A stretch of 64,000 bases of DNA. Source: Ptychodera flava. Its lineage: Eukaryota > Hemichordata > Enteropneusta > Ptychoderidae. The DNA is taken from contig NC_091946.1 of assembly GCF_041260155.1 (NCBI RefSeq), positions 21,841,853 through 21,905,852 on the forward strand. The letters run 5' to 3'. Below the pieces are notes generated by a model. The model did no database searches. It saw only the letters and a program-made list of their open reading frames with translations, and was not told the DNA's origin. Both the position numbers and the translations under genes were made by a program. Numbering within the stretch: the first letter of the stretch is position 1; each line of letters begins with the position of its first letter. This document shows positions 1 through 64,000 of this stretch, piece by piece.

Positions 1-338
1 CCAATCCATCTAGTTGCCTTTGCAAAGATCAATACTATTACAAGCCACAATAACCACTTTTTCGTTCATGGGTAACAAAATTGTTCATTCAATCATTCTT
101 AAGATTTAAAAAAAATAAATTTTAAAAAAATGTAAAAATCATATCACTGCATCATTACTTAAAAAACCTAGGGTGAGAAGAAAACCTATAAATTGAAGTG
201 GTGATTCCCCCAGTGGGATTTTATTGGTTTTCAGTGAATAGGAATGAACTACTGTACTATGCCAGCTACTGTATATGTGTGGGTGGAATTCCTCTATTTC
301 CTTGTTGTAGAGAATGAAAGAGAAAACATCTTATATTT

Positions 339-697
339 GAAGGTAGTATTTGCTTCAAAAGTGAAAGACTTAAACTTTTGCTCAAACTTTCCTCAAGGAA
401 TCTTTCAACCATTCACTTTCAAAATCGAGAATAACAATCAGTGGGTCACCGTGCAAATTTTGGTACTACAGAAACAAATAACCCAAGATTTACTGATATT
501 TAAAATTCAAAATGGCCGCTTTCCCTGTGTTAACTCTATCAAGACGAATAAAATTTTCAAGTATCAAAAAACTAGGCTGCAGTAAAATTTTTTACACCAA
601 GAGCTTCAAAATGAGCCCCCACAACTGGTATATCAGAAAAGAATTGTAAACTTTTGAGAGTCTGAATATCTGTCCCGTAGGTGCATTCTACCATTAA
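339..697 (-). mobile_element. MITE family A, copy 1
   Basis: A non-autonomous inverted-repeat element of about 355 bp in a GCC2 intron. One end reads AAGGTAGTATTTGCTTC and the other GGTGCATTCTACC. Its interior carries the family hallmark ATGGCCGC next to GTTAACTCTAT. It matches the copies at 25497, 36269, 48471, 49137, 51894 and 52681. Confidence 0.75.
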
Positions 698-953
698 CTG
701 AAGACTGTTGATTATGAATTGTTCATGCACTCACTATGATGACAAACAGGCACAAGTTCCGAATGGCATTTTATGTAAATTGTTTAAAATATGTAAATTA
801 GTCACCACTCCAATGGTTTCAGAAGCTGAGGTCACTTACCGGTACATGTAGACTAGTACACTTAACCTTGCATATCATGTTTTGATTTTCCATTGCACAT
901 CTGCAGAGTAAAATCTTGCTAAAGCTGTAATTCTCTGTTGCATTTTTGTACAG

Positions 954-3900
954 AACTGAGTAAAAAGAATGCAGAACTTGAAAAGCAAAAGAGCACAGAC
1001 TCTGGCAGCAATGAAAACCAAGGAAAAATAAAGGTAGGATGATAAACACATTTTCAATTTTTCCTGTTGAAGTTGCGTGTTATATTTAAATCTAAAAGTA
1101 TATCGTCTTTGTCAGAAAAATGTTTGTTGATGTTAATAAAAATAATTGCTGTATAAAATTTAATAGATTATCATATACCTACATTCACGTGCCTGTGTAA
1201 AGCTATGGGAGAAAGCGCCCTCAGATCCGTGCATTTTTTTTACGTATCACGCCCCGGCCCGGTGCCCAAATATGGGCAATCGCGTGCATTTCTGAACTAT
1301 TTCGATTCTGGTTACTACGCGCGTTGCTATCCGCAAACGTTCCATTTGTACACAAAGCCAGCGCGAGATTTGGAAAACGTCTGCTCGCTCAGATCGTAGT
1401 TGCGCGTGGCGACAGTGGAGCCGCGCCGGTAACATCGGCTTTTATTTCTAAATTCTAGTGAAATCCTGTGTATACTAAGTGCGTGCCTGTTCAGTATAAA
1501 TTACAAGAAACTGACATCACACTTTTGTCCTTCTTACACCTCGATTTCAGCCTTGATCTCTGTTGGTCACGTAATAGTACGCGTATTGCTTTGCGCGTTC
1601 TAGAATTCTGCAGGTAAACAAATGACGTCATTATGTATGTCAATCCGCGACGGGAAGCGGCCATCGTATTTATGAAAAACTGACACAAATGGCGATGAAT
1701 TTTCGATATCGCACGCATTTTTATCTCCTAAACAATGTTGAATATTATGTAAAATACATATTTATCATTCCATAAGGTATATGATAAAACCTTTACGACC
1801 CTGATACGGCTTTTGCAGCCCTTGGTCGTACGGCGTACGGGCCCTCGCACGCTCGGGCCCTTCCGCCGTACGACCTCGGGCCGCAAAAGCCGTATCAGGG
1901 CCGTAAAGATTATTATTTTGTGAATTACATGCTTTTACAAGGCATAAGGAGTATGATACCATATAAAATAAATTTTTTCATTGAATGAAATTTTCCTCTG
2001 AGCCAGTAAACGTCAGCTTCCGTTCACTAGGGAAATAGAAGTCAAGAAGATGAATTCTGTGGAATCAACCACTCTCTGATATCCGGGGCATTCCCCTACT
2101 CCTGTGTTCAGACTTTCCGCACAGCTGTGACCAGCTGTTTCTTCCGCCAAGGAAGTTCCCTGCTGCGGGGTCCCATCCGCTGATCAGTTCACTGTTTCTC
2201 GTTCTGCAGGAGTTGGAGTCAGAATTATCAGATCTGAAGGCTGAACATTCAGAACTTGTGGCAGCCTACAATGGAGTGCAGCAACAGCAAGAACAAGCAA
2301 TAAAAATGCATGAGGTGAGAATCATGCCCAGATGTTTCTCACACATCTAAAATTTCGGCGTACCTGCTATACACTAGGTCATTTGTACCGGTAGAGAATG
2401 GACAATTTTAGGCCAATTAATATTCTCAGCAACATTCCAGGAGTGGTATTGCCACAATTGATGATGTCATACCTGCCATAGACAAAGCACAGTAGCCCAT
2501 AATGGCCGCACTCTGTGCGATACAATGTATTTTGAGTACCACTTCTTGAATATTGCCACATTCTCTTTTGATAATGACTCATTATTCGGTGATTTGCATA
2601 TTGAAACAATGCTCATTGATATACTATGTGTTAATCAATACATTTTAAATGTATTCGTTTATTGAGGAAATTGAGCATAAGATGGCCCTATCTTCATAAC
2701 GACAATTCAGTAAATTCTCTGTCAGAATCAGGCTTTCTTAGGGGGCCTCCTTAGCTCTGTGAAGCAACTAGACCCCTTAGGATTATGGTGAATTGTAAAA
2801 TTGTTTGGTGTGGGCCTAGGATTATTCAGTCTGGCCTAATTTTACAAATTTATTGCAAGTTCAACATGTTTGTAAATTTTGAGAAGTGAATTTTAAAAGA
2901 AAATCATTCTCTCTTTCATAAAAACTGCCTAATTTCAGGAGTTGGAGAATAAAATCAGTGAATGGACAGAGAAGTACACGAAATGTGAAGAGGAAAAGAA
3001 ACAAATTCAGGACCAATACAATGCAGCTTTAAAAAAGAACCAGGTGGGTTTTGATGAAAGAATCATTCTGGTTGGTTGAATGAAATTATTTGTAACCAGT
3101 GAGCATGAGGTTTTCAAGTATGCATTTTTCAACCATGAATATTCGTAAGTGGTATGCATGGGGTCAGTATTTTCATGAGAGCTGAGGTAAGGTATGCATC
3201 TCAGGATACATACAAGAAGTACAATTTACCTTCTAATGTACAAGTACTGTGAATTCATTTCACGAATGTCAGAATTTCTTGAAATCTTGTTCAGACAGCT
3301 TCATGTCAATACATACAAACTTTGTTAACTGAAATTTGCAGGAGTCCATTTCTAGGAAATTTTATGTCTCAATTGTCTTGAGGACACGTTGATTAAAGTC
3401 TGTCCTACTATTTTACCTAGCCCTGCACATTTGGAAGTTTATCATGAAAGATACTGTCAAAATAATTTTGAATTCCTGCAGCAAACACTTTTATATTCTG
3501 TAAAATACTGGTTGATGAAATGACCTACGGAAACAAAAGTAACAAAGAACTTTGACCTAGCATTTATCATCTTTCACCTTGAGGATAATTTACATATTAG
3601 AGGGCCAGTAGCTGAAACTTTTGATGATTTTTTATATTTTTTTCGTTTTTAAATGTCGACCACAGTTTCTTGTTATATTTTCCAAAGCATATTGAGATAC
3701 ACAGTATTCAGCTTGTCAACTCAGGCTGTACATGTGTAAACTGCATTGTTATTGTTGATAAGTGGATTCTGGTCCGGACTAGAATTCAAATATAAACAGT
3801 AACAGTGCATCTTACACACATAGACACTGTGTTGATAAGCTAACAAGAAAGTGCTTCAGCATGCTTTGTGGAGTAGAATAAGAAACTCTAGCTGACATTC

Positions 3901-6900
3901 AAACAAAATGAGGGAAAAATCTTCATAAGTTACAGCATCTGGCCCTTTAAAGTTAAAACACGCATAAAATAGCCAGAGGGTCAGATGTGCTAGGTCAACC
4001 TTTTAAAATGTAAATATATGTAAATTAATATGTAAATTTGTGAATTATAAACATTGTGATGTCAGAAGTGCAAGTTACCACTGCTGACCTTGCACCTTTG
4101 ACCTGGCATGTCAATTATATGTAAGAATTCAGACATAAAAACGAATAAACAGAACTTCAGAAAACTGAACACTTTCTCTGTTCAGGACAAAACAAAAGGT
4201 GCATGCACTTGTCATAACTGTGTAGATAGAAGGTGTTCCTGTCCATTTAGGGGTACATTGGTTTTAAGGTGGATCTTCCCCAATTTTTTATCCCTATGGT
4301 TACCAGAGCATGGCAGAACAGTTTGAGTGCATGCAGATGAAGGAGGAAACCATGGCAACCACATTCCAGTGCCTGCAGCAGGAGTGTCAGACACTGTCCA
4401 AGCAGAATAAAGTAGGAAAGAGTAATTACTTATTTACAGACTTTATCAAGTCTCTGTGATAGTTCCTGACCCTTCACCACTAGATAATGGTGTAGTCCCA
4501 TTGTTTCACTGAGGTGGTTGGATCCATCATACAGAGAAATGGGGATGAAAGGGCTACCTTTCAACATGCTGCAAATAAATCTGTTGTTAGTATATGTTCA
4601 CCAAAAGTGATACAGTGTGTAAGGATTGGTTTTGTTCTTTAAATTTTCATGCTGAATATGGTCAAAAACATTCACATATGTGAAAGTCACAATGTACTAA
4701 ATTCAAGATCTGTATTGGTGTAATAAACAGTAATACAATAGCTCACAGCAACTGGATATTAATGATGTTTGCCTAAGAATAAATGTAACATGTATATTTG
4801 AGTGAAGGTTTTTGTTACTGGTATTTAGCTTCTTTAAAAGAAGCAATACATGATGTTTTGATTTATTTATTTAAGTGTCTTATGTGGACTTATGTTATAC
4901 AGCAATACATATAAGGACACACTGACTTATGTTGCCACATCCAGCCCCATGGGCTCGTAAGACAATGAAATACAGTAGTTGTAATGTACAATTAAGGAAA
5001 GAAATATGATTGGACAATTGCTTCCATCACTCTTCAATTTGCACAGAACTTTTTGATGTTACATTGTAAAATTCTCTGTGTGTAAATTTATCAATTTTTC
5101 TTCGTGTTTGCTAAATTTGAATTCTACTCTAAATTTAAGCTGAAATGTGTATGATGTATTTGACTTTGCCTGTTATATGAGCTAGTTTCAGGAGAGCTTG
5201 TCTTGTAAACTGGTTTATGTATAAAGTTTTTCATTGTAATATATAATAGAGAATATGTATGTAATATAGAATAAGTTATAATGTAGAATTTCAAATTAAA
5301 TCACAAAGTTCAATAAGCAATTGTTGGAACTTGCAACCTGCTTGTCTTTTATCTTTGTGTTGTGTGACCTTTCAACTTTGAACCTTACTGATGTTTCAGG
5401 ATCTGAATGAGCAGGTCAACGTCCTGACTGTGGCAAGAGACGAAACCCTGAAGGCTATGAAGGCATTGAAACAGCAGCAGCAAGACACCGGCAGTGCCAG
5501 TGCTGAGCTGCAAGCCCAGCTTGAGGCTGTGACAGCAGAAAGGGACATAGCAAAAGGTGAAGTACAGCAGGCTGTCGAGAAGATCGCTACGCTGCAGGGA
5601 AAGCTTGAAGATGCAAATTTTGACCGAGAAAAGCTCGAGGAGAGCATGGCAAAACTACAAGGTGACAATCAAGATTTTAAGTCAAAAGTTGAAGAGTTGG
5701 CAGCCATCAGGAACGAATTGGAAAGTTTAAAAGGAGGTGTGGGTCAGAAGGAAGCTGAACATGAGAATTTGAAATCAGAACTGAAGAAGATCAACGAAGT
5801 GAATGAAAGCATGTCAGGACTCAATGAGGAATTAAAATCACAGATCAACTTACTCACCAGCGAACTGGAGAATGTCAAAGAGGATCTGGGAAAAAGCAAG
5901 GAAGAATGTGAAAACATTCAAAGAGAACTCAAACAGACTGAGCAGCAGCAAACTGACGTCGAAATGAAACTCGAAAATGCCATTAAGGAAAAGGAGCAGA
6001 TGAGATCCGAGTGCGAGGCGCTGCGATCGGGGAAAGTTGAAGCAGAGAGGGCAAAGGAAGAACAGGGAAATGAACTGAGTAGGGTTTTGTCTGAAAAGGA
6101 AAGATTATCGGCAAGGGTGAATGAACTTCAACAAGACCAGGAACGGTCTAGCGGAGAGCTGGAAGGGGAGTTAGAGAGGGTAAGGAATGAAAGAGATGGA
6201 TTTGCGACAGATGTTGCGAGATTTCAGTTGGAAAAAGATGAGATGGGACACCAGTTGGAGAATGTGAAGCAAGAGTCTGAAAGATCAGAGGTGGAGATGA
6301 AAGCCAAGTTTGATGGTCTGCATAATGAGATGGAAAAGATGAAAAAAGAGATGGCAGGATTGACGGCAGATCGTGAAGATTTGTGCAATGAGCTACAAGA
6401 CTCAAAGGTGGAGTGGGAGAAAAGGGTCAATGAACTCAAAGGTCAACTCAGCAGCTTGGAATCTGAGAAGGAAAATCTCAAATTGGAGCTGGAGAAAGTG
6501 TCCAAGGAGAGGGACAACGTCGCAAATGATTTACAAAACACCAGCAAGGGAGCAGAATCTGCAGCGACAGAGATTCAAAGTCAACTTTCCACCCTGCTGG
6601 AAGAACGAAATCATCTCCAGGGGACAGCGGAAAAACTAAGGGAAGATAATCAAAGGCTTAGCGAGGAGATGAAAAAGGTTGCTGAAGAGGAAGAGGGCGC
6701 TAGACAAGACCTTGTAAGCGAGCTGAGTGATGTAAAGTTTGAGAGAGACGAGCTGAAAATCAAAGTTGAGTCACTGGAGGAGGAGCGAGTGAAGTGGACA
6801 GGAGAGATGGAAGTTGTCAGTCACAGCCTTGAGGAGTCTATCAACAACCTTCAAGGCAAACTCTCTGAAACCAGTAATCACTGTGAGCAACTCAAAGCAC

Positions 6901-9900
6901 AGGTTGGAGTGCTGACCGAGGAGCGTGATAAACTGGCCGCCAATTTGAAAACACTGCAGAAGGACACTGAAAGCTCGTCCAGCGAACTTCAAAGTGAACT
7001 GGAAAAGGTCAGAGGTGAACTTCAGAGCGCTCAGGATGCCTTGAAAGTCAAGGAGGCCAATCTTGAAAATGCAGAGCAGCGGTTAACAGAGGTGCTCAAG
7101 GAGAGTGAAGCTGGCAAAGAGCGTCTTCAAGGAGAAATACAGGTCATGACCTCTGAAAGAGATGAAATGAAAAAGAGGCTAGAGGAACTACACTCTGAGC
7201 TGGAGAGTGTCCAGGGTCAACTCAGGTCAGCGGAAGAACAGAAGCTACAATTGGAGGAGAGTGTCCACAAACAAAGCCAGATGAAGGATGAGGAGCTTGG
7301 CAAGATTCAGACAGACATACAGAATCTGCATGGGCAAATCAAGTCACTGGAGGAAACAAATCACCAGTTGCAACAGCAATTGGAGGAAAGCATGAGCAAA
7401 CAAAACGAGGTCAAAGGTGAGCTGGAAGTGACCTCAAGAGTCAAATCAGAGCTGGAAGAACATTTGCAGAGGGTGAAAGAAAATGTTGAGAAGGAGAGAA
7501 AAGAATTCAGGGAAAACATTGAAAAGTTGGAATCAGAAAACAATCTTCTGAAAGGAGAACTATCGTCACTGAAAGATCAAAAACAGATGGCAAATGAAGA
7601 ACTGCATGTTGAACTCACCAGAATCAGAGAAGAGAAAGTCGCCCTCACAGCTGAGTTTGAGAGTGTACAAAGGTCAAAGGTTACAATAGAAACAAAATGT
7701 CAAGAATTGGAGAACAATCTTAAAACTGAACGAGAAGAGAAGGAAGAAATACGTAAAATCCAAGAACGGGGTTTTCAGGATAGCCAAGCAGAAATCAGTG
7801 AAATGAAAAATAAGATCCAAAACTTGGAAAGTGATAAGGAAGGCTTGACGTCCGCTATGAGCACTTTGAAGGATCAGTCTCAGAGTAAAGATGAGACCAG
7901 CAATAAAATGAAGGAGGAAATTGGTAACTTAGTTGCAGAGAAAGAGAAACTGATGTTGGAGTTAAAGACACTGAAAGAGCAGTATCAAAGCAGTGATGAC
8001 AAAGGTAGCAAACTTGCAGAGGAGATATCTGAGCTTAAGTCACAGATTGCTCGGCTTGAAAAGCTGAAACAGGAAATGGAAGCAGAGTTACAGGCCAGTA
8101 AGAGCAATCTACAAGAGAAGGAATCCCAGCACCGGGACCTGACATCACAGTTGGAGGAATCAAACAACAAACGCACAGAGCTGGAGGATCAGCTCCGATC
8201 AACGGAAGAGGAGTTTGGGGCGTTGAAGGAAAATCTGTCCAAGGTGACAGATGAGAAAGATGGAGTGCTCAGGGAACTGGAAAGCGAACGGGAATCTAGA
8301 AAGAAGACGGAAGAGACAGTGCAACAAATGTCGGCAGAGAAGGGAGAGGAAGGAGCCCTTCAAAAAGAATTAGGTACGACCAAATATTCAGAAGTAGATA
8401 TTTTCATTATTTGAGAGCTGTGCTCTTGCATCTAATGGCAATTATTGTCTGTATCACTAAATTCTGACACATCTGCTCTGTGTATCATACAGTGTTCTCT
8501 CCAGAACAATTATAGAGTGGTGGCCACCACTCTTTAATTTTTGGTAAACAATAGAATCTCATTACCATAACAATTACATTTATTGTTATGCAAATTAGCC
8601 ACCGCTCTACCAGAAAATCCTGGGGAGAACACTGTACATACCAGTGAAAGAAAAGCGTACACAAGGTGGTCAAAAATTCATGCTCTCCAAAAGTTCGAAT
8701 AAATATGTGTCAGCAAGCCACAAATGTCTTTTGCCATTGAACCAAACATTGTTCAAATTTTAAAATTCGAAACATTTCGCCAAAACATGGTACAGCACTC
8801 TAAATACAGTACATATATATGCATTACATTAGTTTTAAGAATATAAGGTTTAGCATGTACATGTACTTATGCCAAGCAAGACTGAATTTGTAGAGAACAT
8901 TTCAAGTAAGTTCCTAATGAATTTGTTTTATATCTTTGTATTTCAGCGGCAACCAAAGCCAAACTGCAAGAATCTGAGGAAAAATCACAGAAAATGAGAG
9001 CTGTTGCCGTAAAGGCCAAGAAAGAAATGACAGACGCCAAGAAACAGGTGATGCCTACTGAACAGTTGATGTATTCTCAATGCTGATTAGTCCAAATGTG
9101 AAACAAACCGTAGCTCAACAGATTATCATCCAATGAGAGCTTGTATATTAACTTTCAGTTGGCAGCTTGAGGCAGTACATAGTGTCTTACGTTGTATTGG
9201 GCAAGTCAATATTGACATTTATTCGTTGTTTCTTTGTGACAGGTTTCTACTCTGACCGAAGAAATGTCAGCGCTCATCTCAGAGAAGGAAGAAATCCAAC
9301 AGAAAATTGGAAATATGAGCAAACAGTCAGAAGCTGCAGTGAAACAGCAGGTTGAGAGTTACCAGGTAAAGTCACCTGAATCTGTGAGAATAATTTTTAA
9401 TCTCACAGTTGACGTGACAACACTCTCACGAATATTAAACATAGGCTAAATTTTAGTGATTACAAACGCTGTTTTGATGTTCTTGGGATTTCTGTCATCA
9501 AGTTTTTAGTTTCTAATGTCTTACACGTAGAGAACAAGCTCTGTACATTCAGAACAATATTCTATGTTATCGTTAACAAATGAATTCTGGTCCGGACTAG
9601 ACTTGAGTTGTTTGCAATACAGTGTTATTTGTACTGTACATGCATACAGGCTGTATTAACCAGTTTAACAACGGGTTATGACATGATTCTGGGAGTAGAA
9701 CGCTAAACATGGCAAGGAATTGTATTTACAGACAAACCAAAATAATGGAATGTACATCAAATGTGAAAGCTACTGATGCTTTAAATTCACCATTTACACC
9801 ATAGACCCGTTTTTTTGAGGGTCTATGTTTACACCGACTGGTTCCTGGTCTCAAATAGGCAATAATCAGCCACATAGAGAGAATAAGATAGATTGTATTT

Positions 9901-12900
9901 GAAAATCATTGGATTGCAAAAACTGGAATGAGTATATAAATCTTAAAATATTCATTGAATTGCATTCATGCCATATATTGATAATACGACTGTGTTGTTC
10001 TGTGGAGAGTGATGCAATTTTCATACTGAAGTCTGACATATCCAACCCTATAGGCAGAATGGATTGGAGTCTCTGGTACCCAACTGTTGTTGCAACCACA
10101 CTAGACAACTTAGTGAAATTTTCTCAAACTTATATTGAAAATCTTTGTTTTCGTTATTTTCTTTGTTTTGTTTTTATTGTTTTTGTTGCCCCCTTGCCTG
10201 TTTTGACACTAGTTTTGTACATTTGACAGAGCTTGCAGAGGGAATACGACAAGCTGCTTGATGATTTGGACGTTGAGAAGGAAGCAAGAAAAAACTTTGA
10301 TAAACAGATCCAAGGCCTTGAAAAGCAAGTACAGGAGTACACAGAGCAAATCAAGGTAGGTCTGGTTTCCAGTGTTTAATCAATGAAGCCCCTCAGTGCC
10401 AGTGTCACTGATTTATTGTGCTGTTTTTCATAAAGGTTGTTCAAGGAATGCCGTGAGTTTGTTCCCGGGAAGCGATGGAAGCAGTTTTTAGCAAATCTGG
10501 TGACATACTGTCAGTGATTATCAAACTCACAGGAACTAGTGAAGTACTCTGATGCTGAACATCTGAACAGGAATGTTTTATATGTAATGTGAAATCATCA
10601 ACACTTATTTATAGCCTCCGTATGCCTTCACCCTTTCATCACCATACTTTGGCCCTATCCTATTGTTATCAGTGGTGATTGTGGGTCTGTTTACATAGAT
10701 TTGGGGATGAACAGGTGAAAAAATGTGTCAATTGAAGCTGGTATTATGATCTAGTGATCTAGTGTATGTGCTTGTTTGTATTCATTATTATTGAAATTAA
10801 AAACAAAAATCTTAGTATTGATACCCTGCACACTTTCATGATAGTTTATAATTTTGTGTTTACATGTATCAGGTTTTTGAAATTTGATTTTTTTTGTAAA
10901 ATGATACTTTCATAGATTATAAACAGGCAAAATTGTCACATAATAGTGTGTCTTTCTGTGTCAGACTCACCTCCAGCTTTTGTTTGACCCATTTATGTGA
11001 GACATTTCATTGCAACATATTTGGGAATGGGATTCTAACAGTCCAAAGGTTGTTGCTGTGTGATAATGCTGTTATTGCAAGAGTAGAACGTGGGAATAAT
11101 TGGCCAGATACATGCTACTCGGGTAACTTGTATAGGGTTTAATCAAGACTTCTTGTGAAGTTTATATTTGCTATATTTCCCACTCTCCCAGACTTTGAAT
11201 GAAGAATGCGCCAACACTAAACAAAGCAGAGACGATCTCAAGACTCACTGTCAGGAATTAGAACAACTCAAGGAACAACTCCAGCAGTTCATCAGTGACC
11301 AAGAAAAGGAAAAATCATTGACGGAACGTGAACGGGACTCAGAGAGGATGCAAAAAGAGCGTAAAATTGAGGATCTGAATGAGGTAGATATATGAAATAT
11401 CTGTGATGTGTGAACTTTGACCCCAGTGATGTTTTCTTCATATTCGTGTCAATCCCCTTGGCTTTATCATGAAATGAAAATGTGGCTGTCAGAAAGCTAA
11501 AACAAATAGCAACAGTTGTAACTTGGATAGTTTTGATATTCTCTGTCAACCACGAAATTAATTTGCCAATGCCATGGTGCTCCCGCCTAACCACAACAAC
11601 AGACCACCAAACTGCCATACCAATAACTTACAGGGTGGTGAACTGCCACCCTAACTCACTTAATAGAGATTCTTAAAGAATGTGACAAAATTTCCTTTCA
11701 GGCAAAGAGCAAGATCAGTAGTCTTGAGGAGCAGATAGCAAAACAGAAAGAAGAACACCAATCTACAGTAGAGAGACTAGAGAAAGCACAGAAGGTGAGT
11801 TACTTTGTCTGAATTGTGATTTATCCTGGAGTGAGAGAGGTAGCCTACCATTCCATTTCAAAGTGTCCATGGTTTCATCTTAAAAAGTTCAAATACTAAA
11901 TGGCTATGCCGAAAACAGTGATAAGAGAGTCTATAAAGACCCCACAGGACAGTAAACGAAACCTCATATTGTAATTTAATATGATCTTAGGGACACTGTC
12001 TAAGGCACCCTATGATACCCTAATGGAGTCATTGACATGAAATTTGTATATGCAACCAAATGTTTTATGATAAAGCAATTTCGAGCAAATTAAGACTTTC
12101 TGGTTTTAGATATTTTATAGTACAAATGAACAATACACATTAAATTCATCATTTGGTATGCTTGATATCTGAGATCTGTTTTGTTCTCTGATGTGTCGAA
12201 TACAGGAAGCCTCAAACAGCAGTTTGATGGATCTTGAAATCGCAGACTACGAGAGAAGTGTGTCTGGTCTAAATGCCACCATTGCAGAGAAGGAAGCCAA
12301 GGTGACGGACTTGACACAGGAAGTTGAGAGACTGGAAAAGATTACGGAAAACCTGCAAAAACAGGTTGAAATGAAAGAGACACAGAGACAGCAGTCCGAA
12401 GAGAGAGGCAACAAACTCAAGCAGCTGTTGGTGAAAACTAAGAAAGATCTTGCAGATGCCAAAAAATCCGTAAGTTTCTAGTTTTACCCTTTACGTACCT
12501 GCCAGACAGTATCACTTCCCCATCTACCAGTCAGTAAAAAGTGGTATTGAGCCAAAACCATAGTATTTTCACCCACTTGGTTCGGTATGATATAGTAGCT
12601 TTAGTCTGTAAAAATCATGTTTACAGTATCTCTGTCTTCGGGGGACCTTCAAATCTTCAAGTCTTTGTTAAAATCCACCATATGGGACATGTTTTGCTTC
12701 ACTAGTTTACCCAACTTGACCTGATTTTGAAATATGAACTTGGCAGGTAAAAGGGTATGGTGATATATTTTTTGCTTTACACATTCTTGAATTTGATTGA
12801 CCAAAAACATAATAAAAGGAGGAAGTTCTGTTGTACCAAAAACAAGTTCAATTTCAGGTTTCCAAACTGCTTCCAACAATGTTTTCTCAATCAGTTGTAC

Positions 12901-15900
12901 CAACCAACCAATGGATCTTAAATCATATTAGCTCTAAATGTCAATGCAGAGTAAATATATTTTTTGTGTGATATTTTGATTTTTAATCTCAAATACGGCA
13001 CCATTGGCAAGACTGACAATTTTTGACAGCTCAGTCCAAACCGTACACACACATATCAGAATGTGCAGATGGGATACATTTCAAAATACTCAAACTGTTA
13101 TTATACTTTGCTGGTCTTCTACTTGAGTTGACTGACTGTGAGACCTTTATCGTAAATGAAGTTTTCACAGATGGTCTTTGTTGAAATAAAAATCGAACTT
13201 TTCCCACTAGGGTGTGTTAGACATCTTGAATTTCAAATATTGGTAATTTGTTAACTCCAACTTCGTAACTTTCCTACAGAAACTTTATTCCATTCTCTTT
13301 CATTATCAAAATTAAAAATCAGGGATCACCATGCAAATTTTGATGATATTTAGCAAAAGCTTAAAACTTCCAACTTCAAGGGACATATAACCTCAACCAT
13401 TCGATTTCTGTGCATTAGCCTATGTTAGCCCATCTCCTGTTACAACTAATAGGTAACTGCTAATGTTACAATGAACACTAGAAAAGACATTTGAAGGGCT
13501 CCGATTACAAGCTACAACAACAGCCAGGCATGCAACATCGAGAAATTTTATCTGCATTTCAAACAGCAGTGTCCGATGTCAAGCACTTGCAACTATACTT
13601 AGTAACATACCAGTAACTGGGAACAGCACTATTCATCGTTTCTTATAAGTTATATTTTTTGATTTTTTGTAACAGGAGAGTGAGCAGAAGAGTAGTGATG
13701 CAGCCTTGAGAGGACAGTTAGAACACATCACACGTCAGTGTGAGGACTACAAAATGCAGATAGCTGACGCCGTCATGCAATCTCAAAAATACCAAGAACA
13801 GGTGAAAACAAGAATCTCTTGTTAATGGCAAAATTTTGTGTTTTAGTTTTGTAGTGCAAGAAATTCATAGATTGAGTAAGACTTTCACAGGAAACCAAAG
13901 GACTAACATCATAAAATAGTTAATTAAGGTAGGGTTGTACTTAACCGACACACTTTTTTCAAAGCGATATTCTTATCAAAGATGATATGCAAACCCTCTC
14001 AAAAAGCAGAGAATCTGAAGTTTAGTTTGGTAAAAATAGTTGACTCCAAGGATGAAGAGGGTACATTTTTTGTTTAGAAAACCTCAATGAATGATAAAAA
14101 TTAATTTTAGTCAAAACGTGGCACTACTCTACGATATTAAATATCTCATTTGAAAGTACAGTATATGAAGGGAAACAAAATGACAATTTTGATCTGCATT
14201 ATCTACTCGCATTCTTAAATTACAGAGGTTGAAATACTGACATCGAAAAAAGAGATTAAAATCATGATATTACTCTTATTCAAAACAATTTACATGTCCT
14301 GTCATTTGAACCTTCCCAACTTATACATCCAAGTTTATTGTTTCTTCCTGCTGATAAAATTGTTGTTCACCTTCACATACTCTGCACTATCTGTACCTGG
14401 TCTTTGTCATTTTCAAAGATTTCCATATCAACCACCAACAGTGTTAAAGTGAGAATGACTTATTGCTTGTGACGTCCTCTTTCCTCCTCAAAGATTTAGA
14501 GGGCGCTGTTGATAATAAGGCAAAGGAATAGCCAGTAATACTTGATACCTAGTTTTGGTAGCAAGAGTTTAGTTGTTGAAGGATTTGAAAAGTCTGCAAC
14601 ATGTACAGTGATAATTTGCCCAATGCCAATGAAAGTTGCCTTTATTTCTTGCTTGCTATGTCAAATGTTTGGATCTTTTGTAACAGAAAAGCCAGTCACA
14701 ATCAAAGCCATTCCTCACAAACTCATTTGATGCATGGCCTTAAATTTAAAGTCATTTCCACAATAGATGTGATTACTTCTTTTTTACAGCTGTATTCTTC
14801 CAATGAAGCACACCTACGCACCACAAGATCTCTTGAAGCCAAGATTTCTGCTCTACAGCAAGATTTAGAAGGCTCAAAGAGTGAACTCATCTCTTGCCAA
14901 GCAGAGTATGAGAGTTACAAGGTAACAAACAATCGAACAATTCAAGATGGCTGACACAATGTAAAAATGCGATTTTTTGAAGATCAGCTTCTATCCTATT
15001 CAGTTTCTAGCCAGTTTCTGCAGTCAGAAATTCAATATGCCACCGTGAAGTGTTGTTTCACTCATACATTTTATTTTGGTCGTAGGTAAGAGTTCACACA
15101 GTGTTGAAGTCCCAGAAACGAGAAACCCCTCAGGTCAGCACTGAAGCTGACAAACAAGAGAAAAGTCATCTTGAAAAAGTGATTGAACAGTTGAAGCATA
15201 AACTACAGGAAACCAAGTAAGTTAAGCAACTGATGTCATTCATTTCAAAATATGGTTCCTAGATACAGCAGCTTTCCTGTCTTATACAGAGTGTGTACCA
15301 GCCTTGTTATAATATTAGCATGTCAGGGCATCATGTATCACGTTTGCTTTGATTGACTCAACTATTTCATTGTACCATCAAACGATGTAAAAGCACTGTT
15401 TGAATTTATGGTAATATGGCATGGTAAATGCCGAGATTATAATAAGAACAGATAAATTACACTCAAAACATTGTCAAGCAGCATATACCAGTATACACTT
15501 TAAAGCCGCACTTTTCAATCCCTGGTTCTCGCATTAGTGGAGTTCTCCTCCCTGTCAAACACATGGCCAGTACGATGTTTGATTTCTATAACATTGATTA
15601 CACAAACTGATTTCAATCTTTTGTCACCTTTTTCTAATCCGGCAAACAGAGCTTATATAATCGTTTGATTGACGGTCCGGTTCGAATTGCCAACAGTCAT
15701 TTATCCCCCAGCACCACACGCGAATTTCCTTAAAAAACGTCTTCCAGTCACGTTAGAATTTGAATATAACCACTGAGTTCGATCGGTAGCAGCTTCGTGC
15801 TGACCGCTTGGCAGTCTGTCAGCGTTTTTGCGGTCGGAAAAAACTAAAAAGTGGCATTTTCTGTATCGTGTGCCCTCATGTTACCTGCTTGGTGTCCACT

Positions 15901-18900
15901 TCCACAATGAACACCGCCATAGGTTGGCGCCCTTTTAAAGGGAGGCTCCGCCTTTAATGTCATGAGATCCTAAACCTGTGTCTGTACAAGTGACGCTAAT
16001 TTATTCATTTATGCGATTTTGTTTGTTTGTTTGTAGTAATCATCTGACAGCTGCCTCCAATGAGTATGAGCTGTTACAAGAGGAGCATGACAGACTGTTG
16101 CAGAGACACAGTGACATGGTGCAAGACAATCTCAGAAAAGAAGCAATTTGGAAAGAAAAGTATGTAGTGTATCTTAAACCTATTACCACCATAGTTTGGG
16201 CCAAACGTATTGTCCTTTATTCAATAGACAGGGACAAACATTTTGTACAGACAGAATTCAGATAGTCAAAAAAATGATACTTGAGACTAAGCCAAAGAAT
16301 TGATATAATTAAGTTAGCCAAATACATTGCATATTTGAGGATTTGATGTGCTTTATGAAGCGGGGAATGCTTCACAATATACCATTCCACCCAGTTTCTT
16401 CCCCAGAGGGACAACTTTGCCATGGAATATAATTATCACCAAAATGAAGTTGTGAATGACATAGCAAAGGGCTTGTTTTATTCCCTGGGGACTGAATATT
16501 GGTATAATCCCTTTTGTTTACTTTGGAAAAGTGGTATGTCTTTTGAAGGATCATTGGGTAGAAGAATTCAGCTCATTTTGTATTCACCTCCAGCATGAAA
16601 CTGTACAACCCAGTGACATTAATTGGTATAGATCACATTCTCTTAGTGGGTCCTTTGGTTTGTCCAATGGTATTCTGGGAAAATGTGCTGGTTTTTCAAT
16701 CATAACTCTGTTTATTTTGTTTCTGAATGGCTTTTCCATAGGCAAGAAAGACTGCTGATGGAGCACCATTCCGTCAAACTGGAAAACATGGAAACCATCC
16801 AACAGCTGACAACACAGAACGAGGCACTGACAAAAACATTCAAGGTAAGAGTTCCATTTTGAAGAGAGTTTAGCGGCAACTTTTGATAGTATCTTTATCA
16901 TCTTTTGTTCTGAAAAAAGTGTAGGGGTCAAGGGTTTTAATACAGTGTGCTTACTTCACTCAGATACAGCATGATTTGTGTATTCAAAAAACATTCATTT
17001 TGGTAGTAAAGTTTGCGTTTGAAAGAATGATACGTGGAAATTATGATGTTGGTATATTAAGTGGACTGTATTGCTTTATGTGAGAGAATTTGCATGCAAG
17101 AAATTTCCTTCAATATATTTCCCCACTATATTCCGTAGGAACAAATGAGGGTGATGATGGATGACCATCACCGTGCCATGGAGAGTCTTCAAAAGCAGCT
17201 AGAGAGCTCGGAGAATGAGCTGTACAAGTTGCAGCGAGAGCAGCAACAACAGCAGCAGCATGTCGCAGCGTTCATCCAAGGCAAAGAAAACCAACAGGAG
17301 TTGATGCAGCCCAAGGAAGAACGTGAAGCTGGAGAGGTCAGTCTTTTGATTTCATGACCGTAGACCCTTTTTTCCAGTCAGATATGAAATTTGACATACC
17401 ACGAATAACCGTTTCTATTTTTCACTGAGATGTAGGGACCTCTGCAAACACATTACAGACTTCGGGGACCCTATAAAAATTGTTTTTAGGATAGGAGAAA
17501 GGGAGCCTTTTGCAAATTATAGTCTGTCGTTTTTCCATTTAAAGAATGTTAATGTAAAATGTTTCCTGTTTCATGTGCACTGGGAACGTCTCTCCAAATA
17601 TTACCTTCAAATGGTTTGAAACATGCATGCAAATTATTTCCCATGTTTTCCATGGAGTGAAAGTAGATGGTATGTTTCCATATTTCTTGAAAATAAGAGC
17701 TATAGAGTGGCTGATATCTGCCATTACATATTTGTCAATTTGCCACAAAGATTTGCTTAGGCCAAGAAAAGTGAAAAGTTTGTTTCTCATCCTTGCGCAT
17801 CAATTCAGATATGCTGAGTCAACCTTTTTTTCTGCTCATGAGGAAATAAAATGGAAAAAACCTGCAAAAATACGTGACGGTAGTGCATAACACAGTGCTG
17901 TATAAAACAGAACTGTAAACAAAATAACTGACACTAGCATTCCATTCAGACGAAAATCCTTGAATTTGAGTTATTTTGAGTTTATTGACGCTGACATCGG
18001 TTGAGACGTCGTACCTTGGGTCATGTGCCCATATTTGTTTAAAATTTGAAGACTTTAGCTATTTTTGAACACAGCATGTGAAAGAAGTACATGCATTTTG
18101 AATAAACAATGTGAAAAGTACATACATTTTAAGAAGTCACTATCTTCCATTCGCACATTGCACGCTTGTAAGTTCACAATTATTCCATGTGCACTTGTTT
18201 ATTCAATCTTTTCCAGGGAATGGAACACCCCGACCTGGAATCTCCCAACCTGCCACCAACACCGGTGGTACCTGGTCCAACCGTGGTGCCCCTGGAACAG
18301 CTACTTAGCAGCAACTTGGACGAGAAGCAGAGCGTGACGAGCATCAGTACTAGTGCGGACGAGGAAAACCTCAAACAGCAACTTGCGGCTGCTGGGAAGA
18401 GGATCGAACATTTTAACGAGGTGCGTTGACTAACTGGGAACTGCTCTGAGAATCTGGGATAGACCCTTTTCAGAAGTCTAGCGCCCTCCTGTGGCCACTG
18501 TGAATTTGAAGTCAAAGCGAGGCCACTGGGGGAACCCTCCAGCCACTGCCCAAGTTTTTCCCCAGTGGCCGCGCTTTGACTTCAAATTCACAGTAGCCAC
18601 AGGAGGGCACTAGACTTATGAAAAGGGTCTATACAATGTAGCCTTTTTGAGGATGAAATCTCTCCTTTGAAGATCAGTCTTCTTCTCCCTAGGGTGAATA
18701 GTCCGACCAATTGAATTAGTTGAAAATATTTTTCATACACTTGATATCCAAAATATCCACCCCAAGTTCTTTTTAATTTAAATATTAAAGTCATTATTAG
18801 GATTCCCTTTACCCTTTTCCTGCCAGACAGTATCACTTCCCGATCAGCCAACTCAGTGAAAAGTGGTATTGAGCCAAAACCATACATATTGGTCTGTTCC

Positions 18901-21298
18901 AACAGTCCATAAAAATCATGTTCATAGTATTTGTGATTTCAGGGGCCTTCAAATATTCATTGTTTTGTTAAAATGCACCAAATGGGATACATTGTGCTTC
19001 ACTAGATTTCACGAACTTGACCTGATGGTGAAATATGAACTTGGCAAGAAAAGGGTTAAACTGTCTTAATGTTCTCATTTTTGAAATATGAAAATTACCT
19101 GTACTTGTAGCAGTTTTATTGAACCTGAATACAAGAAGTCGACACCATTCAACTTGTTAAAAACTAAAGGATAATTGTTGGTCCAGTGTCAAATTTCAGT
19201 CAATAGTAACTTTTACCAATTTGGTACTAAAATGATAAATTTTCTTGATTGCGTAACCTCAGTAATGGTGAACTCTGTTCAGGTAAAATGAGTGTGGTAA
19301 CACTGGCACTTACAATGAGCAGCTTGACAAAACAATGACAGCCAGAAGGTTAAAGTTCAATCTTGTTCATTCCACAGTGCCTGAAGGACACTGGGCCCGG
19401 TCCTCAGTATTTATATACATGTACTTGGGGTGCCTTCTATAAGTTATTAATAGAGACGCACTCCCTGAGATAGTGTTGAATTGTAATATAGCTTGGAATT
19501 GAACCAGTATACTACCGTAAAACCTGTCTAAACCAAACCTTTCGGGGACTGAGAAAATTGTTCGTTTGGAGAGGTGTTTGGTTTATAGAGGTCCTTTTAA
19601 TATAGAGATCTATTGGAATAGGACTGGGAAAAGGGTTCAGTTTAGACAGGTTTCCAGATTAGGCAGGGTTCGGTTTAGACAGGTTTCACTGTACAATGTT
19701 GCCTTCATGTAATATACACACACTGTCAATAGCATTACTATTTGTTCACCTATGAAACCACCCTCACACTTCTTTCACCCTCCCCCTTTCCCTCCCAATG
19801 TTCATCTCCTCCCTACAGATCACAAATGAAAATGAGGCCACCATAATGCGTCTGACGGAGCAAGCCAAAGTCTTGAAGGATGAAATCCGACGACTTGAGA
19901 GAAATCAAGAAAGAGACAAATCAGTTTCCAACATGGAGTACCTGAAGAATGTATTGATGAAAGTAAGAGTTGCTGCCTCTCACTTTCTTTCAATTCATTT
20001 AGTTGGAACATGTACATGTGTACTGTGTGGTGAATTTCCATCAAAATAAACACTCAAACTTACCTAAAACACTGATACTTACTGTGATGTTGCTGTTTTA
20101 ATTTTCACCTTAATGCGGTGTTGAAGAAGAATGTTGTTTTAAGGTCTGTGTCAAGCGTCAGATTGTCTTGCCAGGAAATTTACTGACTAGATTACAATTT
20201 CAATGGAAAAACAACACCTGGCATAACCCTCTTACAGACTAGAACAAATTTGATCCCCGGGATTGAGTCCCCTACCTTTAGATGGGCTATATCAACATTG
20301 AGTAGCTGTAATATTCTCAGTAGTTTTACGTGTACGTTTATGACTTTTACAGTTACTAACTTGTCATAGTTATGTCAGAGATCCGACTTTGCCGTACCAA
20401 CATTCACCCTTGAAAGTATCAAAGACACACCTTGTTAACACTTATGCAGTGCAGTATTTCAGTATTTATGCATTAGTATTGCGGATGATCTTCAACACAC
20501 CTGTATCTATTTTTGACAATATTTACAGTTCATCACACTGCCCCCTAGTGACGAGAAACAGAGGTTGATTCCAGTGATAACCACCATGCTGAAACTGAGT
20601 GCAGAGGAGAAAGAGAGGATAGCAGTAGCAGCCAAGGGTAAGCAGAGAAAACAGACTGACTTGTCAAGACAAACAAAGTTTGAAAAGGGAGTTGGAGAAT
20701 GAGATGTGAATGTCCTACTGATTAAAGGGACAGTAGTTGATGATTTTTTCAACATATTAATTTTATTGTCAATTACAGTTTCTTGTTGTACTCTCCAAAG
20801 TGCATTGAGATAGACAGTATTCAGCTTGTCAACTCTGTCTGTACATGTGTAGACTGCGTTGTTATTGTTGAAGATTGAATTCTGGTCCGTACGAATATTC
20901 AAATGTTAAACAATAACAATGTATTTTACGTGTATATACACTGGATTGACAAGCTAAATGGTAGGTGTTTTTCAACGTGCTTTTGGGAGTAGAACAAGAA
21001 CTTACAACTGACAAAAGAAAAGATAGTGAAAAAATCACTATAGTAGTTCAGTAGCCAATTAAGTAGGGAATCTGAAATCAGTGTCAATTTCTTTCTGAAA
21101 CTGGCAAAAAGAGTTCGATGACTAAGTCAAAAGGTACTCTAGTACTTAATTTGAATTGACACATCTGCGACAGACACATCATAATGTGTTTCATTTTCTC
21201 TCTCTTTCTTTTCTTTCAATAAAGTTGAAACTGGAGATGACGAGGGTAGTGCTGGATGGGGCGGCTATTTACATCGCTGGTCGGGAGGAATGGTGTAG
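954..21298 (+). CDS. GCC2: GRIP and coiled-coil domain-containing protein 2 (GCC185), 5' end outside window
   Basis: This is a trans-Golgi golgin: a long coiled-coil tether whose C-terminal GRIP domain binds Arl-type GTPases and which captures endosome-derived vesicles. Coding exons placed by splice sites and frame: 954-1033, 2210-2314, 2939-3043, 4307-4411, 5400-8373, 8947-9047, 9243-9365, 10230-10355, 11192-11383, 11702-11794, 12206-12469, 13676-13801, 14790-14921, 15086-15216, 16037-16159, 16742-16844, 17139-17336, 18217-18420, 19819-19962, 20529-20637, 21225-21298. All junctions keep frame, giving about 1,869 residues plus stop. The family call rests on recalled human GCC2 segments: KVRVHTVLKSQK at the 14th exon, EIRRLERNQERDKS before the GRIP domain, the EYLKNVLMKF GRIP core, and the GWGGYLHRWSGG tail. 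Human GCC2 has about 1,684 residues in all, so this partial protein is already longer. The start codon and first exons lie upstream of the window. Confidence 0.93.
1791..1909. repeat. GC-rich perfect-looking hairpin (foldback)
   Basis: Two arms of about 53 bp, nearly exact reverse complements, run from CTTTACGACCCTGATACGGC to GCCGTATCAGGGCCGTAAAG around a loop of about 10 bases. The stretch is far richer in GC than the intron around it. It is probably a short foldback transposon. Confidence 0.8.
2210..4411 (+). CDS. GCC2: GCC2 run of three 105-bp coiled-coil exons
   Basis: Three consecutive exons, 2210-2314, 2939-3043 and 4307-4411, are each exactly 105 bp, phase 0 at both ends. Each encodes 35 residues, which is five heptads. 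The first two begin with the same triplet of residues (ELE). Acceptors end in CAG; donors are GTGAGA, GTGGGT and GTAGGA. The equal lengths and phases suggest tandem exon duplication, though the residues are now well diverged. Confidence 0.85.
3597..3950 (+). mobile_element. MITE family B, copy 1
   Basis: An element of about 350 bp with ends TTAGAGGGCCAGTAGCTGA and CAGCATCTGGCCCTTTAA. The interior carries ATTCAGCTTGTCAACTC and ATTCTGGTCCGGACTAGA. Related copies lie at 9560-9785 and 20722-21055, all in or beside GCC2 introns. Confidence 0.7.
5400..8373 (+). CDS. GCC2: GCC2 giant coiled-coil exon (2,974 bp)
   Basis: One exon of 2,974 bp encodes about 991 residues of almost uninterrupted heptad coiled coil, rich in Glu, Lys, Gln, Leu and Ser. 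It opens after a TTTCAG acceptor in phase 0 and ends in phase 1 at TTAG followed by GTACGA. Related segments recur inside it: an E-R-D motif, about a dozen residues, then a Ser-rich stretch and ELQ(S/A)(Q/E)L, seen near 5420-5560, 6500-6620 and 6905-7010. This suggests growth by internal duplication. The ATG at 5391 lies in the intron before the acceptor and is not the true start. Long reading frames on the other strand here are shadows of the coiled coil. Confidence 0.93.
8490..8634. mobile_element. Small hAT-like MITE (CAGTGTTCTC ends)
   Basis: A 145-bp element with inverted ends CAGTGTTCTCTCCAG and CTGGGGAGAACACTG, the CAGTG start typical of hAT elements. It holds a perfect 18-bp palindrome at 8515-8532 (GAGTGGTGGCCACCACTC). 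It lies in the intron just after the giant GCC2 exon. Confidence 0.75.
9560..9785 (+). mobile_element. MITE family B, partial copy
   Basis: Shares GAATTCTGGTCCGGACTAGA and the GGAGTAGAAC block with the 3597-3950 element but lacks its left third. Confidence 0.55.
12484..12757 (+). mobile_element. MITE family C, copy 1
   Basis: About 270 bp with inverted ends TACCCTTTACGTACCTGCC and GGCAGGTAAAAGGGTA. It matches 18809-19059 along its length, including CCAGACAGTATCACTTCCC and AAAGTGGTATTGAGCC. Confidence 0.72.
13160..13360. mobile_element. Degenerate relative of MITE family A
   Basis: Contains scrambled family A pieces (TTGAATTTCAAATATTGGTAA, then ATTCTCTTTCATTATCAA and CACCATGCAAATTTTG) without clear ends. 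Confidence 0.4.
15499..15962. mobile_element. Possible MITE with TTTAAAG(C/G)CG ends
   Basis: The left end CTTTAAAGCCGCAC and the right end GGCTCCGCCTTTAATG are weak inverted repeats. The block CCTGGTTCTCGCATTAG near the left end recurs in reverse at 60234-60255, so at least that part is dispersed. Confidence 0.4.
18459..18632. repeat. Long hairpin element, arms of about 70 bp
   Basis: The left arm from ATAGACCCTTTTCAGAAGTC through GGCCACTGGGG is mirrored by the right arm ending AAAAGGGTCTAT. The arms are nearly exact reverse complements with a loop of about 30 bases. It starts about 40 bp after a GCC2 donor (exon 18217-18420), so the nascent transcript would carry a very stable stem beside the splice site. 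Confidence 0.85.
18809..19059 (+). mobile_element. MITE family C, copy 2
   Basis: The same orientation as 12484-12757, with the right end GGCAAGAAAAGGGTTAA. It differs at scattered positions, so both copies are moderately old. Confidence 0.72.
19293..19742 (+). repeat. Direct repeat of about 450 bp, copy 1 (contains a small MITE)
   Basis: Nearly identical to 24253-24705, about 5 kb downstream. It carries an inner inverted-repeat element from ACCGTAAAACCTGTCTAAACC (about 19514) to GGTTTAGACAGGTTTCACTGT (about 19694). This copy is in a GCC2 intron. Confidence 0.85.
19819..21298 (+). CDS. GCC2: GCC2 GRIP domain exons
   Basis: The last three exons (19819-19962, 20529-20637, 21225-21298) encode the pre-GRIP coiled coil and the GRIP domain. 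The conserved tyrosine sits in NMEYLKNVLMKF; in this family it is needed for Arl1-type GTPase binding and Golgi targeting. It is followed by the RLIPVITTMLKLS helix and a hydrophobic tail, GWGGYLHRWSGGMV, before a TAG stop at 21296-21298. Junction phases are 0 and 1 and both introns are canonical. No residue that I know to be essential appears to be missing. Confidence 0.93.
20722..21055 (+). mobile_element. MITE family B, copy 2
   Basis: Begins TTAAAGGGACAGTAGTTGA and shares ATTCAGCTTGTCAACTC and ATTCTGGTCCGTAC with copy 1. It sits in the last GCC2 intron. Confidence 0.68.
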
Positions 21299-23690
21299 TC
21301 GCAATGAACAGACATCGGTGCGATTGAAAAAATACTACGCCAATGGATTCTTCTAAGAGTCTCTTCAGCTATTCAGGACTGCTCTGCAATATTCTGTTCA
21401 AGACAATCCACCATCACCCTACTTTGTTCGACTTTTGGTTTTCCTATTTTTAACATTTTCATAAAAACTACAGTAAGGTGGGGAACCTGTAAAAAAATTC
21501 AGAAATTTCAGGAGAACAAGGGGACTGTTTAACATTATGTGAGATATAGGTACAGATATTCAAATTTTTTCAAGGTTTGTGATGATGTCAAACATTGGAT
21601 GTCAAAAGGAGAAAATACTTAATTAACCATTTTGACACTTTAAGATTTTAAAGTCATCATTGAAGGTTTTATGAAATACGGTATGTGACTTGCGAACATT
21701 GGATTTGTAAAGGAGACGTAGTAATATCTCTTTCTCCACCGGTAACAGATTGTAATTATACCTCAAAAATGTTGTATGAAGGGCAATGTTTTATCCAACT
21801 TGTTTTCTGACCACCTACCTAGAAGGGATTTAAATTTTTTGTTTTTTTGAAAAGGTCATGGAGTGGTGTCAGTTTATTCAGTGTCAGTACAGCTCCATAA
21901 TACTCAGCCATTGACCACTGCATAGGTCCAACTCAACGGTCAAAAGCAGTCTATTGCAGGTGCCAACGTGAGCTGGCAAAGAATCTAGTGTGGACGTCCG
22001 TGAATTTGAGTGAAGTTTCCAACACGGGTTGTAAGTGCATAAGTATGGGTACAGTCGAATTATGAAGAATCAGGGTTAAAGTTTATCAAAGACCTCAGAT
22101 TCTTCTCAGGGAAAAATACTGAAATGTTGCATCAGTGGTAAAAATTTTTGAAGTTTTCATTCATCTCGTATCAACGTGCAGAAAGCTAGGGACATCTGTG
22201 CATATTATTTGACAGGCGGTATCATGAAAAATTGCGTTCCATGTTCGTCTGATGCAATAGCATTGTGAACAATTGTGAGAGTCATGAACGGCAAATTTCA
22301 GCTTTATGGTATGGAGATTTTATAGACTTGCTTGATGTGGGACATTGATAACAGATACAGGTATTCTACCGTCAGTTTAGTGAGAAACACCGTTCATTTC
22401 AGCTGCAAATCAACATGAAGTATATTCTCTGAAGAAGCTCACTTTAAAATTGCTGTGAAATATTTGTAAAATGTACGAAAGTCACAGAAATTTGTGATTA
22501 ATTAAAAAAAAAAATTGAAAAAAGTATGAGATGGGGAAGGGAAATTCTATTGTTATATGGGAATGGGTTTTACAATCTTTTTGGTAGAAATTTCTACTTA
22601 AATATTGCCAATGCTTTTTGTCAGGGGCACCACTCATGTGTGGTGATTCAATGTGTTACATATTTCAATAAGTATTTTATAAAGTAAGGGTCCATATGAA
22701 GTCCTGTACAAACTCCTCATTTGGTGTATTGGATCTCCTTTACATTTTTACGGATAGCAGTAGAAGATTTCAAGCCCAGTGACACCTTTCATACTTGCAT
22801 CTGTCCACTGCTTGCTTCTTTCAGGTAGCTCATACTCCTTATTCTCCGAGTTGTGCAGTGCTCATTTTGTTCGAGCTTGTAATTTCAGATTTCGTCCTAT
22901 TTTGACATGGGCATGCCTGTCTCTGTCAGAATGAAAACAAATTGGCCTTTTGCACTTTCAGTGAAAAAAAAGATCTGTAGTGTAGCAAAGAATTCTGAGT
23001 TCACGTTCAACAGTTTTACAAATCAACAACCGAGGGAGTCCTGTTGCTTCATGAAAATACTAGTAGCTACGAGAGGGCCCCTTAAGAAAACCTGATTGAT
23101 TCATATTGAGAATGAACCCAGTGTTCTTTTGATGTGCTTGTCGGGCTCAGTTTCCTCTACAGATATTTTAATCCAGTGCTTTTATTCATTTTATTTTCAC
23201 TGTATGAGCAGAAGACTCTTTATTTTTTCTTCAGTATGAGTTTCCATCAAGATCACGCCACAAAGTGATACCCCTGCTGCGACTGTACTAGATAAAGAAT
23301 GTTTGAGGGAATACTTTGATTTCACAATTCATATTGTTTTCCAAAATGTATCACAAATGTCAGAGGAGTGACACTTCTCTTACTAAGTTGGCTGCCTCAT
23401 TTTAGAACTTTACATTCCTTTAAATGTTTCCAGTATTGTACGTAGTTTTCAAGGAAGATTTCCGTGACAGTCATGAATTGGAGGGGTACTTCATCTTCCG
23501 TGACAATGGCTAGTGGGGAAGGGATTCTTTCATATGCTGTAACTCCAGTACTTCAGTATTTGTTAGTTTACTTGCCTGATTTATGCGTTGTTTGTTGAAA
23601 ATTTTGACACCCCCTGTATTGAGATTGTGCGGAATCATGTTTTTCAGTGCAATAAATCAACTGGATTTGGAACGGGAATGAAAGTCTTGA
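21299..23690 (+). other. GCC2: GCC2 3'UTR with candidate polyadenylation signal
   Basis: The 2.4 kb after the GCC2 stop has no credible reading frame and no recognised transposon. An AATAAA hexamer at 23651-23656 is the best candidate end. The UTR extent is inferred from this hexamer and the absence of other genes. A poly-A tract lies near 22502-22513. Confidence 0.45.
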
Positions 23691-24252
23691 GTATTTTATG
23701 ATATTATGGCATAATTTATCTGTGTGTTTTAGATCCAAGTTGTTCGGTACTGAGATTCATCATCAAATACTGGTGTCGACCTATATGTGGCATTACTTTA
23801 TTATTTTTCATGTGATACCAAGCAAACTTTAAGCCAGAAGCAGACCTGTTTCATTGGGATGCACACCACTCAGACAGAAAATCTGTATAAATTACATGGA
23901 TTTTCAGCTCAGGACCAAGTGGCTGCACATTGGATTTTAAGTAGTCAGTAAAACCCTAAAATGTTGGTAAAATCTCTTTCATCTTAGCTGTATACTCACG
24001 CTATTCACATGGCATCAGTTTGAAAAAAATTATACCACTTTCTTGTCACAGAAAAACTGTCAAAATCTCATGCAATGATAAATGGCATCACGGAAACCCT
24101 ACTATTACAAAAACTGGGCTCTGTTATGTGTAGGAATGTGTGATTCCAGTATTTCTGAACATCTTGTTGCCACAGCATCAAATAACAAGGTACCGATACA
24201 CTGGCCCCGTTGCTTGGCTTTTCCTGGCAGCAGTTACTGGCTAGCCTAGTCA

Positions 24253-24705
24253 TTGTGTGTAACACTGTCACTTACAATGAGCAGCTTTACAAAAAATGAC
24301 AGCCAGAAGGTTACAATTCAATCTTGTTCATTCCACAGTGCCTGAAGGACACTGGGCCCAGTCCTCAGTATTTATATACATGTACTTGGGATGCCTTCTA
24401 TAAGTTATTAATAGAGACGCACTCCCTAAGATAGTGTTGAATTGTAATATAGCTTGGAATTGAACCAGTATACTACCGTAAAACCTGTCTAAACCAAACC
24501 TTTCGGGGACTGAGAAAACTGTTCAGTTTGGAGAGGTGTTTGGTTTATAGAGGTCCTTTTAACATAGAGTTCTATTGGAATGGGACTTGGAAAAAGGGTT
24601 CAGTTTAGACAGGTTTCCAGATTAGACAGGGTTTGGTTTAGACAGGTTTCACTGTACAATATTGCCTTCATGTAATATACATGCACTGTCAATAGCATTA
24701 CTATT
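24253..24705 (+). repeat. Direct repeat of about 450 bp, copy 2
   Basis: The same sequence as 19293-19742 with few differences, here between GCC2 and FIS1. The repeated unit is larger than the MITE inside it, so either a longer composite element or a segment duplication was involved. Confidence 0.85.
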
Positions 24706-25288
24706 CACCCCATTATCTACGCAACAGCCACAGTCTGCTGCACTTTATACCCTCAGTTTATTCTGTTCTGATATGTATATGCCCACAGACTTGGAGCAAG
24801 TCTAACACCAAGGGTCAAGGAATACAATGCTAAGTGCTGCTTGCATTGTACAGCCATGCCCAGAAAGTGTACAGTGAGTTTCAAAAAGACAGATTACTGT
24901 AAAATTTTAGACATGTAACCGTCGTCATCAAAGGTAACAACACGTCCTGATAATAATACCGAACAAACAAATTGTATGCCTGTACACCATAGATTGAGTG
25001 CCTTGTTTGTGAAAATTTGCTGTGTAACTGTGGTTAGGCATCAGAGAACTGCAACTTCAAAAGCGTCAACAATTGCAGTGATATTGCTAATAACTGTGTA
25101 TAGTATATGGTTGCTAATAAAACCACTGTGTAAAGTAAATAGTAAATCATATTACAGTCAAATTAGAAAAACAATCAAACTCCATCATATCCATGACAAC
25201 ATTAACAGTACCATTGTCACTGCAGCAAGAAACTTGAGAACTCTGATATGGAAGTGTGTGTCCTTGGATGACTTTTTGGTTTTCTTGT

Positions 25289-25500
25289 TTAACCCTTCAA
25301 GTGCCAAAGTTAAATTCTGTCACCCTCATGAAATAAACCTAGTCTATTTTTTCAGACTTTTCTCCACATTTTGATCAAAACTGTAGCCAATGAAAATTAA
25401 TGTTCATTTGGTCCAATAAATTACGGAAAATATCATAAATATTGGTGACACAATTGCTCCAAAATTTTGTTGGGAAAAGGTACAGCACTCAAAGGGTTAA
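25289..25500. mobile_element. MITE with TTAACCCTT ends (TTAA target)
   Basis: 212 bp bounded by TTAACCCTTCAAGTGCC and GCACTCAAAGGGTTAA, with a TTAA at each outer edge as in piggyBac-like elements. Its right TTAA is also the left edge of the next element. Confidence 0.75.
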
Positions 25501-25620
25501 GGTAGATTGCGCCTCGAAAGTGAAAGACTTACACTTTTGCTCAAACTTTTATCAATGAAACTTTCAGCCATTCTCTTACTAAAAGTACACAGTGTTCTTT
25601 TAACATATACCAGTCATTTA
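25497..25620 (-). mobile_element. MITE family A, truncated copy
   Basis: Begins TTAAGGTAGATTGCGCCTCG and continues through GTGAAAGACTTACACTTTTG, then stops matching. It abuts the TTAACCCTT MITE at a shared TTAA. Confidence 0.68.
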
Positions 25621-27405
25621 TTTCAGTAAGAAAAAAAACAAAAGTACAATCTGCTTTGGTGATGTTCTGTTAACTCGTGGGTGGAAATTTACAATCCAAC
25701 CACTGAGGGCGCTGTTACATGCCTCAATGACACCTAAAAGATGAAACCGCATATAAAACTGAATTTCCTCAATATTTTTCATGCAAATTTTAATTAACAT
25801 GCAACAATGAAGCAAAACACCAAGAAAATATCTGGGTGAGATATATATATGTATAAATTCACAGGAAAAAAGCGATGCAAATAATTTCTACCATGGGAAG
25901 CCTAGTCAAAGTATTTAAAGGCAAAGCACCTGATAGACATGATCATATCACAAAATCTAACGCAAGTGAGGCAGGTTTTCATGATTCTAAGTCGTTCACA
26001 TGAGTACTAAAATGAACACGATTATTTAAATTTTAACACGATAACATCTTATATTTAAGAAAACACAAACATGATCAAAAGCATTTCCTTTATGCGAGCA
26101 AGACAACTGCAGCAGAACAGTAAATTGTCACTGCAGCTTGTCAGAATATGCACCTACAGTAATATCATCTCAGAAAGACCCTTTGATGATTGACGTGTGC
26201 TTCTTTACAAGTAGTATTTCTCTTAGTAGGGAAAATTACCAGTTTGATGTTAATCTAATAAGCCAGATGAAGGTTTGTTGGCAGTACATTAAAGCTGAAT
26301 TTGAAACTATCAAACTGTCTAAACAAACTCTGTGAAAACATCGCACAGGGTATAGACAATTTCACCCGATGAACCTCTATTAAAGTTGGTGCCGTTTTAC
26401 ACATACCAATCCTCGTACTTCGAAAAGTAAAACACAAGTCTCATATATCTGAGCACTGCCATTGAAGATACAGAAATGAGAAATAAAATCACATAAAAGA
26501 TACGGTGAGCTTATTTCTTGCAGGCATCTTTCGTTCTGCTTTGGCAATTAATGTGCAAATTGTGGTAATGCTTAACCACAGCACTACACATGGGGCAGAA
26601 TAATCCTCTTGGTAACCAATCATCGTTCTCCCGGATGCAAATTTGCATAAAGCCGAAAAGCTCTACATTTGCCCAAGATGGCCATAGCAATTGGGAGAAA
26701 TTATTTGTAGCCATTTCTTACTGCTTCAAGAATGCCATGAATGACAAAGTCAATACAATCCTGACATATTAAGGCAGATGGATGTTTACATGAGTAAAGA
26801 CATGGCTGCACTGCTTGATAAAAGGCAAAATAAAACCTTATGCATTGCTCCAGATCGCAATATTGGCTTAACTTTCAGTCTGTTATAATATGAGGTAATC
26901 AAATCTGTAGACCTACTGTCCAGGGACACCATATTTTATTTTGCTTTGACAGTGAATTTTGCATTTTTGCAAAATACACCTGTGAGTACCAATTATTAGA
27001 TGAAGTGAAATTCATGCAGCACTCCCATCCTGACCCACCCTCTTAGGCTGTAGGATCAATATATTTTTCTCTTATACTTATTCCTTAATCTTTACTAATC
27101 CCTGCCACACTCATAATATATTTCCTACCTCCTGGCTAAATCCATGGCTTTGCATGTCAGGATTCATTTGAGGGAAGCTATCCTTGACAATATCTTCTGT
27201 AAATCTTTTCTTTGCATACACATGAGAACTTTGTGATATGATTAAAGAACATTCAAGCTTTAAAAATCAAATTTTAACCTCAATAAGCCTCATACATTTT
27301 ACATGCAATTCTCTTCTGCATGACTCGACTACATGTACGACGCACAGAAAGTCTCAAGAATTTTATGTACATCAGACAATCAGCAATGCCGCATGCACAG
27401 CATGA

Positions 27406-30400
27406 TCATGATTTCTTCGAAAGAGCCACTCCGATTCCAACCAGACTTCCCAGAGCCAGAGCAGCACCACCAACAATTGCCATTCCCATCAAACCCTCTG
27501 TTGGAAAATAAAAAAGAATGAGATTAAATATTCCTCTGGAATAAGCAAGTAAATTTTGGAGTGAACAACGTATGAAAGGTCTCCTTGAAAATAACTGTCT
27601 TCAGTAAATTTTTTAGTCAGGTGAAAATTTTCAATCAAGACTTCATGCTGATTCTGCTAATGCCCTCCGTTGTTTCTGACAATACCATTCTAACCCCCAT
27701 TTCAAATAAAGAGGTCTAACTTTACTACAGTAAACAGGGTCAACCAGTCCTATGGAGGGACTGGGGGTCAACCAACCTGTTATGGTGCAAAGTTCTTGAT
27801 GTGGTTCATTGAAATTTCTCTTACCTCTGTTCATTTTCTTTTTGATAAGTTTCTCAAGTTCCTGTGCTTGATGATTTTTTGGCTCCTTTTTCAGAATTGC
27901 ACGGATGTAGTTGAGTGCTTTGTTGTACTCCTGGAGAAAAATACGAACAAAAAGGAACAAAAACAGATTAAGATCAGCACTAGATTCAAAACCATGGAGT
28001 ATAGTCAAGAATAATTTCCTATTATTACATCTTGACCGAAATCTTATCCGACAACTAAAAAGAGACGCACTGACTGAAGAATCTAATGGTGGCAGGAAAA
28101 CACATTTTGTTGATTGTTTTGTAAAATTCATAGTTTTTCCATTCTATATTGCACTGCTATTAATATTCTCGAACACAGTATGCTTAGAAGCCATGGATGG
28201 ACACAGACAATCGTAAAAAGTTCAACACATGATGTGATACAAGAGAGCACAGCAAATAATTCGTACTGGCTAGGTAACAGTAATATTACAAATAATTGAT
28301 TTTATTTCAATGTCCTAAGAGTTCGCGTTTACGCAAAAATCGTGCGTATTTACGCATTGAAATTGACTCCCTACGCATTTTTTTCATTGTTATGCGTTTT
28401 CTATACGCAAAGGATAACACCGAAAGTACTCCCCACGACTGAGCTTAGGCGACAACCAGACGAAATTTGTTGCAACACATTTCTGTCAATCACTCATTTT
28501 GTGTGGAAAGTTTCAGATTCTCTGGGCGTTGTCTGAAAAATCAGCATCGAAGTTCACAGGTTATCACGTTAGGCACGTTATCATGTCAGCTGTGCCTATG
28601 AATTACGTTGCTAATTTTCAGGCGAGCGATAGTTTCTGAAACTTATGACACAAAGTGAGTGATTGACAGAAATCTTGCGACAAATTATATAAATGCCAAC
28701 CGCGCACGATCATCGCGTCTCGCTGTTCCCAAATTTTGATCAAGCACACATGCAGCATGGCGTCGAAGCAGACAAATCTGTTTTCTTTAAACTTTGCTCT
28801 ACGAGTCCGTGAAAAAATGATTCATCGGTAGAGCTCGACGGAATCCCGATAAATTTTGAACACTGCAGAAGTGTCTGGATAAGCTGCCATAACTCTAACT
28901 TTTGGGTTGCCCGATGTGTTTTGACAGTCGCATGTATACCCTTCGCTGTTACGTTTCTGAGAATCAACATTGTTCAAGTTGTTCGTTAAACTGTTTTCAT
29001 TAAAATAATGTTACATCGTACAATCCGAATATGTAGTGTAGGTTTATTCAACGGAACATTATATTTTACAGTCAGTTTTTCATCAATTGAGTGCGGAAGT
29101 GAAATTACGCACTCAAATCCAGCCATTACGCAATTTTAGCAGACTAATGCGTATGCCGTACGCGAGGAGAAAAAAGTCACCGCGAACACTGGTCCTAATT
29201 GAAGGCGCTATTTGAAGTTACTGCAATGCATTTGTAAACATATTATATTACTTACATCGGTAAGAAGGTAATTATGTATCACTTTATCAAATGAGCACTG
29301 ATTTTTGCTGAAATGTCGGTAAAACACACTTCTATGCACCAACCATCTCGCTATGAACAATACGATTACTCTGATGGCTTAGGGCTCAAGGGGTGAATGA
29401 AAATACACGGCAAGGCTGTCAGTTGTAATCTATTTATATATAATGGGCACCCTTGTAATCTGGCAAAAATTCCACATTTGAGAACTCCATGATTTGCCTG
29501 CCTTGGGTTTGATTGAAAAAAACCAAACTCACCTTAAGTCTGTAGTTTCCTATCGCAAGGTAGAAGAGATAATCTCTCTGGCTTTCATCGTCAGAGTTGA
29601 TGTAGAGTTGTTCAAGGAGAGCCACACCTTTCTGCATGTCTCTGAGATACCTACTCCTTATCAAGCACCAGGAGTATTCAAATGTGGCCCTCGCACTAAC
29701 CATCCCCTTGCTGGCCTCCTCATTGTACTGCCTCTCAAATTTCTATTCAGAGATGAGAACAGAATGTTTTGTTAACCATATCTGTGATCTCAACTGCCAA
29801 ATATCTTTTAGTGGGTATTACAAAAAACCTTCATAATATATTAAATGTATCACCCCTGTTTCTCTATACAGGTCCGTCAACCTTTCTGAAAACAAAGGGA
29901 TTATACCAAATTCTGGCAGTGAACGGTTTGAAGCTCTTCATTGGTTTCTAAATCATTAATGGATCTTTTTCTTAACTCCAAACAGCATTGCCATTTGCTG
30001 CGTTTTTGAGTCAGAGACTGGGATGGTGAATATAGACACGGTGCAGGGACGGTGATATGAAGTACAATTTCAAAACTACCACAGTGCCTACTTGTCTCAC
30101 TGCTTTCCCCAACTTTTGCATGACATTAGTAATTTAATGCACTTTATATGTATTTGTTAACTTCCTCATATGACAATCCCGAGTAAAACCAATAATTTCT
30201 CACGTATTACGTCACAAAGATTGCCCTAAAACATTCGTGAATGACAGTACAGTTACTGGTAGATAGCCCTGAATAATGTGTTGCAAAAATCATTTGAGAA
30301 TTTTTTACATCGAGTACTTGTGTAGTTTGGGCTATCAAGCCTTAAGACGGCTGAAATAATTGTAATTTTAGCCTGGTGTGTTGGCTGTTCGGCCTTGCGG

Positions 30401-30902
30401 CTGAACTATGGATGTAACAACCCGGTACAAAACAAACTGGTCAACGAGAAACATAAGTGTTCCCATCAGCCGACGATCAGAGACCTGATCTGATGTAACA
30501 TGTAACATCAATGTACTCATGGACCTGTTTCAAACGCTGATAAAAAGCATGTGCGCTTGGACAGTAGGTGAAGCATATGTTCGGGTATAGAAAAACTAAA
30601 ACACCTTACTTCAATCCCCTGAACGAGATTTGTTTTTTTACAACTGTGAACAGTGAATACAATATCACGAAAGACTGTGTCATCACCATCGACCTTGTGA
30701 ACTATTACGACGACATCAACCGAACTTAAAGGGGTTTCCGTCGTAAAGCACATCGCATTTCGGATGTGTTGGGCTCTAAAACCATTCAAACTGTACTTTA
30801 GTTATCCCGTCCCGTGAAATTAAGATTGTCACTGTAACTTTACAGTCTGCCGCCTACCCTGAGATCTTCGGGTGACACTACCTCTTCTACGACCGTCTCC
30901 AT
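27406..30902 (-). CDS. FIS1: Mitochondrial fission 1 protein
   Basis: FIS1 is a small adaptor on the outer mitochondrial and peroxisomal membranes that takes part in membrane fission and mitophagy. Four exons, read from high to low coordinate: 30902-30858, 29742-29533, 27930-27825, 27497-27406. Lengths 45, 210, 106 and 92 bp sum to 453, giving 150 residues plus stop (human FIS1 has 152). The start METVVEEVV and the following KFERQYNEE match the N-terminal arm of the family. FEYSWCLIRS, RDYLFYLAIGNYRLK and YNKALNYIRAIL form the TPR-like core. GLMGMAIVGGAALALGS and the residues after it form the tail-anchor helix, ending in LSKKS with the basic tail that directs it to mitochondria. All introns are GT/AG on the minus strand. 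The protein looks intact. Confidence 0.96.
28318..29187. mobile_element. Probable hAT-like element in FIS1 intron 2
   Basis: The outer blocks AGAGTTCGCGTTTACGC and CGCGAACACTG form weak inverted ends. Inside, a stretch at 28459-28520 is repeated inverted at 28628-28695, sharing TTCTGTCAATCACTCA. Several TACGCATT-type short repeats occur. No transposase frame is seen. Confidence 0.5.
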
Positions 30903-32879
30903 GTTGAGTTTCCTGGGTCATGTGAAGTCACCACACATGCGTCATCCGATATACACGTCACCCTCGTCCGTTTCATGGAAAAGGAGGGCGACGCATACGG
31001 CCGGAGACGTAAATTCATTCGGATTTATAACGATGTGAAACCCACATAGTGTATGCGGATCTTGCCAGGTACAGTCATACGTCACGGATATGGGGTGAGA
31101 CACGAATATCTGCTCATAAGGATATTATCATCATCCTAAGCGTGCAATTCCTAATTTCAAACAACCGCTTTGACTATGTGATGTCAACATACGTCAAAAC
31201 AAACAAGCAATCAAACAAACAAACGACTGTGTATCTGCTTGTTCACTTGTTTGTTCTGTTTACTTGTTTGTTTTTGTTTATTGTGTATTTACTTTTTTGA
31301 CCGTTTTCAATGTCACAATTGATCCGTCAGTCGTTTGTTTTTTTACCTGTTTGTTTATCCGTTTGTTTTTTATGTTTATTTTTGTTTATTCTATTTTATT
31401 ATTTACTTATTTACTGTTATTCAGTCTGAGTTTCCTGTGGTACAACATAAAATGGTAATACTTTTTTCAGTATTTTTCTTTTTGTATCATATCCACGCTC
31501 TTTTTGTACATCTTACACGTATCATGTTGAAATATTCAGTATTCAAACTATCAATATCATCAAAATATGTGTTGTATTTAACTAGTTGAAATGGAATGAA
31601 TGAAATAATCGAATGGCTGTATTGTGTATGGATATGGCGGACAAAGAATCGTACATTGCAAGTTTGTAAAAGCGTGTTGTTTTGACGTACTTGATAGAAA
31701 GGATAGTGACATTTCAGCAATAAATCTACATACGTTGATATGTCTATTCGAAATACATATATTGTTTGGCCGCGAAATGTCACGGATTGTTATGTTCACC
31801 TTTCTTACATGCCTCGTGGTGAGTGCAAATCAGTGCATTGATTTGAATAGATACATCCGGGGAGTTAGCGGGCCGTGTGACCGATGTACAGACCGGTTTC
31901 CATAATTACCCGGTCCGGTGAAGCCCTTCGACGTTTTCGACTTCAAAGACGTAAAATCACAGGGGACTCAGGCTTCTTGTTTGTTTGTTTGTTTATTCGT
32001 GTTGGTTTATATGTTACGTATGATTATTTCCATATGCAATAAAGAACCAATAAAAAGTTGTATTTGTGTACATTTTGTCTATAAAGAACGGTGTGTTTCC
32101 CTTTGTTCAATAAATGATACTTTAAAAAGTCTCAACTACAATATCCCACATACGAAATAAAGCATACCCCGCCTTTGCCATGAGGAGTAAGCATCCATGT
32201 GTGTCCACCACTCTCTCTGAATACTCACCACTTCTATTAGGACTCACAAGGGATGCATCTCTGCTTGCCATTTTGCCCAACCATCCTATTTTCAAGTCCA
32301 GCAAAAAACTCCAAATAAATGCCTGACAAATAAATACCTGATCGGAGTGTTGCTGGACCTACGCTCTGAAAGTTTCGAGTTAGGATGTATTCTCGAGTCC
32401 GATGCCTGTTTCTTGCGATGGTCTATTGGTGGATCTACGTTCTGCGAGTTTCGACAATGGTGTATGCTGCCGATCACTTGAGTCCGATGACTGTCTTATA
32501 CAAGTACGACCTGGGGCAGATATCCAACAAGACGAGTAAGTCTCGAACTCATAACTTTGTACTTTCCCTTACAGACATTGATGTCCCCGCTCGACGTTTT
32601 CGGCACAACGGGAAAATATACCCATTTACATCAAGGTAGATACATTTGCCGAAAACTTTGATTGATACTAACACTTTAGGTAAAGCATCACAATGAAACT
32701 GCCATTCTAAAGAAATGCCGGGGTTTGATACATTTTGAAAAATGAGTCGAAGAACTTTGAAGCATTCTGCGAATTTGATCAAAATTAAACCAATGAACTT
32801 GTACAGATTTAGGTAACTCATGGTTTACGTCATAATTAGTGTACACTCTTAGTGTGAACTTTCTTCGGTTAAAAAGAGT
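30903..32879. other. Region between FIS1 start and the receptor promoter
   Basis: The FIS1 promoter should lie within the first few hundred bases. GGGTCATGTGAAGTCACC near 30917 holds an E-box-like CATGTG. From 31190 to 31420 the sequence is low-complexity GTTTGTTT/TTTGTTTA. A short plus-strand frame at 31778-31905 has a signal-like start and a few cysteines but no other support. Confidence 0.35.
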
Positions 32880-32893
32880 GCACGCATGCGCAG
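32880..32893 (+). promoter_or_regulatory. Shared promoter-proximal GCATGCGCA block (NRF-1-like)
   Basis: GCACGCATGCGCAG lies 38 bp before the receptor ATG. The identical 14 bases lie 45 bp before the ATG of the second copy at 60421-60434. The core resembles the palindromic NRF-1 site GCGCATGCGC. Conservation between the two copies, while the bases around it differ, argues for a regulatory role. Confidence 0.4.
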
Positions 32894-32931
32894 TCCTGAT
32901 CACAGTTACTTCTCGGTTGAAATCGAGCGTC

Positions 32932-32986
32932 ATGACGTTGGGTGCTCTCTATGCCTTAGAACTGTTGTACTTGCTTCTAAACTTAG
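32932..32986 (+). CDS. TIR receptor exon 1: signal peptide
   Basis: The ATG at 32932 opens [18 protein letters not shown], a compact hydrophobic signal sequence, and ends in phase 1 at a GTGAGT donor. The start was chosen because the 55-bp length, donor phase and 5' flank recur at 60480-60534. A shared GCACGCATGCGCAG block lies at 32880-32893, 38 bp before the ATG. Confidence 0.75.
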
Positions 32987-34046
32987 GTGAGTTTGGAAAA
33001 ATGGGTAGAATCTGTGATTGTGTGTCAGATCGTTTAGCTACGTATCTGGCTGCGCTGTTATGACCAGTTAAGTTCAATGCTTGCTCTAAAACAGGAGAGA
33101 ACCTTTTTTGGTATTTCCGTCTTTCATCGGAATGCGGGTGTAGACTCAGTCGAGACTGAAGTGAATGTATCGAGACACTTTGAAAATTTTTACTGTAAAT
33201 CTGGTATAAACTATGCTAATTCGGTGTGACATAAACCTAAAAAAATCATGCTCAGAGGGGATTTGAGCTTCACATTGACTGATACTTGGTTATAGAATAT
33301 CAAACAGAAAAAAACCACCGATTTGCCATGCATGCAGTCACCTTTAGAAATATACCACACTGTTAGTAATAGTATTACTTTTCGTCGGGCATATTTTAAT
33401 CTATACGTTGTTATATTTCTATTACCATATCAATGTTCTCTATATATTACACCGCTTTCAAATAAGCGGCCTGACATTGTATATTTTGGCACAAATCCTG
33501 TTCTTATTCTTATGATATTTTAAGCATGTTCGCACATTGACTTCGCGTAGTCTTTACGTTTTACTATGTCGTCAAAATATGATTTAATCATTCTATTGAT
33601 TCTAGGCACAAGGATTGAGTGTGAAGGAAGTGAAAATAACACTCACATATATGGAGTGAATAGGCCAACTTTGTCGTGTTTATTTGAAGTTCTTGTTCGT
33701 GAGGTAAGGTTTTACCAGCTTGTTTTACGTCAACGTTTCAAATGCGGAACATGGTAGAGGAAGTATACTCTGCATCATGTAAACACCGAACCCATTGCTC
33801 ACAACTCGAAAGTTGCTTTGCATATGTATGCACTGTAGGACACTCATTCGTAAGTTGTATTGTAAAACAGACAATATAAGGGGGAAGTATCGATGGCAAT
33901 ACACATTCGAATGAATCAAGTACGGTACTTCTGCTTTTCTACTCAAGTGGCACCTTTAGTGACAATAGATATATTCAGCTAGTTTTTGAGGGAATGATAC
34001 ATACATACATACATACATACATACATACATACATACATACATACAT

Positions 34047-34085
<39 letters not shown>

Positions 34086-35090
34086 CACCAACACAGACAG
34101 ACACACAGACACACAGACACACATGTACTATATAAACCCGATATTTCTTCACATTCTTCAGGACACTCCTGTCGGTGATATTATCTTTACCTTTCCTCAT
34201 GATCAGGTAAGTGTATGTCATGAGATTCAATCCGAACATTCCTTCACATATGACTAAACAACATCTATTTATGTGAACAACAACTAGAATATAGAAATCA
34301 ACTAAACTTTAAGCAACTTTGCGGCGAGTAGGAATGAATATAAACACTTGGTGTTGGCCTAACCATCAACACAGCCAACGGATGCATTAAACAAATTGAA
34401 ATCATAGTAAGTAGAGAAAGAAACGAAATTATAAAATCTTTCTGGCAAGCAAACTACCTTTTGCAAGGGCAAAAGAAATCGAAACTTCAACAACATGTCT
34501 TGATTTCAAAAAAATAAGCATATTATTCCATAGATTTGTACATATTTAGTGTCGAAAACAGTGAGAAGAAATCCACTCTTCCACCAGGGCGATTTACCAA
34601 TGCAAATTGTTACAAGTAAAGCCTGAAGCACATGTGTTTCCTTAACATAAAGTCATTCTGAGTAGAAAAGAAAGCATTAAAGTGGAGAACTTTCATACAT
34701 GTATTTAGGAGAGGCTAGTGTGATCTTTATTGGAATAAAGTGGCGAGGAGGTTTTCTGGTGAGGAGTGCAGAGATGGAAACCAGTTTTCGAAAAGGATAA
34801 TATTTTCAAATGATAGCGGAAGAGTAATTGCGAAAAGTCCTTATTTTCCCTTCCATGGAAGATTATTTACATGTAAAATACCTGCAATACTAAAATCAAA
34901 TGTGGAAAAACCGATTGCAAAAATTTTCCGAAATTTGATACATATAGCAGGCTTCCAAAGTATTCACACACAGTATTCTACTGAGCCGTTATTAACTATT
35001 TCCATCGCAATGTAGCGCAGACAGTTTTATTATCAGTTTTGCAAGATGTGTTTAGAGTCGGTGTCCAATAAACGTAAGTTATGGTTTGTC

Positions 35091-35125
<35 letters not shown>

Positions 35126-35866
35126 AGTTTATTCGCTAATGTATGTTTAAAAATAAAAATACACCAGAAATCTCATTGGCTCGTGCTCTAAACCACGAAG
35201 AATACAATTAAAACATTTACAATATAAAAACAGATCAGCAAACACCGATAAGATACAACACTCAATAAATAAGTTACGAACATCTGGCTAAAGGGTCCAC
35301 CCCATTCAGTTGACGGACTGCTGAAGGGTAAAAACTTTTCCTATGATGTTCTGATTTTGCTGCAATAGAGCGGTAATTTTTGTCGTATTGCGGATTTTTA
35401 TCAATGGGTTGACTTGTATTTCGTTATTTCGTTAGCTTTTTATGTTTGTGGTGCTAGCGTTTTAACTATTTAGCATCTCTGTTTTTAGACTTTGTACATT
35501 TAATGATGATGATCTTTGAAATCTAGCAGATCATTAGAACCAGTAATATGAGTTATGAAACATCAACAGTTTCAAGCTATTCTTCTGATGTACCTCCTGC
35601 ACGTAGGACTATACAGATAGTAGATGGAAACACGGTGAGCTGATTTCCACAATCCTTACAACATTTAACTGCGCATTCTACATAAGTACAGGTACACGCA
35701 TTTCTTACGTACACACATTCCCATACATGCTTTTATTCATGAAACTTGTGTCGATTTATGTACATACTTACATACAGTCACTATTTTTAAACAGAATGCA
35801 AGGCACTTGCACAGTTTTCCTGTAGTGAAGATAAATACATGTAGACAGACAGAGGGACAGACAGAC

Positions 35867-35962
<96 letters not shown>

Positions 35963-38900
35963 GCCACCATGTATATTTAGGCCTACATAATGCACATAAA
36001 CACAACACGTACACTGTGGAATAATTTTCAATATGAATAGGCCTAATTAGTTGTTTTTTATTCTATCAAAACAGAACGAGCGTTTTACGGTAGACTCAGA
36101 AACAGGTGATGTTTCTGTGCAGGGATACCTTGACCGCGATATAATTCATGAATACATCCTGGTGATTGTGATTAAGAATTCTCAGGTAGGATATAACTAT
36201 GTGCCCTAACTGTTGCATCATGTCGTTGCGCTATATTTTATCGCTAAGAAGAATAATTCGGTATTCATTTAAGGTAGAACGCGCCTCGGGGACATAGTCG
36301 GACTCTCAAACTGCTACAATTCTTTTCTGATCTACCATTTGTGGGAGCTCATTTTAAAGCTCTTGGAGAAAAACAAAACTTTCCCCGGCTTAGGTTTTCG
36401 AAAATCCAAAATTTTATTTTTTCCCCATAGAGTTAACTGAGGAATGGCGGCCATTTTGAATTTCAAATCTCGCAAAATGTTGGGTAATTTGTTTCGCTAG
36501 TTCCAAACTTTGCACGGTGATTCCCCCGGGTTTTATTGTTGATTTGGTAAAATAATGATTGAAAGTTTCATTCAGGAAAGTTTGAGCAAAAGTTTAAGTC
36601 TTTCACTTTCGAGGCGAATACTTCCTTAAGGTGATTTCAACTCCCTCTTTCTCGTCGGTCGTGTACGTTGTGACATGACCCTCGTAATATGACATCAAAG
36701 CAGATCTAATAATCATTATCATTGAAAGTAAATAAATTTAAATTATGAGGTACAAGAACCAGATACGGCCATCTTGGTGCTACCAAGTTGTACGGGTAAG
36801 CATACTCTGTGAGCATGCTACACCTGCAAATATTGATTAAAATGACAAATTTGGTGTAATTTGGCTGAGCCATCAAATACCGATGTGTGTCAAAAGCAAT
36901 GAATACCATCACTCATCATTTGAAATACAGACGTGTCATGATTCAATACCACGCCTTGCGCCTCTACGTCTAATACAAGACTGTATAAATAATCTTACTA
37001 ATATACTTTATGAGAACTTCCGTCTCATTTGCCTTTGAGGAAATATTTTTTTCTCACTTGTAAGTCCTCATATGAGTTACAAGCTTTACAATATCCCAGG
37101 TGTTAAAATATATGCAAACTAGACCTTATGTAAGCTGGTAGATAAATTCAATATCTCTCTTCGACAAATGATTCATGATCGCTGATGGCATCGGTGACAT
37201 TGGGCCTTAGTTAGTGACCACTGCCTATCTGACTTACAGATTGGTATATGGCGGGTGCCACATGTGGGGCAGGATGCGCTTACTATTTTCGAAACACCTG
37301 ACATCACTTCTTGGTCTTTTGGCCAGAGGTCCATATATCTTTCTTTCATGAATTTGACTTTGTTTGTGTACTGTCTATTTACTGTCTGTTCTGTGCTGTT
37401 TTGTGTCTATGTTTACAACTATTGTCTTACGAATTCTGACCTAGTGTTATTGGATTATGGATTGGTATGATTGCGATTATGTTACATTACTGGAGTAAGG
37501 AACGTTTATGATTTCAAAACTGAAAACGTCCCTCTTGTGATACAGCCTAACATGTCATACATTGAAATTAGAACAATATATCAAAGTTTGATCCTGAGCC
37601 TACTCTGTCTGTTCTTTCTTGAATATCCAAGTCATCTTGATAGATGAGATGGAGCTTTATCTCTAAGTGTTATTTTATTTAGCTTAAACACTTAGCACTC
37701 ATTCATATCCAGATATTTTAGGACACTACCTGAAGTCAGCTTGAAGTCTGCAAGAAACGGTGCACATTTTGTGCCAATAGGAATGCCTGTAGTTTGCATG
37801 AATGTAATGCAAGGAAATTTGATAAATATGTCGCTAATTAGCAAACTTTGCATCTTAATCACATCCACAGCAAGTGTCTTGTTGCTGTTGAAATATCCTG
37901 AAATATTCTTGTTGTCTGCGGGCGCAACAGCATACCTATTAAATAATGCATTTAAGCATTCACGTATACCGAACGGTCACCAAAGCGCAGATGTCGTGTT
38001 GATGACAGCATTTGAAGAGTGAAAATGTCAAATGTCTTAGCTAGCTTTACCGTAACGGTATCTTGGACTGAGCGTAGCCACTGAAAGACATCCATGTCTT
38101 CTCCTTCAAGAAGAGCCCATTTTATCGCATTGGTACGGCAACGCCAACACTGATGATAAAAGTTAAAGCCCCGATTTACATTTGGTGGCAAAAACTTACA
38201 CAACTGTCGAAGTTTAGAAGTGCACGTAATAGTTGGACCAACTGTTTGTAACGAAAGGGAATAAGACATGCAATAACAGGTAGCATTGTGGGAGATGCTT
38301 CCGATGTGTAGATCCTTGAAGACTTTGTTGAAATTGAGACGGTTTCTTCCTATGCTCTATGTATGGGCATAGGAAACTACAGGAGCGTCTTGAATTTTAA
38401 ATATGGAGGTACTATATCCAAAACTTGCTTGTTGTGTAAAACCACTGATATTACTTTTAAGAATCACTCCGCTGACTGTTGATACATAGAGAATAATAAA
38501 CCCTTTTGTTCACTGTTAAATATATTGTGACGTCTGCAATAATAATGATATCATTATGCTATAATGCTTGGTCATATTCATCGTCTATTAACAAACATGC
38601 TTCTTGTTTCTGCTATTTCATATAACTTTGATATACTGTCGGTATATACTATGAATATATACAGTACTTCACCATACAAGCCGGTATCACGATTGCTAAC
38701 CTTCTGTTACAAAAGCAGCAGTTAATTCAGTACGAAATCGTGGAGACTTGAAGCACGCATTTTATGAAAGCTACGAGGATAATCAACTTCAACGGGAATT
38801 ATTGTGCACTGTATCTTGTTCATATAGCGGAAGTGCAGAGATGTATATCAGGTCTGACTTGTTAGTTAAAACCTTCCATACATTCATTGTCAGTCTGTTT

Positions 38901-41900
38901 GAAGATAAATAGAGCAAAACATGCACTTTTTGATGAGTTCAAATAAATTTAATGACTAAAGTGGAAGATGCCGTATGATAAATGATTTACTTAATGGTTT
39001 TTCATCTCAGTCGTTACCTTTTTTGTTCTTCAAATGGACGCAACGCAGGAAGAGAGTCATTCACGATGTTCTCTCAAAATAACCCTTGAAGACGTGGAAG
39101 GATGGCCGCCCTACTACAATGAAACGTGTGAGATGCCGACGAGGAGGCCAAGAAAAGGATTGGTATGTCATCACGTTTCTTTCAGTCTGTGGTTAGAGGT
39201 GAAATCTTTCAATAAACTATTGATGCGATAGCTAGCCCGTTTGTCATTTAGCGGCGATGTTTATTAAATACAAGGTAACACACGAAATGTAATAATAAGT
39301 AATATGATTTAAATAGCATTTTCTGTTTTCAAATACACCTTTACCTAGAAGTCCAGGCGTTGAAGATGCATTAGACGAGACTTCTCCAACGATTTTGCTT
39401 CACACAGTTTAACTTTGTGAATAGCTAGCTCACAATTTAAATGTCATTGTGCTAGATAAATATTTGACATCCACCAACGCTTCACAAATCGGGCACGAAA
39501 TCCAAAGATATTACCCTACACTATTCCCTAGGTACCGGTATCAATAACAAAACAAGTTGTTCGAAAAGTACTGGTCACTGTAATTTTTTAGTGACTAATA
39601 TTGCCCACCAAATTCTCGATACCTCAAATACGATTTTGCCACCTCGGTGAGTCACGTAAGTCTCAGGCGGTCGACTTTATTTTCATCATGGCGGATTTCT
39701 ACAGTTAAAATATATAAGATTACAGAAGTCAAAGTAAAGTTTGAGATTATCCAGAAATTTCATACCAGAAATGCCTAAAAAGATGAAAAGATGAATGAGT
39801 GTAGCTAGTTTAACTAATTAACAGACTAAACTTATTGCCGTGAAAGCGTTTGCTTTTATGTTACAAGTATTTATCAGATCACTGTGTCTTACTCTTGCTA
39901 TATATAGTGAGAAGTCGACGTTTTTACCCACAATGCACTTCAAGATCAAACGGTTTTACTCCTTAGCACAAAACAAAACCTACAAGGTAGCGCGAATTGA
40001 AGTAAATAATGTTTCTAAGCTAAAATATAATCCCGTACGTTAAGGCTATTACGAAAGTTTGTTGAAAACTCACCCACGTCTCGTCGAATTTAACAGCTTT
40101 CCTAGATATACTGTATCAGGGATACTTGCCAGCGAGTTACTCTGGTCTTTGTCACGCCCTCTACCTTGACAGACGTTCCGTTCTCTTACATTCTCTCTGA
40201 AATCTTATCTTGAACGACTCCTCCATTTATCAGCAATTTCATCCGCGTTCAACTTACCTGCCACCTCAATGGCATTCCTCCCTTCCTACCTAACTTTCAT
40301 CTTGGAGGGCCGGGGATAGGAGGAAATTATACCCTTCTTTGCTTTGCAGGCTCCCATCCTTCGAATCCCGCGCACGATCACTATCACCAACCGAATAACG
40401 AGTCTGCACTCATTCAAACATTTTGTTTATCTCCTATATGGGCCACAGGCCTAAACTACGATAAAAGAAGTGTGATTCCCGGGTCACTTCATTTTTTTCT
40501 TCAAGAAATAAACGTCATTGTGACGTTTGTATGTATCTATCAGCTTTGATAAAGTTTTAAAGTTTTCATAAACATTTCTGTCGAAGACCAGTGCCATATG
40601 TTTTTGTAAAACGATTATTTTACATTTTTCAAGGTATAATCTGGAGATGATTGTTAAGAAAGTTAGAATATTGTATGCTCAGAATTAAAGGAAATAATCG
40701 CACAAGTATACCATTCGCAACATCTTACAAGGCCCCAAGTCTCACAAACATCTTTTAATAGGTATGAAAATGTGAAGGAAAGAAATTTCAATAATTCAAA
40801 TGATCTCTAACCATCATAAAAGATCCCATGCATTAAAGTGGCACTCCCACTTGGTAATATTTTTAAAACACATTTTTTAATGCCAACGGTCGATATTTGA
40901 CGTGGCGACTGCGCGCGGATCGCGAGATATCGATAAAAACATGTCATTTCCCGAGCGTATGTTTCACATCCCGAAGTTTTACGAAATCTCCCGAAGGTTT
41001 GTTGTTGTGCTGACTGACGATATTCTAGGGAGTCCATAATAAGTTCGAAAGACGCAATTAATTTACCTCTTACTGCGAAGACTTTATATACAGCATTATG
41101 CCTTTACCTCAGGTAAGTTTTTTTTAAACTTCTCCTTAGTTTTTGTCGTTTTCATTATTGTAAATCAGTTGTATTATACTTTTAACCAATACCACATATA
41201 TATATCAGTTTTTTACGTGTAAGATATTAGCCGCCTCTGATGACTACGTCTGCCAGTGCTTAGACAGCCTGTGGGCCGAAACTTAGTTCCGTTTCGTAAA
41301 AAATGTTTCCAATTTGAATATGCATAAAATGTACAGTTCAGATTTATATCACTGATATCATCTCCTACCGCGTCAAGGTAGTTTTTGCCATACTAGTATT
41401 CAGTTTCAAAATGTTGAAATCCTGTCAATGTTAATTGCCACTGTATTGTATTGCATTGTCGACTCGAGTCGGCTATCCGTGCAGTGCGCTCTTAGCAAGG
41501 CATAGATGTTTTATACTTAGATGTACCGACCGCGATTATCTAGGGTATTTCCGCGATGAAATGTTGTCTTTTTTCAAGTAAAATGTACTCAAAATATTTA
41601 GACATTTTTCCTGTAAATAGGATTAATGTGTGTGCGACCAGAATTGAGTCACAGACCATCAATGCATCGATTATCTATGAGTAAGAATGCCGAGGCACTT
41701 CCAATAGTTTTCCCAGCGGCTATACTAGTCACCTATGCGAATTCTGATGGAATCAGCAAACTTTTTTTTTGCCGAGTCAGTAAGACTCAGCTTTCTCCCT
41801 CGGGGCATGACCGATCACCGACGCGAGTGACACTATGGCGTACATCGTCAGCGTACAGCAGCGTCAGCGTAGACTCGCACTCCCTAGCTTAGTTGACAAT

Positions 41901-44900
41901 GGCCCTAGTGCCGAACGTTCGATGTTCGGAAGCTGAATTCAGGTGGGCCACCGGAATTCAAACTTTTACTTTTTTGAGGACATGGTTTTATCGATATCTC
42001 GCGATCCGCGCGCAGTCAGCACGTCAAATATCGACCGTTGGCATTCACAAAAATGTGTTTTAAAAATGTTACCAAATGGGAGTGTCACTTTAATTCCTTC
42101 GAAATAAAGCTTTATTCTAATCTTTATAACAGGACATGGCGGTTGAGATTTTCTTTGGGAAGACAAAAGTGCCACTAGAAACATTTGAACCACGAATCAA
42201 TGCCACAAACTTCAAGGAGGACTCAAATAATGATGAGTGTAAGTCGAAACGATGAGTAACCTCATATTTTGATACTTGATCACACTTTCCGCATTTTTTG
42301 TTTGGGGGAGGGGGGATGAACTCGTATGATCGGAACTATACGCGGTAAATCAGCGTGACAGAATAAGTCGAAGAAATATTCAATGTGCTTTGGGTTTTTT
42401 TATTTCTATCCTGCGACAAAATCATACGTGTTTGTTGTCTATTTGATTCTTGCTGTTACATGTATTTAACACAGCCATGCTGAATTTATCTGAAATTTAT
42501 CAATAAGGTATACTATTCATGCTACTTATACGGGCCTATTGTACGCTATGATCTTAAAAGGCCATATACTTACTTTTTAAAGATTGACTCAACTGCCCTA
42601 AACCCCGTGCGGACTTAATCCAAAAATCTAGCAATATATTTAGATAATGATTGCAATTTCCAAAGAAGACAAAAGACAGAAATACCTCATAATCTCCTTA
42701 ACACTTCAGTTAATCCTGATCCCGGGCCTTTCGAGCTTTTATTGCTAAACTGTCGGCTATTTATGCAATTTGACGATCGTTTTATGTAGTGTAAAGTGTA
42801 CATAAATTAGGGTACTGCTCAGGTTGCATAAAACTATTGTTCGGTATGATACATAAATTTGTGCGTTAGTGAATCACCTGGTAGTACCATCAAACGGAAC
42901 TGTGTTTTCATAGACTTTTTAAAACATCCTCATATGTACCTACATACAAAATGTCGACTTTAAGTTGTTGGTCAAGTTTTCCTTGAAGTAAAACATTAAT
43001 ATGTAATGAACACTCTTACAAGTTCTCGGATGATATATCTTTAGGTATGTTGACAATGTTTATGCCGATACGTCCAAGATATGGTGTCATGAACTTCAGT
43101 TTGAGAGTATCCGATGTTGAAATGAAATGGGAGAGTGCAAGTGGGCTTATTGCAAATTACACAATATATTCTCAAAAGGTAAGTTAATATTATTATTATG
43201 TATAGCTTAATGCACAGGGCACATGCCACCTACGGTTTTAAAATTAAAGCTGGTACAATTCATTTGAAGGAGCCTCGGCAAATGATTCAAAGTGTTTCAA
43301 CAGTCGCGTGTTCTGTAATTATTGAGGTAATTAAGCAAAATCAAACAGTTCTTCAATACACAAACGATGAGCATTAAAACCGTATCTATTCTCCCTAAAC
43401 GGTGATTACAATGTCTACTCATGTTGATAATTGAATTGTAATTCTGGCGGCGGTTGGAGCGTACAATTTCACGACGGCTATGCAAGTGTGGAAACTCTAT
43501 CCGACAATATGCTAGGCTACACAAAATAAACCTGGAATTCATAAAAGACACAAAAATATGGATGACAGACCGATTAATTTTGACCGTAATTTTGAAGATG
43601 TGAGTACTCAACTCATTTATACATGTGAGACCCTTCCAATTATCATCCTGTCCACCATCAATACTTTGATATGGCTATTGCCTTTGTACTGCAAAATCAA
43701 TTACGTCTTCTATAAAGCCACGATTTTGTAACCGTGGTTTCACGAAATTGGTGTCCAGCTTGTCCTTGCGTCTCTATAATGAATCAAAGTAATAATACCG
43801 ACATTGCCAATTAATAGAACTCACGACAAGTTCTCGAGGATAATCACATAGAAAATATTATAAAATCCTGTGGGTATTCAGTCCGTTCGAGTTGATTTTG
43901 CATTTGCCATACGGCTTTCTTACACTAAAATTAATGATTAAACCCTCAATAGCTCTATGTGCCCATGATTTTAAAAATATTAACCCACAATTCCCAACTA
44001 TTTATGTCATTATGAATACATCCATTATCTGCTCCTTGTGTGTGTATACATTCAAGTAAAATTGGGAATTTTGCTCTACGATCATTAACAATTCTGCAAA
44101 GGCTTTTCATTTTCTGCAACCTACAAGACTTTTCTCCAATTTACCAGGATAATATTCGATGTTTCTCGGCCCTTACTCCTGCCAACTTGGATCTTATTTG
44201 TGCTTCATGTAGATTACTGATACATGTATATACTTTTCTCAAACGACCTTTTTAAAAGTCGAGCTAGGGTTATATATAAAACCAGCCCGTCACAATATTC
44301 TTGATCTATAGTTCACCACTGGCACATTCTCGTCATTCAATCCTTTCAGCCATTTGTGTTCACACAGGAGCACTTTCGCTCACGAGTTATTTTCCTCGAA
44401 TATCGAACGTCTCGCGCCACTTGTTATTTCAAACAGGCAGATTTTCCACCCGATGCTTTGTACGATGATCACTGGTTCAACAAAGCCGAATATGGCAGCA
44501 TCAATGTCAATCAGACATATGCATTATTAAAGGTTGACTTCAAAAATGTCAACACCAAGGCACCTCCGATGCCAATGCACGTGACGTTCTACAAGGGGAT
44601 TAGAACACTTATCTCAACTCACGTTTGGATAGATTATATTGGTAAGAATACCATGGTATCACAATCAAGAACGTAAATGTTAAGAGTTTCATTAAAAAGA
44701 ACCGGAGTCATTCCGAAAGAATGTATACAGTATCTACAGCAACAGAACCAACTATGACATTCATTTATACAATATACCTAAAGCCTTTTGCGTGAATGCC
44801 ATCTAAGTATTAAACGACACGGCAAATATGCATTACGTTGATTAAGCTGATCTGGAAGATATACTTGATTTTGAAAGTTATCTGAGTTTACATTCGGTAC

Positions 44901-46838
44901 TCAATAGCATGTGTCCTTCCAATTTTAAATTTTACTACCCTTTTCAGTAATAGAGCGCGAAGCCACTGCAGTGAACTGCAATAAAACTGCTCACACTAAT
45001 TAGTTTCAGCTGTAGCCAGCTGGCAAAGTCGACAACATTGTATGTCCCATGCAGACAGTTTGTCTGGGGAAGTTGAAATAAAAAAGATTTGTACATGGAC
45101 CAGTGCATGGTAATGTTACATTGTATCTTAATCTTGAACACAGGGTGCCAATCGTAAACTCTCATTTACAACTCGAGCCTCAGACAGAACTAGTTTTGCC
45201 TTTGTACAAGCAGACTTTTTGGTCTTTATCAAGTAGCCTTGTTCAACACCAAAGTGGCCACGGCTACAGCTGAAACTAATTAGTGTAAGCAGTTTTATTG
45301 CAGTTCACTGCAGTGGCTTCGCGCTCTATTACTGCAAATGGTTGTAATATATATCTTCATTGTACACAGTTTGCAAAGAACGACACCAGTAATATAAGTG
45401 ACTTCTAATGTTCAGTTTTTCACATGGTAAGAAAGTAAGTGCGAAATGATTTGCTACCGTACAAGTCTGTCATGATTGACACAATTTACACCATATAATA
45501 ATCAATTTTTCTCCTACACCGAAAGGTTGTCCGGAGGGAAAATATGGAATGATAAAGTGCGACAAAGTTTGTATATGTATGAACGATGGGGACTGCAATT
45601 TATTTAATGGTGCATGTAGGTGTAAACCGGGATGGTATGGACCTGCTTGTGATATCCGTAAGTCTAAGTCAACGCTTCTAGAGTTTTGAAAGAAACACAG
45701 CATTATTATGTTCCTGTAACAGAGCCAATTACTGCAGAGAATCGGCTTCATGAGGAAAGGCTTTACATTTAAGAAATCATACTTACTCTATCGGATTTGC
45801 ACATACAACCCACAGAACCTAGATCCAGCAAAAACGTCCTTGACGACTGTTCCGTCACATCCCCGACTAAGCTTATTTTACTATACATGTGGCATTCTCC
45901 GCTATATAAGCCGCCATATTGCCATTCATCTAGATAGCCCCGGGGTTTTAATTTCTTGTCCCTATGGATTAATGTCTCCGTGAAGTCAAGTCGCCGAAGT
46001 TAAGTTCCTCAAGAACGGTCTTCTTTTATGCTTACTTTGATAATATTTCCGATTCTCAATTTTACCACTCCTCATTGATAATATGTAGTCTGCAGTAGGG
46101 TCTGATGTAATCATTTGCCGACCAAATATCACACGACAAATACTTCAGATCTGCAGTACAAATTACTCTGTACGTCGGCTTACTTGATGTCCACTCATTG
46201 CCTCGGCAAAGACGATGATGAAGTTCGCCCTTGTCAATCAATTCGATGCTAGCGTTCACCAAGTAAAAATATTTGTAATGACATGAGAACAGTCTCTTGT
46301 ACAGCTGACCGTGTTTTGACGATTCTTCTAAAAATCTGAAAGTCAGAACCAGATCATAAGATCGTAAATTTTTTCTTGCCACAAAGCAAATTTATCAATT
46401 AATAGCCAGCAAACTAGTCGGAAACCTTGATCATCGGTTAGCTTGAATAGTTTTGAATTATTGAACGATATGTTTCATCGATATCGGATAATAAGGTATG
46501 GCTAGTGTGAGAATAGATGCTTTTTGAATGAAAATCAGGGCTTATCGGTCATATCCGGAAGTAAAGGAATGGATACAAAGTATCACATGGTTTCTTAATA
46601 CGCATGCGTAAATCATCCACATTTGAATCATACCAAAGATGGCTTTTTATATATGAACACCATGTGGGATAGGTATAGTGAAGAGATGATTATAATTGTA
46701 CATATATAGATTCTGATCAGGCATTGGAGAAACATTTTATACAAGCTTGTTTTCCTCTGTTTTTGGGTGTGAACAATTGTACTTTTTAGTACCATACTAT
46801 TTATTTTTTGTTTTACACCGATGGGCCTGGAGCCTGAT

Positions 46839-46890
<52 letters not shown>

Positions 46891-49800
46891 AATATCGTCA
46901 GGTAATTCTGAAAATTGATGCTGCAAACATCAGAATCATCCACAGTTTAGCGTGACCTCTGTGAGTGATTATGATTTTAATGCCAGTTTTCTTAACATGT
47001 AGGTTGTCAGTGATGAGTTGCATGTTGCATGTTTACTATAGCTTTACACATACTCCTCATTTTTTTTGGTAGTATAGTCCATCCAGCATCTGATTCACTC
47101 TATTTTTTGTATTATTCAGCAAAACCTATGGTTGAGATTTTCCCGAAGCAACAGTACGTTGAATATGGCACAATTACAATTCTAACATGTAAGACCCACA
47201 ATATAGAATCGCCAGAAGAAAACAAATGGATCAGAAATATCACATGGTCTCTTAATAACGAATACTTAAGTCACCCACCTTTGAATCATACTAAAGATGG
47301 CTTTTTTACAGATGAACACAAGGTTGGGTAGGTATATCGAAGTGATAAATACCTTACAGACATAAAGTTTACTCAAAACCTGAGCTGACATTTCAAGTCT
47401 GTGACATTACGTGAAGATCAGTGAATTTCCACTATATTCGTAAGCTCATCATCTTCTGTATGTTTCATTAAAGTCAGAGATCTCGGTGTGACTGTCGTAG
47501 ATAATTGTATGGTGCAATCAAAAGCATTAAGCTGACGATCTGCTTTTATTTTTGCAGAATTTCTGTCTTACAGATTAAAGGAGGTGTTTCCGAAAAAACG
47601 ACTGGCCAGTATGAATGTTCAGTAACTGACAAGTATAATAGTGTCTACGTCGCTTCCGCAACTGTCGCCACGGGTAAACATTTCTTTGGAGTTTCATCCA
47701 CCCACATAAAAACTCAACGCAGATGATAGTTTTTATAAATGCATGAGCTGAGTAAAAGCGTAAACCTTAAGAAATACAAAGAAACATTTATGAAAATGAT
47801 GCGGAAAAGTTCAGACTTGGGTTCCAGCCTGTGGCTGTGACGTAGGGATGGTAAATTAGGTGATCTGTCCCTCGGGAAAGGATAGGCGAAATTGGAGCAA
47901 TATACGCTACTCCTATGCCCACACATGTAGGGGTAATCTCGAAATGATGAAAGCTGGTGCATGAAAATACAAACAAGGAGATTTAATAAGGTGGTATGTT
48001 CATTGATATATCAATGTCGGAATTTCAGAGATGTTGGACAGGATCGTGATTATCGTTTATGGCTGATATTAAACAGAAGATAAATAACTAGCGGAAATAG
48101 GTGCTTGTACGTGAAATGGTGCTTCAAGACGAACCTTGTCTGAGAACTAAAATGTTCCATTTAATACGGTGTACACTTTCATGGCGCAAACCTATCACGT
48201 TGAAGTTTGGAAGCTATGATGCCCGGAATCATATGACATGTACGCGTGTCCTAGGGTTGGCCGCGAATTTTATTACTCTCGCAGCTGCTTGAATCGGCAT
48301 ATAGTTTTTCTGTTTCTGAGAGCAACCTTGTCACATACAGTGTAACCGTCCTTACTCGTACCTATTTACCATTGATTCTTTGCTTATTTATAATAATAAT
48401 GACATTAGCATATCAAATTAAGATATGTAATAATACACTGTAGTTCTGACTTATCAAAGTGTTCCGCTTGTTAAGGTAGAATATGCTTGGGGGGGGGGGG
48501 TAGATATTCGGATGATCAAATTTTTACAATTCTTTTCTACCCTACTAGTTGTGGGGGTTCATTTTAAAACTCTTGTCGTAACAAAGCTTTTCACCGTCAT
48601 ACTTTTTTCGCAATTCGAAAAGTTTATTTTTCCCCATGAGAGTTAACAGACGGATGGCGGCCATTTTGAATTTCAAATCTCGGTAAATTTTAAGTAATTT
48701 GTTTCTCTAATACTTAACTTTGCACGGTGACCCCTGTTTTTATTCTTGATTTGCTAAGATAATGGTAGGAAGTTTCAATGAGGAAAATTTGAGCGATAGA
48801 TAATTCACTGTGATACATATAGGGCCTTACAATCACGGACTGGTCGAATTCTTTTATAGGGCATGATTTCATACTGTTCGCTATTTTCAACCTTCATACT
48901 ATGCATGTATATTATATACCTTTTTATTCATTTTACATTACGTAATAGTCTGCCCTACAAATCTCTTCGGACGATACTGCAACTTGTCATGTGACTGTGT
49001 ACCAGGGTCATCAACTTCCTGTGACCGATACTTTGGCTGCGTCTGCAACACTGGCTGGACAGGAAGACACTGTCATATTGGTAAAGAAAACACTCCGTAT
49101 CTGTTAGAATTGAATCACAAACAGTTCTTTTTTACCTTAAGGTAAACTACACCCAGGGACAACTATTCAGACTCTCAAATTCTTGTAATACTTTTCTGAT
49201 CCACCTTTTGTACGGGCCTAAATTTTAAGCCCACGGATTAAGGTATTTTTACACCGTATCTGTTTTATGAAAATAGAACATTTATTTCTTTCCAATAGAG
49301 TTAACACAGAAATGGTGGCCACTTTCAATTTCAAGCATAGGTAAATGTAAAAAACAATCCCTGCTTGTCATTCTTGATTTGGTAAGGGTATGGTTCAAAC
49401 TTTCCTCTAGGGAAAGTAACATGGCCGAACACGATCTTAACTGAAAAGCGTAGCTCGAATCTGCAGAGTGTAGCTCGAATCTGAAGAAGGAAATTACAAT
49501 ATGAAGAGGACTAGTGTCGTTTTCGGCCACGGTAGGAAAGTGTTAGTCTTGCAGTTTCGACTTGACTTCCGCACTACGGAATATTGCTTTGAATAAAATC
49601 GAGAATAAAATCGAACAGTGATATGATGATTTGACTTATGTTAATCTCATAAGTTTTATTATAATTATATGTTGACCTAGCTTTTATTACTGATACGCAT
49701 TAATGCTGAGAATGTTTATTTACCTGTAGACTTAGTTTCTCCAAAATTTGATGGATGTCCACAGGAGATAACGAAAGTCATCAGAGATGAAGACACAGAG

Positions 49801-51006
49801 ACCAATGTTACGTGGCAGGTACCAACAGTAAGTGATAACTCGGACAATGTTACCGTACAGAACAACTACGCACCTGGCAGTGTCTTCCCCATTGGAACAA
49901 CTGAAGTCAAATACACAGCAATTGACTCGGCAAACAACACTGACACTTGTCAATTTAGGGTCAAGGTCATAAGTGAGTAGTTTTGTAACATTCAATGGTC
50001 TATGTATGTATGTATGTATGTATGTATGTATGTATGTATGTATGTATGTATGTATGTATGTATGTATGTTCGCATGCACGCACGCACGCATGTATATATG
50101 CCTGTTTGTATGTACATTGATTAAGTTGCCGTTGCACAGTTTTATGTATATGCATTGTTGTATGATCATTTAATATGCATATGTCAATGTTTGTGTAAGC
50201 AGAATGCATGTTTTTAAATATGGTTGCTTGTTACAGTGTGTTTGTGGTTGTGCTGTGTTTCTGCGTAAAGCCAAAACACAACCTCAAAATTCTCATCAGT
50301 GTAACATTTTTACCGTCTCGTTATAGAGCAAAGGAAGCTGCATTTGGGCCTCATCATCGGGATTGCAATAGCTTGTCTGGTTTTTGTCATCCCAGTATGT
50401 TTCTATCTTGGATACCGCTACAGGCTACAGATGTATTTGCTTTTGACGACCGACATAGATGACTTTGAAGACGATGGTAAGTGAGCTTTTGTCTCTTTTA
50501 ATGGTATACACATACAGATGCGTGCATACGGATGGCAAATATTTCTCTAGTAGTCACGAGTCGGAAAGACGTTTACTTTATAACAATGTAAATTACTTCC
50601 ATTTTATCTTGATTCATGGCAACGAAAATTTAATTTCTTTGAGCTTCGCATAAGTTCCTATCTTAGTTTCGTTCAAAACTGCCATCAAATAATGATTGAT
50701 AATGGACATTCTTGAAACAACAGGATTTGAACTAATTTGGAATAGTTGCATCTTCATATTTTTCAAAGTTCTCAAAGTGTTAGGTGCTCTACAGCTGAAT
50801 GTTGCAATATTACAAATTACTAATGAGAACAAGTGTATAGATTATGCAATTTAAAAAGCAAATGAGCTTACATTTGCAGATTAAAGCGACATTACTTCAC
50901 CATCCAGTTATCCCAATTAGTTCCAATCGTGTTAAACTAATAATGCTAAAAATTCAAGCATTGATTTACAACAACAACTATACTACTACTTCTACTACTA
51001 CTACTT

Positions 51007-51046
<40 letters not shown>

Positions 51047-51047
51047 C

Positions 51048-51090
<43 letters not shown>

Positions 51091-54000
51091 TCCTTTATTT
51101 CGAGAACCAGCTTATAGATATATAAAAAGTTAAAATAAAAACAAACAATGACGAAGACAACAACAAAAATACGTGCACCCATTAAAAAAGTCTCAACAAT
51201 ACAATACAGAGATTCTACAAACACAGTAAAACCTTATAAACAATCTGTCATGAAACATTTCCATCATCTACCCTTTTTAATAACATAATCAGACAAAGCT
51301 GAGCAGACTAAAGTGTTCGTGCTTCTATTCAATCTAAGATAAAAACCATCCCTAGCTGCACGTTGTTTACTGTCAAAGGTCAAAATGTGATTACGTACAA
51401 ATGTACCTACAAATGTTTCACTTATGCTTAACCTTTGCTTAATATTCAAAAGAATTCTACAACTATTATTATAAGCAACATGAATGTCGCTCATACATCT
51501 TTTGGAGAAAACACTCCATAAATGGGAACTGTACATGGAAGAACAGAAAGTTTGGAAAAGACCAAAGTTGAACAGCTGTGAAATTTACGAATAAGTGAAT
51601 TCGCCTGTGAATACAGCAATCTCATTTGGCGCATTATATCGTCATCGTCATTCCCAAAAAAGACTTCAAGATGACCATCAAATACGTATGTTTCCGTATG
51701 TTTCTCAACAAATTTCAACACCATTATTGGCAATGTATTGAAATTTTATACCGTGTTTATTTGATGTGGCATATCTAACAGAGTTTAGTTGACCAAGACC
51801 ACTGAGTATCCCTACCCTCTTTGTTCATTTACTGTTGATAAGCTCGAGTTTACTATAACATGGAACCTTCACGAACATATTCATTCCTTTGTTTTAAGGT
51901 AGAACACACCTCGGGGACAGACATTCGGACTCTCAAACTTTTACAATTCTCTTCTGATATACCACATGTGGGGGTTCATTTTAAAGCTCTTGGTGAAAGA
52001 AAACTTTTCACCGGCTTAGTTTTTTGAAATTCGAAAATTTTTATTTTTTGCCATAGAGTTAACACAGGGATGGCGGCCATTTTGAATTTCTAATATCGGT
52101 AAATCTTGGGTTATTTGTTTCTCTAGTACCAAACTTTGCACGGTGACCCCCTATTTTTATTCTTGATTTTGAAAGAGAATGATTGAAAGATTCCTTGAGG
52201 AAAGTTTGAGCAAAAGTTTAAGTCTTTCACGTTCGAGGTGCATATTACCTTAAGTCAATATTATAGCACAATTTAAACTGCCCTTGACAGCTGGTTGGTT
52301 GTGCATGATTGTCATCCCTGTAGTACGCACACTACCATCCCAAACAAATAATGCGGACCCCTGATATTTTGTTACTTTAAACTTGGTATGATAGCCGTTA
52401 CCATAGAACGAGGCCTACATATACGGTTAGGAAGGCCATAACAGTCGATAATTTTACAGGTGACAAAGAATACGACGCCTTCGTGTTGTACAGTAGCAAG
52501 GACGGAGATTTCGCCGAAGATATTATGGAGAGAATCGAAAGAAACGGCAAATATAAACAGTTGCTACATCACAGAGACTTTATAGCTGGAAAAGGTGGGT
52601 GTACGTAAAGTCAGCGAAACAATGTCGTTATTAATATGGATAGCTGAGTTTTGGCAATTATTTATATTTATATATTTGTCTAAGGTAGTATACGCCTCGA
52701 AAGGGAACGAATGAAACTTTTGATCAAACTTTCCTTAAAGAATCCTTCAACCATTCTCTTTCAAAATCAAGAATAAAAATTGAAGTCACAGTGCAAATTT
52801 TGGTACTAGAGAAAAAAATAATCAAAGATTTACCGATATTTAAAATTCAAAATAGCCGCCATCCCAGTGCTATCTCTATTGAGAAAAATAAAATTTTCGA
52901 ATTTCGGAAAACTAAACCGGTGAAAAGTTTTCTTACACCAAGAGCTTTAAAATGAACCCCCACAAGTGGTATATCAGAAAAGAATTGTAAAAGTTTAAGA
53001 GTCCAAATATCTGTCCCCGAGGCGCGTTCTACCTTAAGTGAAGTACTACGAATTACGTCAAATAAGGTTGTGGTGTCATTTTCTTGAAACTTTGCACAAA
53101 TATTCTTGGAAGTTGTGCAAGTGTAAAAATGAAATAAAAAATGGGGGTCACCACGCTCGTTTCCATGGAAACGGACGTTAAAATGGCGTCGTCAGAAATA
53201 AATAAAAATGATATAATTCACTTAAACTAAAGAAAGCAATTATAAAACGCTTAGCAAATGAGTTAATTTTAATAAATACCAGGAATTAAGATCCATATCT
53301 ATCGAATGTATAGTTTTCATGATGTTTGTAAAGAAATTTTAACATAAGTATTGATTACAAAATGACGATATCGAAATTATATCACTACATAATTTTCGAA
53401 CTTTCTTCCTGTCGCTTTGAATGGTGTCATTTTGACCAAACTTGGCGAATAAAATCCTGACATAATACCATTTAGTTTACACTTTTAATAAAAGGGTGTC
53501 ACCACGCTATTTTTTACAATATCTCCAGGTGAATGGGTAATATGCGCCATGTAAATGGGAGACAAATGTTAATTTTGCGCTCATATTGAGTAAAAACCAG
53601 CTTCCTAGGGGGTCAAAATATGACAAGGTTAAAGGTCACATGTATTTCTAAGAGACTGGGTCAAAAAATTAGGTAAAGCGCAATTTATCGACTCGAAGGA
53701 GTCGCACGTCCTTTCACAATATTTCGCAGATCAGTGGACTTTCTATATTGAGTCAATCTCCCTCTTTTCATTATCAATAGCTATTTTCGATAACATCGAA
53801 GACTCGTTCGACAACAGTCGGGCTGCCATTTTGGTGATCTCTCCAAATTTCCTCGAGAGTGGCACATGCGAACAAGAGGCGAGAATTGCCCTGGACAACT
53901 GGATCAACAGAAGACAGAAACTGATTCCGATTGTGAAGGGGAACATCGAACACACAAACCACTGTCAGGTGATCAAACGAATCATCAAATTCATAACATA

Positions 54001-54181
54001 TATTAAGTGGCCCGAATATGGTTCAAAGAAAGAGGAAAACACATTTTGGATGGAACTGGAAAACGCTTTGGATAAAAATATGCAAAAGCAGACAAGAATG
54101 GGTTTATTTAAAAAGGCATTATTAACTTTGTTCAGATGCCGCGGAAAGAAGTACTCTAGTGTCCCAAATCATGTTTTATGA
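32932..54181 (+). CDS. Type I receptor: cadherin-like, EGF, Ig, EGF, HYR ectodomain, transmembrane helix, TIR domain
   Basis: Seventeen exons: 32932-32986, 33606-33703, 34162-34206, 35530-35634, 36075-36185, 39049-39162, 42133-42238, 43045-43178, 44350-44641, 45526-45657, 47120-47327, 47558-47673, 48949-49080, 49730-49972, 50327-50476, 52460-52594, 53781-54181. Lengths total 2,577 bp, which is 858 codons plus stop, and phases agree at every junction. Order by residue: signal 1-18; cadherin-like about 44-165; unrecognised 177-353; EGF 354-397; Ig 398-505; EGF 506-549; HYR 550-630; membrane helix about 635-658; TIR 683-820. A cytoplasmic TIR implies signalling through TIR-TIR assembly, as in Toll-like and IL-1 receptors, but the ectodomain has no leucine-rich repeats and only one Ig. 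The EGF-Ig-EGF part recalls Tie receptors, yet no kinase is present. The ligand is unknown. The join across the exons is by eye; no transcript supports it here. Confidence 0.82.
33606..39162 (+). CDS. TIR receptor exons 2-6: single cadherin-like repeat
   Basis: Exons 33606-33703, 34162-34206, 35530-35634, 36075-36185 and 39049-39162 together encode a recognisable cadherin fold. [16 protein letters not shown] corresponds to the first strand and its E-x-PVG turn. [20 protein letters not shown] carries the F-x-ID-x-x-TG and LDRE calcium motifs. [10 protein letters not shown] is the following strand. [13 protein letters not shown] stands where cadherins carry DxNDNxPxF and has lost the Asn-Asp-Asn ligands. 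Calcium binding between repeats is therefore probably reduced, which fits a solitary repeat. Exon 4 has tandem acceptors (TAG at 35524-35526, CAG at 35527-35529), so one extra Gln may be included. Confidence 0.78.
33995..34123 (+). repeat. (CATA)n-(CAGA)n-(CACA)n microsatellite
   Basis: Compound tetranucleotide array about 35 bp before receptor exon 3. The reading frames across it are artefacts of the repeat. Confidence 0.95.
35091..35430 (-). repeat. (TCA)n microsatellite beside a possible retroposon tail
   Basis: A (TCA)n tract at 35091-35126 precedes about 300 bp of non-coding sequence. Read on the minus strand, the tract follows AATAAACTA, as a LINE or SINE 3' end with a simple-repeat tail would. 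The retroposon reading is tentative. Confidence 0.45.
35841..35962 (+). repeat. (GACA)n-(GATA)n microsatellite
   Basis: Short GACA units followed by an almost perfect GATA array of about 95 bp in receptor intron 4. Confidence 0.97.
36269..36629 (+). mobile_element. MITE family A, full-length copy
   Basis: Bounded by TTAAGGTAGAACGCGCCTCG and GAGGCGAATACTTCCTTAA. It carries GAGTTAACTGAGGAATGGCGG and the TTTGCACGGTGA block of the family. Confidence 0.82.
37600..38275 (-). mobile_element. Penelope-like retroelement remnant (reverse transcriptase)
   Basis: Minus-strand translation shows pieces typical of Penelope-like reverse transcriptases: a TFDIFTL stretch (family usual FDFSTLYT), then [16 protein letters not shown] (usual GIPMGTNCAPLLADL), then KYLDMN. 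The element is a broken fossil in several pieces with multiple breaks and no clear ends, lying in receptor intron 5. Confidence 0.65.
40833..42094. mobile_element. Non-autonomous DNA transposon with TIRs of about 105 bp
   Basis: The left end (TTAAAGTGGCACTCCCACTT through the GATATCGATAAAA block near 40940) is mirrored at about 41985-42094, ending GGAGTGTCACTTTAA. The arms agree at most positions and TTAA lies at both outer edges. The 1.05 kb interior has no transposase-like frame. The right end is only 38 bp before receptor exon 7. Confidence 0.88.
42133..44641 (+). CDS. TIR receptor exons 7-9: unrecognised membrane-distal region
   Basis: Exons 42133-42238, 43045-43178 and 44350-44641 (phases 0-1, 1-0, 0-1) encode about 177 residues that I cannot assign. 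Asn-linked glycosylation sites (NAT, NFS, NYT, NQT) are present and cysteines are few. Alternating hydrophobic residues such as [15 protein letters not shown] and [11 protein letters not shown] suggest beta strands. The segment [20 protein letters not shown] leads directly to the first EGF. It could be one or two beta-sandwich modules (fibronectin III, Ig or galactose-binding type). Confidence 0.65.
44945..45335. mobile_element. Non-autonomous DNA transposon with TIRs of about 70 bp
   Basis: CAGTAATAGAGCGCGAAGCC at the left is mirrored by GGCTTCGCGCTCTATTACTG at the right, and the match continues inward to the AACTAATTAGT block and CAGCTGTAGCC. It lies in the intron between receptor exons 9 and 10. 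The CAGTA start is hAT-like. Confidence 0.88.
45526..45657 (+). CDS. TIR receptor exon 10: EGF-like module 1
   Basis: This 132-bp exon, phase 1 at both ends, encodes one eight-cysteine EGF module beginning [12 protein letters not shown] and closing [12 protein letters not shown]. The CPxGxYG-x-x-C opening is the MEGF/Tie/laminin type rather than the calcium-binding type. Confidence 0.85.
46545..46690 (+). pseudogene. Decayed duplicate of the receptor Ig exon
   Basis: Within the intron before exon 11, this stretch matches the second half of that exon and its donor flank at DNA level: TATCACATGG, TTTGAATCATAC and AAAGATGGCTTTTT recur in the same order as at 47240-47310. It is out of frame, has stops, and its intron boundary is changed. 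It is probably a relic of a tandem duplication of the Ig module. Confidence 0.7.
46765..46892 (+). repeat. Retroposon-like 3' tail and (AAAT)n tract
   Basis: A GGGCCTGGAGCCTGA stretch followed by an (AAAT)n array of about 53 bp at 46840-46892, resembling the tail of the LINE ending at 58745 (GGGCCCTTGG followed by AAATAAATAAATA). Probably a short LINE or SINE end. Confidence 0.5.
47120..47673 (+). CDS. TIR receptor exons 11-12: Ig domain split by an intron
   Basis: Exons 47120-47327 and 47558-47673 encode one immunoglobulin domain. The B-strand cysteine is in TILTCKTHN, the core tryptophan in NITWSLNN, and the F-strand motif is GQYECSV. The internal junction is phase 2; the outer phases are 1 and 1. 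Several potential N-glycosylation sites are visible (NIT, NHT). Confidence 0.85.
48471..48805 (+). mobile_element. MITE family A copy, right end eroded
   Basis: TTAAGGTAGAATATGCTTGG opens the element, with an unusual G run following. GCGGCCATTTTGAATTTCAAA and TTTGCACGGTGACCCC match the family, but the right terminal repeat is lost. It lies upstream of the second EGF exon. Confidence 0.72.
48949..49080 (+). CDS. TIR receptor exon 13: EGF-like module 2
   Basis: A second 132-bp, phase 1-1 exon encodes eight cysteines from [11 protein letters not shown] to [10 protein letters not shown]. Length, phases and cysteine count equal those of the first EGF exon, so the two probably arose by exon duplication. 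Confidence 0.85.
49137..49430 (+). mobile_element. MITE family A copy, diverged
   Basis: TTAAGGTAAACTACACCCAGG opens an older copy that includes GAGTTAACACAGAAATGG and TTCTTGATTTGGTAAG. It starts 57 bp after the second EGF exon. Confidence 0.65.
49730..49972 (+). CDS. TIR receptor exon 14: HYR (hyalin repeat) domain
   Basis: One 243-bp exon, phase 1-1, encodes about 81 residues with the HYR signature: a leading CP, an aromatic [11 protein letters not shown], then [17 protein letters not shown] and a closing C-x-F-x-V-x-V. HYR domains are Ig-like adhesive modules found in hyalin and in vertebrate sushi-repeat and complement-related proteins. Here it is the membrane-proximal stalk. Confidence 0.86.
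49998..50110 (+). repeat. (GTAT)n microsatellite
   Basis: A (TATG)n array with a GCACGCACGCACGCA interruption, just after the HYR exon. The frames on both strands are repeat artefacts. Confidence 0.95.
50327..50476 (+). CDS. TIR receptor exon 15: transmembrane helix and juxtamembrane segment
   Basis: The 150-bp exon, phase 1-1, encodes [20 protein letters not shown], a single membrane-spanning helix. It is followed by YRYRLQMY and an acidic DIDDFEDD stretch before the TIR domain. Basic residues follow the helix, giving a cytoplasmic C terminus. Confidence 0.88.
50967..51091 (+). repeat. (ACT)n-(AAT)n microsatellite, tail of the adjoining LINE
   Basis: Trinucleotide arrays of ACT and then AAT directly abut the minus-strand LINE fragment. 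Read on the minus strand they follow AATAAAGGATATT, the expected place of a retroposed tail. Confidence 0.85.
51092..51735 (-). mobile_element. 5'-truncated LINE, 3' end only
   Basis: Minus-strand frames read [19 protein letters not shown], then [10 protein letters not shown] and [14 protein letters not shown]. These are the C-terminal region seen after the reverse transcriptase in many invertebrate LINEs. The two pieces are in different frames, the 5' end is missing, and the tail is the (AAT)n array. It lies in the intron between the membrane and TIR exons of the receptor. Confidence 0.72.
51894..52253 (+). mobile_element. MITE family A, full-length copy upstream of the TIR exon
   Basis: TTAAGGTAGAACACACCTCGG to GAGGTGCATATTACCTTAA. 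It is well preserved and in the opposite orientation to the copy at 52681-53037. Confidence 0.85.
52460..54181 (+). CDS. TIR receptor exons 16-17: cytoplasmic TIR domain
   Basis: Exons 52460-52594 and 53781-54181 encode the TIR domain and the C terminus. Box 1 is [10 protein letters not shown]. Box 2 with the BB loop is [11 protein letters not shown], and box 3 is FWMELENAL (residues 814-822). The helix [18 protein letters not shown] corresponds to the Toll-like receptor SxNFxxSxWCxxEL stretch. Two departures: the BB-loop proline of Toll-like receptors is alanine (residue 723), and the tryptophan before the cysteine is threonine. Exon 16 is 135 bp and symmetric (phase 1-1), so skipping it would remove boxes 1 and 2 in frame. 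The stop TGA is at 54179-54181. Confidence 0.9.
52681..53037 (-). mobile_element. MITE family A, full-length copy downstream of the TIR exon
   Basis: TAAGGTAGTATACGCCTCG to GAGGCGCGTTCTACCTTAA, inverted relative to 51894-52253. The two flank receptor exon 16 (52460-52594). Confidence 0.85.
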
Positions 54182-54555
54182 GCGCACAGCTTATCTGTCA
54201 ATTGCCGCAATTGTTACAAACATAATATTCTCATCACATACATTTATATCAATCGTCAAACATTTACAAAAGCCCAGATCAAGTTAGTTTTGTATTGTAA
54301 AAAAATATTCATAGTTTCCTCACAGACCACAATGTATAGTGAATCAAAATTTCGGTGAAATTCCAAAATCAATTTTTTTTGCCATAACTCCATACAAAAT
54401 TTGACCCATCCCCATCATAGATTGTAAAATTTGACACCCCCCTTAAAAACGGTTTTTTAAAAGTCATGCCCCCCCCCCGATTTCCACCGACCCCACCGTA
54501 AAAAACGAATGCTTCCTTAGAAAATGAAAACAAATGAGAATCCAAAATAAATCAT
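54182..54555 (+). other. TIR receptor 3'UTR
   Basis: No coding sequence follows the stop. An AATAAA at 54546-54551 is a candidate polyadenylation signal, but it lies at the edge of LINE debris, so the true end is uncertain. Confidence 0.35.
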
Positions 54556-54559
54556 AAAC

Positions 54560-55330
54560 ATTTAAAGATCTACGACCAATGGCCTTGACACCTGTATTAT
54601 GTAAGATACTTGAATCGTTTGTGGCACATGGCTTCTCGAAGAATTCAAAGATAAAATTGATCCAAAGCAAAGAAGTGCAATTAAAAGCACCTTTACAACG
54701 CACTGCATGATAGGTATGTTCCATCAATGGTATCTGGCAGCAGAATGGGGCTTAACAACACATGTTGTTCTGCTAGATTACTCAAAAGCTTTTGACCTTA
54801 TTTATCACAATATTTTTATCAAGAAATAGAAGATATGAAAGTCTCGGCAATTTTGGTCTCGTGGATAGCTCCCTTCCTTAGTGACAGGCAACAACGAGTC
54901 TCAGACTAAATCAAAGTCTATGGAGCTTTACTACAGGGTTCATGGCTCTGTCTCTTACAATTTATTATGATGATAAATGATTTGAAACCCAATACTCTGA
55001 CATATGAATTCATGGACGATACTGCTAACTTAAAGTCTGAGTATTTTCTAATTGCCAAAGCTCCATGCAGGAAGCTTTAAATTACACAAATGCCTGAGGT
55101 AAATAACATGAAACCGAATCCAAACAAGTTAAAAGACTAGTTCATCTCTTTTACGAAAGAAAAGCTAGAAATTTTCACAAAATTAACTGTCATAGACAGG
55201 GTAGATGTCCAAACAGTTCTCGAAGTTATGATAAATGATACACTGTCTTGGTCTGATTATATTGACTACAATAACTTCTTAAAAGACCAGGCTTGAGCAT
55301 AAAGCATTTACAAACATAGTGTATGTCAAT
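54560..55330 (+). mobile_element. Heavily decayed LINE reverse transcriptase
   Basis: Translated pieces show LRPMALTPVLCKILE, then LLDYSKAF, then LLQGS, and MINDLKPN followed by EFMDD, which are the ordered reverse transcriptase motifs of a LINE. They are spread over different frames with many stops. It is older than the LINE that follows it. Confidence 0.65.
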
Positions 55331-55349
55331 CATAAGACCTGTGGTCGAA

Positions 55350-58300
55350 TATGCACCGACAGCTAGTAGCAGACAGGGCCATCCTTCTTGGATCAGTTCA
55401 AAATAGAGCATTATCAGAAACAGATTTTACAAAACTTAGAAATCATGTTCATGACATTTTGGGTCCAGATGTGAGTTTTAAAATCCCTCCAGTTAGCGAG
55501 GAATTTGTGTTAAAAGAATTATCAAGTTTAAATACAGCTAAAGCTACTGGACTTGATCGGATAAGTCCTAAGATTCTTAAATTATCATCGAACGCTATAG
55601 CTAGATCTTTATGGTACGTTTATAATTTAAGCTTAAAAAAGGTGTGTTTCCAGATATGTAGAAGGGAGCAAAGGTATACCCTTTTGCACAAGTCTGGATC
55701 CTTACAAGATGATGGAAACTACAGGCATGTTTAAGTACTCCCGGTCCTTTCAAAGATATTTGAGAAACATGTTCATAGTCATTTACACAGGTTCTTAAAA
55801 CCTATGGTTAATGACTCACAGTCAGGTTTTCGAAAAGGTTTCACATGTGCGACAGTTTTATGTAAAATGGTTCAAACCTGGTCTAAGGCTATGGATAATG
55901 GTGATCTAAATGGTGTAATTTTTATAGATTTACGCAAAGCTTTTGACCTGGTGAACCATGATGTACTTCTTAAAAAGCTTGAAATCTATAATTGTGATAT
56001 AACATCTATAAACTGGTTTCATTCATATATCTCAAATAGGAAATAAGTTGTCTGTTTTCAAGATCAAATTTCTGATGCTTTACCGATATCTACTGGGGTT
56101 CCTCAAGGTAGCATATTTGGGCCCCTTTATTCATATTGTTTATTAGCTCCGCTGACAGCGATGTGGAGCTTATCAAATAGGTTGATTTTCCGTCGTCATC
56201 CGTCGTCTTCCGTCGTCGTCCGTCGTCGTCGTCGTCCGTCAACAATTGCCTTCTCCTCTAAAACCGCAAGTCCGAATTGCTTTGAAATTTTATATGCAGT
56301 TCACTTGGGGTGACCTCACTTAAGTTTGTTAAAATCGTGGTAAAATTTGCATATTTGTATTTTTGGGGCATTTTTTTGTGTTTTTGGTAAAAAAATCTTC
56401 TTCTCTGAAACCGCTTGTCCGATTGCTTTGAAATTTGATATGCAGTTTACTTAGGGTGACTTCAGTTAGATTTGTTCAAATCGGGGTGAAATTTGAATAT
56501 TTGTATTTTTAAGGCAATTTTTGTCATTTTTGGTAAAAAAATCTAAAAATCTTCTTCTTCAAAACTACCTGTCAGATAGCTTTGATATTTGGTACATATG
56601 TCCGTAGGGATGATCTATTTCAGATTTGTTCAAATTGTGCAGAAATATGCAAATTTGCATTTTTAAGGCAATTTTTGCCATTTTTGGTCAAAAAATGTAT
56701 TACTCAAAAAGTACTGGTCTGATAGCTTTGAAATTTGGTATACAGGTTTCTATAGATGAACTAAGTAAAATATATATTGAATTTCTGACGAAATCTGTAA
56801 TTTTGTATTTTTGGGGCAATTTTTGTCATTTTTGGTCAAAAAATGTGTATTTCCAAAAGTACTCATCTGATAGCTTTGCAATCTGGTATACAGGTTCCTA
56901 CAGATGAACTAAATGTTATTTAATGAAATTATGATGAAATCTGCAATTTTGTAATTTTAGGCCAATTTTTGCCATTTTTGGTCAAAAAATGTATTTCTCA
57001 AAAAGTACTGGTCTGATAGCTTTGAAATTTGGTATACAAGTTTCTACAGATGAGCTTAGTAATATATATTGAATTTCTGATGAAATCTGTAATTCTGTAT
57101 TTTTGGGGCAATTTTTGCCATTTTTGGTCAAAAAATGTGTATTTCCAAAACTACTCATCTCATAGCTTTGAAATATTGTATACAGGTTTCTATAGAGGAA
57201 CTAAATGATATTTATTGAAATTATGAGGAAATCTGCAATTTTGAATTTTTGGGTCAATTTTTGCCATTTTCGGTCAAAAAATGTGTTTCTCAAAAAGTAT
57301 TGGTCTGATAGCTTTGAAATTCGATATGCAGGTTCCTACAGATGAACTTAATTTGATCTTTTGAAATTATGATGAAATCTGCAAATTTTATTTTGGGGAG
57401 CAATTGTTGCCATTTTTGGTCAGAAAATTTTATTCTCAAAAAACTACTCATCACATAGCTTTGGTGGACATGTTCCTAGGGATGATCCGATGTGATATAT
57501 TCAAAGTATGATAAAATCTTCTATTGTGTATGTTTGCAGCTATTTTAGCCACTTTTTTCTGGCCACTGAAATGAGCTATCAAAAATTTCCACCTTCTTCA
57601 ACATGTGTCAAAAATAGTTATTCTCTACATAAACACAGCGGAGCTATATCGGCCGCTAGGTCGCTTGTTAATGATTTACCTTTAGCTGTCAACAACACCA
57701 TTGAAATGTATGACGATGATTCTACAATCATGGCAAAAGGAAAGAATCTGGTAGAAATTGAAAAAACACTGAATTATAATCTTGAATCAATAAGACATTG
57801 GTGCATGCAAAATGAACTGGTTATAAATACAAGTAAAACAAAGACCATGCTTATGACCACACATCAGAGATTGTCACGTCTACCAAGAAATGTTCTTCAT
57901 TGTAAATTGGTCAGAATATTTTAGATTCTCTAAATGAAGAAAGACTTCTGGGAATAGTTGTAGATCAACACTTGAACTGGAAGTCAAATACTCATTCAAT
58001 TTATAAAAAGGTCAATTCACGTATAGCTCTACTTAGACATATAATACGGTATTTACCATTAAGTTATAGACGAACATATTATAATGCATATATACTTCCC
58101 CATTTGGACTATTGTTGTAGTGCATGGGGAACTAGTGAAAAAATATACACAAGTTATTCAAATTACAGAAACGCGCTGTACGTATTATGATGGGCAGTAA
58201 GTATAATTATCCAACCAATCGACATTTTAGATCATTACATATTATGCCTTAACCTGATAGAATTTTACACGATAATAAGTGTTTAGTTTTTTAATCCTTG

Positions 58301-58745
58301 AAAGGTATAGCCCCATTGTATATGACGGAAATGTTCCAATATGTCAATCAGTGTCACAGCCGTGTGACCAGAGCTAGCTCCAAATATAAGCTTGATATCC
58401 CTAGAGCCAAACTGAATGTTTTTAAAAACACGTGGTCAGTACAGGGAGCTATGGAATGGAATAAGTTGAAAACAGAAAAACAGAAGTCAAATCTTCTGAG
58501 ACACTTGTCTCTTTTAAAAACAATTATTTAGAACAATATTGGGCAGAATTTTAATTTTTTCTTGTTTTTCCTGTTAAATGTGGCAGTTGTTATATGTGGT
58601 TATTTGAATTTTCACTTTTGAAAATTGTTTTTGTGGTTTTGTATATATTTGTTGTAATGTCGAGGGCCCTTGGGGAGATAAACTCTCTCTAGAGTTTACC
58701 AGGTTACTCTCATTAAGCCAAATAAATAAATAAAATTAAATAAAT
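55350..58745 (+). mobile_element. LINE retrotransposon (CR1/L2-like), split by another element
   Basis: The pre-RT region reads ATGLDRISPKILKL. Motifs follow in order: SQSGFRKG, FIDLRKAFD, STGVPQGS, then after the insertion NDLPL, YDDDST, KTKTMLM and WKSNTHSIYKKVNS, and ILPHLDYCCSAWG near the C terminus. The 3' end carries GGGCCCTTGGGGAGATAAAC and an (AAATA)n tail at about 58718-58745. The endonuclease part is missing, so the copy is 5'-truncated. It also has several frame breaks and cannot be active. The second reverse transcriptase half resumes at 57668. Confidence 0.85.
56143..57667. mobile_element. Inverted-repeat element of 147-bp tandem units inserted in the LINE
   Basis: The LINE is interrupted here. 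The insert opens TTAGCTCCGCTGACAGCG and nears its end with CAGCGGAGCTAT, inverted termini of about 11 bases. About 20 bases beyond the right terminus belong to neither element. After a CGTCGTCCGTCGTC tract, about eight units of near 147 bp follow, each built on TTTTTGCCATTTTTGGTCAA and CTGATAGCTTTGAAATTTGG. No coding frame is present. Confidence 0.78.
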
Positions 58746-59559
58746 TATCATATATCCAGACACTTCATATCAAGAATCTATTATAACTAAATGCAACACA
58801 GCACCAGAGAAGAGAGATCCTATCATGTCATTCTTTCTATCATAAAATTTGTATTGATATTGACAAGGTTGACTGTTTGATCAACCAAGTTTCCACCAGA
58901 AAGACTCGCCACTCAAAACGATAGTCTACCACTAGGTGTCGTTAAGCATAGCTTTACCCCTTACTTTCTTTACGATGATCAAAGATATCTTTCCTTTTAA
59001 TATGTGTGTTTTAGAACCGTTTAATGTCTCTTTATGACTTTAAATAGACAAGTTTTAATGTCAACTTTTCAAATTGTGTAAATTTTTAATTGTAAGAATC
59101 CAACGTTTCTGTACTTGAATAGTGTCTGGTTGCAAAAGTTCAATAAATTGATAATAATAAAAAAGACGGTCACATTGTGCAGCTTAAGGACTTTGATGCG
59201 GCCGTAAAATCATTGTAACTTGAGATATGGAATTTTCCCTCTACCTACTAGGAAAAATGGGCGTGATTGAATTGCCTAGTCGACTTGCGTAGTCTGTAAT
59301 AACTTTCTCTGAATTAACATATTATCTATTTTACACGTCTCCTATCTGCGTTTATTTTTTATGATATCATAATTATTAGAATTCTCATATCAGTGTTTTA
59401 GCTTATTTGTCAAGAATTCGTCTAATTCGGAATAATTATATGCCTGCATGCTAACACAATGAAAAGAAACGAATTCCCTAACAACACCTACGTTTAAAGT
59501 TCAGCGACAAATTGTAGCACATATTGGTAGGAAAATGGAAGGCAATAGTTATGAATCGT

Positions 59560-59856
59560 CTCATTCTCCATCAATATATTCCTGTTATTCTGCACAGATC
59601 TTGCACAGATTTGTTAGAATTTCTGTATCTGATGAATCCAGAAGTCTGTTGAATTTATGAAAGTGCGGGACAACAAAAGTCTCAGATGGTATATAACCAG
59701 TATTCACATCTCAAATTTGCGTAAAAGAGGACAAATCAGTAAAAAATGATATTCATCTTCGATATATTGTGACTTACAAATACTGCATCCTCTATGAATG
59801 GGGCCAATACCTTGACGTTGCCCTTCCTCAATTTCTAATGAAGTGCGTAACTTTGG

Positions 59857-59860
<4 letters not shown>
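59560..59860 (-). mobile_element. LINE C-terminal fragment
   Basis: The minus strand reads CSICKSQYIEDEYHFLLICP, the C-x-x-C...H...C motif that closes many LINE polyproteins, preceded by PKLRTSLEIEEGQRQ. Only this end is present. It runs directly from the (TC)n tract. Confidence 0.7.

Positions 59861-59923
<63 letters not shown>
59858..59923 (+). repeat. (TC)n microsatellite
   Basis: About 65 bp of uninterrupted TC. Confidence 0.97.
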
Positions 59924-59924
<1 letters not shown>

Positions 59925-60007
59925 CAAAATCCCCACTCGCGATGATTGCTTAGCGCATGAAACAGCCTTTAGAGTGACAACTACAAGTTCCTAGATTCTC
60001 AGTATTA

Positions 60008-60023
60008 TACACACACACACACA

Positions 60024-60098
<75 letters not shown>

Positions 60099-60110
60099 AT
60101 GTGTGTGTGA
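60008..60110 (+). repeat. (AC)n-(TA)n microsatellite
   Basis: A short AC run, then about 65 bp of TA, then GTGTGTG. Confidence 0.96.
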
Positions 60111-60420
60111 AATTTTTTGCCACAAGGTTTATGAAAGGGACAGGCTATTTATAAGATCATTTATCATGTAAAAGTAAATTGATCAACTTGATAACAACTT
60201 CTAACCATATCAATAGTCAGTGCAAACAAGTACTAATGCGAGAACCAGGAATTGGGGACAGCCCATTGAAACAAGATATATGCTGGATATACTATGATCT
60301 GTGTGCTGGATTCACTGATTAACCAGTCTTATTGTTATCAGTTGGCACTCCAAAGACATGATTAATAACCACTGAGCTGAGCGGTCTCTTATAAGCCGGC
60401 AAAAATTGAAGCACAGAAAA

Positions 60421-60434
60421 GCACGCATGCGCAG
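60421..60434 (+). promoter_or_regulatory. Second copy of the shared GCATGCGCA block
   Basis: Identical to 32880-32893 and placed just before the 60480 first exon. It is followed, as there, by a GAAA(T/C)CGAGCGTC stretch immediately before the start codon. Confidence 0.4.
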
Positions 60435-60479
60435 CTTCTTGAGATAGTGAAGATTTCGGAGCTGAAACCGAGCGTCGCG

Positions 60480-60534
60480 ATGTCCGGCACTATTATCTAC
60501 ATCCTGGAGCTGTTTGTTCTACTGGTAAATTATG
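60480..60534 (+). CDS. First exon of a second receptor paralogue (signal peptide)
   Basis: The ATG at 60480 opens MSGTIIYILELFVLLVNY and ends in phase 1 at GTGAGT after exactly 55 bp, as in the complete receptor. The 5' flank is also shared: GCACGCATGCGCAG at 60421-60434, then GAAACCGAGCGTC. I found no matching second exon before 63807. This exon may be an alternative first exon for that one, the start of a gene with long introns, or a relic. Confidence 0.6.
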
Positions 60535-63463
60535 GTGAGTTTGAAAAATGTATTTTGGTGTGAAAGCCTGTACGCGGATACCGAAACTTTCAGTCCTAGT
60601 TGATTTTTTAAAACACGTTGATTTCTGCAATGTAAGTGGAGGTATTTTCGGAGGCAGTCTTTTATGGCAACCGGGAAGTAGATCTTGTCTTGAAGAATTA
60701 AGTAAATCTGTTGTGGCAAGCGGGAACTAGACTCGATCCAAAGTTAAAGACTCCATTATTTTATTTACTCAGTTATAGAGCAATCATTGTAAATTCGACG
60801 CTGTAAAAATTTCACACCGAGAAGATACTTCGGTTTCGTCGGTATCTTTGTTTGCGATAGGAATATGTCCTTCAGAGGTAATGCAGGTTACACTGACGCT
60901 AGCGGAAGTCTTTGTGCGTTATGTAATCCTTCCTTCATACTCTATTTTACTTCCCGATCCAAGCCTTTTCTGTTTTATCACGGTCCAGGCACAAGTATAC
61001 TATGAGTTCAAACCGACCTTCCCTTACTTTGAGCAATTTTATAGAAAACCATGGTTAACGTATTTGTTTTGTTTACATCATTGACACAAAGTAACTGAAA
61101 GCTGAAAGCCATAGTGCCAATTTACCAGTCACTTTAAAAATCTTACGTAAGGACCAGGAAATACCCTGCCGATATTCATTGTACCGTTGTAGACGTGTCT
61201 GACAATACACTTTCTGACGCGTTCTTACTCAATGTTCGCTCAGGTTCCGCCGCCAACGAAGCTGTTCTTGCAAAAAATGTATTCGTTGGAAGTTTTCAGT
61301 GGGTGGGCAAATTTAAAAAAAATAAGTCAGCGGAGAGAAAAAGTCGATTTTTACTGTGGGCAGGAAAGAAACTGCAGTTTTTACAGTGGGCGGGAAGACA
61401 TTTCTGGCAGTGGTTAGCGGAAAATAGGTAGACGGAGAGTAATGGTGAAGCGATGTCTGTGACGGTACAGGGCAGTGGAGAGCTTGAACTGTTCTTGGAG
61501 TGGGGAGGTGGCAGGCCATAGATGCTGGAGGGCAAAGGGCGTTATAATATAACTGAGCAACTATAAGGGCTTTAGTTATGTTTTTTGTCGGCGACGTGGT
61601 GATGACTTTTTAGCTACTTTCATGTCTCTCAGTAACTACAAGTACTAGAAGTTTGGTCTTTGTATAACAATAAGGCTAAATTTTACCCGAAAACGTTTGA
61701 TGTCCTATGACCGAATTTATTGTATCTGTACGACTGCAACAATTACAGGTATAATATCAACAGGCATGACGTATCTATAATTACTCGCCATAAGTCTCAC
61801 CTGGTAATGGAATAGCGGCAGCATGAAATTGGTTGGGCCGAATCATAATGTCCCTTTTGCATTTTCAGAGACGGTGGGGAGATTTTTGGTTTTGAATTGC
61901 TCTGAAAACAATACTGCTACATGCTATATATACACACACAATAAAAGACAACATTCAAGAAGCGGTATTTCATACCTGCCGTAGACAAAGCACAGTATAT
62001 CACAATGCGACACCCACCACAAGGTACTGTAAGTACCACATATTGAATGTGGCCAAATCAAACTGAAATGGAGGAAGTGACACTCAAGTGTGATTTGTGC
62101 GGCTATTTATAATGCATGAACCATTCATCTGTAAAACGTAAAGCAATTCCTCTTGGCCCTCAGTGACGACGTAAATAAGGTTGATATCGGACAAATTTTT
62201 TTCCTTTTAGTCTTGTTGGAGAAACTTTACATCCGACAAATAGATTAAAGAATGTGCGCCCAGAAACTAAAATTGTATGCCGAGCAATATTGTGTTTCAG
62301 ATAAAAGTAAAGTTTTCTCCCGCCCCATCAGAAAGTCAATCGACTGATCCATCGCCAGGCTCTTCTATTTTAAACGAAGCAAAAGATAGTCGATTTGAAT
62401 GCGAACAATAAAATTCCGGTTTCCCATTACAATCAGTGCTTCCCTGATGCTCGAGCATAACAAAAGAACGCTTACCTCTCCTACGAAAAAGAGGAAGTCA
62501 AGCACAGCTCAACAGTTCGGATCCCATACAAAGGATCTTTTTTGTAAAAATTGTATTTCTTCTTTGTCCTCAAATTTTACTTGGAGACATTTGGATAGTT
62601 TCATGTTGCACTTTGCTTTCAAAGACAAGCATCTCCTCCTCTACGAATCCCAGCATACGACATCGTCACTTTTCAATTGCTCTATACGCCGTCACCATAC
62701 GTCATGCGCAAAATACTGCTCAGTCTACAATATTTCGTTCACAAAATGCACTGACACCCGGTCCGCCGGACTCAAAGCCTCACAGAAAGACGCGCGCATT
62801 ATATAGCACAGTGAAAATACATTTTTCTAATTCACTGACGCGTTTCTTTTTTTAAATGATAATAAATATCGTTCAGAAAAACAATTTATTAAATTATGCA
62901 ATGGGCAACGTTGATACGGAAAAGTCTACTATTTTCTGTTACGGGTATTACATCCGGCTCCCATGAATTGATCGATATGAAGCAATCCTGTGTAGAATCC
63001 GCAAAGGAGTGTGGGTAACCACGGATTTCATCTTAATTTTGACACGATCCATGCATTATTAATGTTCACCTACTGCCCCAGTTAACTCATAATAACAAGA
63101 TGGGTAAATATTTTCCGACTTGTGTGACAATGAATTACTTCTGCATTACTATTTTGCAACAAGCAGTCAAAAGCATGTCATAAATTAATCAAAATAATAT
63201 TTGTTCATGATTCAAGTATGTAATATACAAGTACAATGCCTGTCCCTTATATCAAATTATTAGTCGGTATCGTTCTTCATTACTTAACAAAATATATTAA
63301 ATCACCACATTGTGGCAGGTTGTGTCATTGGTGTAAGCCGTCACTATAGAGCACAATCACAACTTTGAGTGTGATAATTCGTACACAGTTCTGGGCTGGG
63401 ATAAGCATATCAAACTTCTTACAAAAGGTAAAACATTACAGGCAGCTGAAACCGAGTTTCACG
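60535..63463. other. Region between the two downstream first exons
   Basis: No receptor exon 2 was found here. A stretch at 61975-62060 shares CATACCTGCC(A/G)TAGACAAAGCACAGTA with 2471-2498, so it is a dispersed repeat. Short plus-strand frames at 61195-61431 and 62399-62806 have no recognisable features. Confidence 0.35.
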
Positions 63464-63904
63464 ATGTTTGAAACTATCGACGTCCTAGAAATGATGATAC
63501 TCCTGCTGGTATATTTTTGGCGAGTTTGTATATCGGTCAGACTTCACTGCACGGCGTTCTTGAGGCGTGAAGATTTGTGTTTTGTTATATCACAGACAAG
63601 GAGAAATACATGTTTTTTCTCCTTGTCTTTGGTTCTATTTAATACAGTACTCAATTCTAATGCTGGCCGGTTTTCGGAAAGGTGGAAGTTAATCCGGAAA
63701 TAATGCTTTTCGTGTGGGTACGAGGAGACGCTACCAGCCATGTTTTACCTTTAAAAAGGTTCCATTTTTGATATCAAATTAATGCGCCCACCGACTGCTA
63801 TTTCAGGTACAATGATTGCGTGTGAGTGGAGCGGAAATCATAGACATTCTGACGGTCAAGGGGATACTGAATCGTCCTGCTCACATGAAGTTCTTATTCG
63901 TGAG
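63464..63904 (+). CDS. Third receptor copy: first and second exons, runs off the window
   Basis: A possible signal exon at 63464 (MFETIDVLEMMILLLVYF) is followed by a 98-bp second exon at 63807-63904 ending in a GTAAGC donor. The second exon reads TMIACEWSGN at its start and CSHEVLIRE at its end. Length, phase and the C-x-EVL(V/I)RE ending equal those of exon 2 of the complete receptor (33606-33703), so the second exon is secure. The first exon is doubtful: where its siblings have GTGAGT, this one has GGCGAGT, giving either a GC donor one base out of phase or no donor. The rest lies beyond 64000. Confidence 0.62.
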
Positions 63905-64000
63905 GTAAGCTTAACATTTATTATAACATTGCAGAAAGTGGAAGTGGTTAGACGAGTTACGACCTCGTTCGATTGCAAATTCAAAAAGAGCACTCACTGT

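Follow-up and report, generated by a model that had tools for sequence, protein, structure and literature searches.

The window is a 64,000-nucleotide stretch of Ptychodera flava DNA. From position 32932 to 54181 on its plus strand we rebuilt a gene of 17 exons by reading the DNA and joining the exons. The coding sequence of 2559 nt encodes 852 residues followed by a stop codon, and its start and stop codons are those of the first reading. All 16 introns are GT-AG, the phases are consistent and exons 1 to 17 contain no in-frame stop, which bears out the earlier note's claim of 17 phase-consistent exons. A single type I protein, as that note described, was recovered; its size of 858 residues was not, and the difference must stem from exon borders. 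The modules follow one another as signal peptide, cadherin repeat, an unmatched stretch of about 170 residues, EGF, Ig, EGF, HYR, transmembrane helix (TM), TIR and basic tail. The exons are as follows.

32932..32986, plus strand: exon 1, signal peptide (18 residues); donor TAG/gtgagt, hydropathy 1.51, codon score at intron level
33606..33703, plus strand: exon 2, probable start of the cadherin repeat (VRED at exon end), outside the Pfam match; splice scores as evidence
34162..34206, plus strand: exon 3, not covered by the Pfam match but probably cadherin; its acceptor and donor both score highest in the model
35530..35634, plus strand: exon 4, cadherin; the Pfam Cadherin match begins here, at residue 79
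36075..36185, plus strand: exon 5, cadherin core (20 residues); Pfam Cadherin 7.7e-10 on the fragment, with CELSR1, CDH23 and FAT4 chains matched
39049..39162, plus strand: exon 6, end of the cadherin repeat (Pfam); weak acceptor, score -1.6
42133..42238, plus strand: exon 7, first part of the unmatched module; 0.023 of open intron stretches score as high in codon use, no Pfam match
43045..43178, plus strand: exon 8, unmatched module; weak codon score, acceptor -0.4
44368..44641, plus strand: exon 9, unmatched module, 91 open codons (0.0039 of intron positions open so long); weak codon score
45526..45657, plus strand: exon 10, EGF1, 8 Cys, phase 1-1; similar to SCARF1 and Tie2 EGF1
47120..47327, plus strand: exon 11, first part of the Ig domain; Ig_3, below cut-off
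47558..47673, plus strand: exon 12, second part of the Ig domain; Ig_3, below cut-off
48949..49080, plus strand: exon 13, EGF2, phase 1-1, with 8 Cys; nearest to Tie2's third EGF, acceptor and donor weak (both -0.5)
49730..49972, plus strand: exon 14, phase 1-1, holding the whole HYR domain; Pfam HYR 2.4e-19
50327..50476, plus strand: exon 15, TM helix and juxtamembrane stretch, phase 1-1; hydropathy
52460..52594, plus strand: exon 16, N-terminal part of TIR with BB loop RDFIAG; Pfam TIR and TLR alignment
53781..54181, plus strand: exon 17, remainder of TIR (SPNFL, FW of box 3), basic tail and stop codon; Pfam TIR and TLR alignment

Introns 4, 5, 11 and 16 fall within single Pfam domain matches. 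Where one module passes into the next, at introns 6-10 and 12-15, the joins are proposed from phase, splice sites and nearness; the EGF1, EGF2, HYR, TM and first TIR exons are all in phase 1-1. Exon 17 keeps 132 codons open ahead of its stop, and a stop-free stretch of 133 codons was drawn from the introns in 0 of 400,000 trials. Together with the Pfam E-values, this open frame places the model above chance. Codon bias is weak by itself: in a leave-one-out test 6 of the 17 exons scored above 95% of the open stretches from introns, ten (1, 2, 3, 4, 8, 9, 11, 12, 13 and 15) fell below that level, and exon 17 had no codon-bias null for comparison. Measured against every GT and AG in the region, the splice sites rank high, with upper tails of 0.001 to 0.147 for donors and 0.002 to 0.298 for acceptors; because the sites were picked by eye, these ranks are not independent support. 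Weak sites occur at exons 6, 8, 10 (donor) and 13. A strict automatic exon scan gave three readings of two exons only (2 and 3), the other exons being set by reading the sequence. No missed exon was found in a scan of the 16 introns for lengths divisible by three with an acceptor of at least 2.5 and a donor of at least 5, a result that excludes little since the majority of the modelled exons would not pass these thresholds themselves.

The start of the gene is uncertain, as an in-frame ATG at 33566, read with exon 2, also yields a signal-like N-terminus. A repeat of the Ig exon was considered: a decayed copy lies upstream, all three of its frames carry stops, and it is not part of the model.

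A Pfam search with the whole protein returned 17 matches at E up to 10. HYR (2.4e-19), TIR_2 (3.2e-15), TIR (2e-14) and Cadherin (9.6e-9) lay above the Pfam cut-offs. Ig_3 stayed below its cut-off of 30 bits, with 23.4 bits on the whole protein and 27.3 on the fragment. The EGF models also stayed below theirs, namely EGF_2 (19.7 bits, cut-off 22.1), EGF_Teneurin (22.3, cut-off 24.3), EGF_laminin (18.6, cut-off 21), EGF_DL_JAG (21.2, cut-off 27) and EGF_TEN (23.8, cut-off 65). There are 8 Cys in each EGF segment and 2 in the Ig segment, and the number of Cys is even in all six extracellular segments as we set their borders. The ectodomain, 611 residues long, carries 13 N-glycosylation sequons, and 0.26% of 5,000 shuffles reached as many; the cytoplasmic part has none, which is expected in 35% of shuffles and is uninformative. 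The cadherin-EGF-Ig-EGF-HYR order proposed in the earlier note holds in this gene model, Cadherin and HYR lying above cut-off and Ig and the EGFs below. The first reading had omitted the approximately 170 residues of exons 7-9 between cadherin and EGF. This stretch (residues 177-347) gave no Pfam match, and its four matching sequences in the PDB (best E 0.074; CaRSP proteins and a mannanase) were taken as chance. For the HYR domain, a sequence search of the PDB gave no relative either (two matches, best E 0.44).

The cadherin module is a single repeat by Pfam. It retains VRED and LDRD, and its linker reads DVEGWPP, against DINDNPP in the FAT4 repeat aligned with it. Adhesive cadherins carry tandem repeats with calcium linkers. 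As the repeat is single and lacks the usual linker motif, the homophilic adhesion suggested earlier is unlikely, and classical cadherin adhesion was rejected.

One strong TM stretch was found at residues 631-649 (mean hydropathy 2.92). The TIR domain behind it matches TLR2 best (3.8e-16), then TLR1 (4.9e-14), MyD88 (1.6e-7) and IL1RAPL2 (1.9e-6), and its closest solved relatives are TLR2, TLR1, a TLR15 entry and TLR6. The affinity to TLRs is uneven, as TLR10 (29.8 bits) and TLR3 (24.1) score hardly better or no better than IL1RAPL2 (29.2). Box 2, with its Pro changed, and box 3 are present; in the BB loop RDFIAG an Ala replaces the Pro of most TLRs. The group 3 TIR pattern (PMC7075850) is found at 5 of 7 residues (H, R, D, F, G), with the C replaced by L and the E shifted by one place. 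A scan of viral contigs with the last TIR exon (7 pattern matches) yielded no relative, and a plasmid tblastn yielded none; as neither collection consists of animal genomes, these results are uninformative about relatives.

Known receptors share parts of this architecture. Toll-like receptors (TIR group 3) likewise have a single TM and a C-terminal TIR, the closest ones being those of TLR2 and TLR1, whereas the present protein has no LRR family among its 17 Pfam matches, a TIR split by a phase-1 intron and the changed BB loop; the TIR is of TLR type, and membership by ectodomain was rejected. The IL-1 receptor family and invertebrate Ig-TIR proteins share Ig outside and TIR inside, but here one Ig stands amid EGF, HYR and cadherin and the TIR is nearer TLR2/TLR1. 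The group 4 motif of IL-1R, E-x3-G-Y-x-L-x-I-x-x-R-D-x-x-P-G, is matched at 5 of 9 residues (E, Y, R, D, G) in an 18-residue segment, with Glu and Tyr at the right spacing and G, L, I and P changed. IL-1R ectodomains consist of one or three Ig, while Cadherin and HYR are above cut-off here, and membership in this family was rejected as well. Tie1/Tie2 are approached by the EGFs, EGF2 coming nearest to Tie2's third EGF and EGF1 resembling the first; the present protein differs by HYR, cadherin and a TIR in place of the tyrosine kinase, for which no Pfam match was found, and Tie receptor kinase membership was ruled out.

Gerdol 2017 is said to catalogue invertebrate TIR families and to define the ecTIR-DC module orders. 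As described in passages of PMC6321704, PMC6836662 and PMC5549309, ecTIR-DC families are conserved non-TLR TIR proteins of bivalves and other invertebrates; the cited examples lack a TM or are called cytosolic, and it is by those descriptions that we set them apart. Vertebrate group 4 TIRs are reported in PMC7075850 from jawed vertebrates only, and Ig-TIR proteins are described in passages on cnidarians (PMC5094078, PMC1896004) and a sponge (PMC6043800). In the coral Pocillopora damicornis, the predicted receptors 14109 and 17966 combine LRRs, cadherin, EGF_CA and thrombospondin domains with TIR (PMC9897584). They share cadherin and EGF outside and TIR inside with our protein but have many LRRs and thrombospondin, and the passage mentions neither HYR nor Ig. 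Amphioxus TIR-Laminin hybrid genes (PMC2575513) are another invertebrate case, with TIR and a laminin-type module united in a single protein; the passages stop short of the complete order of modules.

The exon joins, the Pfam matches and the TM support one gene model linking adhesion-type modules to a cytoplasmic TIR, as claimed earlier. We think it probable, with moderate confidence, that a single gene encodes a type I receptor formed by exon shuffling, in which a TLR-like TIR and TM are combined with a non-LRR ectodomain, clustered by ligand and able to recruit an adaptor. By inference, ligand-driven clustering with recruitment of a TIR adaptor would be the best mechanism. The ectodomain would bind a soluble, matrix or microbial ligand and draw receptors together, whereupon the paired TIRs would recruit a TIR adaptor, MyD88-like or other, leading to an NF-kB-type response. 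The cadherin repeat would act as a spacer or binding module rather than a homophilic adhesive, and the BB-loop Ala may lower or alter adaptor choice. Retention of intron 14 would yield a soluble ectodomain, a possible decoy. A stronger version, which we consider unlikely, would make this a class of its own among animal TIR receptors: Tie-like EGF/Ig, HYR and cadherin would take the place of the LRR sensor of a Toll receptor, matrix or growth-factor-type ligands would be coupled to TIR, and the Ala of the BB loop would select a non-MyD88 adaptor.

The same gene model is compatible with a regulator or decoy whose TIR binds adaptors or TIR receptors without signalling, which we consider unlikely. 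The replaced BB-loop proline is tied to MyD88 recruitment, and TLR2 P681A strongly cut the TLR2/1 and TLR2/2 responses, but this mutant still responded through TLR2/6 when the ligand dose was high (PMC3634009). TLR3 has the same Ala, which is reported to be essential for TRIF recruitment (PMC7215789), and in the TLR alignment the Asn equivalent to TLR2 N688 is retained and L663 is replaced by Ile.

The EGF-Ig-EGF-HYR-TM-TIR part is better supported, the link to cadherin running via exons 7-9, which match no family and of which exons 8 and 9 are not set apart by codon use. The cadherin exons 1-6 might be a separate gene or fragment, with the receptor made of exons 7-17 or 10-17 and a first exon of its own. 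The unmatched bridge, the weak acceptor of exon 6, the missing codon signal in exons 1 and 4 and the approximately 3 kb of intron 6 point that way. We nevertheless find such a division rather improbable, as exons 1 to 17 join in phase without a stop; that the intron scan gave no extra exons carries little weight at its strict thresholds. Very improbable is a fusion, in the model, of two adjacent genes, one for a secreted ectodomain ending near the HYR exon and one for a TM-TIR protein. Reading through exon 14 into intron 14 does end at once (VISE-stop), and Hydra is described in passages of PMC7075850 and PMC1896004 as having membrane TIR proteins whose ectodomain is small or missing. Against this, the HYR, TM and first TIR exons are all phase 1-1, intron 14 has 354 bases and no polyadenylation hexamer, and no ATG precedes the helix in the TM exon's open frame, although an upstream exon could supply one. 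AATAAA/ATTAAA hexamers, of which intron 15 has 3 and intron 16 has 7, speak against the one-gene model but are common in AT-rich DNA.

We give hardly any credence to a SARM1-like NAD-cleaving enzyme in place of a scaffold: the Glu after Cys in CEQE stands at what we take to be the place where TIR enzymes carry their catalytic Glu, but this Glu is kept also in TLRs not known to have NADase activity, and the TIR is closest to TLRs. A passage of PMC7075850 moreover reports box 2 and box 3 from the groups of Toll/TLR, IL-1R and MyD88, and does not list SARM1's group 24.

For the receptor encoded by one gene, which we favour, no named family with the exact module order was found among the literature matches listed, ecTIR-DC being compared by citing descriptions only. 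The earlier note's view of an ectodomain without a named family holds to that extent, whereas its contrast with known TIR receptors was too strong; Ig-TIR proteins, amphioxus TIR-Laminin and the predicted coral receptors with LRR, cadherin, EGF and TSP modules lessen the surprise. The receptor looks like a new variant among known mosaic immune receptors. If transcribed as modelled, it would be a further case in which exon shuffling has given TIR a new ectodomain, here in a mosaic receptor of invertebrate type, and it would indicate that TIR signalling can be wired to adhesion and growth-factor-receptor modules. It would also offer a test case for ligands of the TIR-adaptor pathway beyond the microbial ligands read by LRRs and the cytokines read by Ig domains.

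The receptor gene predicted on the + strand at 32932-54181 is joined from 17 exons, whose borders were set by hand from a reading of positions 32700-54360, into 2559 nt encoding 852 residues and a stop. Every one of the 16 introns has GT-AG ends, with agreeing phases. The start, the stop and the number of exons are the same as in the earlier note, but the length given there was 858 residues. A possible alternative start, an ATG at 33566, is in frame with exon 2 and has its own hydrophobic N-terminus. The DNA of the window is animal-type with introns (GC 33-41% per 4 kb). Exon 17 holds 132 open codons before its stop, and no stop-free run of 133 codons occurred in 400,000 draws from the receptor introns; for exon 9, an open run as long as its 91 codons would be met at a fraction 0.0039 of the positions in introns. 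When codon use was tested by leaving out one exon at a time, exons 5, 6, 7, 10, 14 and 16 (6 of 17) exceeded 95% of open intron stretches, 10 of the 17 fell below that level, and exon 17 had no null for comparison. The donors rank in the upper 0.1-14.7% of all GT in the region and the acceptors in the upper 0.2-29.8% of all AG, with the sites selected by eye; since we picked the sites ourselves, combined splice P-values are no fair test. The predicted protein is divided as follows.

Modules of the predicted receptor (residues)
20-176, cadherin, 4 cysteines; Pfam match itself 79-151
177-347, unassigned segment (exons 7-9), 2 cysteines
348-391, EGF1, 8 cysteines; below Pfam cut-off
392-499, Ig, 2 cysteines; below Pfam cut-off
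500-543, EGF2, 8 cysteines; below Pfam cut-off
544-625, HYR, 2 cysteines; above Pfam cut-off
631-649, TM
676-820, TIR; above Pfam cut-off
821-852, basic tail

HYR (2.4e-19), TIR_2 (3.2e-15), TIR (2e-14) and Cadherin (9.6e-9) passed the Pfam cut-off, while Ig_3 and five EGF models, three of them short by about 2 bits, did not. Because the Cadherin match is limited to 79-151, exons 2 and 3 are called cadherin only by position and the VREDTPVG stretch. The order proposed earlier (cadherin, EGF, Ig, EGF, HYR, TM, TIR) was recovered, but the unassigned segment had gone unmentioned; it gave no match in a Pfam search and a best E of 0.074 in a PDB sequence search. The joins at introns 4, 5, 11 and 16 are sound, since one Pfam match spans each of them, the Ig match at intron 11 being below the cut-off. 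For the remaining joins the basis is phase and splice sites, together with shared strand and nearness. The exons from EGF1 to TIR span within 8.7 kb with fitting phases throughout. The weakest point of the model is the cadherin-to-EGF join, which depends on exons 7-9 as well as exon 6, whose acceptor is weak.

Phase 1-1 is common to the HYR exon, the TM exon and the first exon of TIR. Intron 14 (354 bases) contains no polyadenylation hexamer, and the TM exon's open frame has no ATG ahead of the helix. AATAAA/ATTAAA hexamers, frequent by chance in AT-rich DNA, number three in intron 15 and seven in intron 16. With intron 14 retained, the predicted protein would stop as VISE-stop after the HYR domain, making a soluble form possible. 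The ectodomain carries 13 sequons in 611 residues, that many arising in 0.26% of 5,000 shuffles; the cytoplasmic part has none in 202 residues, which 35% of 20,000 shuffles also give and is hence uninformative.

Against solved chains, the receptor TIR scored 61 bits with TLR2, 54 with TLR1, 54 with a TLR15 entry, 52 with TLR6 and 38 with TLR5, followed by MyD88 (33), TLR10 (30), IL1RAPL2 (29), IL1RAPL1 (27) and TLR3 (24). These scores place it nearest the TLR1/2/6 group; TLR10 and TLR3 are about equal to or under the IL-1R relatives. In a TIR survey (PMC7075850), the Toll/TLR pattern is E-x8-C-x-H-x-R-D-F-x-x-G and the IL-1R pattern E-x3-G-Y-x-L-x-I-x-x-R-D-x-x-P-G. The receptor keeps 5 of 7 positions of the former (H, R, D, F, G; L stands in place of C, and E is displaced one place) and 5 of 9 of the latter (E, Y, R, D, G). 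By themselves the motifs leave the class undecided, and the scores favour TLRs. Since the same survey gives IL-1R-type TIRs in jawed vertebrates only and Toll-type TIRs in cnidarian Ig-TIR proteins, the pairing of Ig and TIR here is best seen as convergence on IL-1 receptors.

In the BB loop (box 2, RDFIAG), alanine takes the place of the usual proline. The same alanine in TLR3, A795, is reported essential for TRIF recruitment (PMC7215789); according to the title of a paper cited there, a proline at this position makes MyD88 the adaptor instead of TRIF. In TLR2, P681A lowered signalling without abolishing it, and changes of L663 and N688 abolished it (PMC3634009). In the TLR2 alignment the receptor keeps the N and has I for L663, so MyD88-type coupling may be possible. 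As the survey suggests that TRIF-type TIRs are restricted to jawed vertebrates (PMC7075850), a TLR3-like route would probably need a different adaptor.

In the literature excerpts surveyed, this module order is named nowhere among the matches listed; to that extent the earlier statement of no named family holds, but near precedents are known. They include Ig-TIR proteins (PMC5094078, PMC1896004, PMC6043800), 28 TIR domain combinations in amphioxus, 20 of them amphioxus-specific, including TIR-Laminin (PMC2575513), and predicted coral receptors combining LRR, cadherin, EGF_CA and TSP with TIR (PMC9897584). According to the TIR survey, few Toll-type TIR proteins are of atypical architecture (PMC7075850).

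The introns and flanks contain the following.

Repeats in receptor introns and neighbouring features
36286-36630, 48496-48837, 51894-52261, 52672-53037 (last inverted), ~350-base repeat
49281-49346, partial copy of the same repeat
40857-40945 and 41979-42067, 89-base inverted repeat, intron 6, 88% complementary, spacing 1033 bases
44926-45017 and 45262-45353, 92-base inverted repeat, intron 9, 93% complementary, spacing 244 bases
5382-20046, +, putative golgin-like coiled-coil gene upstream, with a 1010-codon open frame (5382-8411)
19756-20046, +, its Rab_bind match (4.4e-10)
27646-29742, -, FIS1 gene upstream, two open frames (Fis1_TPR_N 6.2e-14, Fis1_TPR_C 5.8e-13)
55735-57921, broken retroelement downstream, two RVT_1 pieces (8.9e-12; 1.3e-4, the second below cut-off)

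The ~350-base repeat, with an end near TTAAGGTAGAACGCGCCTCGGGG, is probably a non-autonomous DNA transposon; its direct copies are 60-85% like the reference and the inverted arms 74-92% complementary. The inverted repeat of intron 9 is a foldback-type element. Ig exon 11 has undergone a past duplication: its 3' part (47212-47351) has a decayed, gapped copy, with stops in all three frames, about 658 bases upstream at 46555-46692. The golgin-like gene, which we take to be GCC2-like, FIS1 and the retroelement, interrupted at 56250-57463 by 146-base tandem repeats, look unrelated to the receptor. A short signal-peptide-like frame, MSRIVMFTFLTCLVVSANQC, lies upstream at 31777-31905 (+) and has no exon link.

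The closest match of EGF2 is Tie2, at its third EGF (22.5 bits); EGF1 is similar to SCARF1 and to the first Tie2 EGF. The cadherin repeat, the only one found by Pfam, resembles those of CELSR1, CDH23 and FAT4 and retains VRED and LDRD, but reads DVEGWPP at the site of DINDNPP in the FAT4 repeat aligned with it. Classical homophilic adhesion requires calcium-braced tandem cadherin repeats, so the homophilic adhesion suggested by the earlier note is unlikely for a receptor with one repeat only. The simpler reading is that the receptor would act as a sensor clustered by its ligand.
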